Positions 1 to 64,000 of a stretch of DNA of 64,000 bases are shown in pieces. A model generated the notes under the pieces. It saw nothing but the letters and a program-made list of their open reading frames with translations. It did no database searches and was not told the DNA's origin. Made by a program: the position numbers and the translations under genes. The stretch's first letter is position 1, and each line of letters opens with the position of its first letter. Source of the DNA: Limnomonas spitsbergensis. Lineage: Eukaryota; Chlorophyta; Chlorophyceae; Chlamydomonadales. The stretch is taken from contig JAYJMM010000017.1 in the NCBI GenBank assembly GCA_037349105.1, forward strand, positions 1,054,001-1,118,000, written 5' to 3'.

Positions 1-376
1 CCTCTAGCCAACACCTATCACCTAACCCCCCCCCCCCTGCTTCCACTTGGAAAAGTAAATCTAGCCAGAACCTACTCCCCCCCCCCCCCCTGCTTCCACT
101 TGGCACAGTCCTCACCTTGGACAGACGTCTCAGCAGGCCGTTGCAAGACCTCTAGCCAACACCTATCACCTAACCCCCCCCCCCCTGCTTCCAATTGACA
201 CAGCACGCCTAGCTATCACCTAACCCCCCCCCCTGCTTCCAATTGACACAGCACGCCTAGCTATCACCTAACCCCCCCCCCCTGCTTCCAATTGACACAG
301 CACGCCTAGCTATCACCTACCCCCCCCCCCCCTCCACCCACACACACACCCTGCTCCCACTTGGCACAGTCCTCAC
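1..376 (-). repeat. THOC1 intron: C-run repeats and a second copy of the exon 5 donor edge
   Basis: About 50-bp units (Tyr-rich tract, long C runs, 'acctatcacctaac') recur five times. At 107-153 there is a nearly exact copy of the exon 5 3' end plus its GTGAGG donor (compare 367-413). On the sense strand the copy reads into the same CNGLLRRLSK codons followed by a functional-looking donor. Confidence 0.85.
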
Positions 377-3300
377 CTTGGACAGACGTCTCAGCAGGCC
401 GTTGCAAGACCTCAGTATGGCTAGCTGTGCTGGGTGGGATGTGGCAGCCTTGGGGACTATGGGCTTGTCCGAGGCGACGGCTGCAGCGGCTGCGGTGGCG
501 GCAGCCAGACGAGCCGCTCGGGACTCGCTGCTGAGGAACTGCGAGGGATCGGAGGATGGAAGAGGAGGGTGAAAAAACGATGCAGTATATTTGAGGGTGC
601 CTCAGGTCAAATTCAGCTACATACCTCAGGGTGAACTTACATACATAAAAATAAGGTGCCGTGCATCACTTACCGTGGATTCGATTCGCCATCCCTCGGA
701 TATGGAACAACGATTTATTTCAGGCTGAAGCTACCGGCAAATAATCGACAAAACAAAATCCTAATTCTGACTGAATCCTAATTCTGACTGAAAACTGGCA
801 TCGACAATCGAGAATTAGAGAATTCATGGATCCCTCGACCCCAAGCAATGAAAATGTATGAGGGAAGGCAAAGCAAATCTACAGACCAAGGTGAATGTAT
901 CCCCAGCACTTCTTTTTCCGGCTACGAGGCTACGCTCGGTGGGCCGTCACCCCACTGTGAGAAGCCCGGGTGGGAAAAGATCTGTTTGACCAGACGGCGT
1001 CCCACACTGCTCAGCAGGACACTCACAAGCCCAGTGAGAAGCTGAACTGAAGCTGAATGGTTGCTGAGCCGCGAGAACAGAAACGAACTCTTAGTCCTCC
1101 TCCCCAATCCTCACCTCTAGGTCTGCTTCCATGCATGCAAAGACGTCCTGGCAATCGTGAATGGTTCCAACTTCCAGCAAGTCCTCCAGCAGCTTGCAGT
1201 ACCCTGCCAGATCCATCATACGCGGGCCCGGAGGAGCACCTAGGGGGGGGCAGAGGCAAGGGATGTGCAGGAGGGCATCCAACAGGGAGTAAAGGACTAA
1301 TGGGCGTAGAGGACACACATCCAGCAGCTTGCAGTACCCTGCCAGATCCATCATACGCGGGCCCGGAGGGGCACTTAGGGGGGGGCAGAGGCAAGGGAGA
1401 TGCGGGAGGGCATCGAACAGGGAGTAAGGGACTAAGGGGCGGATAGACACACATCCAGCAGCTTGCAGTACCCTGCCAGGTCCATCATACGCGGGCCCGG
1501 AGGAGCACCTAGGAGGGGGCAGAGGCAAGGGAGATGCAGGAGGGCATCGAACAGGGAGTAAGGGAGTAAGGGGCGTAGAGGACACACATCCAGCAGCTTG
1601 CAGTACCCTGCCAGGTCCATCATACGCGGGCCCGGAGGAGCACCTAGGGGGGGGCAGAGGCAAGGGAGATGCGGGAGGGCATCGAACAGGGAGTAAGGGA
1701 GTAAGGGGCGGAGAGGACACACATCCAGCAGCTTGCAGTACCCTGCCAGGTCCATCATACGCGGGCCCGGAGGAGCACCTAGGAGGGGGCAGAGGCAAGG
1801 GAGATGCAGGAGGGCATCGAACAGGGAGTAAGGGACAAAGGGGTGGATAGACACACATCCAGCAGCTTGCAGTACCCTGCCAGATCCATCATACGCGGGC
1901 CCGGAGGAGCACCTAGGGGGAGGCAGAGGCAAGGGAGATGCGGGAGGGCATTGAACAGGGAGTAAGGGAGTAAGGGGCGTAGAGGACACACATCCAGCAG
2001 CTTGCAGTAACCTGCCAGATCCATCATACGCGGGCCCGGAGGAGCAATTAGGGGGGGGCAGAGGCAAGGGAGATGCGGGAGGGCATCGAACAGGGAGTAA
2101 GGGACTATGGGGCGTAGAGGACACACATCCAGCAGCTTGCAGTACCCTGCCAGATCCATCATACGCGGGCCCGGAGGGACGCCTAGGGAAGGGCAGAGGA
2201 CGGTAGAGGGCTAGCTGACAGGGAGTTAGGGGCAGAGAGGACGTATATCTAGCAGCTTGCAAAAGCCTCCCAGGTCGGTCCTGCCCCAATCTGAAGGGGC
2301 AATTAGGGGGGCAGGGGGCAGGGGGACAAAGGGCCATGGGACCATGCCGCGGGGCAGAAAGGGGGTGCAAGTAGCCTTTATTTATTTATTTCGGCTACAA
2401 GGCCACCATCAGCAGGCCGTCCCGTAGCCGTCAGAGGCCCCATTGGGACCAAACCACAGGGCAGAGAGGGAGTGCAAGTAGCTCATGCATGCAGCTGTAA
2501 TGAAGGGATACAATCACCCGGGATGGATCGCAAATGCATGCATAGAAGCCGTATTCATGAAGATGCGTGTATCAACGTATGCATAAAGGCCATATGCCAG
2601 GGCGGCCTGCCGAAAGTGGACTTGAAGCCGGGGGGGGGGGAACTGGCTGTGCTCATGAAGATGCATTTGTCAACATGTGCACATAGGCTGTGCTACAGCA
2701 GCTTCATGTGCGGCATGTCAAACGCGTGATCCAAGCACATGTCCGTAACACGCGTTTGATCAGCGCACGAGCTCGTTGCATGCACATGTCACCAGGAGTA
2801 AATCAGGACAAAGGGGTGGGACGCACCCACTGCATGCTCCCCCAGGGAAGCCTGAGCCATCCATTTGACCATGTTCGTCAAACGGGTATGATACCGGTAA
2901 GTGCACATGTTCCTTGCATGTACATGTCACCAGGAGTAAATCAGGACAAAGGGGTGGGACGCACCCACAGCATGCTCCCCCAGGGAAGCCTGTGCCATCC
3001 ATTTGACCATGTTCGTCAAACGGGTATGATACCGGTAAGTGCACATGTTCCTTGCATGTACATGTCACCAGGAGTAAATCAGGACCAAGGAGTGGGACGC
3101 ACCCACTGCATGCTCCCCCAGGGAAGCCTGAGCCATCCATTTGACCATGTCCAGGAAGCGCTGCAAGTCAGACTGCTGCTGCTGCTGCCCCCCTCGTGCG
3201 CGGTACTGCATGATGGGTGTGCCGGTAGCAACGGCTTGGCTGGCTGTGTGAACCAGCACGAGCCTCAAGACATCCTCCAGCAGCGCTTTGTCGGCTTCGA

Positions 3301-4101
3301 TGAAGGCCCCCTTGCGCACTAGGGCACCCGACTCCTGTGCATGGAGTTGCAGGCGGTGTGAGCAGCTTGATCTGCCTGAAGCAGAGGAGACCATCTCGAT
3401 CTGTGCCTGCTGGGCGGGACTCGAAATGCTGGGCAAGATGCTGGGCACGCATGGCGGCATGCTAGGGCGGCCTGCTGGGGCGGCCGGGACTCGGCATGCA
3501 TGGTGGGTCGGCATGTTGGACGGCATGCTGGGCGGGACTCGGCATGCATGGCGGCCGGAGGTTGGATGATCCATGCGAGGCAGCTTTAGCCATGCAAGCT
3601 GGGCCGGACATGGGGAGCGTGGAACATGGCTTCTACTGCTCCTGCCATACAAATGTAGCCTCCTGTGCCACTGCCAGCGGCTTCCGGCATCATGAGGTGC
3701 AAGTGGTAGACTGGCAGCAAAGTAAGGGAGCTAATGCAGAGCTGGTTGGTACATTCTGCAATGGCGCTGGCTCCTGCTTGAGGTCCAAGCGATCAACTCC
3801 GCGACAGACATGATGCGAAAGATTTGGATTTTGAGACCTCACTACGCCCGGACCTGGAGGACGAAGCCTGACGCTGGGAAAGCGGCTTGCAGGGCCTTGG
3901 CCGTGGCAGGCGCTGTCGCTTCCTGAGAGTAGATCGCGTCACTTAGAGCCCCCTGTCGATATTAGCCGCAGCGGTAAGGGATGGTGAAGGTGAGGGCCTG
4001 ATATGCCTTGATCGATCTTGGGTCCATCGGATGCGTAGGTATGCAGGCGCGGAGCCTGTTCCTACCTGGACAACTTTTATCTCGGCCGAGTAGGCTTCCA
4101 T
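377..4101 (-). CDS. THOC1: THO complex subunit 1 (THOC1/HPR1), 5' part, 5 exons, runs off left edge
   Basis: THOC1 is the nuclear scaffold subunit of the THO/TREX complex, which couples transcription to mRNA packaging and export. Exons on the minus strand: 4101-4066 (ATG, 12 codons), 3952-3854, 3334-3103, 1239-1115 and 538-377; intron phases agree (0,0,1,0). About 218 N-terminal residues are present of a usual 600-660. Diagnostic matches to plant HPR1 and animal THOC1: ALLEDVLRLVLVHTASQA then GTPIMQY in exon 3, LLEDLLEVGTIHDCQDVF in exon 4, and ILRSCNGLLRRLSK at the end of exon 5, the family's most conserved block. Exon 3 also carries a short Gln run. The 12-codon first exon is the least certain; it was chosen for its ATG, GTAGGA donor and phase. 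Later exons lie beyond the left edge. Exons 3, 4 and 5 each have tandem copies of one edge in the adjoining intron. The family call comes from recalled conserved blocks, not a search. Confidence 0.82.
539..1114 (-). other. THOC1 intron 4, non-repetitive
   Basis: Single-copy intronic sequence between the GTGAGG donor at 1114 and the acceptor at 539. It holds a short 'caaattcagctacata' fragment near 607 that resembles the dispersed inverted-repeat element. I see no coding signal in it. Confidence 0.6.
1240..2330 (-). repeat. About 135-bp tandem array: copies of the THOC1 exon 4 acceptor edge
   Basis: Seven close copies and one decayed copy (units near 1321, 1453, 1589, 1723, 1857, 1993, 2127 and 2249) follow the real exon edge at 1188-1239. 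On the sense strand each unit is a pyrimidine tract, CCTAG, then the first 50 or so bases of exon 4 (reading MMDLAGYCKLL). The copies diverge from the exon exactly where the unit restarts, so only the acceptor and exon start were amplified. Confidence 0.9.
2331..2779. other. THOC1 intron 3 spacer with decayed dispersed-element fragment
   Basis: A fragment at about 2380-2460 resembles the dispersed inverted-repeat element (cggctacaaggcc, agcaggccgt, cccattgggacc). The rest is single-copy and rich in ATGCATG-type words. No exon is evident. Confidence 0.5.
2780..3102 (-). repeat. 137-bp tandem copies of the THOC1 exon 3 donor edge
   Basis: Two extra copies (about 2786-2920 and 2923-3059) of the last 40-50 bases of exon 3 and its GTGCGT donor lie downstream of the true donor at 3102. 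They differ from it by only a few substitutions. One copy reads ATGTTCGTC where the exon has ATGTCCAGG, marking the end of the copied coding tract. Confidence 0.85.
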
Positions 4102-6571
4102 GGTGCAGTGTCAACTGTCTGACTACCGTCGAGCAATCGAACATGAAGCATACAAAGTGTGGAATGTGTATAACTTCACACACGTCGATTCACACGTCCC
4201 GAGACTCCCGAGTCCGACCTGCGCCCCTGACGTATATTTGATTTATCAGCGGACGACGAGGGCCACATGGCGCCCGGATTGCTTTGTTGTTTGCGCCTTT
4301 GGTATTCAAGCTGGGTAGCCTGCCTCACACTTTGTTACGTTAAAGCATAATGAATTGATCGGAGGCTACCGGTAGTTTTTAGAGCTGACAGTATTTTGGG
4401 GAAAAGAATTTTTAAAGGCCGGAACTAGGGGAACAATACTGTACTGATACCTGAAAATTTATAAGAAAGTGCTCTACACACTACTTGTTTTTTATGCCTA
4501 GGGTTGGGCAGCTTAAAAGTGCTTTTGCACGAATGAAAATTGGATCCCCTCCGATACTGTCAGTTTGTACCGCTGGCAGGATTTTGAAACATCCAGATAC
4601 GCGCCAGCAAACGATTTTCTTGTAAATGCAACGGTATTAATACGAGTACCGTTTATGTATAGTGTAGGGTTTAGGGTTCAGAGTTTAGAGCCTAAACCCT
4701 AAACCCTCAGTTCATGTCCGCTACTAATAAAGCAACCAACAAACGAGAAAAACTAATTAGAAGCCCTTGAAAATGCTGGGGACTGTAAACGAGACAAACA
4801 TTACGGTAGTTGCAACAGATCCAATACATTGGAAGGGGTCTCGGTGATCGAGGCGCATAACGAACATGATGGTGCTGCAGAACCCAGCTGCGTGTCTGAC
4901 GTGGCCTCTCAGAGACGATCGGCTGATTTAGAAAATCTCAGGAGGTGATGAATGTATTTACAGACTTAGATACGCTGCATCGCTCTTACCGTGTTCGAAG
5001 ATATTGGTTTAGAGTCGCAGAGTAATCTGTCTACAATAGTCAAAACCCTTGAGCGAAGTCTACTGAGGTTCAGAGCTCGGGTTCAGAGCCGCAGTGGATT
5101 GGGGCCCATGCTTTAAGCAAAATGGGTGATAAAGAGACAAACGTGAGCTTTGTGGCGAATTCCATGGAACCATATATAGGGTGGATGATAAGGAGATACA
5201 TGTGAGCTTTGTGGCAAATTCGTAGACTTCACAGGCAGCGCACCAATTCGAAGGAACCACCGACAGGGGAGGAGTGCATAGTGTTTGCTTAATTGGTTAT
5301 TGCGCGGCCTCGGTTCAAGCCGCACTGTGTCCTTAACCCCCACGCTCCCCTGCGGAATGTATTTTTCTTTCTTTGAAGAGCGCAAACGACGTATGGCGTC
5401 TAATTGTTTGGGGTAGCCAGGAAAGTCAGTGTCCGCCACAATATGCCAGTTCACAAGGCGCAGCAAATTGGCACAGGCCTGGGCTCACAACGGCGATGAG
5501 CCACAACATGGCCACTTTGCGACAATACCCCCCTGACAAAGCCTTGATCAGTAGCACGCTGGCAGGCAAGTCCCTCTGCCGCCTGTAATACTTGCATGAT
5601 GTCATGCAGCGTCCGAGATGGGTTCTGTTGATGACTTTGTAATATGGAACCTCCAGCTGCAGATACCAGCTTGGCTCTTCCCATCTCTAAAGCTGCACAG
5701 CCAAAATCTGAACTATCACCATCTGATATTTAATTTTGTGAAAAAATTGTCCAATGTAATACATCAGATTTAATGCAATGGACAGGCACTCGGAAACCAG
5801 TTCGAGCACGTGCCTCTCCAGGCAGACAGCCCCCAGCCTCCGAAAAACTCAAATTATAACACTCCCAGCACCTCCCAGTCGCCCTCCCCTCCCTGGAGGC
5901 TATGCCTATTACATCTTATTTGGACAGCGAACAAGATCACCAATGTCCTGTTGTCTTTCGCTGCTTCCTTCACTTCCCCCCTTCCCTCAAAAGCTGCGTC
6001 GCACATAGGACTGGTTAATGCCGTTCCACCTCTGGGCCATGCTGAAATAAAGCTTGGCCACGTCGGCTAAGTGCTAACAAAAGGTCAGCTGGGAAAGTCA
6101 AGGGAGAAGGCAGAAGAGGAAAGAAAGGATAGCAAGTTCACCCATTAAACAAAAAGAACACATCACACTGGTGAAAGCAGGTGACCACATGCTCAACAGG
6201 ACACTTGGTTTACCCCCTTTCCTCTTTTTTCTGCCCCTATAAGTTGGGCGCCCACGCGGCCGAGCCTTTTCGAGCAGGACCCAGTCACCCAGAGGTGTAA
6301 CGTCATTGACCTAAACTGCATAAGACAGGTGCCTGCGAAACCGTTTTGAGTACTAAATGAGTAAAACAACAAAGAAAAAAGGGACCAGTGCCCCCCCCTA
6401 AACACGACATCCTCCTGTCCTTAACGCATTGCCTGGCCCTTGGAAGCCTAGGCGTCCCAACCTAGGAACGCAATTGAGCGCCGAGCATTCAGCCGGGCCC
6501 AGCTGGTATGCACCGTTCTTAAAAACTGAACGCTGGCGCCAGTTTCCCTCCCTCCCTCTGTCAACACCGCC
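4102..6571. other. Intergenic region between THOC1 (5' side) and the coiled-coil gene (3' side)
   Basis: AT-richer single-copy DNA upstream of THOC1, with an inverted telomere-like pair near 4668-4708 (agggtttaggg then cctaaaccct) and a 60-bp direct repeat at 5123-5165 and 5183-5225 (gtgagctttgtggc). The minus strand at 5684-5455 has an open frame with plausible composition (MGRAKLVSAAGGS start), but I found no family match or convincing splice context, so it is not called as a gene. The THOC1 promoter should lie just above 4101. Confidence 0.6.
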
Positions 6572-6986
6572 TCAACAGGCCATAGTCAGACTGGACCCGC
6601 GGCATTTCTGTCCGCCACTGACGCCCCCTTGAAGCGGAGCAGTCAAGGAGAACAGCATCTAGCAAGAACAGCTGAACAGCTTAAAAGAACAGCAGCAGCT
6701 CGGAAGAACAGCAGCAGAAGCAGCAGAAGCAGCTTGCAAGAACAAGCAACGGCGACAACTCGCAAGAACAGCAGCAGCAGCAGCAGCTAGCAAGAACAGC
6801 AGCAGCTCGGAAGAACAGCAGCAGCAGCAGAAGCAGAAGCAGCTTGCAAGAACAAGCAACGGCGACAACTCGCAAGAACAGCAGCAGCAGCAGCAGCAGC
6901 AGCTAGCAAGAACAGCAGCTTGGAAGAACAGCAGCTTGGAAGAACAGCAGCTTGCAATAACAGCAGCAACGGCGACAACTCGCAAG

Positions 6987-7031
<45 letters not shown>

Positions 7032-9349
7032 TTACAATAACAGCTGAACAGCTGAGTAGCTGTATTAGCTTGCAATAACAGTTGAACAACAGCAACAGCT
7101 CGCAAGAATAGCTGAACATCAGTAGCAGCAGCAGCATACCAAAACCGTAGCAATTTTCGCACCGATGCAGCTCCACCGCCTCTCCTCAAAAGCAAGCCTG
7201 CCCAGAGCGATCCCGGACCGTCGGGAGAAGTGGCATTGGGTGCCCATAGCTGCTCCTCCAAGCCTGACATGTCGCTGGCTTTAGGCATGCCTGCCCCCCA
7301 CATGCCTCATATAGTCGCATCATGTAAGTAGAATGAGCCAATTTAGGCTGATATTAGCTTATACAGCTTTGCATGTAAGCTTATTTACCGATACCTTCTC
7401 TTATGCCACTGGCCATAGGTATGGCGTGACAATGGTCATGTTAAGGAAGTTGGCAGCCCTCTCCAGCTGTCCCTCACATGCCTCACATGCCACTGGCCAT
7501 AGGCATGGCGTGACAATGGTCATGTTGAAAAAGTTGGCAGCCCTCTCCAGCTGTCCCTCACATGCCTCACATGCCACTGAACGTGGGCATGGCGTGGCAA
7601 TGGTCAGGTTGAGGAAGTTGGCAGCTCTCCCCAGCTGTCCCTCACATGCCTGTTATGCCGCTGATGGTGGGCATGGCATGACAATGGTCATGTAGAGAGA
7701 ATTGGCAGCTCTCCCCAGCTGTCCCTCACATGGCCGACATGCCACTGACCGCGAGCATGGCGCGGCCCCGCACAACTGCACCTCAAGTGCCTCATGTGTC
7801 GCTGATGCTGGGCATGGCGGCTCTTCACATGCCTGATATGCTGACGGTGGGCATGGCATTGTCGATGGTCATATTGAGGTAGTGGAGGTGATCCTCCAGG
7901 TACACCACCCTGCTGTCCTTGGATGCCACCTCCTGCTCCAGCTGCAGGTGGAGGGTCCAGGGTCCAAGGTTCAGGGTTCAGGGGGGTTTAGGGTTCAGGG
8001 GTTCAGGATTCAGGGGGGTTTAGGGTTCAGGGGTTCAGGGTTCAGGGGGGTTTAGGGTTCAGGGGTTCAGGGGGGTTTATGGTTCAGGGGGGTTTATGGT
8101 TCACAGTTTAGGGTTCAGGAGTTCAAGGTTCAGGGTTCATGGGGGTTAAGGGGTTCACCAGCAGGCGAGCAGGAAAGGTCCATGTTGGTAGGTAGGACAC
8201 CACCCTGCTGTCTTTGGAGGCCTCCTCCTGCTCCAGCTGCAGGTGGAGGGTTCAGGGGTTCAGGGGGATGTAGGGGGTACACCTTTCTGCATATAACATA
8301 TGAAACACTTTCATTGGAGAGGGTTGAAGGAGGAAGCTGCTGCCATGAAAACCCCCATGGCATGGAAATTGTCTTGGTCATTACACAAAAATCCAGGGGG
8401 GTTTAGGGGGTGCAACAGCAGGCGTGCAGGAGGGTCCATGCTGATAGGTAAAAGCTACAGCGCTACACTTGGAGGCCTCGTTCCGCTCCAAAATGTACCG
8501 TTAGGGTTTAAGACTTGAGGGTTAAGGAGAATGGGATTCAGGGTTTCGGGTAAACCATGGCGCCGAAGATGCCGAGACCTGCTACGACCGTAAGCCAGAG
8601 ACAGAGCAAGTAAGTGCTGTGCCAATTGCGGTTCTTACAGTGGCTGGATAACAGTGGCTGTATTAATAAGACACCGTAATTTCAATGCAAATATAGCCGC
8701 TTTTACCAGCAAGGGACCGTAATTACTCACACACTTTCTGAATTACGGCGCAATGGCTTTGATGCTGTGATGCACCTCGGGGCATTCCCTTTTGGAATCC
8801 ACATCCTGCTCCGACTGCAGAGACCGCTCCTGCTAAACTGTCAAACCCTGAACCTTGATCTAGGCCCAAGTGGCAAACTCCCATAATCCATGTCCCACGG
8901 AGCAGAGATCCAATATGAAACGGGCAGTGCGGCGATGGTATGGATCAGAGATCTCTGGTATGGATGCCTTCATTCATTCGTACAACACTTGGAAAGGACC
9001 AGGGCAGGGCAGGGCAGTTCAGCTGCTCTCCGTCCCTTCATCCCCAGCAGTATCTCCCATCCATTTCTTATATTATGTGACTCAGCTACATGCCAGCTAC
9101 ACTCCGCCCTCCGGCCAGAGGCGCCACTAGCGACCAACTATGCTTCTTGGGCCGCTGGCCATTGGCAGCTACAGTCCTGGTCCCACTCAGGCCTTTCGCG
9201 GCCGCGGGACGCCGTCACGTTGTCCCCAACCACCCCTCCTACACTTTCCGGCCCACACTTTCTGACATTCACACCCTTCAAACCCATGCACTCACCGCCT
9301 CCCTCTCCTCCGCCATGTTGGAGATCCTTTCCTCCTGCGTTTGGAGGAG
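6572..9349 (-). CDS. Exons 15-18: C-terminal end of the coiled-coil protein
   Basis: Exon 15 (9349-9296) reads LLQTQEERISNMAEEREA to a GTGAGT donor. Exon 16 (7941-7829) begins LEQEVASKDSRVVYLEDHLH, phase 2 at its end. Exon 17 (7274-7163) contains DMSGLEEQLWAPNATSPDG and ends phase 0. A possible last exon (6658-6572) starts at GCTAG/ATG and runs 28 codons to TGA. Exons 15 and 16 are well supported because each has decayed copies of its acceptor edge upstream. Exon 17 is supported by phase. Exon 18 is weak: the preceding intron is mostly CTG-rich repeat and other ends are possible. Confidence 0.5.
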
Positions 9350-12300
9350 CTGCACAACAGGAAGAAGACGGTGTCGGAGCGAGAAATTAAGCAGGGACTG
9401 AGGCATGAGGCAGCAGGTGGCTGAGGCAGGGAATGAGGCAGCAGAGAGAGAATGAAGCAGCTGCAAGACAGGAACAACGGAGCAGTAGAGAGGGAGGCAA
9501 ACCACACAGCTATGAATCAGCAACATGGCAACAGGCACGAGGCTGGTAGACCGGCCACCGGCCGCCAACTAGAAGAGGGGCATTCTGCCTCCCGACAGTC
9601 CCTGCGACGTTGGCTGGCCGGCCAGTATCATGCGCTTCGCGCAAAACATGGTGGGCCCATGGCAGACCCTCTGATGCCTATCAACAGACAAGACAGACGC
9701 CGTGGGCTAGCCAATGACAAAGTCTGCCAACTGGTCCATGGCGTGACAGGCCGATTGGCCATTCCCACAGCGGCTGGTGTTCCATGGATGCATGCCAGGG
9801 CTCCATGCCAACAAGCTGCCAGGGTGGTGCAGCACAGCCAGATGCTCCCTGGCCCTCAACTGGGTTTGCTCAGCCAGCTGCTGCTGCAGGGCTACCAATG
9901 GCCCACCAATGGGCTACCAGTGGGCTACCAATGGCCCACCAATGGCCCAACAATGGGCTAACAATGACCACCCAATGGGCTAACAATGGCCCACCAATGG
10001 CCTACCAATGGCCCACCAATCGGCTACCAATGGGCTACCAATGGCCCACCAATGGGATACCAATGGCCCACCAATGGGCTAACAATGGGCAACCAATGGC
10101 CCACTAATGGGCTACCAATGGGCTACCAATGGCCCACCATTAGGCTAACATGGCCCACCAATGGCCCACCAATGGGCTACCATTGGGCTAATAATGGGCT
10201 ACCAATGGCCCACCAATTGGCTACCAGTGGCCTACCAAGGCCCACCATTGGGCTAACAATGGCTTACCAATGGCCCACCAATTGGCTACCAATGGCCCAC
10301 CAATGGGCTACCAATGGGCTACCAATGGCCCACCAATGGGCTACCAATGGCCCACCAATGGCCTACCAATGGCCCACCAATGGGCTACAAATGGGCTACC
10401 AATGGCCCACCAATAGCCCACCAATGGCCTACCAATGGGCTACCAATGGCCCTCACCTGGGCTTGCTCAGCCAGGTGCTGCTGCAGGGCGAACAGCTCTG
10501 AAGCCGCATCTGCCTTTTGTCGCTGCTCCCTCTCCGCCCACTCCTGCCTCTCAGCAGCCCTGGCAGCCTCCATCCGCTCCAAGCGCCTTGCCTAGGGGGA
10601 GCAGGGTGGGTTAAAAGTTAGGGTTTAGGGTTTCAATGGAACACTTGGCGTCCGTCTGCACCAAGCGCCTTGCCTGGGGGAGCAGGGCGGGTTGGGGGCT
10701 TGACTTTAGGGTTTCAACCCAACACTAGGCGTCTGTCTGCACCAAGCGCCTCGCCTGGCGGGTTAGGAGTTGAGGTCAAGTGCTTAAACCCTGGTCCTGG
10801 TGCGTATCAGGCTGGCATCCTCCTCCCCTCCTCCCCCTCCCTCTATCGCGCTGTAACCTGGCTTGTGCCTGGGCTATGACTATGGCCAAGGCGCATATGA
10901 GCATATCGGAAATTTCGGCATATATCAGGATTCAGGAACAGATGGCCACCCACCAGCTGTGCCTGTGCCCGCTCGCTGTCCTTCAGCTTGAGCGCAGACT
11001 CTCGTGCGCTGCCCGCCGCGGCCGCTTCCTTAAGGATTCGCTCAGCCAGCTGCCGCTGAAGCTGCAAACATTTCCGCTCGCTCTCCTCGAGCTGGAGGGC
11101 AGACTCTCGTGCTCTGCCCGACATGAGCGCCTCGTTTTTGACTCGCTCGGCCAACTGCTGCTGGAGCTGCGAACGTGCCTGCTCGCTCTCCTTCAACTGA
11201 AGGGCAGACTCTTGTGCGCTGCTCAATATGAGCGTCTCGTTTTTGACTCGCTCGGCCAGCTGCTGCTGGAGCTGCGAACGTAGCTGCTCACTCTCTTCCA
11301 GTTTGAGAGCTGATTCGTGGGCGTTGCCCGACATGAGAGCCTCATTGTGGGCCAGCTGATGCTGCAGCAATGCGACAGCTTCGCTTTTGCGTGCCTCCGC
11401 CTCCTGAAACCGGGTTCAGGGTTCAGGTATGTCAGCAAGGTTCAGGGTTCAGGCATGTCAGCAGGGTTCAGGGTTCAGACATGTCAGCAGGGTTCAGGGT
11501 TCAGGCATGTCAGCAGGGTTCAGGGTTCAGAAATGTCAATGGGGCTCAGGCCAGCTCGACCAGCAGCTGATGCAGCAATGCTACCGCCAAGCTATGGCGT
11601 GCCTCCGCCTCCTGAAACCGGGTTCATGGTTCAGAGGCACCAACAGGGTTCAGGCATGTCAGCAGGGTTCAGGGCCAGCTCGTCCAGCTGATGCTGCAGC
11701 AATGTGATGGTCTGGCTGTGGCATGCCTCCGCCTCCTAAAACCGCGTTCAGGTTTCACGCATGTCAGCAGGGTTCAGAGCTCAGGCATGCCAGCAGGGCT
11801 CAGGGTTCACGGACATCAGCAGGATTTAGGGTTCAGGGGCATGAGCAGGGCTCAGGGTTTAGGAACGTCAGCAGGGCTTAGGGTTCAAGGGCATGAGCAG
11901 GGCTCAGGGTTCAGGAACGTGAGCAGGGCTTAGGGTTCAGGGGCATCAGCAGGGTTCAGGGTTCAGGCATGTCAGCAGGGTTCAAGGCCAGCTCGGTCAA
12001 CAGCTGCTGCAGCAATGCCACGACCACGTTGTGACAGGCTTCGGCCTCATAAAACCGTGCTTCAGAATCCAGGGGGCAAGAACAGGGTTCAGGGACTAGG
12101 GGGGGGGGCGGCATTGTGCCGCGCTGATGGGGGGTGGGGGGGGTACTAATATTTCTTAGTGCTACAGCAGGGCAGCCATCCCACATGGACGGAAAGTGTG
12201 AAACAGCTGTCAAGGCTGAGTCTAGAGTCTTCATGTCGGTCTCAAGCTCTGAGGGGGCAGTCATAATCTAAGGCCCTTGTTCCTGGGATCCTTTCCCTAA

Positions 12301-15300
12301 TCCAGAAAGGATCCCAGGACCAAGGGCCTAGGGTTATGAGGCCTACCTTGACCTTAGGCCCTAGGGTAATGAGGCCTACCTTGACCTTAGGGCCTAGGGT
12401 AATGAGGCCTACCTTGACCTTAGGGCCTAGGGTAATGAGGCCTACCTTGACCTTAGGGCCTAGGGTAATGAGGCCTACCTTGACCTTAGGCCCTAGGGTA
12501 ATGAGGCCTACCTTGACCTTAGGGCCTAGGGTAATGAGGCCTACCTTGACCTTAGGGCCTAGGGTAATGAGGCCTACCTTGACCTTAGGCCCTAGGGTAA
12601 TGAGGCCTACCTTGACCTTAGGGCCTAGGGTAATGAGGCCTACCTTGACCTTAGGGCCTAGGGTAATGAGGCCTACCTTGACCTTAGGGCCTAGGGTAAT
12701 GAGGCCTACCTTGACCTTAGGGCCTAGGGTAATGAGGCCTACCTTGACCTTAGGGCCTAGGGTAATGAGGCCTACCTTGACCTTAGGGCCTTGGGTAATG
12801 AGGCCTACCTTGACCTTAGGGCCTAGGGTAATGAGGCCTACCTTGACCTTAGGGCCTTGGTCATAAATCCTTCATTCAATGAAATGAAACATGACTTCCA
12901 ACGCAGTTCCTTTTCGGTCTCAGGTTTTTGGGGGGGGGAGTTTTCACTTGCCCTTCGCACCCGGGTCCCGGATCCTTATAATTATCAACCTGAATTACAG
13001 CAAAGATCGCTTCACCGCTGCTCAGCTGCTCCCCCTCCATCTCCGGCCCTTGGGGCGCCTTAGCTTCCCTGGTTCTTGAGTCCTGGGTCCCTTGCATCCT
13101 TTTACTCCAAGTAAAGCATACATCATTTCCACCGCTGCCCCCCCTCCATCTCAGGCCCCAGATAAGGGTTAATACCCTGGGTCTTGAGTCCTGGATCCTC
13201 ACATCCTCTAACCTTAATTAAAGCATGCATCATTAACACCACTGCTCTACCTCCATCTCAGTTGCTTGAGGCGCCTTAACATCCCTGAGTCCTGCGTCCT
13301 GAGCTCTTGGACTGCCTTAAACTGTAAATAATCTCAGGTCCTCAAGAAGCGTATAATTCCCTGGGACCTATGTCCCGAGCTCTTGGACTTACTTGAGCTG
13401 TACAACATTTGCCCCCAACCCTTCCCCTTCCCATTTGCACCGCTGCTCCCCCTCCATCTCAGGTCCTCGAGGAGCGTTTAATTCTCTGAGACCTGGGTCC
13501 CGAGCTCTTGAACTGACTTGGGCTGTACAACATTTGCCCCCAACCCTTCCCCTTCCCATTTGTCAATTTGTCGTGTCAGCAGCATTGGCTCAGCAAGGAG
13601 GCATCCAAGATCTCCCTCTCGTTGAATTCTCCAAGTTCCAGGGTGTACGGCTTCCAGGGTTTCAGGCGTATGGCCACCCGAGTTCCAGGGTTTCAGAGCG
13701 TCACCTCTCCAGGGTTCATGAATTGTCGAGGCCGGTTTCTAGAGCCACGAATCGTGATCCCGAGCTTATGAGAGGATTCTACCTGACTACCACACGGCAG
13801 CCAACCAGCCTTGTCTCGCCATGGCGGCCAAATCCGAGAGGTGCAATAATTCCACACACTCACCGTCCTCAGCTTGCCGGATGGGCAACCTCTTGGTCAC
13901 CTCACAACGGCTCGTTTTCCTATGAATCGCGCCACAGCTTCATGCAGCCAAGCTGTCCAGCTGCAGCTGTCAGAGAGACGCAGCATAGCCGCGTGCGGTT
14001 CCACTGCTAATTTAAGGGTGGTTCAGCTACAATTCAGCTACATGATGGCCTGCAGCCGTGGGGGCTTGTTGCAGCAAGCCCTGCTGCCTGGGCCGCTGGC
14101 TGCTGGCCGGTCAAAGCTGCATCCCTACTGGCTCAGTGGTGGCTGCCCAGCTGATCGCAACACGAGGTTTGGGACCCTGCTGAAATAAGCGCCATCCTGC
14201 CAATGGCCCATCCTCCTACCCTGCTACCCTCCTGCCCTCCTACCCTCCTAGCCCTCACCTGTATCTTTTCGGCCAGCTGCTGCTGCAGGGCAAACAGCTC
14301 CGAGGCCGCATCTGCCTTTTGTCGCTGCTCCCTCTCCGCCCACTCCTGCCTCTCAGCAGCTCTGGCAGCCTCCATCTGAGCCAAGCGCCTTGCCTAGGGG
14401 AGCAGGGCGGGTTAAGCGTTTGGCCTTACGTTTCAACCCCAAAACCTAGGGGAGCAGGGCGGGTTGAGAGTTGGGGTTCAGTGTTTCAACCTTGAAATAG
14501 GCCTCCATCTGCACCAGATGCCTGGCCTAGGGGGCAGGCATAGTCAGGGTATGGGCTAAGGATTTTAACCCTTATCTAGGTCTCCATCTGCTCCAAGCGC
14601 GTCGCCTAGGGGAGCAGGGCGGGTTAAGAGTTGAGGTTCAGGGTTTCAACCGTAAACTAGGCCTCCATCTGATTCAAGCGCCTCGCCTAGGGGAGCAGAG
14701 CAGGTTCAGTGTTTCAACCTTTAAATAGGCCTCCATCTGCACCAGACACCTTGGCTAGGGGAGCAGGCATAGTCTGGGTATGGGCTAAGGATTTAAACCC
14801 TCGTCTAGGTCTCTATCTGCTCCAAGCGCCTCGCCTAGGGAGCAGGCAGGTTCAGGTTTTCGGAAAAGTGTTTCAGCCCTACAATAAGCGTCTGTCTGCA
14901 CCCAGCATCTTGGCTAGGGGAGCAGAACAGGTTCAGTGTTGGATATCGGGTTTCAACCCTCACCTAGACCTCCACCTGCACCAAGCTTCTTGCCTGGGGA
15001 ACAGGGCAGGAGATACCCACACTTACTCTTACTGCAGGAGTAACACACTTCCACACCTTTGCCATGGCGCACCTGAAGCACTCCATCACACCCGCGCAAG
15101 CCCCCCCCCCGCCCTCACCAGTTGCGACCGGGCCTTCTCACTCTCCTCCACCTGCACCAAGCATCTCCCTTTGGGGGCAGGGCAGGACAAACCCAGTGCT
15201 TCTCCTACAACGGGGTTTAGGGTTTATGCTGCAGGGTTTAACCCTCAACCCTTCCACACCATGGCGCGTCCTGGGCATGCTATTTCAAGCCCCCTCCCCC

Positions 15301-18300
15301 TCACCAGCTGTGACCGGGCCCGCTCGCTCTCCTCCACCTGGAGAGCGGCCTCGCGAGCGCTGCCGGACCTCAGCGCCTGCTCGCGGGACATGCCAGCCAG
15401 CTGCTCCTGCAGCGCTGTGATGGCCTCCAAGTAGCGCTCCTCAGCCTCCTGAGAGTGGTTTCATGGTCCAGGGGCACGGACAGGGTTTAGGGTTTAGGGA
15501 CGTCAGCAGGGTTCAGGGCCAGCTCGGCCAGCTGCTCCTGCAGCACAGCGATGGCCTCCATGTGGTGCTCCTCCGCCTCCTGAAAGCGGTTTCATGGTCC
15601 AGGTGTGTCAGCAGGGCTCATGGTTCAGGACTGTCAGCATGGCTCAGGGGCACGGCAAACAGCCACGCCGTGGCCTGCCTCTGCCCCCTGAAACCGGGTT
15701 CATGGTTCAGGGGCACGGACAGGGTTCAGGGTTTAGGGACGTCGGCAAGGTTCAGGGCCAGCTCGGCCAGCTGATACTGCGGCACCGACATAGCCTCCGT
15801 GTTGAGCTCCTCCACCTCCTGGAAGAGGAGTCATGATTCAGGTGCACCAACAAGGTTTAGGGTTCAGGGAACATGACAGGGTTTTAAGTTAAGGATTGTC
15901 ACAGGGCACAGGGCCAGCTGCTGCAGCAATGCTACAGCCAAGTTGTGACAGGCTCTGCCTCCTCAATCTGGGTTCAGGGCATAGACAGGCTTCAGGGTTT
16001 AGGGGTAACCCACATTTTAGGGTTCAGGGGTATAGATAGGCTTCAGGGTTCAGGGGCATAAGCAAATTTCAGGATTCAGGGATCAGGGGCATAGACAGGG
16101 TTCAGGAGCATAGACGGGCTTCAAGGTTCAGGGGAATCGGCGTTGCGTCCCACTGATGGGGGTTAGGAGCTTGTCCTGGTTTACTATATATGCACACGGG
16201 GGTCCCTGGCCAGCCATGGCAGTGCACATGAGGGCGCTGCACTCACCTACAACTGGCGCTGCGCTTCTAAGGGCGCCGGGCCCAGGCCTCCAACACAGGC
16301 GATGTGTGAGCAGCAGCCATGCTGACATCAAGTGAGGGACTTACCTGCAGCTGGCGCTGTGTCTCTAGGGCACTGCTTGAGGTCTCCAGCCCATGCTTGC
16401 CGTCAATCTTATCAAAGGTGGGCGTGCAAGGGGCCCTGGTTATGTGTGCAAAGCGGCAAAATCGGCAGCATTTCAGGGACACACCTGCAGCTGGCGCTGT
16501 GTCTCTAGGGCACTGCTTGAGACCTCCAACGCAAGCTTGGCTTCGCTCTCCTCGGCCAGCTGTCGGTGCAGCATCACCTTGACCACCTCAGCCTTCTCAG
16601 CTGTCAGGGGGGAGAGGGGGGTAAATGTGCTGGAGGGGCAGGGAGTCAGGGTGACAGAGAGCTGTCGGTGCAGCATCACCTTGACCACCTCAGCCATTTC
16701 AGCTGTCAGAGGGGAGAGGGGCAGAACAGTGATCTACAGCGTGGTTCAGCCACGCTTCAGCTACATCGTTCCTTCGGCCAGTATTGCATTGTCAGCAGGT
16801 CAGGGGAGAGAGGGAAGGAAAGGAGGGGTGTGTGTGGGTTGAGGGAGCCACAGTGCGGGGTGCTTGGGTTAGTTCCCCATTTGCCCAGTGGTGGCCACCC
16901 AGCTGCCTGCTGCTTGGGTTTGTGGTCGGCCTAGTGGCCCAGTGGCGCAGTGGTGGCCACCCAGCCACCTGCGAAGGTGGTCTGGTTCCTACTTTCATAG
17001 AGAGTAGCAAATGGGCAAGGCACACATTCAGCCACAGAACGCCGCCCTCAACCTCAGGATGCTACAGGCACCTCAGCCACAACCCCAAGCTTGCGATAAG
17101 CCATGAGCACTCTTTGGGAGTTATGCTTGTCGCCGCCCCCCATGCCTTGTGCATGAGAGGGTCGTTCCTCGACATGACACGACACAACATGTGCATGAGA
17201 GGGCCATGCCCTGTGCATGAGAGGGCTGGTACGCAAAAACGAGCAAAGGGCTCTCAAGTTGCAAACATCAGACGTATGTGACTTAGTACTGCATGGGCTC
17301 CGCTCGCATTAAACGTCTAAACCCTTAACCCCTGACCCTAAACGAGCAAAGGGCACTCAAGACGCATTCGAATTCATACTGCATGCTAAACCCTAAAACC
17401 CTTAACCCTAAAATCCCTGAATATCAGACACAACCAACTTTATGCTGCATGGGCTCCGCTCGCACCAAAAGTTTTGCGGCCTTTAATAAATGCGTCCCTT
17501 CCAGAAGTCGGGATTTGGACACACGCATGAGCCCTATGATTACTTTGGCTATCCAAGTTAAGGTACTTTGAAGTAACTGATTTACCGAAACCAAATGCTG
17601 GTTCACTGTATGTTACATAATGAAATGGCCTGCACGTTATTTGATGAGCCATGATGCCCTACACCTTAGCCATAATGCCCTACACCTTCGCCATAATGCC
17701 CTACACCTTAGCCGTAATGCCCTACACCTTAGCCATAATGCCCTACACCTTAGCCATAATGCCCTAAACCTTATTAGCCATAATGCCCTACACCTTATTA
17801 GCCATAATGCCCTACACCTTAGCCATAATGTCCTACACCTTAGCCATAATGCCCTACACCTTAGCCATAATGCCCTACACCTTAGCCATAATGCCCTACA
17901 CCTCAGCCACACCTTCAATGCTCAGCCGCCGGACTTCCTCGAGGGCTTCAGCCAGCTGCTCCTTGACCCTCTCAGCCTTCTCAGCTGTCAAGGAGAAATA
18001 GAGAGGGGTGAATGTGTTGGCGGGGCAGGGAGTCAGAGGGGGGGTGGGGCAGCCAATGGTGCAGTATCACACTCAACACCTCTGCCTTATGAGCTGTAAT
18101 AGGGAGAGAGAGGGGTGGATGTGCTGATGGGGCAAGGAGCCAAGGGGGGGAGGCAGCCAATGGTGCAGTATCACACTCAACACCTCTGCCTTATGAGCTG
18201 TAATAGGGAGAGAGAGGGGTGGATGTGCTGATGGGGCAAGGAGCCAAGGGGGGTGGGGCAGCCAATGGTGCAGTATCACACTCAACACCTCTGCCTTATG

Positions 18301-21300
18301 AGCTGTAATAGGGAGAGAGAGGGGTGGATGTGCTGATGGGGCAAGGAGCCAAGGGGGGGAGGCAGCCAATGGTGCAGTATCACACTCAACACCTCTGCCT
18401 TATGAGCTGTAATAGGGAGAGAGAGGGGTGGATGTGCTGATGGGGCAAGGAGCCAAGGGAGGGTGGGGGCAGCCAATGGTGCAGTATCACACTCAACACC
18501 TCTGCCTTATGAGCTGTAATAGGGAGAGAGAGGGGTGGATGTGCTGATGGGGCAAGGAGCCAAGGGGGGTGGGGCAGCCAATGGTGCAGTATCACACTCA
18601 ACACCTCTGCCTTATGAGCTGTAATAGGGAGAGAGAGGGGTGGATGTGCTGATGGGGCAAGGAGCCAAGGGGGGGAGGCAGCCAATGGTGCAGTATCACA
18701 CTCAACACCTCTGCCTTATGAGCTGTAATAGGGAGAGAGAGGGGTGGATGTGCTGATGGGGCAAGGAGCCAAGGGAGGGTGGGGGCAGCCAATGGTGCAG
18801 TATCACACTCAACACCTCTGCCTTATGAGCTGTAATAGGGAGAGAGGGGGGTGGATGTGCTGATGGGACAAGGAGCCAAGGGGGGGGGTGGGGCAGCCAA
18901 TGGTGCAGTATCACACTCAACACCTCTGCCTTATGAGCTGTAATAGGGAGAGAGGGGGGTGGATGTGCTGATGGGGCAAGGAGCCAAGGGGGGGGGGAGG
19001 CAGCCAATGGTGCAGTATCACACTCAACACCTCTGCCTTATGAGCTGTAATAGGGAGAGAGAGGGGTGGATGTGCTGATGGGGCAAGGAGCCAAGGGGGG
19101 GAGGCAGCCAATGGTGCAGTATCACACTCAACACCTCTGCCTTATGAGCTGTAATAGGGAGAGAGAGGGGTGGATGTGTTGGAGGGGCAAGGAGCCAAGG
19201 GGGGTGGGGCAGCCAATGGTGCAGTATCACACTCAACACCTCTGCCTTATGAGCTGTAATAGGGAGAGAGAGGGGTGGATGTGCTGATGGGACAAGGAGC
19301 CAAGGGGGGGAGGCAGCCAATGGTGCAGTATCACACTCAACACCTCTGCCTTATGAGCTGTAATAGGGAGAGAGAGGGGTGGATGTGCTGATGGGGCAAG
19401 GAGCCAAGGGGGGGAGGCAGCCAATGGTGCAGTATCACACTCAACACCTCTGCCTTATGAGCTGTAATAGGGAGAGAGAGGGGTGGATGTGCTGATGGGA
19501 CAAGGAGCCAAGGGGGGGAGGCAGCCAATGGTGCAGTATCACACTGAACACCTCTGCCTTATGAGCTGTAATAGGGAGAGAGGGGGGTGGATGTGTTGGA
19601 GGGGCAAGGAGCCAAGGGGGGGAGGCAGCCAATGGTGCAGTATCACACTCAACACCTCTGCCTTATGAGCTGTAATAGGGAGAGAGGGGGGTGAATGTGC
19701 TGATGGGGCAAGGAGCCAAGGGGGGGTGGGCAGCCAATGGTGCAGTATCACACTCAACACCTCTGCCTTATGAGCTGTAATAGGGAGAGAGAGGGGTGGA
19801 TGTGCTGATGGGGCAAGGAGCCAAGGGGGGGAGGCAGCCAATGGTGCAGTATCACACTCAACACCTCTGCCTTATGAGCTGTAATAGGGAGAGAGAGGGG
19901 TGGATGTGCTGATGGGGCAAGGAGCCAAGGGGGGGAGGCAGCCAATGGTGCAGTATCACACTCAACACCTCTGCCTTATGAGCTGTAATAGGGAGAGAGA
20001 GGGGTGAATGTGCTGATGGGGCAAGGAGCCAAGGGGGGGAGGCAGCCAATGGTGCAGTATCACACTCAACACCTCTGCCTTATGAGCTGTAATAGGGAGA
20101 GAGAGGGGTGGATGTGCTGATGGGGCAAGGAGCCAAGGGGGGGAGGCAGCCAATGGTGCAGTATCACACTCAACACCTCTGCCTTATGAGCTGTAATAGG
20201 GAGAGAGAGGGGTGAATGTGCTGATGGGGCAAGGAGCCAAGGGAGGGTGGGGGCAGCCAATGGTGCAGTATCACACTCAACACCTCTGCCTTATGAGCTG
20301 CAATAGGGAGAGAGAGGGGTGGATGTGCTGATGGGGCAAGGAGCCAAGGGGGGGAGGCAGCCAATGGTGCAGTATCACACTCAACACCTCTGCCTTATGA
20401 GCTGTAATAGGGAGAGAGAGGGGTGGATGTGCTGATGGGGCAAGGAGCCAAGGGGGGGAGGCAGCCAATGGTGCAGTATCACACTGAACACCTCTGCCTT
20501 ATGAGCTGTAATAGGGAGAGAGAGGGGTGAATGTGCTGATGGGGCAAGGAGCCAAGGGGGGTGGGGCAGCCAATGGTGCAGTATCACACTCAACACCTCT
20601 GCCTTATGAGCTGTAATAGGGAGAGAGATGGGTGGATGTGCTGATGGGGCAAGGAGCCAAGGGGGGGAGGCAGCCAATGGTGCAGTATCACACTCAACAC
20701 CTCTGCCTTATGAGCTGTAATAGGGAGAGAGGGGGGTGAATGTGCTGATGGGGCAAGGAGCCAAGGGAGGGTGGGGGCAGCCAATGGTGCAGTATCACAC
20801 TCAACACCTCTGCCTTATGAGCTGTAATAGGGAGAGAGAGGGGTGGATGTGCTGATGGGGCAAGGAGCCAAGGGAGGGTGGGGGCAGCCAATGGTGCAGT
20901 ATCACACTCAACACCTCTGCCTTATGAGCTGTAATAGGGAGAGAGGGGGGTGGATGTGCTGATGGGGCAAGGAGCCAAGGGAGGGTGGGGGCAGCCAATG
21001 GTGCAGTATCACACTCAACACCTCTGCCTTATGAGCTGTAATAGGGAGAGAGAGGGGTGGATGTGCTGATGGGGCAAGGAGCCAAGGGAGGGTGGGGGCA
21101 GCCAATGGTGCAGTATCACACTCAACACCTCTGCCTTATGAGCTGTAATAGGGAGAGAGAGGGGTGAATGTGCTGATGGGGCAAGGAGCCAAGGGGGGGA
21201 GGCAGCCAATGGTGCAGTATCACACTCAACACCTCTGCCTTATGAGCTGTAATAGGGAGAGAGGGGGGTGGATGTGTTGGAGGGGCAAGGAGCCAAGGGG

Positions 21301-24300
21301 GGGAGGCAGCCAATGGTGCAGTATCACACTCAACACCTCTGCCTTATGAGCTGTAATAGGGAGAGAGGGGGGTGGATGTGCTGATGGGGCAAGGAGCCAA
21401 GGGGGGGGGGAGCAGCCAATGGTGCAGTATCACACTCAACACCTCTGCCTTATGAGCTGTAATAGGGAGAGAGATGGGTGGATGTGCTGATGGGGCAAGG
21501 AGCCAAGGGGGGGAGGCAGCCAATGGTGCAGTATCACACTCAACACCTCTGCCTTATGAGCTGTAATAGGGAGAGAGAGGGGTGGATGTGCTGATGGGAC
21601 AAGGAGCCAAGGGGGGGAGGCAGCCAATGGTGCAGTATCACACTCAACACCTCTGCCTTATGAGCTGTAATAGGGAGAGAGGGGGGTGGATGTGCTGATG
21701 GGACAAGGAGCCAAGGGGGGGGGTGGGGCAGCCAATGGTGCAGTATCACACTCAACACCTCTGCCTTATGAGCTGTAATAGGGAGAGAGGGGGGTGGATG
21801 TGCTGATGGGGCAAGGAGCCAAGGGGGGGGGGAGGCAGCCAATGGTGCAGTATCACACTCAACACCTCTGCCTTATGAGCTGTAATAGGGAGAGAGAGGG
21901 GTGGATGTGCTGATGGGGCAAGGAGCCAAGGGGGGGAGGCAGCCAATGGTGCAGTATCACACTCAACACCTCTGCCTTATGAGCTGTAATAGGGAGAGAG
22001 AGGGGTGGATGTGTTGGAGGGGCAAGGAGCCAAGGGGGGTGGGGCAGCCAATGGTGCAGTATCACACTCAACACCTCTGCCTTATGAGCTGTAATAGGGA
22101 GAGAGAGGGGTGGATGTGCTGATGGGACAAGGAGCCAAGGGGGGGAGGCAGCCAATGGTGCAGTATCACACTCAACACCTCTGCCTTATGAGCTGTAATA
22201 GGGAGAGAGAGGGGTGGATGTGCTGATGGGGCAAGGAGCCAAGGGGGGGAGGCAGCCAATGGTGCAGTATCACACTCAACACCTCTGCCTTATGAGCTGT
22301 AATAGGGAGAGAGAGGGGTGGATGTGCTGATGGGACAAGGAGCCAAGGGGGGGGAGGCAGCCAATGGTGCAGTATCACACTGAACACCTCTGCCTTATGA
22401 GCTGTAATAGGGAGAGAGGGGGGTGGATGTGTTGGAGGGGCAAGGAGCCAAGGGGGGGGAAGCAGCCAATGGTGCAGTATCACACTCAACACCTCTGCCT
22501 TATGAGCTGTAATAGGGAGAGAGGGGGGTGAATGTGCTGATGGGGCAAGGAGCCAAGGGGGGGTGGGCAGCCAATGGTGCAGTATCACACTCAACACCTC
22601 TGCCTTATGAGCTGTAATAGGGAGAGAGAGGGGTGGATGTGCTGATGGGGCAAGGAGCCAAGGGGGGGAGGCAGCCAATGGTGCAGTATCACACTCAACA
22701 CCTCTGCCTTATGAGCTGTAATAGGGAGAGAGAGGGGTGGATGTGCTGATGGGGCAAGGAGCCAAGGGGGGGAGGCAGCCAATGGTGCAGTATCACACTC
22801 AACACCTCTGCCTTATGAGCTGTAATAGGGAGAGAGAGGGGTGGATGTGCTGATGGGGCAAGGAGCCAAGGGGGGGAGGCAGCCAATGGTGCAGTATCAC
22901 ACTCAACACCTCTGCCTTATGAGCTGTAATAGGGAGAGAGAGGGGTGAATGTGCTGATGGGGCAAGGAGCCAAGGGGGGGAGGCAGCCAATGGTGCAGTA
23001 TCACACTCAACACCTCTGCCTTATGAGCTGTAATAGGGAGAGAGAGGGGTGGATGTGCTGATGGGGCAAGGAGCCAAGGGGGGGAGGCAGCCAATGGTGC
23101 AGTATCACACTCAACACCTCTGCCTTATGAGCTGTAATAGGGAGAGAGAGGGGTGAATGTGCTGATGGGGCAAGGAGCCAAGGGAGGGTGGGGGCAGCCA
23201 ATGGTGCAGTATCACACTCAACACCTCTGCCTTATGAGCTGTCAATAGGGAGAGAGAGGGGTGGATGTGCTGATGGGGCAAGGAGCCAAGGGGGGGAGGC
23301 AGCCAATGGTGCAGTATCACACTCAACACCTCTGCCTTATGAGCTGTAATAGGGAGAGAGAGGGGTGGATGTGCTGATGGGGCAAGGAGCCAAGGGGGGG
23401 AGGCAGCCAATGGTGCAGTATCACACTGAACACCTCTGCCTTATGAGCTGTAATAGGGAGAGAGAGGGGTGAATGTGCTGATGGGGCAAGGAGCCAAGGG
23501 GGGTGGGGCAGCCAATGGTGCAGTATCACACTCAACACCTCTGCCTTATGAGCTGTAATAGGGAGAGAGATGGGTGGATGTGCTGATGGGGCAAGGAGCC
23601 AAGGGGGGGAGGCAGCCAATGGTGCAGTATCACACTCAACACCTCTGCCTTATGAGCTGTAATAGGGAGAGAGGGGGGTGAATGTGCTGATGGGGCAAGG
23701 AGCCAAGGGAGGGTGGGGGCAGCCAATGGTGCAGTATCACACTCAACACCTCTACCTTATGAGCTGTAATAGGGAGAGAGAGGGGTGGATGTGCTGATGG
23801 GGCAAGGAGCCAAGGGAGGGTGGGGGCAGCCAATGGTGCAGTATCACACTCAACACCTCTGCCTTATGAGCTGTAATAGGGAGAGAGGGGGGTGGATGTG
23901 CTGATGGGGCAAGGAGCCAAGGGAGGGTGGGGGCAGCCAATGGTGCAGTATCACACTCAACACCTCTGCCTTATGAGCTGTAATAGGGAGAGAGAGGGGT
24001 GGATGTGCTGATGGGGCAAGGAGCCAAGGGAGGGTGGGGGCAGCCAATGGTGCAGTATCACACTCAACACCTCTGCCTTATGAGCTGTAATAGGGAGAGA
24101 GAGGGGTGAATGTGCTGATGGGGCAAGGAGCCAAGGGGGGGAGGCAGCCAATGGTGCAGTATCACACTCAACACCTCTGCCTTATGAGCTGTAATAGGGA
24201 GAGAGGGGGGTGGATGTGTTGGAGGGGCAAGGAGCCAAGGGGGGGAGGCAGCCAATGGTGCAGTATCACACTCAACACCTCTGCCTTATGAGCTGTAATA

Positions 24301-27300
24301 GGGAGAGAGGGGGGTGGATGTGCTGATGGGGCAAGGAGCCAAGGGGGGGGGGAGCAGCCAATGGTGCAGTATCACACTCAACACCTCTGCCTTATGAGCT
24401 GTAATAGGGAGAGAGATGGGTGGATGTGCTGATGGGGCAAGGAGCCAAGGGGGGGAGGCAGCCAATGGTGCAGTATCACACTCAACACCTCTGCCTTATG
24501 AGCTGTAATAGGGAGAGAGAGGGGTGGATGTGCTGATGGGACAAGGAGCCAAGGGGGGGAGGCAGCCAATGGTGCAGTATCACACTCAACACCTCTGCCT
24601 TATGAGCTGTAATAGGGAGAGAGGGGGGTGGATGTGTTGGAGGGGCAAGGAGCCAAGGGGGGGAGGCAGCCAATGGTGCAGTATCACACTCAACACCTCT
24701 GCCTTATGAGCTGTAATAGGGAGAGAGAGGGGTGAATGTGCTGATGGGGCAAGGAGCCAAGGGAGGGTGGGGGCAGCCAATGGTGCAGTATCACACTGAA
24801 CACCTCTGCCTTATGAGCTGTAATAGGGAGAGAGGGGGGTGGATGTGTTGGAGGGGCAAGGAGCCAAGGGGGGGAGGCAGCCAATGGTGCAGTATCACAC
24901 TCAACACCTCTGCCTTATGAGCTGTAATAGGGAGAGAGAGGGGTGAATGTGCTGATGGGGCAAGGAGCCAAGGGGGGGAGGCAGCCAATGGTGCAGTATC
25001 ACACTCAACACCTCTGCCTTATGAGCTGTAATAGGGAGAGAGGGGGGTGGATGTGCTGATGGGGCAAGGAGCCAAGGGAGGGTGGGGGCAGCCAATGGTG
25101 CAGTATCACACTCAACACCTCTGCCTTATGAGCTGTAATAGGGAGAGAGGGGGGTGGATGTGCTGATGGGGCAAGGAGCCAAGGGAGGGTGGGGCAGCCA
25201 ATGGTGCAGTATCACAATCAACACCTCTGCCTTATGAGCTGTAATAGGGAGAGAGGGGGGTGAATGCGTTGGAGGGGCAAGGATTCAGGAGGGGATGCAG
25301 CTGATGGTACGCTATCACGGTGAAGACCTCTGCCTTCTCCGTTGTCATGGGGGAAAGGGGGAGGGAGGCAAGGAGTGAGGGGGGCGAAAGACCACCGAGC
25401 CACATCAAATACAAAACGAAAATGTACCTAGTAAGCTGGAGATACCTGCCGCCCTGGCTGTACCTTCGCTTTTGAGACGCTGGACCTCCTCAGTGGCCTC
25501 AGACATCCGCGTCCCCTGCTCCCTCAAGGAAGCAGGTCAGGAGGAGAGAGATCCCCATACCGTCATTACTGCATGAGGCCAGCATGCCTGCCAAAGCTAA
25601 GACCCGATACCTGCCCAAGCCCCACGCCCCGCGCCCTAGCTGTACCTTCTTGTTTGAGACGCTGGACCTCCTCAGTGGCCTCAGACATACGCGTCCCCTG
25701 CTCCCTCAAGGAAGCAGGTCAGGAGGAGAGAGATCCCCATACCGTCATTACTGCATGAGGCCAGCACGCCTGCCAAAGCTAAGACCCGATACCTGCCCAA
25801 GCCCCACGCCCCGCGCCCTGGCTGTACCTTCGCTCTTGAGACGCTGGACCTCCTCAGTGGCCTCAGCCATCTGCGTTCCATGCTCCCGCAACCTGGCCTC
25901 CACCGAGGCCACTCTGGCCTGCAGCAGCTCAAGGGCCCCGGCCGCCTGCTCCCGCTCTGCCAGTGAGGCGTCAATCTTGCGGGCAAGCTCAGCGCGGAGC
26001 TCCTCCCGCTGAGATTCGGCGATTCTGAGCTGGGCCTCGCTGTCGCCCAGCTGCGTGTGTGTGTGTGTGCTTGTTCATTGACACGACGGACAAAGAGTCT
26101 TTGCCGCGATACGAGGAGTCTGTGGCTCTGCCCAGGGGCCTTCCCAACCCTGCACCCAGAGCTTCCAATGCTTGCTCCTTTACGCTCATCGGTGCGGATC
26201 TGGGCGTGGTGGTGGTTTTGAGTGGGGGGGCATACCCTCATGGGGCACGAACTTGCCCCTTTGCGAACTTTAGGGACGCAGATTCCCTGCAGGGCCACAA
26301 CCCTGTTCCTTTGCTCATTTTAGGGACTCAGCCGAATTCAGGGTTTAGGGTTTAAGGTTCACCACCGTCATCACCACAAGCAGGTCCAGCCCCCCTCCCC
26401 TGCGCTCCCCACCTATTTCATCGCCTGCTCGCTGCCAGCCAGCTCCCCACCGCATCACTCTGAAATGGGACACGGCCACTGACGACAGCCCTCCTTTCGC
26501 CTCATCCCACCTTTCCCAATTCCCCCCACCTTTCCCCCACCTTTTGCCTCATCCCACCTTCCCACCTTTCCCACTTTAACCCACCTTTTCCCCACCTTTC
26601 GCCTCATCCCACCTTCCCACCTTTTTCGTCCCCTGCTGGATCATGATGACTCCTTCCTGACTGCTGTCCACCAAGCGCTGGATGCTGAGTGTGAACTGTT
26701 TCATCCGTAACTCCACTTCAGGCTGAGGGGAGGGAGCGGGCGCTGCGGCAGCCACGGAGCGGGGGGGGCCTGGCGGAGTGGCAGCGTCAATAGGAGTCGA
26801 TGTGGATGCTGAAGCAGCCGCAGCGTTAGAGGTAGGGAGGGGTGCAGCGGCGGCAGTGGCAGCGTCAATAAGAGTCGATGTGCATGCTGAAGCAGCCGCA
26901 GCGTTAGAGGTAGGGAGGGGTGCAGCGGCGGCAGTGGCAGCGTCAATAGGAGTCGATGTGGATGTTGAAGCAGCCGCAGCGTTAGAGGTAGGGAGGGGTG
27001 CAGCGGCGGCAGCGGCAGCGTCAATAGGAGTGAATGTGGACGCTGAAGCAGCCGGAGCGTGGGAGGTAGGGAGGGGTGCGGCAGAGGCAGCGGCAGCGTG
27101 CGAGGTAGAGAGGGGTGCAACTGCGGCGACCGCTTGGGATGAAGAGAGGGGTGTGGCGGTGGAAGCGGCAGCGTGCAAGGTAGAGAGGGGTGCAACTGCG
27201 GCGACCGCTTGGGATGAGGAGAGGGGTGTGGCGGCGGCAGCGGCAGCGTGCAAGGTAGAGAGGGGTGCAACTGCGGCGACCGCTTGGGATGAAGAGAGGG

Positions 27301-27864
27301 GTGTGGCGGTGGCAGCGGCAGCGTGCATGGTAGAAAGGGGTGCAACTGCGGCGACCGCTTGGGATGAAGAGAGGGGTGTGGCGGCGGCAGCGGCAGCGTG
27401 CAAGGTAGAGAGTGGTGCAACTGCGGCGACCGCTTGGGACGAAGAGAGGGGTGTTGCGGTGGCAGCGGCAGCGTGCAAGGTAGAGAGGGGTGCAACTGCG
27501 GCGACTGCTTGGGATGAAGAGAGGGGTGTGGCGGCGGCAGCGGCAGCGTGCAAGGTAGAGAGGGGTGCAACTGCGGCGACCGCTTGGGATGAAGAGAGGG
27601 GTGTGGCAGCGGCGGCGATGGCAGCAGGGGAAATACCGGCAGAGAGGGGTGCGGCTGCGGCTGCTGCTTGGGATGAAGACAGGGCTGTGGCGGTGGCGGC
27701 GACGGCAGAAGGGGAGATAGAGAGGGGCGCGGCTGCAGGCACCAGACTTGCCCTCGACTGGATACTCGTTAAGGGATTTAGATCGTATGCGGCGGCAGCG
27801 GCAGCGGCAGCTCGCTTGCTTGGCTGCAGACTCTGGCTGGAAGCGGGGTCGGCGGCGGCGGCGG

Positions 27865-27903
<39 letters not shown>

Positions 27904-30719
27904 ACACCGAGGATTTTGAGCCCAGCCGCGGCATACCTGGCCAGCTGCGCTGCCCCGGTGGTCGCTGCTGATCCGCAACAGGCGACGCCAGCAGGCCGTC
28001 ATCGGACTCGGTAGTACCCTCTCCAGCATCGGTGTGATCATGACCACGCTGCTGCTGCCGCTGCTGCTGCTGCCGCTGCTGCTGCTGCCGCTGCTGCTGC
28101 TGCCGCTGCTGCTGCTGCTGCTGCTGCTGCTGCCGCTGCTGCTGCTGCTGCTCCTGCTGCTGCGGCTGTTGCTGCCGCTGCTGCTGCTCCTGTCGTTGCT
28201 GCTGCTCCTGCCGCTGCTGCTGCTGCGGGGGCGCAGATGACATCGGCCCCTCCTCACAGGCAACTGCAGCCAGGCGGACCTTCTTGAGCACAGGGGACAC
28301 CGCCCCGGCAGCCGCACCGTCGGTCGCTGCCTGGCCTGTCTGGCACTCCTGCGAAGCTACCGGCAGGATGTCCATTGTGACCAGGCCGTATTGGAAAGCC
28401 GCCGAGGGCTCCGCTGCGGTGGCGGTGGGCACCGACGCCGCCGCCGCGGCGACCTCCGGGCTGCCCTCGGCCCGCGAACGCGTCGCACGGCGCCGGCGCT
28501 TGCGCCCGCCTGCGGCGCCGCTGGTCGGCCCGGCGGCAGCGGCGGGGGCCTGCAGGCCCGCGGGCTCCAAGGAGTGGCGCTGGACCTGCTCGTGCTCTGT
28601 GCCCGGGGGTTCATCGGACCCTGACCTGGACTTGTGAAGGAGGCTCGCTTTGCTGGGGCTCTTGACGGCTTGCAGGTGGAGCAGGAGCCCCACCGCCTCG
28701 TTCTCCTTGGAGCGGTTGCCAGCGGAGGATCGCCGGGGCCGGCTCTTGCCTCCTCCCGATCCTGGTCCGGCAACATGGACAGTGATCAATGGAGATAGGG
28801 TCCAGGGAGAGGTTGTTTCGGAGTTCACTAACGGTGAGATTGTTTGTTACAGTACAGTACCTCAACAAACAAACATATCATGTATATATAAAAAGAAGAG
28901 CAGGTTCCGCTATCATACCTTCCCGAACTTGAACCAACGGAACACCGCCAATAATCAAGGAGGGCACATCCAATAATCAAGGAGGGCACCGCCAATAATC
29001 AGGGAGGGCACGGCCAAGAGCAAACAAAAGATATGTTTCCTGAGGCGGATTAAAATTAGGGCCCACCATAAGATTTTGCCAATGAGCAAGTGTCCAAGAT
29101 TTGAGCAGTGAGCAACCCTCTGCACTTGAGTCTGAGGCCTGGACTCCCCTACAAGTCGGCTCTTATGAAACAAAGCTGCCTTTTGTATACAAGGAGGTAC
29201 GCAGCTGCATTCACACGCTGTCTGGGGAAATTCTGTGCTGCCATACATGCATAAGGAGTCATGCCCCTCCAACAAGTTTGGGTATTCGCTCCTGCATGCT
29301 CTTTGGGGATATGCTCCCATATGCTGTCCGGGCGTATGCTGTACCACCGTACGGCATGAGCTGGTCGGGGATACGCTGCCGAAACCACACCCAGCCGAGG
29401 CTGCTTGATCACCGAGCTGCCACAAGCCAAAGGGCACGGATGATATGGAAAAAACATCCATATAAAGCGGACTAGGTCATCCATCATGCGGGCTGATGAC
29501 CTCTAAGTAGGCTCTGAGGCTGTCAGGCCCCCACTTTGCCGAGGCATCAACTTGAGGTTGATGCAGCGTTATTTTGTTAGTGCACACCAGACCTCCTGGG
29601 GGGGCCTGTCGGGCGGCCACCACTCGGTAGTCACCACTGGGCGGCCACCACTCGGTAGCCACCACTGGGCGGCCACCACTTGGTAGCCACCACTCGGTAG
29701 CCACCACTGAGAGGCCACCACTGTGTAGCAGGGTACCCAACATTGCCAGGCATCGGGCCAGAGGTCCAAGCAACAGGGCATGCCCCAAACAGGGTATGCC
29801 CCAAACAGGGCATGCCCAAACAACAAGGCATACCCCAAACAGGGCATGCCCCAAACAAGAACCCCTCAGCCGCAAGATGCAATGTCATGCTGACCGGTAG
29901 CTCAAAATGCCGGAAAGAGGAAAACAAACTTCCGAGCCCAGGAAAGCTGATTGCAAAGAAAGTGCCGTTCACGCCCATCTCATCCCCAACAGTCCACTGA
30001 CCTGAGCCGTCCATCGCATTGTGGCTGCCCACAGTAGCCTGATGGCGGGACTTGCGCGGCAGGCCCCTCTGCTGCCCCTTGACTCGGCCCTTGACCTTGG
30101 CCTTGGCCTCCTGCCCCTCGTACGTCCCAGCTGCAGGCTCAACGCCCCCATCCGCACCGGGGTCCCCAGAGACGGCAGCGGCGGCGGCCGCCGCCGCCGC
30201 CGCCAGCGCCGCCACGATTTCTGGCGGCACATTTCTAGCCGCATTCCTACCTCCCACCGCCCTAGCCAACCTGTCGGCCAGGCTCATCTGACGCCACGCC
30301 TTCGACGGGTCCGCGCTCAGGCTGTCCCGAGGGAGCCCCCGACTGCGCTCCCCAAGGTGAGTGGCCGGAGCTGGTGAGGCAGCAGCGGGACCGCCTCCGT
30401 CCCTCTCCCTCGTTCCGTCCCGCTCCCATTCCATCGCGGCACTGGGACCAGCAGGTTCCACCACCTGCGTAACACTTCCAGTACGTTCCACCACCTCCAT
30501 CACACTGATGTTCCGCTCCATCCTGGCACTGGAGCCTGCAGGTTCCTCCCCCACATTTCTGTCCCGCTCCACCCTGGCACCGGAGCCAGCAGGTTCCTCC
30601 CCCACACTTCTGTCCCGCTCCACCCTGGCACCGGAGCCAGCAGGTTCCTCCCTCACATTTCTGACAGCAGGGCCAACAGGCTCCCCCACCCTTGTCACAC
30701 TTCCGAAACCTTGCACACC

Positions 30720-30752
<33 letters not shown>

Positions 30753-33700
30753 TCCCTCGGACGGCCCGTGCGACAAGTCCAGGACACAGGCTGTCTCCCC
30801 AGCAACTGCCTCCGGGACCGCTGCGTCTCCAGCGGCAGCTTGCAGCTCACAGCCGCTGCATCTCATGCCACATGCGCGGTGGAGCAGCGCGGTGTTGCAG
30901 ACGCTGCAGGCTGTGAGTTCTTCCATGGCCTCTAGAACACAGGTATGAGGAAGGTGTGAAGCAGGTATAAGGCAGGTGTAAAGCGGGTATGAGGCAGGTG
31001 TGAAGCAGGTATGAGGCAAATGTGAAGCGGGTATGAGGCAGGTGTGAAGCAGGTATGAGGCAGGTGTGAAGCGGGTATGAGGCAGGTGTGAAGCAGGTAT
31101 GAGGCAAATGTGAAGCGGGTATGAGGCAGGTGTGAAGCAGGTATAAGGCAGGTGTAAAGCGGGTATGAGGCAGGTGTGAAGCAGGTATGAGGCAGGTGTG
31201 AAGCGGGTATGAGGCAGGTGTGAAGCAGGTATGAGGCAGGTATTGGGAGCAGAACATGCCTTGGAGCAGTCCTGCTGTGCCTGTGTGGAACGGCTCATGA
31301 ACCCAGCAAATATCCCCCCACGGCCATCACAACAGGAACCCTCTCAACACACATACAGGCCTCCACCCTAGGGTTCAGGTTTTAGGGTTTGGAGCTGGCG
31401 GGCGAGCTTCAGATTCATGAGGAGGGGCAAAGTGACATCACTGTTCCACATTCACCTAGGCCTATAAGGGCATGCCCAGGAGGGCATGCGCATGAGCATG
31501 CAAGCCACCCACCCAACTGCACTTTGGGATATACTGGCATTTCATGCATCTAAGTGACAAAGTAGTGGCGGCACTGGTATGAAGGCCCACCACACCTGCA
31601 GGGCCCAGGACCAGGTTGCACCTACCAAACCAGCATACGGTTTAAAATATTAAACCCTAACTGTCAGTCCTTTCACACCTGCAGGGCCCAGGGCCAGGTA
31701 ACACTTCCTGCATTACCTGGGTTGTGGATTAGGATTCGACCATTTATTTTAACTGTCACTTCGTTCACACCTGCAGGGCCCAGGGCCAGGTTACACTTCC
31801 CGCACGTGTTGTCGCGGGTGCGGAGCATCAGCTTGCCCTTTGTGCTGGCGGGAAGCAAGCTGACCTGATGCAATAGGGGGAAAGAGGACGGACATGGTGC
31901 AGAGATGGTGCAACGGAGACTGGGGGGCAGCAATGGTGTCTCGAAGGCAGAGGGCGGGTTAATTTTACAGCGGCAAAGAGGGCGATAATGTAAAAGCAAG
32001 CCAGAGGGCGGGGAACAAAATAGCAAGCCAGAGGGCAGGAATGGATTAGCAAGCCAGACAGCGATAAAGCAAAGTCCGGTCAGACACCCCGTCTCCTCGG
32101 ACATAACCTGCATCTCCAAGACACCAAGAGGCCATGGCCTCCAACAGCATGAGCCACCCCACAGGCTCGTACCGTGCACCACCATTTCAGAACCCAGGGC
32201 CCTTCAGGTCTGAACCACCCATTACCACCAGCTGTGCCTCAACACAGCTGCTATAACCCGGTCCCCTGTCCTCACCCTTCTCCCCGGCCGCACTTCCCCC
32301 CTGTTCATGTCTCAGTGCCCCTGGACTAACAAGGACTGGACACCTCATGACCTAGTCCCCTGTCCTCACCCTTCTCCCCGGCCGCACTTCCCCCCTGTTC
32401 ATGTCTCAGTGCCCCTGTACTAACAAGGACTGGACACCTCATGACCCAGTCCCCTGTCCTCACCCCTCTCCCCGGCCGCACTTCCCCCCTGTTCATGTCT
32501 CAGTGCCCCTGGACTAACAAGGACTGGACACCTCATGACCCAGTCCCCTGTCCTCACCCTCCTCCCCGGCCGCACTTCCCCCCTGTTCATGTCTCAGTGC
32601 CCCTGGACTAACAAGGACTGGACACCTCATGACCCAGTCCCCTGTCCTCACCCTCCTCCCCGGCCGCGCCTCCCCGTTGTTCACAAGCAGCTTCATGAGG
32701 CCATGCACGAGCAGCATGACTGTCCGGCCATCATTTATTTTGACGTTGCGGCTGAGGCTCCTGAACAAGGGAGCAGGATTGAGGGAGGAGCAGGGTGGAT
32801 GGGGGAGCAGGGTGGAGGGGGGAGCAGGGTGGATGGGGGAGCAGGGTGGATGGGGGAGCAGGGTGGATGGGGGGAGCAGGGTGGAGGGGGGGGGAGCAGG
32901 GTGGAGGGGGGGGAACATGGTGGATGGGGGGGGAGCAGGGTGGAGGGGGTGGAGCAGGGTGGAGGGGGGGGAGCAGGGTGGAGGGGGGGAGCAGGGTGGA
33001 GGGGGGGAAGCAGGGTGGAGGGGGGGAGCAGGGTGGATGGGGGGGGAGCAGGGTGGAGGGGGGGGAGCAGGGTGGAGGGGGGGGAGCAGGGTGGAGGGGG
33101 GGGAGCAGGGTGGAGGGGGAGGAGCAGGGTGGATGGGGGAGCAGGGTGGAGGGGGGAGCAGGGTGGAGGGGGGAGCAGGGTGGAGGGGGGAGCAGGGTGG
33201 ATAGGGGAGCAGGGTGGAGGGGGGAGCAGGGTGGAGGGGGGAGCAGGGTGGAGGGGGGGAGCAGGGTGGATGGGGGGGAGCAGGGTGGATGGGGGAGCAG
33301 GGTGGATGGGGGAGCAGGGTGGATGGGGGAGCAGGGTGGATGGGGGAGCAGGGTGGATGGGGGGAGCAGGGTGGATGGGGGGAGCAGGGTGGAGGGGGGG
33401 GGGGGGGGGGGGGCAGGGGGGGAGGGGGGATGGGGGGGGAGCAGGGTGGATGGGGGGGAGCAGGGTGGATGGGGGGAGCAGGGTGGATAGGGGGTAGGGT
33501 GGATGGGGGGGGGGCAGGGTGGATGGGGGGCAGGGTGGATGGGGGGTAGGGTGGATGGGGGGAGCAGGGTGGATGGGGGAGCAGGGTGGATGGAGGAGCA
33601 GGGTGGATAGGGGGTAGAGTGGATGGGGGGAGCAGGGTGGATGGGGGAGCAGGGTGGATGGGGGGAGCAGGGTGGATAGGGGGTAGGGTGGATGGGGGGA

Positions 33701-36599
33701 GCAGGGTGGATGGGGGAGCAGGGTGGATGGGGGGGGAGCAGGGTGGATGGGGGGAGCAGGGTGGATGGGGGGAGCAGGGTGGATGGGGGGTAGGGTGGAT
33801 GGGGGAGCAGGGTGGATGGGGGAGCAGGGTGGATAGGGGAGCAGGGTGGATGGGGGGAGCAGGGTGGATGGGGGAGCAGGGTGGATGGGGGAGCAGGGTG
33901 GATGGGGGAGCAGGGTGGATGGGGGGGAGCAGGGTGGATGGGGGGTAGGGTGGATGGGGGAGCAGGGTGGATGGGGGGTAGGGTGGAGGGGGGAGCAGGG
34001 TGGATGGGGGGAGCAGGGTGGATGGGGGAGCAGGGTGGAGGGGGGAGCAGGGTGGATGGGGGAGCAGGGTGGATGGGGGGAGCAAGGTGGATGGGGGGAG
34101 CAGGGTGGAGGGGGGGAGCAGGGTGGATAGGGGAGCAGGGTGGAGGGGGGGGAGCAGGGTGGATGGGGATAGCAGGGTGGATGGGGGGGCAGGGTGGTTG
34201 GGGGAGCAGGGTGGAGGGGGAAGCAGGGTGGATGGGGGGAGCAGGGTGGATGGGGGAGCAGGGTGGATGGGGGAGCAGGGTGGATGGGGGGAGCAGGGTG
34301 GATGGGGGGAGCAGGGTGGAGGGGGGGGGGGCAGGGTGGAGGGGGGGAGCAGGGTGGATGGGGGAGCAGGGTGGATGGGGGGAGCAGGGTGGATGGGGGG
34401 GAGCAGGGTGGATGGGGGGAGCAGGGTGGATAGGGGGTAGGGTGGATGGGGGGGCAGGGTGGATGGGGGAGCAGGGAGGATGGGGGGTAGGGTGGATGGG
34501 GGGAGCAGGGTGGATGGGGGAGCAGGGTGGATGGGGTAGCAGGGTGGATAGGGGGTAGAGTGGATGGGGGGAGAAGGGTGGATGGGGGAGCAGGGTGGAT
34601 GGGGGGAGCAGGGTGGATAGGGGGTAGGGTGGATGGGGGGAGCAGGGTGGATGGGGGAGCAGGGTGGATGGGGGGGGAGCAGGGTGGATGGGGGGAGCAG
34701 GGTGGATGGGGGGAGCAGGGTGGATGGGGGGTAGGGTGGATGGGGGAGCAGTGTGGATGGGGGAGCAGGGTGGATAGGGGAGCAGGGTGGATGGGGGGAG
34801 CAGGGTGGATGGGGGAGCAGGGTGGATGGGGGAGCAGGGTGGATGGGGGAGCAGGGTGGATGGGGGGGAGCAGGGTGGATGGGGGGTAGGGTGGATGGGG
34901 GAGCAGGGTGGATGGGGGAGCAGGGTGGATAGGGGAGCAGGGTGGATGGGGGAGCAGGGTGGATGGGGGAGCAGGGTGGAGGGGGGAGCAGGGTGGAGGG
35001 GGGAGCAGGGTGGATGGGGGGAGCAAGGTGGATGGGGGGAGCAGGGTGGAGGGGGGGGAGCAGGGTGGATAGGGGAGCAGGGTGGATGGGGGGGAGCAGG
35101 GTGGATGGGGATAGCAGGGTGGATGGGGGGGGGCAGGGTGGTTGGGGGAGCAGGGTGGAGGGGGGAGCAGGGTGGAGGGGGGGAGCAGGGTGGAGGGGGG
35201 AGCAGGGTGGAGGGGGGAGCAGGGTGGAGGGGGGAGCAGGGTGGATGGGGAGGAGCAGGGTGGAGGGGGGGGAGCAGGGTGGAGGGGGGAAGCAGGGTGG
35301 AGGGGGGAGCAGGGTGGAGGGGGGAGCAGGGTGGAGGGGGGAGCAGGGTGGATGGGGGGAGCAGGGTGGATGGGGGGAGCAGGGTGGATGGGGGAGCAGG
35401 GTGGATGGGGGGGAGCAGGGTGGATGGGGGAGCAGGGTGGATGGGGGAGCAGGGTGGATGGGGGGAGCAGGGTGGATGGGGGAGCAGGGTGGATGGGGGA
35501 GCAGGGTGGAGCGGGGAGTTGCCTGAGCACTGAAGCTGCGTGCGCCTGTTGTTACATGGGCCGGACATAGTTGAAGTACAGATCAAGTACCTTGAGAGAT
35601 CACAAGGGGATCCCCTTGCTTTTTTCCGCTACAAAAAAATCCGGTCTTTTTCCGTTAAGGGTTACCCCCCCTCCTATATATTTCCAAGCGCCCCATTAGG
35701 GGTCCCAGCAGGTCAGGGTACCCCAGGGTCCCTCTACTAAAGGTGGAGGGAATTGGAGCAACACCCGCCCGGAATCACTCGCATGATAGCTCAGCATCGG
35801 TTCGGATTATTCATGGCCGTGGGCTGGGTTGCAACTGAAGTGTAGCTGAGTTGCACTATCCTAAAACTGGACCATGCCACTTGCTGCCACTTTCACCGCA
35901 TGGACTCACCCGCCGGCTCGCTCCACGTCCTCTTGCGTGACGCCCAGAAGCTGGCCCTCCAGTTCTATGTATGAGACCCTGCATTCCTCGCCACCGTCCA
36001 ACTGGAAGCAATTGGTGGGTTTTCAAAAATCAGAACATTTTGAACTGAATGGTGAAAAAATGGCAACGAAATCTTGGACTCTGAAGTCAATGTTGCCACC
36101 ATTTAAATGAAAGCTCAGCGTGCTCATGCAACGATAAGTGAGAGAGAGGTCGGTTAAGAGTGCGGAAAGGTATGGCGAAAGCAGCGTCTTTTATGCATGG
36201 GGCAGGAGGATGGATGAACAGGTCAGCGTACATGGCCTTCAGCTGCTCATGGTATGGTGCATGGTTCTGAGGATGCATTTGCAGCCTGAGTACCAGTTGA
36301 AGTGTTTAAAATTATAATATGCCGCTGGTGACGTTTGGCAAGAGACAACAATACGAGTGGCATGGCAAAACCCTAAAGACATGAATTGCATGCATCTGCA
36401 CATCTAATGGGAGGCACGGGCATGAGATAGCGCATGTGGGTGCCTTCTCCTCAAGCACCTGAATGATGAGGTGTACATCTGCCTGGCCTATGGACGCGTC
36501 TGGCAAGTGGGGGCTGACGAGGTTGAAATCGAGCAACCAAACGATGCATTGATCTTCCTGACTGGATACGCTGCAATGGCCATCGCTCAGCAGCTGCAT
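6572..36599 (-). CDS. Large unrecognised protein: Cys-rich N-terminus, Ala/Gln-rich middle, long C-terminal coiled coil; about 18 exons
   Basis: Proposed exons (minus strand): 36599-36459, 36001-35910, 32760-32652, 31837-31771, 30931-30002, 28761-26621, 26050-25828, 17984-17913, 16600-16485, 15448-15305, 14393-14259, 13058-12990, 11403-10954, 10591-10457, 9349-9296, 7941-7829, 7274-7163 and 6658-6572. Intron phases agree at every junction (0,2,0,1,1,0,1,1,0 and so on), which supports a single chain of about 1,700 residues. The C-terminal half is continuous heptad-like coiled coil, suggesting a structural or scaffold protein, perhaps nuclear given a GGRKRRRRATRSR basic run. I do not recognise the family. 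It could be two adjacent genes, with a break most likely near exon 5/6. The start, exon 4 acceptor and last exon are the weakest calls. It is divergently arranged with TAP46. Its introns are dominated by exon-edge arrays. Confidence 0.6.
6659..7162. repeat. CAG-rich repeat (CTG on the sense strand) in the last intron
   Basis: Interrupted (CAG)n runs with 'aagaacagcagcagctcg' and 'ggcgacaactcgcaagaaca' blocks. On the gene's sense strand it is CTG/CTT-rich and lies directly upstream of the putative last acceptor, so it resembles an expanded pyrimidine tract. The open frame through it is Leu/Cys-rich on one strand and is not credible as protein. Confidence 0.85.
7400..7828 (-). repeat. Tandem copies of the exon 16 donor edge
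   Basis: About 80-bp units, five or six copies (7420, 7500, 7575, 7640 and 7720 onward), downstream of exon 16. On the sense strand each contains AACATGACCATTG, matching exon 16 AATATGACCATCG, followed by GCATGTGAGG where the true donor is GCATGTGAAG. The copies have a better donor than the exon itself. Confidence 0.75.
7942..8830 (-). repeat. Copies of the exon 16 acceptor edge embedded in telomere-like repeats
   Basis: Acceptor plus exon start (CACCTGCAG/CTGGAGCAGGAGG on the sense strand) recurs at about 8206-8250, and in decayed form at 8455-8500 and 8795-8825. Between them (7960-8170) are runs of ggggtttagggttcagg, which is CCCTGAACCCTAAACC on the sense strand. The telomere-like sequence is thus part of the amplified intron unit. 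Confidence 0.8.
9060..9240 (-). mobile_element. Copy of the dispersed inverted-repeat element, reverse orientation
   Basis: Contains 'gactcagctacatgccagctacactccg', 'ttgggccgctggcc' and 'ctttcgcggccg' blocks shared in order with copies at 42226 and 56786. It lies in the intron after exon 15. Non-coding. Confidence 0.6.
9896..10450. repeat. 11-bp minisatellite, about 50 copies
   Basis: Alternating CCAATGGGCTA and CCAATGGCCCA, both 11 bp, directly downstream of the exon 14 donor. At its far end (9840-9895) is a decayed copy of the exon 14 3' end (ALQQQLAEQTQ) whose donor G is lost (CAG/TTGAGG instead of CAG/GTGAGG), so the array lies between the real donor and a dead copy. Confidence 0.9.
10457..15448 (-). 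CDS. Exons 10-14: central coiled coil with a whole-exon duplication
   Basis: Exon 10 (15448-15305, 48 codons) begins EAEERYLEAITALQEQLAGM. Exon 11 (14393-14259, 45 codons) begins ARRLAQMEAARAAERQEWAE. Exon 12 (13058-12990, 23 codons) begins APQGPEMEGEQLSSGEAIF. Exon 13 (11403-10954, 150 codons) holds four tandem heptad blocks of the ESALQLEESE / LQQQLAERVK type. Exon 14 (10591-10457, 45 codons) begins ARRLERMEAARAAERQEWAE. All are phase 0-0, so exons can be duplicated or skipped without frameshift. Exons 11 and 14 are nearly identical over 45 codons, differing mainly in the last ten. Exons 10 and 13 share a start (EAE) and an ESALKLEESE-type end. The coding part has grown by exon duplication, as the introns have by exon-edge duplication. 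Confidence 0.75.
10592..10790 (-). repeat. Copies of the exon 14 acceptor edge
   Basis: Two partial copies of the CCTAG/GCAAGGCGCTTGG acceptor plus exon start (about 10661-10690 and 10736-10762) upstream of the true exon edge at 10591, separated by gttagggtttagggtttc telomere-like sequence. Confidence 0.8.
11404..12060 (-). repeat. Copies of the exon 13 acceptor edge with telomere-like spacers
   Basis: Sense-strand TTTCAG/GAGGCGGAGGCA recurs at about 11560-11625, 11690-11745 and 11985-12055 (the last as TTTTATGAGGCCGAAGCC). Between copies are many cagcagggttcagggttcaggcatgt units of about 30-36 bp. All lie upstream of the real acceptor at 11404. Confidence 0.85.
12272..12331. other. Near-perfect hairpin, 24-bp arms
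   Basis: AGGCCCTTGTTCCTGGGATC continuing CTTT (12274 on) is followed by a 12-nt loop and its complement with one mismatch. It sits at the start of the 33-bp array and its outer arm shares the 'agggcct' word of that array. It may have nucleated the array. Confidence 0.8.
12328..12872. repeat. 33-bp minisatellite, about 16 copies
   Basis: Unit includes 'taatgaggcctaccttgacc' with 'ttagggcctaggg'. Copies are over 95% identical, with only g/c and a/t variants at two positions. The 33-bp period keeps a plus-strand frame open (11 residues per unit), which is a consequence of the period and not evidence for a protein. The gene's sense strand shows GTCAAGGTAGGCC in each unit, which is donor-like. 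Confidence 0.95.
13059..13570 (-). repeat. Copies of the exon 12 acceptor edge
   Basis: Sense-strand GGCCTGAGATGGAGGGGG and related words recur at about 13120-13165, 13235-13275 and 13435-13480, matching exon 12 GGGCCGGAGATGGAGGGGGA. Spacers carry gagtcctgggtcc and cttcccatttg words. All upstream of the true exon. Confidence 0.75.
14010..14180 (-). mobile_element. Dispersed inverted-repeat element, reverse orientation
   Basis: Has the full internal order in reverse: 'gttcagctacaattcagcta', 'cagccgtgggggcttgttg', 'gggccgctggctgctggccg', 'cagtggtggctgcccagctg'. It lies in intron 11 of the coiled-coil gene. Confidence 0.75.
14394..15140 (-). repeat. Copies of exon 11 acceptor edge (about seven) and one exon 10 donor edge
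   Basis: Sense-strand CCTAGGCGAGGCGCTTGGAG (acceptor plus exon 11 start) recurs roughly every 80-100 bp near 14445, 14520, 14590, 14680, 14745, 14830 and 14915. At 15109-15145 the opposite edge appears: the exon 10 3' end with its CTGGTGAGG donor. Donor copies lie next to the donor exon and acceptor copies next to the acceptor exon of the same intron. Confidence 0.85.
15449..16130 (-). repeat. Copies of the exon 10 acceptor edge with telomere-like spacers
   Basis: TTTCAG/GAGGCGGAGGAGCA (sense) recurs at about 15530-15592, 15650-15700, 15765-15828 and 15905-15970 in increasingly decayed form, each running into GAGCTGGCCCTGAACCCTG and then telomere-like repeats. The true exon begins at 15448. 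Confidence 0.85.
16246..16484 (-). repeat. Three-step ladder of the exon 9 donor edge
   Basis: The sense word ACACAGCGCCAGCTGCAG ends exon 9 (donor GTGTGT at 16484). It recurs at 16346-16401 (donor GTAAGT, a perfect consensus) and in decayed form at 16246-16285 (donor GTGAGT). The downstream copies have stronger donors than the exon. Exon 9 could use the second copy as an alternative end. Confidence 0.8.
16485..26050 (-). CDS. Exons 7-9: start of the coiled coil, separated by the 104-bp array
   Basis: Exon 7 (26050-25828) begins LGDSEAQLRIAESQREELRA and ends EEVQRLKSE, phase 1. Exon 8 (17984-17913) reads AEKAERVKEQLAEALEEVRR. Exon 9 (16600-16485) reads AEKAEVVKVMLHRQLAEESE and ends LETQRQLQ. 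Exons 8 and 9 share the AEKAE start, so they are probably an old exon duplication. The spacing of Leu, Ile and Val with Glu, Lys and Arg is typical of coiled coils. Intron 7 is 7.8 kb and is almost entirely the array described separately, whose unit matches the exon 9 start more closely than exon 8. An alternative exon 9 ending (16401-16346) with a perfect GTAAGT donor exists. Confidence 0.7.
16640..16720 (-). repeat. Second copy of the exon 9 acceptor edge
   Basis: Sense CTGACAG/CTGAAATGGCTGAGG repeats the exon 9 start (CTGACAG/CTGAGAAGGCTGAGG) about 100 bp upstream, including 20-30 further exon bases. It is a one-copy version of what became the 70-copy array. Confidence 0.85.
16740..17000. 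mobile_element. Decayed dispersed-element fragments
   Basis: 'cacgcttcagctacat' (16758), then 'cccagtggtggccacccagc' twice (16886 and 16950), words of the dispersed element in reverse order. The second pair is a 65-bp direct duplication. Confidence 0.5.
17640..17912 (-). repeat. 21-bp donor-like minisatellite after exon 8
   Basis: About 13 copies of CCATAATGCCCTACACCTTAG (plus strand, here split: 'ccataatgccc' + 'tacaccttag'). On the sense strand each unit contains CTAAGGTGTAGGGCATT, matching the exon 8 end and donor (GCATTGAAGGTGTGGC). The array begins at the true donor. Confidence 0.85.
18000..25345 (-). repeat. 104-107-bp array, about 70 copies, of an exon-9-type acceptor edge
   Basis: On the sense strand each unit reads pyrimidine tract, CTCTCTCCCTATTACAG, then CTCATAAGGCAGAGGTG and about 30 more bases. 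These align with the acceptor and start of exon 9 (CTGAGAAGGCTGAGGTG), including the shared residues KAEV and the LH pair. Nearly every unit keeps the AG and pyrimidine tract, so about 70 potential 3' splice sites lie between exons 7 and 8. Variants fall in the poly-G length and a few fixed positions. The last unit near 25300 is decayed and has lost the AG. Confidence 0.95.
25440..25827 (-). repeat. Two extra copies of the exon 7 donor edge (187-bp unit)
   Basis: Copies at 25442-25530 and 25627-25713 repeat the last 60 bases of exon 7 (GAGGTCCAGCGTCTCAA) and its GTACAG donor, each followed by the same intron start. They differ from the exon by a handful of substitutions. Confidence 0.9.
26500..26620 (-). 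repeat. Short donor-like repeats after exon 6
   Basis: 'cccacctttcccccacc' words repeat about five times. On the sense strand they are AAAGGTGGGAAGGTGGG, several overlapping versions of the exon 6 donor AAAAAGGTGGGAAGG. Confidence 0.7.
26621..28761 (-). CDS. Exon 6: 2.1-kb exon encoding poly-Gln and repeated Ala-rich blocks
   Basis: A 2,141-nt exon, open throughout, from GACCAG/GATCGG to AAAAAG/GTGGGA. It encodes a basic run (GGRKRRRRATRSR), a Gln-rich tract of about 60 residues interrupted by Arg (28040-28235), Ala runs of up to 13, then about nine copies of a 24-residue block (TPLSSSQAVAAVAPLSTLHA) and about four copies of a 25-residue block (APLPTSNAAAASASTSTPID). It ends with a non-repetitive tail, ELRMKQFTLSIQRLVDSS, that could begin the coiled coil. 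Intrinsically disordered and typical of nuclear or scaffold proteins. The in-frame period (multiples of 3) contrasts with the intronic arrays and supports translation. Confidence 0.7.
28985..29565. other. Intron 5, single-copy part
   Basis: Three short direct repeats of 'aataatcaaggagggcac' (about 28951-29010), then single-copy sequence rich in ATATGC and TACGC words. No exon with matching phase is seen. Confidence 0.5.
29566..29900 (+). mobile_element. Dispersed inverted-repeat element with two internal minisatellite expansions
   Basis: Begins 'gttattttgttagtgcacac' and ends near the 'gaacccctcagccgcaagat' block. Internal words follow the family order, but the 'gggcagccgtcactggg' box is expanded into seven to eight 15-16-bp copies (ggccaccactcggta, 29610-29725) and the 'gcagcagggcttgctg' box into five copies of a 22-bp unit (cccaaacagggcatgc, 29778-29855). 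In intron 5 of the minus-strand gene. Confidence 0.7.
30002..30931 (-). CDS. Exon 5: zinc-ribbon-like Cys cluster, then low-complexity Ala/Gly/Glu region
   Basis: A 930-nt exon (2+309 codons+1) starting at TTCTAG/AGGCC. The opening TACSVCNTALLHRACGMRC followed by SGC gives CxxC-x12-CxxC spacing like small zinc ribbons of the LSD1 type, though shorter. With CGKC from exon 4 it makes a likely metal-binding module. Next come three copies of a 17-residue motif (EEPAGSGARVERDR), an Ala run, a conserved-looking MSLADRLARAVGGRNAA segment, a second Ala run and a basic segment. It ends at a GTCAGT donor, phase 1. Metal binding is inferred from spacing only. Confidence 0.6.
30940..31245 (-). repeat. 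About 21-bp minisatellite upstream of exon 5
   Basis: About 14 copies of 'gtatgaggcaggtgtgaagc'. On the sense strand it is CTTCACACCTGCCTCATACC, a C/T-rich tract leading to the exon 5 acceptor (ATACCTGTGTTCTAG). It looks like an expansion of the pyrimidine tract. Sub-blocks of about 125 bp are themselves repeated. Confidence 0.85.
31585..31770 (-). repeat. Two extra copies of the exon 4 donor edge
   Basis: The exon 4 end CCTGGCCCTGGGCCCTGCAG with its GTGTGAA donor (true site 31770) recurs near 31670-31705 and 31588-31628, about 85 bp apart. Confidence 0.85.
31771..36599 (-). CDS. Exons 1-4 of the coiled-coil gene: N-terminal domain of unknown fold
   Basis: Exon 1 (36599-36459) opens MQLLSDGHCSVSSQ and ends at a GTGCTT donor. 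Exon 2 (36001-35910) reads LDGGEECRVSYIELEGQLLG to a GTGAGT donor. Exon 3 (32760-32652) reads KINDGRTVMLLVHGLMKLL. Exon 4 (31837-31771) reads LMLRTRDNTCGKCNLALG, giving the first CxxC pair. The 3.1-kb intron 2 holds the G-rich 17-bp array. The exon 4 acceptor was chosen at AAAG/GGC because the stronger-looking CCAG seven bases upstream would open a frame with an early stop after phase 0. An unseen extra exon in the 31.8-32.65 kb intron would also solve this. No family is recognised. Confidence 0.5.
32240..32651 (-). repeat. 94-bp array: four extra copies of the exon 3 donor edge
   Basis: The exon 3 end GCGGCCGGGGAGGAGG with GTGAGGACAGGGG donor recurs near 32285, 32378, 32472 and 32566, each followed by the same intron start (GACTGGGTCATGAGGTGT). 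Confidence 0.9.
32775..35515 (-). repeat. 2.7-kb G-rich 16-18-bp minisatellite in intron 2
   Basis: About 160 copies of 'agcagggtggatgggggg' with variable G-run length. The sense strand is C/T-rich (CCCCCATCCACCCTGCTCC) and ends a few bases before the exon 3 acceptor (CTGCTCCCTTGTTCAG), so the unit matches the pyrimidine tract of that acceptor. Frames of up to about 950 codons on both strands arise because the unit lacks stop triplets. They are Pro/Ser/His- or Gly/Trp/Arg-only and not credible as proteins. Confidence 0.95.
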
Positions 36600-37057
36600 G
36601 CAGAGAGGGTCAGAAGAAAGTGGTGTTAAAAGTGAGACCGTCGTCTTTGGGTGTGGGCCCAGAATTTGAAACCAACAGTCGCCTTACCGTTTCATAAATC
36701 GGAACCTGCTGCGCTTGAAGCATAAGACTCAATCAAAGCTACATGCAAAACTCTGCCATTACTTCAAGATCAATTAAGCACAAATCTGCTGCCACGGGGT
36801 AGCAACGTGCGCGTGCGCCTGGAGTACGGGATAGTCTGCGATGCTTGACGGGGCTGCAGAGTACCACACGTCGTGGGTATCAGTATCACTTCAGTAGTGA
36901 TACGCCGGCAGGCTAATTAGGCAGCAGTCTCCTTCGTCTTCTCGGTTGTCACACGAATACGACATTGGTTTCGGTGGGCCAGATCCACGGAGCCGGGCAA
37001 GGAGGGCAAACGGATTTCACGACACAAGCACATCCTGATATATTTTGAATTTGTATA
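36600..37057. promoter_or_regulatory. Putative shared promoter region between two divergent genes
   Basis: The 458 bp between the proposed starts of the coiled-coil gene (minus, 36599) and TAP46 (plus, 37058) is repeat-free. It must hold both 5' UTRs and promoters unless upstream non-coding exons exist. I see no clear TATA box at a standard distance; 'gatatattttgaatttgtataatgg' lies 25 bp above the TAP46 ATG and is probably leader. Confidence 0.5.
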
Positions 37058-40000
37058 ATGGTTTTTGCATCTGATGGCAAAGATGCCGGCCGGCGGTCTC
37101 CAGGAGGTATCGCCGCGGAGCTTTGCGCCGTCGCCAGAGATCTTGAGGCCCTGAGCCTCTCCCGCCTGGGTGCCCTGTCTCGTCGCATTCACGAAAGTCT
37201 GGATGGGCTCACTTCCAGCAGGGACGTGACAGCCCTAGCCAATGCAGAGGCCGTGCTGCAGCGCTGCGAGCTGTCGATTGCCCAGCAGGGCATCTTCTCC
37301 AGCAACGAGGATGACCCGGACGATATAGCAACGCCGCACCTGAAGCTGCTCCTGGTCCCCTTCACGCATGGGGAGCTGCTCAGCTCATGCCCCGCCCCAA
37401 CACCAGAGCAACGGATACGCATGGTGCGTGCATGGCTGCGATGCATGCCAGTGTCCATTTTGCGCTCATGGCCACTTTGGAAGGACCACTGGGCAGCCAA
37501 CAATAGGCTAATGAAGACAGAACCTTGGCTGAACTACGGCAATGTTTATTTTTGCACCACCGTATGGATCTTAAAACTTAAAACATACATACGGTCAACA
37601 TCCGGACATATACGGATATGCGTATGCTAATCACTGGTGGCCCAAGCAGCAGACACCTTACCGCAAAACTCCCCCCCCGTCCGTGAGATAGCTGAATTGT
37701 AGCTTCACGACACCCTACAATAAACAGTGATGTCTGCAGCTCCATGTCCCTCCGTTTGCATTTGTCCTCATGTCACGGTCACAGCGCGGATGTGGCACAG
37801 GCTGCGCTGTCTCCTTAACTCTCACGCCCCCCACGGGACGTAGCTTTTTTTCTTTCCGTCCTCATGTCAGCACTGGATCTAGGCACACTCCTCTGCTGAC
37901 CTGGACATGCGCATCCTCCATGAGGCCGCCTGCATGCAGCTCTATGTCCCGCTGTCTGCATCCGTCCTCATGTCAGCACTGGATCCAGGCACACTCCTCT
38001 GCTGACCTGGACATGTGCATCCTCCATGAGGCCGCCTGCATGCAGCTCTATGTCCCGCTGTCTGCATCCGTCCTCATGTCAGCACTGGATCTAGGCACAC
38101 TCCTCTGCTGACCTGGACATGCGCATCCTCCATGAGGCCGCCTGCATGCAGCTCCATGTCCCGCTGTCTGCATCCGTCCTCATGTCAGCACTGGATCCAG
38201 GCACACTCCTCTGCTGACCTGGACATGCGCATCCTCCATGAGGCCGCCTGCATGCAAATCTGCTCCTAGGATTCTGGATGCAGCCATTCAGGGCTGCTTT
38301 CTTTTGGAAGGGCAGTCAGTCCTGAGCAAGGGGGGTCCGACCTGGGGGGGGCCGAGGTTAGCCGAGACTTGAAGGCTGAAATGGCTCGTTTATGGTATAC
38401 GATGAACACTTGTTTCGCATTTCGCATCGAACCTCGGCCCCCCCAGGTCGGACCCCCTTACCTGAGCTCCTGACAAAAATCCACACCTCCTTATGCTCCC
38501 GGATCATGCGCTTTGAATGCAAGTTATCCCTCTCTTTCCACCTCTCAGCAAAACAAGCTGCTTGGGCCATTGCATGCCCACGTCCTGCATCCCCACCCTC
38601 TCACTCCCCGGCTCCCCGCCCAACCACCGCTACCCATCAGGTGCGACTGGCCATCTCCGCCTACACGCGGTTTCTAACCCGCCTGGAGCAGTACAGCCTC
38701 CTAGGCCAGCTGGCAGCCAGGCAGTACGCTTGCGAGGAGGAGGCCGGCGACCGTGCGTTGCAGGCAGGCCCAAGGAGCAACCCCACCGACCGGCGGCAGG
38801 CCAAGATAGACCGGTTCAAAGCCGACAAGGCGATCGCTGCCAAGCTCCTTCAGATTCAAGGGAGAAGGCGGAGAGACCAGGAGGTCAGTGTTTCATTTAG
38901 TGCGCACCATGTGTGCGCAATTTGGTAGCTCACCTAGTGCTACAGCCGGACGGGTGGCTTCCTTGATCCACGCCTCAGGGTATAGCGTTTGTTATTTATT
39001 TAGTGCGCACCAGTGATTATTTTAGTGTGCGCCAGAACACCTTTGGGGGGGCGCTGGTCAGCCACCACTGGACCAATTGGGCCCAAACCTTGACCGGCCT
39101 ACAGTCGATGGTCCAAGCAGCAGGGCTTGCTGCGTGAGCCCCTCACGGCCGTGGACCGTGATGTAGCTGATTTGTAGCTGAAGCGCGCTATAAATAAACA
39201 CTGGTGCGCACCAATCCACCCTCCCAAGGGCGGACAGGATACCGCCACTGGGACGATAGAGACTACCATACTGTGTTATTTTAGTTATAATTGTAATTCA
39301 TTGTTGGTTACCAGAGGTAGTGGAATTTCCCCAATCCTAACCATTTTCGACATTTTTCATAACCATGCGACTGAACCTTGGCTTCGCCGAATTCATTGTT
39401 TTGTTACCACTTTGGTTACGACTCGTAACCATTCACCAGTTAAGGAAACACTGATGGAGACAAAGCCTTGACCGGCCGGCGGTCCAGGCCGTGGGGCTTC
39501 CTGCAACAGGTCCCAGGACAGTGCAAAGAGGTCTGGACGTGCCAGCGGCTTCCCGCTTGCTCGAGCTGGACAGGACTCGCAGAAACCCCAGGATTTTGTT
39601 CAATAGAAGCAATTTTAGATATGTCTTTCCGGGGGACCGCAGCAGTGTGTGCTGATGAGCTGGCTCCCCTGCCCTTCCCGATCCAACCCTCTCAAGACCC
39701 TCCTGTCGTCACATCCGCCTCCCAGTTGCATCAAGGTTTGGTTTGATGGAAACAATCTAAATTTTGTCTTTCCGGGGGACCGCAGCAGTGTGTGCTGATG
39801 AGCTGGCCCCCGTGCCCTTCCTGATCCAACCCTCTCAAGACCCTCCTGTCATCACACCCGTCTCCCAGTTGCATCAGGGCTTGGTTTGATGGAAACAATC
39901 TTAATTCTGTCTTTCCGGGGGACCGCAGCAGTGTGCTGATGAGCTGGCCCCTGCGCCCTCCCTGAGCCAACCCTCTCAACACACTCCTGTCATCACATCA

Positions 40001-43000
40001 GCCTAAGTTCACCATTGTAATGTTTCTGGCCAATGGCCCGGCTGGTATCAGACACACTTATACACTCATGACCCGCCCTATAATTTCCTGCCCCCCATGC
40101 CCCATTACACCCTCCTCTGCACACATTCACAGGATAAAAATGACGGGCTGGGAGCCTGCGGCGCCTCTGGCCATACAATTCCCCTTTCTGTTTCCTAAGA
40201 TTTGCCTGTTCCCCATGATCCACATAATTATTCTCATTCCACCCCATGACCTGCGGCGCCCGCTCCACTCTCGTACCTATGATTCCCGCCTCCCCTTTTC
40301 CTCATTATTATTCCATTCCCACCCATGACCTGACCGCGGCGCCCCGTTCTGCTCTCATTCCCATGATTCTCCTCCACCCCATGACGCGCATTGTGTTGTC
40401 CTGCACTGTCCATACCCAGGATGATGATGACGAGCAGGACGCATGCGGCACCTCCGGGGGTGCTGGAGGCCTAGACGAAGAAGATGAGCGGTTGGCTTGG
40501 ACGCTGCGCATTGAATCAGCAGCACTGAGGGCCATTGAACAGGTGGGGCAATGGAAGGGGGGCCTGGAAGCTTAGATGAAGAGGATGTGCTGCTGGCTTG
40601 GACGCTGCGCATTGAATCAGCAGCACGAAGGGCCATTGTATAGGTGGGGGCAATGGAAGGGGTCCTGGAAGCTTAAATGAAGAGGATGAGCGGTTGGCTT
40701 GGACGCTGCGCATTGAATCAGCAGCACTGAGGGCCATTGAATAGGTGGGGGCAATGGAAGGGGTCCTGGAAGCTTAGATGAAGAGGATGAGCGGTTGGCT
40801 TGGATGCTGCGCATTGAATCAGCAGCACGGAGGGCCATTGAATAGGTGGGGGCAATGGAAGGGGGTCCTGGAAGCTTAGATGAAGAAGATGAGCGGTTGA
40901 CCTGGACTGCGCACATTGTAGCAGTAGCACTGAGGGCCATTGAATAGGTGGGGGCAATGGGAGGGGGGCCTGGAAGCTTAGATGAAGAGGATGTGCTGTT
41001 GGCTTGGACGCTGCGCATTGAATCAGCAGCACGGAGGGCCATTGAATAGGTGGGGGCAATGGAAGGGGTCCTGGAAGCTTAGATGAAGAGGATGTGCTGT
41101 TGGCTTGGACGCTGCGCATTGAATCAGCAGCACGGAGGGCCATTGAATAGGTGGGGGCAATGGAAGGGATCCTGGAAGCTTAGATGAAGAGGATGTGCTG
41201 TTGGCTTGGACGCTGCGCATTGAATCAGCAGCACTGAGGGCCATTGAATAGGTGGGGGCAATGGAAGGGGTCCTGGAAGCTTAGATGAAGAGGATGAGCG
41301 GTTGGCTTGGACGCTGCGCATTGAATCAGCAGCACGGAGGGCCATTGAATAGGTGGGGGCAATGGAAGGGGTCCTGGAAGCTTAGATGAAGAGAATGAGC
41401 GGTTGGCTTGGACGCTGCGCATTGAATCAGCAGCACTGAGGGCCATTGAATAGGTGGGGGCAATGGAAGGGGTCCTGGAAGCTTAGATGAAGAGGATGTG
41501 CTGTTGGCCTGTACTGCGCACATTGAGTCAGCAGCACTGTGGGCCATTGAACAGTTGGGGGCAATGGAAGGGGTCCTGGAAGCTTAGATGAAGAGGATGA
41601 GAGGTTGGCCTGGACTGCGCACTTTGTAGCAGTAGCAATGAGGGCCATTGAATAGGTGGGGGCAATGGGAGGGGGGCCTGGAAGCTTAGATGAAGAGGAT
41701 GAGAGGTTGGCCTGGACTACACATCGTAGCAGCAGCACTGAGGGCCAGGGGTTTGAGCAAGGGATATAGATTAAGTTTACGTCCTTCATACCAGGTTCAT
41801 ACCGGTATGAACCTGGTATAAATGGTAATCATCATCATATTTTGCAGGTTAGTAGGATGCTTTTAGGATCCCACCCAGGAGGCAGACTTGCTTTGCGACA
41901 ACTGCATTTTAGCATGTGGGGCAAGATCTTTTAGCTGCTGCTGGACTGCCACAATAGGCTGGAAGGCTCAATGCAATCTTTGCAACATGGCATTGTGCCA
42001 GAGTTTGATGAGGTTGGAGAATGCCTGGGCGGACCTCGGTTGACTCAGCTCAGCACAAGATGGAGTTCAGCGGGAACGAAACTTGAAATCCAGGCGTCTG
42101 CTCTTGAGGCTAGCTTATGAACCCCGATGATTAAGACCCTTGCAAAGTTTCAGCTCGGGCGTACTCAGATGTACGAGGTGTGCCCGAGCTTGTTAAGGTT
42201 GGAGAACGCATGGGCGGGCTTCACACAGTGTTATTTTCTGAGGCCCTCAGCTACATTTTAGATACACTCCGGCCTCCGGCGAGGGGGGGGGGGGGGCAGG
42301 TTTTGCCAGGCATGCTGCTTGGGCCGCCGGCTGAAGGCCGGTCAAGATTTGGGGCCAATCGGGCCTTTGGTGGCTGCGGAGCGGCATGCTTAAGGTGGTT
42401 TTGTGGTACCCAGTACCCACTAAAAAAAAAGTGGCCTCGGTTGGAGATTGCATGGGCGGGCCTCAAAGGCTATCCCTGTACCAAGCAATCAGAGATGTGT
42501 GATGTGTGAAGGATGAGGTGACGGGTCATACTTGTGTGCAACTAGCTGCCTCTAGATCGTAAGTGTGGGATCCAATCGCAGGATCTGGCATCCAGTGCGT
42601 TGCACTGAAGGATTGCATCTGCTTGACAGGCACTGCCTGTGGCCACAAAACCACATCTCTGATCCCTGCTTGCACACTTTTGATTTGAATTGCTTCCCGT
42701 CGGGTTAATATATAATTTATGTATTCTATGCTCTGCCCCCAGAGGCCCACAATTGACGGGGGAAATCACTAGATTTCGACTGGAACCTAGTGTCGAAAAT
42801 CGACAATTCATATTTTGATGAATCCATCACCCCTAAACAACTTTGAAGGATGGCAATTCGAATACCGGTATTTCTCACCCCTAAACAATTTTGAAGGAAG
42901 GCAATTCAAGTATACAGTATACAGCACTGCAAATTGCGCAGCGGGCCTCTCCTAGTGCAAAAACGCAAACAATAAAAAGTTCACCATTTATTAAGAAGGA

Positions 43001-44507
43001 TTTTACCTATACCCTCATCCCTGCTTGCGCAGCGCGCCAGTGCTACCGGTAGTGCACAAACAATCAAGAAACATCTACAATCTATTGAAAAGAGATGCTG
43101 TACTGTTACCAATTCCCTCATCCCTGCTTGTACAGCGCCTCTCCTAGTGCAGAAACAACCAATCAATGTTCGCAATTTATTCGAAAGGGATACCGATTCC
43201 CTCATCCCTGCTTACGCAGCACGCCTCTGTTACCGGTAGTGCACAAACAATCAATAAACATCCACAGTATATTGAAAAGCAAGACTGAATCCCTCGTCCT
43301 TGCTTGCACAGCGCGCCTCTGCCAGGGAGGAGCAGGGACTGCTACGGCATGCCATCGAGGCCGCCGCGGAACTCGGCCCCTCCTCAGAGCTCTCGGCTGA
43401 GGAGAAGGACGTTCGGATGCGGCAAGCCACCAGCCGAGCAGAGCTTGAGGAGCGGGAGCGGGCCAAAGTGTTTGTAGGCCTGCAAGGCGTCGCCGCGCAC
43501 CTGTCCTCGTCATCATCCGGAGCTGGGCCGGGAATGGGAGCAGGAGGAGCAGATTATATGTCTGATGCGGCTGCGGCGATTGCAGGCGTGACTGGCCAGC
43601 GGGACCGGCTGCGGGCTGGCGTGTTCCGTCCCGGTCACTCGATGCCCACGATGACTGTTGAGGAATTCGGCGACCTGGAGTTGCAGGGCATGAGGGATAG
43701 GGAGCAGGTGGGTGAAGGATTCAGAGCTGCATAGGTAAAGCCCTAATACTTTTAGCCTTGATAGCCCAGATACTTTTAGCCCTGAACCCTGAACCTGAAG
43801 CTGCAGGGCATGAGGGACGGCGAGCAGGTGGGAGCAGGGGAGTTTGAAAATGGGTCGTGTCTTGCTCCCCGGTTCTTTGTTGTTCGCATCTGCTGCCGCT
43901 CTCAAGCTGGGGAGCCTTATAGGCTTGTCTGGATACTCGTGCTGACCCCGAGAACTCATTGTTGTCGCCACAGCGGCAGCACGGTCGCGTGTAGGCCGCA
44001 TGTGTGCTTGTGGTCTCAGCCCTATTATTTGAGCGTACAATTGTACATCGGACCGCATTTTGCTGGTCGCTGTGCAGACACTACTGGGCTAATAGGGACC
44101 AAACCTTTGCCGGCCTACGGCCAGTGAACAAGGCAGATTAAGTGGGAAAACAGATTTTGTGTGCAGCAGAGGAGGCCTTGCTGCATTTAAAAAAACGGCT
44201 ACAGTATCAATGTACCTGAATTGTAGCTGAAGCACCCTTAATTAGGCAGAGCCTGACAGCCCTCCTGTTTAAAGCTGAGAAGACGTTCACAAATGTCTCC
44301 ATGGATCTGGATCTCCCTCTGGATCTGGATCTGCAGGCCGAGGTCAGGGTCCGCATGGAGCAGGCTCGGGAGGACGCGATGCGAGTGGGGCGCGTGGAGG
44401 AGGATGAGGGGGCGGAGGAGGCGCGGCAGCGAGCCAAAGACGATCGCCAGGATGACAGCGGAAGACGAGGCTGGGGTAACTCAGCGCTGCGGCCTTGTGG
44501 CAGATGA
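37058..44507 (+). CDS. TAP46: TAP46 / IGBP1 (alpha-4, TAP42 family) PP2A-catalytic-subunit chaperone and TOR effector
   Basis: TAP42/alpha-4 proteins bind PP2A-type catalytic subunits in the cytoplasm, stabilise them and link TOR kinase to phosphatase activity. Exons: 37058-37423, 38641-38883, 40420-40542, 43312-43707 and 44337-44507. All introns are phase 0, giving 432 residues (family 340-410). Matches: exon 1 ends LKLLLVPFTHGELL after IFSSNEDDPDDIAT (family SRNEDLEEI..LKYLLVP). Exon 2 has RQAKIDRFKADK, the basic helix equivalent to the PP2A-contacting RQAKIQRYK. Exon 4 has VFRPGHSMPTMTVEEFGD (family VFxPSHxLPTMTVEE). Exon 5 ends RGWGNSALRPCGR then TGA, equivalent to the NPRGYGN C-terminus. 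The usual DDWKDDNPRG is altered to DDRQDDSGRRG, so both key Trp/Pro positions have changed. Introns 3 and 4 hold tandem copies of the edges of exons 3 and 4, and exon 5 is duplicated downstream. Confidence 0.88.
37830..38265 (+). repeat. About 103-bp array, four copies, TAP46 intron 1
   Basis: Unit contains 'ctcatgtcagcactggatc' and 'catgaggccgcctgcatgca'. Copies differ at one to three positions (ctaggc/ccaggc, gcgcat/gtgcat). A frame stays open across about three units. I could not link the unit to a TAP46 exon edge. Confidence 0.9.
38322..38466. other. Inverted repeat (foldback), arms about 38 bp
   Basis: GGGGTCCGACCTGGGGGG (38335 on) pairs with its complement ending near 38457, with near-complementarity extending outward through 'cctgagcaag' and 'cttacctgagctc'. 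The loop is about 65 bp. Intron 1 of TAP46. Confidence 0.75.
39001..39214 (+). mobile_element. Dispersed inverted-repeat element, best complete copy
   Basis: Terminal inverted repeats: left GTGCGCACCAGTGATTATTT, right its complement with changes (ends AAATAAACACTGGTGCGCAC), about 30 bp each. The interior, about 150 bp, carries 'cagccaccactggaccaatt', 'ccttgaccggcctac', 'gcagcagggcttgctg', 'cacggccgtggaccgtgatg' and 'tagctgatttgtagctgaag'. No coding capacity, so it resembles a MITE mobilised in trans. Target-site duplication is unclear. Confidence 0.75.
39620..40010 (+). repeat. About 140-bp direct repeats, three copies, TAP46 intron 2
   Basis: Units starting near 39626, 39769 and 39911 share 'ctttccgggggaccgcagca', 'tgatgagctggcccc' and 'aaccctctcaagaccctcct'. 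Between 40060 and 40400 shorter 'ccccatgacctgcggcgcc' units lead up to the exon 3 acceptor. Confidence 0.85.
40463..41750 (+). repeat. 101-bp array: about 12 copies of the TAP46 exon 3 donor edge
   Basis: Each unit carries the last 80 or so bases of exon 3 (words GGCTTGGACGCTGCGCATTG and GAATCAGCAGCA) plus the intron start GTGGGG. In nearly all copies the exon's final CAG codon has become TAG directly before the GT, and an upstream GCCTAGAC has become GCTTAGAT, adding in-frame stops while the GT donor is retained. The first unit is the true exon edge (donor at 40543). Confidence 0.95.
41788..41819. other. Perfect 32-bp palindrome
   Basis: ATACCAGGTTCATACC is followed directly by its exact reverse complement with no loop. 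It lies just beyond the end of the 101-bp array, in TAP46 intron 3. Confidence 0.9.
42226..42430 (-). mobile_element. Dispersed inverted-repeat element, reverse orientation
   Basis: 'cctcagctacattttagata', 'ttgggccgccggctgaaggc' and 'gatttggggccaatcgggcc' in family order. A 12-bp G run interrupts it. A related 150-bp direct duplication near 41995-42030 and 42175-42215 ('aggttggagaaygc') flanks it. Confidence 0.65.
42930..43311 (+). repeat. Four upstream copies of the TAP46 exon 4 acceptor edge
   Basis: 'ccctcatccctgcttgcgcag' or close variants recur at about 42935, 43014, 43120 and 43198, each followed by CGCGCC-like exon-start bases ('cgcctctcctagtgcagaaa'). The real site is 'cgtccttgcttgcacag' ending at 43311. 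Spacing is about 90 bp. Confidence 0.85.
43798..43835 (+). repeat. Copy of the TAP46 exon 4 donor edge
   Basis: CTGCAGGGCATGAGGGACGG with GAGCAGGTGGGAG repeats the exon 4 end and donor at 43682-43713, 120 bp downstream, with 3 substitutions. It is preceded by 'ccctgaaccctgaacc'. Confidence 0.85.
44070..44240 (+). mobile_element. Dispersed inverted-repeat element copy, plus orientation
   Basis: 'actactgggctaatagggac', 'cctttgccggcctacggcc' and 'ctgaattgtagctgaagc' in family order, TAP46 intron 4. The left terminal repeat is not recognisable. Confidence 0.65.
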
Positions 44508-44630
44508 AGAGGAGGAGGATGAGGGGGCAGAGGAGGCGCGTCAGCGGGCCAAGGATGACCGCCAGGATGACAGCGAAAGACGGGGCTGAGGTAACTCAGC
44601 GCTGCGGCCGTGTGGCAGGTGAAGAGAAGG
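44508..44630 (+). pseudogene. Tandem copy of the TAP46 last-exon 3' part
   Basis: About 115 bp directly after the TGA stop repeats 44394-44507 at over 90% identity. In the same reading register the codon for the Trp of RGWGN is TGA in the copy, so an extension could not be translated through it. It therefore lies in the 3' UTR. The opposite interpretation (this copy is the real end and the first is a duplicate) gives a protein ending ...SERRG without the conserved GWGN tail, which is less likely. Confidence 0.75.
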
Positions 44631-46268
44631 AGAGGGAGCAGTTGCCGCGATGGTGGTGGAGTAGCTGCGTTTAAGCTTGCCTGACAGGATGGCGGCTCCG
44701 TGTGAAGGATGTGCCCGCAAGGTGCTTGGTGGGTCCATCCAATCAGTTGTGTTTGTACTGCTGTTGCCGGGAAATTTGTTTGTGATGCGCATGTGTGACC
44801 TAGGCATTGTTATTTTAGTGGATTACAGCTACATATAATTCAGTTGCATCTTGGCCTTCGACTGGGGACTCCTAGTGCAACATTCCCGGCTGCTTACAAT
44901 GTTGGAGCTATGGAAGTGCACATGTCTACATCAGTCATGTACGAAACTTAGCTTTCGGACGTGTGGGGTTTCATTGTTAGATGTGGACAGTCAATCAAGC
45001 GCCATCTGATCCCTACTCCACAGATTCTGTCACACTTCCCACTCCATACTTTGACAGTTTATGACTTTACACCTCCATGCTTTAACAGTTATGTACTGCA
45101 CAGTAGGTGCAACTCCTGGTGTCCTTGTGACCAATTGTGGCACCACACAATGGATAACGCTTTAGTATGGTTAACTTAGAGAGGCGCCTGATACTCACAA
45201 TTGGAGTACTGCTTCATACTTTGTACAGCAGCTACAAAAGTACAGCACGCTGGAAAGTAACTCAACACCGTACAGTTAGCAAGACAGCTGCTGGTTAGGC
45301 TGAACTGGGCTGCTTGTCTAGAGGGGCACTGCCCCCTCTTGTTCACTATTTTTGGCTAGAAGCCAAGTGGGCGCTGAGATACAGCATGGGATTCATCTTC
45401 ATGATTCATCTTCATGTGATCTGGCTGAGGCTCGCTTGTTACTTGCTTATGCTATAACTGCTTTATCACAGATCTAGACTAGACTGGCCTGTTGTGAAAA
45501 GGGTCTGGATGGTCATATAGCGAGACGGTACTTCTTGACACATGCGAGCATACCCTTTTCAGGGAACAGTAAAAATGCTATTGGACTGTCGAGGAAAAGG
45601 TCCCGGCAGGCCCTAATTTACCATGTACGACAAAACATGCTTCGGCGCAGCCTGGAAAGTCATACTGCGGGGCTTCTACTTAAGACTCAGTGACTGGAAC
45701 ACGGGGACTCCGTCACTGAAACTGCGGAATAGACGGTTATGTCGCGTAAACGGATATATACTGTGACACAACTTGCCTCATTGGCGGTAATCATAGTAGT
45801 TTATATCATGGCGGATCCATTAACATCAGTCAATCACAGGCTTTGACGAGTGTATTTTCTGATACATCACTGCATTTACCATTGTTGGGGCCTGTTGGTC
45901 AGTTCATTGTTTCCCCCGAAGGTTCGTTGGCACGAAAGCTTCATGAAATCCCGACAGCTGCAGGTCGAATGCCGAAACTACGTGCACAGTTTGTGATACC
46001 AGGATCAACGAATATTGATGGCATTTAGCACGCGTTACTCCGGTGATGCGGGTCTTGCTGTCGGTAGTTGGTCGGCGGGTTGGTCGGGCATGCGAGATAG
46101 CGAGCCCAACTGACACGCATGCCGGTTCTGACCGCTCACGCACGGAGTTCCTTCAGAGTTTCTTGTCCTGACGTGACCGTCACACATTTCTGCAAGTGCA
46201 TTGACTGCATTCACGTGCAGCACATTCGACCTTGTCCGCCTTTCCAAAACGAAACGGCGAGACAGAAG
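44631..46268. other. Intergenic region downstream of TAP46
   Basis: Single-copy, AT-richer, free of arrays. It contains part of an inverted-repeat element-like word ('tgttattttagtggattacagctac', 44812). No coding signal recognised. It should contain the TAP46 polyadenylation site and the promoter of the next gene. Confidence 0.55.
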
Positions 46269-49200
46269 ATGGGATCTGCTGAGAGTGGTCGCCAGACTTC
46301 ATTCCGTACGACTATGGGCCACAACTTTGAGTGGCGGGACTCGCTGAGAAAAAGCAGTTCCAGAGGCACCTCTTCCTCCTCACCCTCTCACTCCTCCCAC
46401 TACTCTTCGGCAGTCACATCTGGTTCGCCTAAAAATGATGTAGCAGCCAGGCACCACCGTGGGACGCACTTACGCATGCACTCGCTGTTGGCACAGCTTG
46501 ACGAGGTGCAATGCTACTTAGTGGATCTGCGGCGAGCTATGTCAGCTCGTGCCAGGGAGGGCTGCTATCCATTCGTCCCAACAGACGCCTTGGAGGCGCA
46601 CCGGCATCTCGCTGCTGCTGAACGCCCTACTGATCTGGGCAACGCATCGCCGTCCGATTTAGGCACCCCACGGGTGCGTTGAGACTGCTGGCTTGCTGGT
46701 GGGACATGTGTCATGTCAGTGGCCTGCTCCCCTGTAGTGAGCATCCACCCCATGTTCGATGCCATGTTGTGATGGCAGATCTTGGATTCAGGTTTCATTT
46801 GTGTAGCCTAGTTGGGTGGTCAGAAGGAAGTACGCATCTCTTGGGGCATGGCCAATGGGAGGGAGGGAAACAGTGCAAATTATCACATGGATAATACCCA
46901 ACGCCCCACCTGCTACATAAGGAAGCGGTGCATCATGTTAGTTCTTCATGTCACTTCACATCAGTATCCAGGACGTACGCACATCGCTGTTTACGTTCCG
47001 ATGCTTGAGCTACATCAGTACATCACAGCCTAGGGCCGAAAGGGCCTACTACAGCAAGCCCTGCTGCTAGACGAGCCCTCAAATGGGCAGCTCTTCATGA
47101 GGCACCCAATGGCCCAGTCGTGGCTATACCCAGCGGCCTGCCGAAGGTTGCCTGGCATGCACTTTCTAACATGAACACTGGTTCCCGTGGGCCTCTGGAT
47201 CACAGGTTCAGCGGGGACTGCATTTCATTCTCTGTTTTTCAAGGTTTCTTCAACTTCCCTGCCACCCAGTTTGCACCATTTGTTCGCACTGCCTGGCCGC
47301 TTTGTATAAAGACTTGGTGTGGCTGTGAAGACGCTGTAGCAGCAGCAGTGCCACTAAGTTTTTGCAATGTGCAGGTCCTGGGTAAAAATGCTGACCAGGG
47401 GTCTACACTCCGCCCATGTCCCACCACAGATTTCACTGTTTCCCTCCTGTGTCTTGCTGAAGATGAGGAGGGTGTCGTTTCATGCACTGCTACATTGTGC
47501 CCTGTAGCCCTGTGCTGTCTCGAGTATGTGATGTTCTCTCGTTCGTGATTATTTCCCTCTTTTTCCCCACTGAATTCGGGTCACAGAACGGATGGGAGTC
47601 AATTTGGAAATTCTCTCAGGAGATGCATCACCATGAAGTATGGTTAGTTGGTTACCATGATGGATATTCCCTGGCAGGCCCATATTTCCTGTCTGACCCT
47701 GCAGAACCCATTCAAGATCCGCGAGGATGACCTCGCCGAAGCGCTTTCCTTAAGAGAAGAGCTCTCCCAGCAGATGGAAGGCCTGACAGACCGCCTCGCG
47801 CGCATGCTGCGCCACAAGGGGCTGGAGAAGCTCACGGATAACCAGGCTGAGGCCAGCAGGACAGTGCGACCACCTGTTTGGACCGCTGGGGCGGGCACTT
47901 GGGGCGATGTCCCGGCGATGTCCGAGCCAGAAGTGATGCGGCGCCGCCGGCCTGGTTGGAAGGCGGGCAAGGCTGGGCCGCTACCATGGGCAGGGTCGCT
48001 GCGTAGGGGGTGATGCGAGGGAGGCACCAGAGGATACCATGAGTAAGCGGAAGGCAGGTTCTGAACGGAGTGGGCCAGCATCGGGACGGGAGATACCGCC
48101 GGAATCAAGACATAGCCAGCTTCGACGAAGGGTGCTTGCGCACTGGATCATGAGTTTATTGCAGATTGTTTGTGGCATCATCTCGCGCCAAGCCGCACAG
48201 GCATACAGGGCGGTATCACTCGCTCTTTTTCTCATGATGTACCATTTGACATGATGGGGATTCGTGGATCTCCTCGGGATCATTTTAGTTTTTAGGAGAG
48301 CGTAAGTCCATGCCTCCAAATTAGTTGTAGGACAGCTATAGTCCATGGCCTCCCAATTCTCCTGCCTGTATCTCTGCTGGTCATGGAGACACCCTCTTGC
48401 ATCTCTGGCAGAGGGTTTATTTTAGTACGTGCCAGAGCACCTTGGGGGGGCCACTGGGCAGTCATTACTGGGCCGATTGGGACAAACCTTGCCAGGCCTA
48501 TGGCCTTAGGCTGCAGCAGTAGGGCTTGCTGTACCAGGCCCCCACGGCTGTAGGCCGTGATGTAGCTGAATTGTAGCTGAAGCGTGATAAAATAATCATT
48601 GATCTCTGCTAGTCACGGAGATGCCTGCATCCATCTCTGATGATAATGGATTGGAACGGCGAAGTGCTGAGTGAGCAGGGTTCTGGCTGTCGGACCTTCT
48701 GCTGGCCAGTAGATTTGCAGACCTTGTGCAGCCATTGCTGCATTGAGAGGGTACTGGCCACCATTTATATCTAAGTTTGGAAGCATGCATGCATGTAATC
48801 GAGAAGGAGCTGTGCCAGGGAGCACCTGTCCAGATGGGGCATGCTTATTTATTTCCCCCCTTCAATAGGCTGTTCGGCTTAGCCCTCAGATTTAGCAATT
48901 TGAGAGGAGAGGGCTGTATCTGCAAGGCTTGATCTTCAATTACTATGTACCTTAATAATACTGCAGCTGTCATCTGTTATCCACATTGCCTGACAAGTTT
49001 TTGGCCTGAACAGGGCAGCCAGCTGCATCGATATCATGCCATGGAGATTTATTCATTTATGTGGTGTCATTCACCCAAACAGCATTGAAGTCATGCATTC
49101 AATAATTGTAACGATGATTTTGCCTAACGGATGGACTGTATTCCGGATAGTATTGGGTGCATGCCTGACTGCTGGCTGACTGGCCATAATACAAGCTAGA

Positions 49201-51531
49201 CATTGCATTTATGCCAAACACCTCTGTTGTGGGCGACATTCCGGTAACTCGTGTCCACTGAGGAAGACGACATAAGTCTACGAAACGCCTCTCCAACTTA
49301 CGAGCACCTGCGAGGTGGAGCGCTGGGTGGAGCGTGGTGCCAGGGGGCGTGGCGCCCTACAGATTAGACGAAGAAATTCAAATTCAAAGGTCACCCTGAT
49401 CCCCCTGCCCTGATCGCAATACCCGAAACCATAATTTTTCTGATGCAGTCGATTCTCCCTTGCCGACTCAGACCAAAGCTTCATATCTGGGTCGGCCTTT
49501 TATATTATCGTGCTTTGGAATTATAAATGTTCTGCTCGTGATCACCCACGAAAATATTTCAAACGAAGCTCATTCTGAAGACCAAAGCAACATAATTTGA
49601 AGCAGCCAGCCTACATGCAGTCTGGAGCCTTGCGCACAGATGATGGGTCTCACACCGCATCCCCTGATGTGGCAGGAGAACTGAAAGTAGCCCGTATGAG
49701 GTCTCCAATGCGTGCTCTGGATATGAACCTGCGACAGCCGGAATCGGTGTCTAAGCGCCAGCACAAGGGAATGCCGACGCAAGAGCTGCTGCCTTCTGCT
49801 CATAACTTGGGCTCAGAGTGGGAGTGCGAGGATGCACCGCCCTTGGATGGAGAGGAAAGCATGCCAGATCCAGACGCAGCCGACGAGAACAGCAGCAAGC
49901 CGGATCATTTTGACCCAGAGTGTCACGGTGAACCCGAAGCTGATGGAGCTGATGCTGCAGACGGCGTAGGTGGCAGCGAGGTTCAGCAGCATGCATCCAT
50001 GCCAGAGCAGCCACCTCTGACGGATGTCATCAGCCGTGGCCTGATAGCTATGGACCTCAGGAAGCAGAATCTGCTAGAAAAGGTAGGTTCATTCCCCTGT
50101 CAGCCAGTGCGTAAGACTAGTTGAAGCTGTCTCCCTCAGCCTATGCACTATAGGACTGAGGATCTGGAAAAAACTTACTTGGTGATAGCTACATGTCTCC
50201 CTCAAAATATGCCAGGGTTTGTTGCCAGACTGCATACCTGCTGCATACAAATGTTTTGTGGCCAAACATGTTCTGATTTTCTGGAAACCTAGCAGAGCGC
50301 GTGCTGGTAGACACGGCTTGCTGGTATATACGGGTTTGAGGAGGTTGGTCAGCAGGGGAATCTTGATAGACCTTTGATCATAAGAGCAAATCAATTGAGT
50401 GTCATATATCCATTCCAATACGGCCCCTTCAATTGAAACTGTGGCGTAGGGGGTGGACTCAACCAACAACAATAAAAAATTGCTGTACGGAAGGTCAGAA
50501 ACTTGTGTCCACTGTATGCCTTTGCTCGCAGATTGAAGGCCTTACGACGGGTAAGATATTTGATGATGCAAAGCAAAATAAGATCTAGTCAATAAATCAT
50601 GTTTACGGAGTTCCTGAGAACAGCCAAAGGCTCTGTGCAAGTCTATGATCATTTTATTCTTGATTGGAGATTATGTCGTTGACAAGTAATGAAGTCCATG
50701 TACCCAACTACCCTTATCGCACTCCGCCTGCTCAATTCTATCCATATTCATGCAGTGGGTCTGCAGCATATTGACGAGCTTACCGCCCTTTTCAAGGCTG
50801 ACATGGTCAGGTGCGGCTTAATAAGTTAGCTGTGTAATACAGTTCAGAGACTGGGGAGATTCAGCGGCCTTGACAATCTAGGGATCTTGACGGAAACCCA
50901 TCAGCGATCAGGTAAGCATGCATAATATCCCTTAACTCCCCATGCGTGTTGCCCGTATAAAGTTGGCAGAATGCAAAACATAAATTCTATCAGGCTTTTG
51001 AATTAGAGTCCCCAGCGTCTCTAGGTGCTCCATAGCAGGGACTGTCAAAATCAGGAGTTTTATCCTGGGAGTGGTGTGAGTGGCTTTCTATGAGCCAGTT
51101 GCCCAGATTGATATCCGCCTGAAAAAACCGCAGAGCCCTCCTGTTCCATGGATAGCTTTTTCACAGGCTTTTTCATGTTAGTCTTTTCCCCATTGCTGAG
51201 TGAACGGCATGCATGTTGCCTGGGTTGTGCTGCACACGGGGGGGCTCTGGTGTTTTATGCATTTATGTTGTAGGTGATTAGTGCTGGAACCAATTTGCGG
51301 GCACCTGTCCCATGCGTTAAATGTTATGCTTCGCTGGTCCTATACACTGCAAAGCTCAAGCTGTGGAAATGGCATGCACACAGGCTGAGGAATCAGGTGG
51401 TGGGGTACTGCGAGCATCACGAGCAGCAGCTGCGCCAGCTGTCCAATGACACGCGAGCTGCCGAGCAAAGATTGGAGGCCTCACGCGGACTTGTCGGAGG
51501 GCTGGGAAGCAACGCCATGGGCATGCAGTAG
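46269..51531 (+). CDS. Unrecognised protein: Ser-rich N-terminus, acidic middle, coiled-coil C-terminus
   Basis: Proposed exons: 46269-46673 (ATG at MGSAESGRQTSF; donor GTGCGT), 47705-48131 with a likely frameshift near 48004-48010, 49621-50082 (donor GTAGGT), 50767-50805 and 51355-51531 (TAG). Exon boundaries outside the frameshift are phase 0. Exon 1 has LAQLDEVQCYLVDLRRAM. Exon 2 has a coiled segment, DDLAEALSLREELSQQME. Exon 3 is strongly acidic (DGEESMPDPDAADENSS) and ends LIAMDLRKQNLLEK. The last exon reads LRNQVVGYCEHHEQQLRQLS. Total about 500 residues. I do not recognise the family. An upstream in-frame ATG at 46119 is possible. Unlike its neighbours this gene has almost no exon-edge arrays, though intron 2 carries a dispersed-element copy. 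Confidence 0.6.
47005..47135 (-). mobile_element. Dispersed inverted-repeat element, reverse orientation
   Basis: 'gagctacatcagtacatcac', 'ctacagcaagccctgctgct', 'aatggcccagtcgtggctat' and 'cagcggcctgccgaagg' in reverse family order, intron 1 of the 46-51 kb gene. Confidence 0.7.
48417..48598 (+). mobile_element. Dispersed inverted-repeat element, complete copy
   Basis: Left end TTTATTTTAGTACGTGCCAG, right end CGTGATAAAATAATCA (complement TGATTATTTTATCACG). Interior matches the 39-kb copy box for box, including 'cacggctgtaggccgtgatg' and 'gctgaattgtagctgaagcg'. Intronic. Confidence 0.8.
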
Positions 51532-52311
51532 ATGTAGACAGTTTAGAGGAATGAACCGAGCAGAGGTGCAACGGGCCTGCCATGAAGTGTCAAGAAAACA
51601 TCTGTCCATGTCACCCTGAAGGATGGGATGCATGCGCGTCTGCCTGGATCAAAGCAGATAAGAGTTCTGGCTAGGCAAACATACTGTTACAGCCTAAAGG
51701 AAGCGTGATCCTGTAGCCCCCTGGCAGCCCCGGACTTTCAATTATGACTTCTGGAGCATCATCTGCTAGCAAGCCTGCTTGGGTGATTGAGGTGTGGTAA
51801 GATAACTGTGACCAATCCACGTGAGGATTCGTAATTTGCTGACATGGCTTGTTTGATAATGAATTTTGAAGATAGTGATTTATAATGTCACACTGGTATT
51901 TTATTTCTATCTGATGAGATAGACAAAACCTTGGATGAACGGGGTTGGGCCTACCTAGGGGGCCTATGTTCACCTTACCCTGCCATGCCGCATGACATCA
52001 CTGAAAGTGACAGTGTATTTTCCCGGTTTGGCAGACTACCTTATTTCACTATTTAGGGGCGGCATGCATCCGAACCAAATGGGTGCAGCCCTTAAGCAGT
52101 GGTATCTGCTGCGACTGTACCCTAGGCAACCTTAGTATCTGACAGTGCCAGGCTGACACAATGATAAAGGAGATGACAAGACCGCAAGAGACGCCTGGCT
52201 TTGTATTGCTTGGATGCCTGTCATAATACACTTACTACTCATGAGCCCTATGCCCACGGTGTATCCAGGCCCAGGTAAATTCCATTCTCCCAGGCGTGCG
52301 TCAGCAGACCG

Positions 52312-52480
52312 TCATATCCCACTGGCGAGGACCTGTCCCCACCCGAGCTGGTAGCTGAGGGTGCTCAAGGGCAAGTCCAGGTCGCTCTCGTACACTGTCC
52401 TGAACGGCTCCAGGCCCCGGCATGCACAGCTGCTGGCTATGAAGCAAGCTACCCTGAGATAGTACACCAGGAACGTACAG
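52312..52480 (-). pseudogene. Possible minus-strand coding fragment ending in TGA
   Basis: A frame reading FLVYYLRVACFIASSCACRG then LEPFRTVYESDLDLPLSTLS and YQLGWGQVLASGI* has natural composition, a hydrophobic segment and a stop at 52314-52312. It has no start and abuts the foldback element at 52481. It could be a last exon or a gene remnant. I recognise no family. Confidence 0.3.
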
Positions 52481-52601
52481 TGTCGGGGCTAAGCGCTGCG
52501 CCTAGTAAATGACTGCGCAAGTACAGCAAAAAAATAAAGCAAGTATTTAAGACACCCTTTCACTAGTAACCAGTACTAAGGCGCAGCGCTTAGCCCCTAC
52601 A
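52481..52601. mobile_element. 121-bp foldback (MITE-like) element
   Basis: Ends TGTCGGGGCTAAGCGCTGCG and CGCAGCGCTTAGCCCCTACA are complementary over about 27 bp with one mismatch and one indel (CCTAGTA versus CCTTAGTA). The AT-rich centre has 'gcaaaaaaataaagcaag'. It is unrelated to the 200-bp family. No target duplication is clear. Confidence 0.75.
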
Positions 52602-53056
52602 ACTCTCCCTTCTGAACGGTTCAAAACCTTGGATCGTGGACAATGCAAATTGGAAGAGGGGGAATGCAAACACCTGACTCGTGCTTGGAGTGTGAATCCC
52701 CTTTTGCCTGACTTCAGATCTGAATCCACGCGATAAAGCTGCATGCTACCCAATCAGTGCATGCGGCGGCAAGCTGCCCAATGTCCCAATCAGCGCGGCA
52801 TGCTACCCAATCAATAATGTTGGGACAAACCTTCCTTGCTGAAATCCCCCAGAGCGTGTCGCATGCGATAATTATATCCCACTACCCTTCTGCCGCGAAT
52901 GAAAGTACTCACGGCACGCGGCGCATGGATGTACTTGCATGCCATGATGGGGGTTGCATGCCATGATGGGGGTTGCATGGTTTCGATTTAACAGAAGGCG
53001 GAGTCCCAAGTGCGTCATTTTCCCGCTCCTCCCCAATCGCTGGCTGTTTGTTTCTT

Positions 53057-56000
53057 ATGTCGCCTAAAGACGTTGATGCCATATGGGCGCAACTGAAAGC
53101 CAAGACCGGTACTGTCTCGGATGCCTCGAAGGTTGACAAGATGATGTACCTCTTCAACAATGGTCTTGGACAGAAGGACCTGTCAGTTTCAAATAAGCCG
53201 AGCGGTGCAACCTCGGAGACCAGCGTTGTGTCGGGAGGGAAAATATTTGCAGAGTCGAAGACCGCGACGGAGCCGAGCGCAGCAAGCGCACTGCATGACG
53301 TCACGACTACAGCGGAGGCGCTCCAGGGGTCAACATCAGAGGTTGCTTCCACCCTCGGGGTATCGCTGCCTCGGCATATCGCGGCATTGCAGGATCCGTC
53401 TCAGCTAAACAGGAAGCGTGCACTACAGCAAATTCAGGTACTCCCCTCCCCTCCTGGCAGCTCCACACGGCTCTGCACCCTCTTGCGACTGTTCCCCCCT
53501 TACCTCAAATCAGCTCTTGCACCTATCTACGTATATTGTTGCTTCTGCCAGCCCTCGGACAGTCTTTCTGGCGATTGTCTGCTTTCAACAATATACATTG
53601 ACTTCATGCATGGGCTCCATGCATGGACTGCAAGTGTGGACTACATGCATAGACACCATGAATGAACTACTTTCATTAACTGCTTGCATAGATAACGTGT
53701 ATGGGCCACATGTATGGACGACATGCATGTATTACTTAAGGACTGCATGCATGGACTGCTTACATGGACTGCATGCATAGACTGCATGTATGAACTGCAT
53801 GCATGGACTGCTTGTATGGATTGCATGCATGGACTGCTTGCATGGACTGCACGTATAGACTGCTTGTATGGACTGCATGCATGGACTGCTTGCATGGACT
53901 GCTTGCATGGACTGCATGCATGGACTGCATGCATGGACTACATATATGGACTGCATACATAGACCATATAGACCACAGAGATGGATGACATGCATGGCCA
54001 GCCAGTGCTTTCTTTTTCTGGACAATGCTGAAGCAGGGAGATGGACGCCTGTATCCGTTGCTACATCGCCTGGTCGAAAATATTGACCTGACGCCATGAG
54101 CTTTGATGGCTAAACTGAGTCATGTTGCATGGTGGCGGAGCTGATGCATGACTGCATGATGCAGCTGCTCCATCAGTCCATCATACAGAAATTAGCGTCA
54201 GCCGTTCTGCTTGGCTTCACCTTGCACTCCAAAAATGACAGATGCTGCAAGCTGTGTGCCGCAGCTATTTGTCAGTCATAGGGCTCGCTCGCTGTATACA
54301 ATGTTCGAGCCCTATGCTCCTATTCAGCTACATAATGGCCTACGACCGTGGGGGCCTATTGCAGCAAGCTCTGCTGCTGGGCCCCCCGTAAATGTGGTCT
54401 GGTGCATGCTTTAGTGGACATCGCCCGTACATGCAGCCGTGTGACTGCTCGGGTTGCACCCGCTTATACTTCTGTTCCAGTACTAATTTACATCAACTTC
54501 AGACAATCATAAGAAAGGAACAGTGCATGCAATGTTCAGTTCACTGGACCCCCCCTGGCTACTAGCTGGAGTTATAAAAGCTGAGTGGAATCTGCATCCG
54601 TGTCAGTTTTGGGTGCTGAAACGATTTCCGCCCTACCACGGCATGCACTGTGACACAGCAACATGCTTCATCATGCTCAAGCATCCTTCCTCCTTGGTCA
54701 GGCAGGGGGGAGTAAGAAATTTCAATTACGGTACCCGACGAATGACTTGAATTAAAATCGAAAGAGGTTAAATTCCTAGTGAATTCGGTACTCGGTTGAT
54801 GCAGAAAACTTTCCTTTCCCCTGCTGGCCCTCTCAACCTCCCCCACCTTTTACGCTGCCCCCTGTCTCACAAACCTTAAACCCTAAACCCTAAGTCTTCC
54901 ACCTTTTACGCTGTCCCCAATCTCACAAACCCTGAACCCTAAACCCTACACCCCCCACCTCAAACGCCGTCCCATATCTCCCAAGGCCACAGGCATGTCT
55001 TATGATCCTCCAGATGGCAGCCCTAGACCCTAAACCCTTAACCCTAAACCCTAAACACTGAACCCTAAACCCTGAACCTGTTTCCCCGCAAGCGTTGTAG
55101 CTGATCCCTGCCTGTGCCCCAGACCTTGAACATGCTTCGCCGCAGACGCTGCGTCTGAGCCTGGGCGGCGCCTGCAGGTATACTGTAAACCCTTTTCCAT
55201 AAACGCTTGACTGCTGAACCTAAAGCCTTGTCCTCGCAGGTGCTGCCGCTGAGCCCGGTTGGCGCCTGAGGTTAACGTCTTAAGCACCGACCATATTTTC
55301 CCTCAGGCGCTGTTGCAGGCGTGTCTCGGCGTCACCATGGCCTTGAAACCTGAAGGGTGCTTCACTGCAGGCTCTGCTGTTGATGCCAGGCGGTGCCTGG
55401 GATAAACCCTGAACAATAAATCTTTAACTCTTAAACCCTTTAACCTTACACCCTCAAACAGGTGCCTGGGATAAAACCCTAAACCCTTGAAGTCTTTAAC
55501 TCTGAAACTCTTTCACCCTTAAACCCTTGACTCTTAAACCCCTAAGCCCTTAAACCCTCAAACCCTTAAACCCTTACACCTTTGAACCGTTAACTCCTAA
55601 ACCCTCAAACTCATGAACTCTGACCAATCCACCCATTTCCCGCAGACGCTGTTGCTGATACCGGGCTGTGCCTGGGATAAAACCTAAAGCCTGAGCCCTA
55701 AACCCTAAACCCTGAACCCTAAACCTTGAACCCTGAACCTTGAACCCTGAACCCTGAACCCCTTAACGATCCACCCATTTCCTGCAGGCGCTGCTGCTGA
55801 GCCCAGGTGGAGCTGCAGCGTCTGATGCGGACCTCCTCCAAGACTGGCTTGAGGGTGGGAAGCTTGGCAAGGCGTTGCTCAGGAGGTGGGTCGGGAGTCT
55901 GGTCGTGTTTGTGGAGTTTGTGTGTGTGTGCCGGCTCTGCAAACTGGCTTGAGGGTGGGAAGCTAGGCAAGGCGCTGCTCAGGTGGATTGGGAGTTTAGT

Positions 56001-59000
56001 TGTGTTTGTGGAAGGGGCGTATGGGCTTGTGTGTGTGGGTGTGGGTGTGTGCCGGCACCGCAACCGGGCTAAAGGGTGGAAAGCTAGAAAAGGCGAGAGG
56101 CTTTGCCTGTGTGTGTGTGTGTGTGCTCCACTACCTTTTGCTTTACGGCCTGCCTCTCAAAATCTGTTGTCGTTGTTCAAAGGCAGCTGAGCATTGTTAA
56201 TTTTATAGCGCTTCAGCTATCATCCAGGTGTGTTGCGGCCTATGGCGGGTGGGTGGGGGCCTGAGGCCCTGCTGCTTGGGGTTCCACTACCTTTTGCTTT
56301 ACGGCCTGCCTCTCGAAATCTTTTGTTCAAGGACAGGTAGACATTGTTAATTGTATAGCGCTCCAGCTATAGTCCGGATGCCTTGCGGCCCATGGCGGGT
56401 GTGGGGGGGGGGGCCTGAAGCCCTAAACCCTGCTGCTTCGGGTCGATATTTCGTCCCATGCGGTCCAGTGGTGGCCCCGCGGTGGCGCCCGGAAGAGGGT
56501 CTGTTGCTGACCTACACTAGAATAAACAATGAAGCTGAGGTGACTACCGGTAGCTTGATGGCTGGGGGGGAGCTAGTGCCCAAAGCCCCAAAGCCTTGCA
56601 GTTGAATTCAATGTTGCCCCATGGGCCCAGTCGTGGCCACCCGGTGGCACCCGGAAGGTATTTTGGTGCCTGCCCATACTTACATACACAAGGTTGCTGA
56701 AGTGACTGGCTTGATGTATCCCCCTCCGGCACTCTGTTGCTGGTAAAGGAAACTTAGGTAATAAGTTTAGTGCGGTACATGCGGTGCTTATTTTTCGTGA
56801 CTCAGCTAACAGTCAGTTACACTCCGGCCGCTGGTCGGAGGAGGCCCCATTCGTGGCCAGCCTTGCTGCTTTGGTCACCCGTCGCAGGCCGGCCCAGGTT
56901 TGGTCCGAAATGGGCCTCTGGCAGCCGCTGGTCGGCCAGCTTAAGTTGAATTTGGAGCTGAGAAAAGAAATTCTGCTCATAAGGCTTAGGCACGAAGGCG
57001 ATCTCCCTAGCCTTCCTAGCCGTCCAGGGCTATCGTGCGTCCGGCGGCTTATCATGGCCTCATGGGTCAAGCTTACGCTCCCCCCCAGAGACTGAGTATG
57101 TACCCCCCTCCCCCCCCTACTTATCTTGCCTGCTGGCAAAGTAGAGCTGAGTCACTGGGTGGATCAGGCTCAGCCCTTCCTAGACGTCCAGGGCTATCGT
57201 GCGCCCAACGGCTTATCATGGGTCAAGCTTACGCTCCTCCCCCCCTCAGATACTAGATTTGCGCCTCCCCTCCTCCCCCCCTTCCCTGACTCATCCTGCC
57301 TGCTGGCAAAGTGACGCATGGGATATCAGGCCTTCCTAGCCGTCCAGGGCTATCGTGTGTCCGGTTGGGCTTATCATGGGTCCAATTTACGCTCCCACAA
57401 TCCTCCTGCCTGCTGGCAAAGTGTAGCTTGGTGCATTAGGCTCAGCCCTTCCTAGCCGTCAAGGGCTATCGTGCGTCAGATGGCCCATCATGGAATCACG
57501 AGTCAAACTTGAACTCCCACTGCCCCCAGATGTTGAGTCGATGCTCCTGCAATCCTCCTGCCTGCTGGCAAAGTGACGCATGGCGGTATGGGACATAAAG
57601 CCCTCCTAGTCGTCCTGGGCTATGGTGCGTCCGGCGACTGACCATGGGTCAAGCTTACGCTCCCCTCACCCCAGATACTGAGTTCTTGCCCCCATCCCCC
57701 CCCCCCCCAACTCATCCTGCCTGCTGGCAAAGTGGCTGCACCCCACATTCTGCCTGTAGGTATAATTACCCAGCTCCCTCCCCCTCCCTGAGCTTGAGTC
57801 CTTGCCCCCCCCCCCTCTGCCCTCACATACTGCATGTATGTAGAACAACCCCCCTAGGCTTCAGTGCTTGCCCCACCCTCCTCTGCCCCCACATACTGCA
57901 TGCTGGTATGACAAACCAGCTCCCTCCCCCCCCCTGATCTTGAGCTCTTGTCCCCCCCCCCCACCTCTGCCCCCACATACTGCCTGTAGGTATGACGACC
58001 CAGCAGAAGCTTGCAGGGAGCAGGCAGTGGGCACGCTGAGCGCCTTGATGCAGGTGGGTGCTGGATAACGGGTGGGGACTGGATAACAGCCTAGCAGGTA
58101 TGGACTGGATGGCATGTGTGGACTGGATGATAGCCTGGTAGGTATGGACTAGATGACAAATGTGGAGGTGAACATGTGTGGACTGGAGAACATGTGTGGA
58201 CAGGATAACAGCGTAGCAGGTGGGGAGTGGGTGGTTGGGACAACTCTATTGAGCCCTTGCATTTCGAGCCCTCATGCTGCACAGTGCCCCCTGCCTAGGC
58301 CACGCTGTACTGCACTTTTCCCGCATGCATACACTATCAGACAGGTGCTGCAGCAACCCAAACTCCCTGTCCAGCGCCCGGTGCGTCCCCACTCCCTATC
58401 CCCCGCTTGCCCCTTTCCCCCTTTCCCCGCCCACCCTTCCACCCGCTCCTTCCGCTCTTTCCCCCCCCCTCCTTTTTTCCCTCCCCCCTCTTTGTTCTCT
58501 TCTCCCCCCCCCCCTTTCCACTGCCCCCTGCTCTATTTCCCCCCTGCTCCACCTTCCCCTGCTTCATTCCCCCCTGCCCCCTGCCCCCTGCCCCACCCTC
58601 CCCTGCTCCCTCCCCCCTGCCCCCCCATCCCCCCCTCCTGCTCCCCCCCTCCCCCACTCCCTCCCCCCCTGCTCCACTCTCCCTTGCTCCATCCCCCTCC
58701 TGTCCCATCGCCCTCCTGCCCCCCCCTCCCCCCCTCCCCTGCTCCCTCCCCCCCCTGCCCCAGGCTGCTCCGCACTCTGTCCTAGCCCTTATGCCATATG
58801 TGATCCCTATCCTGGAAGAAAGGCTGGCCTGGGCCACGGCGGGTCTCGGATCTGCCGGATCTGCCGCATCTGGACCTGGATCTGGATCTGGTGCCTCAGT
58901 TGGGTCTCGGAGCCCTTGCGAGCCCAGTGAGGAGGTCAGGCTGTTGCTGGCTGGCCAGCTGCTGCTACTGCTGAAGCTGGCAGCCAAGGCGGTGGCGGCG

Positions 59001-62000
59001 TATGCGGCAGAGGTTGTGCAGGTGGGCGTGCTGGCTGTGTTGATTTTTATGCGCAACAGGCCACCTTTGGCAGGCCGCTGCGCAGCCGTCGCTGGGCGTA
59101 TGTGCATGAAACCTTGATCGGCCTATGCGGCGGGCTTTCTTCAGGAGATGTCCACGGCCCTAAGCCGTGTTGTAGCGGAATCTGTGTTGTAGCTGCAGCT
59201 GGCAGCCAAGGTGGTGGCGACGTAAGCGGCTGATGTTGTGCAGGTGGGCGTGCTGGCTAGCTGGAAGTGTTGCTTTTAATGTGCAGCAGGCCACCTTTGG
59301 ATAACCTTCGGATTACCTTTGGATCACCTTTGGATAACCTTTGGATTACCTTCGGATTACCTTTGGATCACCTTTGGATCACCTTTGGATTACCTTCGGA
59401 TTACCTTTGGATAACCTTTGGATAACCTTTGGATTACCTTTGGATAACCTTCGGATTACCTTTGGATAACCTTCGGATTACCTTTGGATAACCTTTGGAT
59501 AACCTTCGGATTACCTTTGGATAACCTTCGGATTACCTTTGGATAACCTTTGGATAACCTTTGGATTACCTTTGGATAACCTTCGGATTACCTTTGGATA
59601 ACCTTCGGATTACCTTTGGATTACCTTTGGATTACCTTTGGATAACCTTTGGATTACCTTTGGATTACCTTCGGATTACCTTTGGATTACCTTCGGATTA
59701 CCTTTGGATTACCTTCGGATAACCTTTGGATTACCTTTGGATTACCTTCGGATTACCTTTGGATTACCTTCGGATTACCTTTGGATTACCTTTGGATTAC
59801 CTTTGGATAACCTTTGGATAACCTTCGGATAACCTTTGGATTACCTTCGGATTACCTTCGGATTACCTTTGGATTACCTTTGGATAACCTTTGGATAACC
59901 TTCGGATAACCTTTGGATTACCTTCGGATTACCTTCGGATTACCTTTGGATTACCTTCGGATTACCTTTGGATTACCTTTGGATAACCTTTGGATTACCT
60001 TTGGATTACCTTTGGATAACCTTCGGATAACCTTCGGATAACCTTTGGATTACCTTTGGATTACCTTCGGATTACCTTTGGATTACCTTTGGATTACCTT
60101 TGGATAACCTTTGGATAACCTTTGGATTACCTTTGGATTACCTTTGGATTACCTTTGGATAACCTTTGGATTACCTTTGGATTACCTTCGGATTACCTTT
60201 GGATTACCTTTGGATTACCTTTGGATAACCTTTGGATAACCTTCGGATAACCTTTGGATTACCTTCGGATTACCTTCGGATTACCTTTGGATTACCTTCG
60301 GATTACCTTTGGATTACCTTTGGATAACCTTTGGATTACCTTGGATTACCTTTGGATTACCTTTGGATAACCTTCGGATAACCTTTGGATTACCTTTGGA
60401 TTACCTTCGGATTACCTTTGGATTACCTTTGGATTACCTTTGGATAACCTTTGGATTACCTTTGGATAACCTTTGGATTACCTTCGGATTACCTTTGGAT
60501 TACCTTTGGATTACCTTTGGATTACCTTCGGATTACCTTTGGATTACCTTCGGATTACCTTTGGATTACCTTTGGATTACCTTTGGATAACCTTTGGATA
60601 ACCTTCGGATAACCTTTGGATTACCTTCGGATTACCTTTGGATTACCTTTGGATTACCTTTGGATAACCTTTGGATAACCTTCGGATAACCTTTGGATTA
60701 CCTTCGGATTACCTTCGGATTACCTTTGGATAACCTTTGGATTACCTTTGGATTACCTTTGGATAACCTTTGGATAACCTTCGGATAACCTTTGGATTAC
60801 CTTTGGATTACCTTCGGATTACCTTTGGATTACCTTTGGATTACCTTTGGATAACCTTTCGATAACCTTTGGATTACCTTTGGATTACCTTTGGATAACC
60901 TTCGGATAACCTTTGGATTACCTTTGGATTACCTTCGGATTACCTTTGGATTACCTTTGGATTACCTTTGGATAACCTTTGGATAACCTTCGGATAACCT
61001 TTGGATTACCTTCGGATTACCTTCGGATTACCTTTGGATTACCTTCGGATTACCTTTGGATTACCTTTGGATTACCTTTGGATTACCTTTGGATAACCTT
61101 TGGATAACCTTCGGATAACCTTTGGATTACCTTTGGATTACCTTCGGATTACCTTTGGATTACCTTTGGATTACCTTTGGATAACCTTTGGATTACCTTT
61201 GGATTACCTTTGGATTACCTTTGGATAACCTTTGGATTACCTTTGGATTACCTTCGGATTACCTTTGGATTACCTTTGGATTACCTTTGGATAACCTTTG
61301 GATAACCTTCGGATAACCTTTGGATTACCTTCGGATTACCTTTGGATTACCTTTGGATTATCTTGGATTACCTTTGGATTACCTTTGGATTACCTTTGGA
61401 TAACCTTTGGATTACCTTTGGATTACCTTCGGATTACCTTTGGATTACCTTTGGATTACCTTTGGATAACCTTTGGATAACCTTCGGATAACCTTTGGAT
61501 TACCTTCGGATTACCTTCGGATTACCTTTGGATTACCTTTGGATTACCTTTGGATTACCTTTGGATTACCTTTGGATAACCTTTGGATAACCTTCGGATT
61601 ACCTTCGGATTACCTTTGGATAACCTTTGGATTACCTTCGGATTACCTTTGGATTACCTTTGGATTACCTTTGGATTACCTTTGGATTACCTTTGGATAA
61701 CCTTTGGATAACCTTTGTTTCTTGTCTCCGGATTCCCTCTGTTTTGCTCTGCCTGGCCCCTCCACAAAAGACTGTGGAAGAATGGTGGATGCGTTAAGTT
61801 TGTAATGAAAACCTTTGGCAGGCCGCTGGGCAGCCGTCACTGGGCTGTTGTGGATGGAACTTTGACTGGCCTAGGCTGCGGGCTTTCTGTACAAGATTTC
61901 TACGGCCGCGGGCCGTGTTGTAGCTGAAACATAGCTGAAATCTGGCTGAATCACCTGAGGGCTAGGCAAGAAATAAGTGCAAGGTGGTCCATGACACAAG

Positions 62001-64000
62001 GGCTAAGCTGTTTATTACCGGAGGGCTAGGTTGTACAAATCGTTCATACATATTTCATATAGGTTCTACAAAGTGTTCATACATATTTCGTATAAGTTGT
62101 ACAAAGTGTTCATACTTGTTTCGTATTTATACGGCTTCAACCAGCACTAGCCTAGGTGGCCTCAATGTGCTTTACCCCAAGGGCCTGAAATCTCATCTCA
62201 AAACACGAAAGGACTGATCCCTAAACTCAAAACACGAAAGGCCTGAGCTCTATGCGCAAAATCCTTAACTCAAAACCATCAAAGCCTGAACCCTAAACTC
62301 TTTACCCCTGAAGGCCTGAACCTATACCCTAAACCCTGAGCTTTGCTCTCCTGCTGTTTTCCTGTTTCTCTCCTGTTTCTCACTTGTTGCTCTCCTGCTG
62401 CTCTCCTTTTCTCACTTGTTGCTTTCCTGTTGCTCTCCTGTTGCTCTCCTATCTCTCACCTGCTGCCCACTTGTTGCTCTCCTGCTGCTCTCCTGTATCT
62501 CTCCTGCTGCCCTCCTGTTTCTCACTTATTGCTCTCCTGCTGCTCTCCTGCTGCTCCCCTGTTTCTCACCTGCTGCTCACCTGCTGTGCTCTTGCTGCTC
62601 TTCTACTTCTCTCCTGTTGCTCTCCTGCTGATCACCTGCTGCTCACACTCATGTTGTACAGATCATCAAGGTGCTGTGTGACGACCCCTTTTACGAAATT
62701 AACGTGGAGGCCTGCTGGGCGGTGCTGGCCCTAAATGGTAAGGAGTCGGATCGGATCTAATTCAGATCCCGGATCGGATTCAATTCAGATCCCGGATCGT
62801 ATCTGGAAGTGGGATCCATGGGATGATCCTGGTTTTGATGGCTGGCATGTTCCCTGCCAGACCACAATGGATGTCCTCGGTATAGCTTGCCTGTACTGTG
62901 TGCTTATACGGTTTTACTTTTTTGAATGAGTGCCCTTTTTCGAACCAGGTACTGGTTCCTGTTAATTATGAACATGATGAACTGCATGTTAATGAAGCTA
63001 ATTATGTTCTTACTGTTTGGCCATTTCGACCAACGGCCCTTGGGTGACAGGGTGGGTTTGGACACGTGGGCGCGGATAATCAGGTGTGGATAAGCAGGTA
63101 TGGATAAGTAGGTGTGGATAGGTAAGTGTGGACACGAGGGTGTCGATACCTGGGTGTGGACACGAAAGCGTGGATAAGTGGGTGTGGCTAGGCACTGTAA
63201 GATGAACAAAAGCAGCAGCACAATGCAGCAGAACACTGTACCCCTTTCACAAGGGGGGGGGGGGGGGGGTCACTGAGTCATATTATTCTCCTATGCATTT
63301 GTAAGTGTAGCTCCACTGCGCTGGGTACAAGCAAGGATGTTTCTAGCAACGTCAGGATGCCGAGGCCACCCCAAACCCTCTTTCTGCACTCCATACAACC
63401 CTAAACCCTAAGCCCTCTTTCGGTACTCCATAGAACCCTAAACCCTAAACCCTCTTTCTGTACTCCATATAACCCTTAACCCTCTTTCTGCACTCTATAG
63501 AACCCTAAACCTAAACCCTCTATCTGCACTCCATAGAACCCTAAACCCTAAACCCTCTTTCTGCACTCCATAGAACCCTAAACTCTAAACCCTATTTCTG
63601 CACTCCATAGAACTCTACACCCTAAACCCTTATTCTGCACTCCATATAACCCTAAACCCTGAACCCTCTTTCTGCACTCCACAGAAGCCTAAGCCCTCTT
63701 TCTGCACTCCATAGAAACCTAAACCCTAAGCCCTCTTTCTGCACTCCATAGAACCCTAAACCTAAACCCTCTATCTGCACTCCATAGAACCCTAAACCCT
63801 CTTTCTGCACTTCATAGAACCCTGAACCCTCTTTCTGCACTCCTTACAACCCTTCCCGCTGAGCTCGTTTGCTCCAATGTGTGCTGGGTAGATATGAGGG
63901 GCGATGGATGGCCAGTTGATACAGTAACGGCGCGGATGTGGCTGCAGTCCTCAAGCTTCATCCCTGCCAGTGCGCTGGGAAAGCGACCGAAGCCTAGACC
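53057..64000 (+). CDS. DNAAF5: DNAAF5/HEATR2 (dynein axonemal assembly factor 5), 5' part, 6 exons, runs off right edge
   Basis: DNAAF5 is a cytoplasmic HEAT-repeat protein needed to preassemble axonemal dynein arms. Exons: 53057-53437, 55788-55885, 57990-58053, 58345-58380, 58764-59021 and 62662-62737; phases (0,2,0,0,0,1) agree. Matches to the animal protein in order: QLNRKRALQQIQ (RRALEAL), ALLRRYDDPAEACREQAVG (LLRCLSDPAEGCRALAV), MPYVIPILEERL, CEPSEEVRLLLAGQLLLLL (EPSEELRLALV) and KVLCDDPFYEINVEACW (LLDPFPAVRRESC). These are the first HEAT repeats; about 304 residues of roughly 850 are present. An in-frame ATG at 52973 is an alternative start. A 36-nt exon (VLQQPKLPVQRP) is supported by phase and position. 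No exon after 62737 was recognised, so the 3' boundary given is the window edge. The call implies a species with motile flagella. Confidence 0.85.
53590..53975 (+). repeat. 15-bp minisatellite in DNAAF5 intron 1
   Basis: About 24 copies of ATGCATGGACTGCTT-like units. The 15-bp period keeps frames open on both strands (MDCMHGLLAWTAC type). ATGCATGGACTGC is built around the ATGCAT palindrome. Confidence 0.9.
54295..54420 (-). mobile_element. Dispersed inverted-repeat element fragment, reverse
   Basis: 'attcagctacataatggcct', 'acgaccgtgggggcctattg' and 'cagcaagctctgctgctggg' match the copy at 14030 almost base for base. Confidence 0.7.
54850..55787 (+). repeat. Copies of the DNAAF5 exon 2 acceptor edge with telomere-like spacers
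   Basis: 'CGCAG/GCGCTGCTGCTGAGCC' variants occur near 55086, 55142, 55237, 55302, 55368 and 55645, before the real acceptor at 55787 (CCTGCAG). Each is followed by aaccctaaaccctgaaccc runs. The copies carry 20-30 bases of exon start. Confidence 0.85.
55886..56130 (+). repeat. Two copies of the DNAAF5 exon 2 donor edge
   Basis: 'ctggcttgagggtgggaagc' with 'aaggcgctgctcaggtgg' recurs at 55940-55987, and in decayed form at 56062-56100, about 100-115 bp apart, with tgtgtgtgtgtg spacers. Confidence 0.85.
56190..56720 (-). mobile_element. Dispersed inverted-repeat elements: complete copy 56342-56531 with flanking partial copies
   Basis: 56342 begins CATTGTTAATTGTATAGCGC and 56531 ends CTACACTAGAATAAACAATG, giving terminal inverted repeats, with the interior in reverse order. 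Partial copies at about 56190-56290 and 56595-56690 share 'ggtggcgcccggaag' and 'tagcgcttcagctatcatcc'. The local block 56150-56340 is a direct duplication ('ccactaccttttgctttacg' twice). Confidence 0.7.
56786..56945 (-). mobile_element. Dispersed inverted-repeat element, reverse orientation
   Basis: 'gactcagctaacagtcagtt', 'actccggccgctggtcgg', 'aggccggcccaggtttggtc' and 'cagccgctggtcggcc', parallel to the copies at 9060 and 42226. Confidence 0.65.
57000..57989 (+). repeat. DNAAF5 intron 2 repeats, ending in copies of the exon 3 acceptor edge
   Basis: Six units of 120-150 bp share 'cgtccagggctatcgtgcg', 'tcatgggtcaagcttacgct' and 'cctgcctgctggcaaag'. The last few convert to 'ctgcctgtaggtata' (57748), 'tactgcatgctggtatgac' (57893) and finally the real site CTGCCTGTAG/GTATGACGAC at 57989. 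The acceptor-like word is thus the end of each unit. Confidence 0.8.
58381..58763 (+). repeat. C/T-rich low-complexity tract before exon 5 acceptor
   Basis: Some 380 bp almost purely C and T with 'cccctgctccatcccc' words, running up to the acceptor CCCCAG at 58763. Resembles an extended pyrimidine tract. Frames through it are Pro/Leu/Ser only. Confidence 0.85.
59022..59296 (+). repeat. Copy of the DNAAF5 exon 5 donor edge carrying an element copy between
   Basis: 59196-59262 repeats 58972-59038 (CTGGCAGCCAAGGCGGTGGC ... GTGCAGGTGGGCGTGCTGG), with a stop (TAAGC) in the copied frame. Between them, 59045-59195, lies a plus-oriented dispersed element (caccttt, aggccgctgcgcagccgtc, ccacggccctaagccgtgtt). 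The duplicated unit thus includes the element start, which recurs at 59281. Confidence 0.85.
59297..61712 (+). repeat. 11-bp minisatellite, about 220 copies, nested in a dispersed element
   Basis: Units GGATTACCTTT, GGATAACCTTT, GGATAACCTTC and GGATTACCTTC. It begins at the 'ggccacctttgg' box of an element copy (59281) and the same box resumes at 61808 as 'aaacctttggcaggccgctg', followed by the rest of the element to about 61950. Unit-type order repeats in blocks of about 300 bp. Confidence 0.95.
61808..61955 (+). mobile_element. 3' part of the dispersed element, after the 11-bp array
   Basis: 'ggcaggccgctgggcagccg', 'actttgactggcctaggctg', 'ctacggccgcgggccgtgtt' and 'gtagctgaaacatagctgaa' in family order. 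Confidence 0.75.
61956..62340 (+). repeat. DNAAF5 intron 5: short repeats
   Basis: Three 34-bp units 'cgttcatacatatttca...aggttctacaa' (62040-62130), then 'ctcaaaacacgaaaggcctg' and 'aaccctaaactc' telomere-like words. No exon. Confidence 0.7.
62341..62655 (+). repeat. CT-rich repeat before exon 6 acceptor
   Basis: About 30 units of 'ttgctctcctgctgctctcc' (9-10 bp core CTCTCCTGCTG), ending at CATGTTGTACAG/ATCATC. A pyrimidine-tract expansion on the sense strand; open frames through it are Leu/Ser/Cys only. Confidence 0.85.
63020..63200 (+). repeat. Imperfect 15-16-bp repeats
   Basis: 'gtgtggataagcaggta', 'tggataagtaggtgtgga' and similar words, about ten copies, DNAAF5 intron 6. Confidence 0.75.
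63360..63860 (+). repeat. 40-bp array with telomere-like core, about 13 copies
   Basis: Unit 'tttctgcactccatagaacc' followed by one to three CCCTAAA motifs. Unit length varies with the number of CCCTAAA motifs. DNAAF5 intron 6. Its position between exons indicates interstitial, not terminal, telomere-like DNA. Confidence 0.9.

What the first reader, a model, noticed from the sequence alone, without database searches (positions are those of the whole stretch)
1..64000. Exon-edge minisatellites: introns filled with tandem copies of neighbouring splice junctions
In four separate genes, on both strands, arrays beside an exon are built from that exon's own edge plus its splice site: acceptor-side copies upstream (THOC1 exon 4; coiled-coil exons 9-14 and 16; TAP46 exon 4; DNAAF5 exons 2 and 3) and donor-side copies downstream (THOC1 exons 3 and 5; coiled-coil exons 3, 4, 7, 9 and 16; TAP46 exons 3 and 4; DNAAF5 exons 2 and 5). 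Seen directly: matched exon words, retained AG or GT, stops or divergence in the copied coding part. Inference: a replication, repair or splicing-linked process repeatedly duplicates junctions, and decoy sites may be tolerated or used. I know of no described class with this name; that is a statement of my knowledge, not of a search.
Basis: partly seen in the sequence, partly recalled or inferred. Interest (0 to 1): 0.9.

Follow-up and report, generated by a model that had tools for sequence, protein, structure and literature searches.

The report
Splice-junction copies in algal introns
Introns of this green alga often carry tandem copies of the neighbouring exon edge and its splice site; the pattern is real, matches the 'mirages' known from amphioxus, and is largely accounted for by ordinary local duplication plus selection on exons.

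Summary
Protein-guided spliced alignment gave 21 introns in THOC1, TAP46 and DNAAF5. Local duplicates span (>=15 bp each side) 9 of 21 donors and 8 of 21 acceptors; homology puts the coding exon at the outermost copy. Only 3.35 of 23.7 kb of intronic array DNA has units with an exon edge (a third if two giant THOC1 arrays are set aside). In 42 introns of 11 chaperonin loci on other contigs 10 of 84 junctions are spanned: the feature is genome-wide, this locus a hot spot. Junctions are not duplicated more than intron points (0.40 versus mean 0.54 here; 0.12 versus 0.14 there). Junction-blind duplication-deletion simulations give 0.36-0.47 and 0.12, less (0.20-0.33) when exonic overlap is penalised. 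The same copying occurs at TAP46's stop codon. The class has a name: 'mirages' in amphioxus (PMC3087553). Best reading: mirages from local duplication turnover, decoy sites tolerated; a junction preference of up to about two-fold is not excluded. I found no earlier report for algae.

The parts
2776..3150 (-). THOC1 exon 3 donor-side array: 138-bp unit = 48 bp of exon end plus intron start, 2.7 copies
   Evidence: TRF; junction mapped
1185..2199 (-). THOC1 exon 4 acceptor-side array: 135-bp unit = intron end plus 55 bp of exon start, 7.5 copies
   Evidence: TRF
1..331 (-). THOC1 exon 5 donor side: exon-edge copies 261 and 409 bp downstream of the donor (the second lies in L002); a 148-bp array runs from -121 to 197. 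The 49-bp array at 163-331 contains no exon edge
40457..41747 (+). TAP46 exon 3 donor-side array: 101-bp unit x 12.8, overlapping the exon by 86 bp; 11 copies of the donor mapped, 10 with GT
   Evidence: TRF; tblastn
44396..44632 (+). TAP46 last exon: CDS end with stop codon copied downstream (115-bp unit x 2.1); no splice site involved
   Evidence: TRF; tblastn (44334-44504 and copy 44506-44619)
55640..55788 (+). DNAAF5 exon 2 acceptor with degenerate upstream copy (offset -142)
55843..56010 (+). DNAAF5 exon 2 donor (55885) and copy 97 bp downstream
57849..58004 (+). DNAAF5 exon 3 acceptor-side array, 84-bp unit, 15 bp of exon
58970..59293 (+). DNAAF5 exon 4 donor (59021) and copy 222 bp downstream
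18000..25336 (-). Coiled-coil gene: 104-bp x 69.8 array whose unit matches acceptor plus exon start at 16565-16721 (72.5% identity)
   Evidence: TRF
37855..38256 (+). TAP46 intron 1 array (106 bp x 3.8) with no exon edge: example of a purely intronic array
39622..40004 (+). TAP46 intron 2 array (143 bp x 2.7) with no exon edge

Best explanation
These are 'mirages': minisatellites born by local tandem duplication of segments (mostly 40-150 bp) at positions blind to the junction, with deletion and point mutation. Shown: the copies, the outermost functional member by homology, their near-absence deeper in exons, and their presence at lower density in other genes. Inferred: selection removes duplications that change the mature mRNA but lets stand those that span an exon edge, because the extra copies fall into the intron (or, at a stop codon, the 3'UTR). 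Exon edges cannot be deleted, so under turnover they act as permanent sources that keep re-seeding the intron. Splicing must choose the first donor or last acceptor, as exon definition would; that step is inference.
For: Spanned junctions 17 of 42 (0.40) against duplicated intron points, mean over introns 0.54, pooled 0.74. Chaperonin set 10 of 84 (0.12) against mean 0.14, pooled 0.25. Coverage is flat from intron to junction and reaches zero 80 bp into exons. Array-level count 7 observed, 5.8 expected. Junction-blind turnover simulations: 0.36-0.47 spanned at raw 0.53-0.63 with exonic overlap up to 150 bp, 0.43-0.44 at raw 0.57-0.72 with a 90-bp cap, 0.122 at raw 0.16 for shorter introns (10 of 84 then has P 0.58). 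One stop-codon copy in TAP46. CCT-eta paralogues L017/L018 share one acceptor duplication at the same offset (-108), and two others are present in only one paralogue: birth and loss. Same anatomy in amphioxus with regular splicing by RT-PCR.
Against: Against a null that counts each array once, junctions exceed expectation (17 observed, about 10 expected, P 0.004); I did not compute this statistic for simulations. Simulations that penalise exonic overlap span fewer junctions than observed: 60-bp cap 0.20-0.33 (P 0.10 at 0.30), exponential penalty 0.24-0.31 (P 0.013 at 0.24; P values). Without deletion (duplication burst) 0.06-0.07 at raw 0.13-0.15 against 0.12 observed in the chaperonin set (P 0.03-0.07). 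The first duplicated block starts in the last 90 exon bp 38 times and in the first 90 intron bp 8 times; simulations give 1.3-1.6:1 and roughly 2-2.7:1 for window-like settings (read off, whose bins differ); P 0.04-0.13 and 0.04-0.09. The excess is gone in the window set (P 0.92) and weaker in the other (P 0.17) if ends under 20 bp into the exon are moved to the intron side, expectation unchanged. All fits of the full end distribution, uniform or junction-biased, are rejected. GT is kept in 80 of 82 donor copies (13 junctions).
Confidence: 0.65

Rival explanations
1. A junction-linked process (transcription, R-loop, splicing or exon chromatin coupled breakage) seeds duplications preferentially over splice junctions.
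For: Excess over the collapsed null; block-end asymmetry 38:8; models penalising exonic overlap under-predict spanned junctions; the run with about 40% extra junction seeding has the best end-position fit (G 14.8 against 21.9-31.6 for uniform runs), though it is still rejected (P 0.006).
Against: Spanned frequency is reached by junction-blind turnover models; array-level excess not significant; coverage has no peak at the junction; copies also at a stop codon. Strongly biased runs over-predict spanned junctions (0.52-0.58); a weakly biased one does not (0.35). In one search biased runs gave 0.20 but at higher raw duplication (0.21-0.23). In one search biased runs (G 23.2, 25.2) fitted ends no better than 60-bp-cap uniform runs (G 18.5, 19.8, 26.4).
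Confidence: 0.2
2. Decoy sites are used or selected, for example to strengthen splicing or make in-frame isoforms.
For: Nearest-copy offset a multiple of 3 in 10 of 18 window junctions (P 0.043), 7 of 10 donors; GT kept in 80 of 82 donor copies; AG|GTG about 0.98 conserved against 0.85 flanks in the window set.
Against: Frame excess did not replicate: 4 of 11 in the chaperonin set, pooled 14 of 29, P 0.068. AG lost in 11 of 31 acceptor copies. Donor copies come from 13 junctions and one array gives 51 of the 82.
Confidence: 0.1
3. Exon duplication or intron gain in progress (Rogers-type), the copies being nascent or dying exons.
For: Proposed for amphioxus globins and reported for a potato gene.
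Against: The best copies carry 15-87 bp of exon edge and one splice site, not a whole exon; homologous proteins align without extra segments.
Confidence: 0.05

Closest known systems
Amphioxus 'mirages' (Adh3, globins BflGb6 and BflGb9, TnC; similar repeats in PGBD5)
   Same: [quoted passage not shown] PMC3902484 passage)
   Different: Here in a green alga, at 10 of 84 sampled junctions and 17 of 42 in the hot locus, with 51 mapped donor copies at one junction (L020). Copy-number differences between haplotypes and splicing tests exist for amphioxus, not here
[quoted passage not shown] potato RdRp case)
   Same: Tandem duplication spanning an intron/exon structure supplies extra splice sites (PMC4974935 passages)
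   Different: No new intron is seen here; extra sites stay inside an existing intron
Ordinary intronic minisatellites
   Same: Same kind of units and array growth; 14 of 21 arrays with unit >=40 bp contain no exon edge
   Different: A minority extends 15-87 bp into the exon
Introner elements (recalled, not tested)
   Same: Repetitive sequence families associated with introns
   Different: Introners are dispersed copies at many loci; these copies were found beside their own junction (dispersed copies were not searched for)

Membership tests
mirage (amphioxus type) | Tandem repeat unit spans an exon/intron boundary | tested here: met
mirage (amphioxus type) | Both donor and acceptor boundaries can be duplicated | tested here: met
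   10 donor and 8 acceptor junctions with copies in the window set; 3 donors and 7 acceptors spanned in the chaperonin set
mirage (amphioxus type) | Authentic exon at the edge of the cluster, copies intronic | tested here: met
   Homology-supported exons end at the first donor or start at the last acceptor; cDNA not available
mirage (amphioxus type) | Copy number varies between haplotypes | tested here: inconclusive
   No allele compared; paralogue pair L017/L018 differs in copies
mirage (amphioxus type) | Regular splicing is not disturbed | not testable with these tools
   No transcripts available
Rogers-type intron gain | Duplication creates an additional spliced intron | tested here: inconclusive
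   Homologous proteins align without extra segments in the three genes, which speaks against it; cDNA needed
   Not above intron points or junction-blind turnover simulation; above a collapsed null, above overlap-penalised simulations, weakly in block ends

The most novel reading that the evidence does not exclude
On top of junction-blind turnover, duplications are seeded about two-fold more often over splice junctions (transcription- or splicing-coupled breakage), and decoy donors are kept functional, so this alga's introns are continually rebuilt from their own exon edges.
Probability: 0.17. Interest if true: 0.75.

Novelty: new member of a known kind. Interest (0 to 1): 0.5.

Why it matters
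If the density of the 11 sampled chaperonin loci holds genome-wide, roughly one splice junction in eight has decoy copies next to it, in one case 51. That makes a natural experiment on how the spliceosome picks the true site: exon definition predicts the first donor and last acceptor, intron definition the reverse. It also suggests how local tandem-duplication turnover can rebuild introns from exon edges, a route to intron growth and gain, and it warns gene annotators about exon-like fragments in introns.

Tried and rejected
Coverage peak at junctions: not seen. Frame preservation of decoys: suggestive in the window (10 of 18), not replicated (4 of 11), set aside. An early reading of the block-end cluster as strong proof of junction targeting was withdrawn after simulation showed that a uniform process also puts many ends in the exon edge. 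PDB searches with single THOC1 exons gave only chance-level hits. Pfam on ten ORFs of random loci gave nothing above a curated cut-off. DNAAF5 exons beyond exon 11 were left out because alignments disagreed. The coiled-coil gene was left out of all counts. Chaperonin matches on C84, C114, C82, C97 and C102 were listed but not fetched (11 loci used). Papers: PMC7617258, PMC12702839, PMC10400597, PMC3087553, PMC3902484 and PMC4974935 were seen as passages; the rest only in search listings (one search listed 20 of 31).
Full report
What the sequence is. The window lies in a 260-Mb, 124-contig genome at C17:1054001-1118000. Its best TAP46 and THOC1 matches are Chlamydomonas eustigma proteins (47% and 51%), so it is very likely a chlorophycean green alga; the species was not established. 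Tandem repeats cover 43% of the window and 0.08, 0.11, 0.53, 0.20, 0.24 and 0.17 of six 10-kb loci on other contigs, so this locus is repeat-rich even for its genome.

Exons. A spliced protein-to-DNA aligner was written and run with P0001 (TAP46), P0010 (THOC1) and P0006 (DNAAF5); boundaries were refined by hand so that all 21 introns used begin GT or GC and end AG. THOC1 runs off the window to the left and DNAAF5 to the right, so 20 kb was fetched on each side. Used: 4 introns of TAP46, 7 of THOC1, 10 of DNAAF5. Left out: the outer edges of the first and last THOC1 exons found, DNAAF5 exons after exon 11, and the coiled-coil gene.

The observation. Self-alignment of each exon-intron-exon stretch (blastn, word 7, score >=44) shows duplicates spanning the junction by at least 15 bp on each side at 9 of 21 donors and 8 of 21 acceptors. 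At a slightly looser setting 18 of 42 junctions have copies, 43 in all; the best copies hold 15-87 bp of exon. Exon interiors show 27 of 280 points duplicated and none at 80-120 bp inside. The homologous proteins fit the first donor or the last acceptor. So the anatomy described is real. 'Introns filled with' is too strong: of 23.7 kb of intronic array DNA in these introns, 3.35 kb has a unit with at least 10 bp of a flanking exon, or 3.35 of 10.1 kb when the two THOC1 intron-5 arrays are set aside; 7 of 21 arrays with unit >=40 bp contain an exon edge where 5.8 are expected from uniform placement (P 0.34). The 7.3-kb array in the coiled-coil gene, not in these counts, does look edge-derived (72.5%).

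Is it tied to junctions? (1) Random intron points are duplicated at a mean of 0.54 (pooled 0.74), junctions at 0.40. (2) The profile is flat from the intron to the junction (0.48-0.50 at +20 to +80, 0.40 at 0, 0.38 at -20) and reaches zero by -80. (3) If every array is counted once, junctions exceed expectation, 17 against about 10, P 0.004. (4) Seen from the exon, the first duplicated block starts inside the last 90 bp of the exon 25 times and in the first 90 bp of the intron 5 times. Tests 3 and 4 looked like targeting, so I simulated introns under uniform duplication, uniform deletion, mutation and protected exons, and measured them with the same pipeline. With exonic overlap up to 150 bp this gives 0.36-0.47 spanned junctions at 0.53-0.63 duplicated intron (0.50 at 0.63-0.69); with a 90-bp cap 0.43-0.44 at 0.57-0.72. 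With a 60-bp cap it gives 0.20-0.33 and with an exponential penalty on exonic overlap 0.24-0.31; against those, 17 of 42 has P 0.10 (at 0.30) and 0.013 (at 0.24). The reason turnover models reach the observed level is that exon edges cannot be deleted and keep re-seeding the intron (inference from the models). The observed end asymmetry of 25:5 has P 0.04-0.13 against uniform expectations read off, and is gone when ends under 20 bp into the exon are moved to the intron side. No model tried, uniform or junction-biased, fits the full distribution of ends, partly because two introns have no duplicates at all. A modest junction preference therefore remains possible.

Replication away from the window. 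When the genome search answered (nineteen earlier calls to it did not complete), I fetched 11 chaperonin (CCT and Cpn60) loci and built 42 introns with protein segments printed by PDB searches (for L015, L016 and L019 the loci's own translated Pfam matches served as query, so their boundaries rest on splice signals). Duplicates span 3 of 42 donors and 7 of 42 acceptors; mean duplicated intron fraction 0.14 (pooled 0.25); exon interiors 33 of 1570. A junction-blind turnover simulation with shorter introns at raw 0.16 gives 0.122 spanned, the observed value being 0.119. Duplication without deletion gives 0.06-0.07 at raw 0.13-0.15, P 0.03-0.07, so turnover, or some junction preference, is needed. 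Ends are 13:3. One intron (L020:4291-6810) has 51 mapped donor copies, 50 with GT. The CCT-eta paralogues L017 and L018 share one acceptor duplication at the same offset (-108), while L017:4925-5403 and the L018 intron at transcript positions 7106-7434 have acceptor copies that the other paralogue lacks: gain and loss between gene copies whose aligned exon pieces are about 80-90% identical.

A coding edge without splicing. At the end of TAP46 the last exon with its stop codon is copied downstream as a 115-bp repeat. The same filter, extra copies falling into unselected sequence, explains this; a splicing-linked process does not. This is one case.

Are decoys used? Nearest-copy offsets were multiples of 3 in 10 of 18 window junctions (P 0.043) but 4 of 11 in the replication set; pooled 14 of 29, P 0.068. 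GT is kept in 23 of 24 window donor copies and 57 of 58 replication copies, AG in 14 of 19 and 6 of 12. The donor figure comes from 13 junctions and is a hint only. No transcripts were available.

What is known. [quoted passage not shown] echoed for PGBD5, PMC3902484, passage). My searches listed no report of it in green algae; in the passages I saw, two Haematococcus genome papers mention tandem or repetitive DNA but not this. That covers only an open-licence library, and most listed papers were not opened.

Verdict. A real feature of this alga, seen in several genes on several contigs; a new and dense case of a known kind, best explained by local duplication turnover under exon constraint, with a junction preference of up to about two-fold not excluded; useful as a natural test of exon definition.

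Noticed in passing
L017/L018 and L021/L022 (C39/C99, C36/C119); possibly C84/C114: Chaperonin genes occur as pairs on different contigs, aligned pieces about 78-92% identical and introns largely diverged, suggesting an old whole-genome or large segmental duplication, or a hybrid.
   Followed up: partly
copies, recounted: Decoy donors keep GT (80 of 82 copies, 13 junctions) while decoy acceptors often lose AG (20 of 31 kept, 16 junctions); the asymmetry is unexplained.
   Followed up: partly
window -16506 to -5450 (L010/L002): THOC1 intron 5 (14.6 kb) holds an 11-kb array of a 77-bp unit, 143.5 copies; no exon edge was found in its TRF unit.
   Followed up: partly
window 59293-61717: 220.6 copies of an 11-bp unit fill most of DNAAF5 intron 4, starting about 50 bp after a copied exon edge.
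   Followed up: no
window 26579-28846 (-): 756-codon open frame on the minus strand, rich in Gln/Ala/Ser runs with 75-78-bp internal repeats; not identified.
   Followed up: no
L008:10-933 and 1009-1161: On contig C16 an open frame has copies of its start region upstream, several about 102 bp apart, like an acceptor-side array; gene not identified.
   Followed up: partly
L005: Exon pieces of a gene that I take (recalled) for acetamidase/formamidase-like matched PDB 3b9t (E 4e-6); no edge copies were found around three of its candidate exons.
   Followed up: partly
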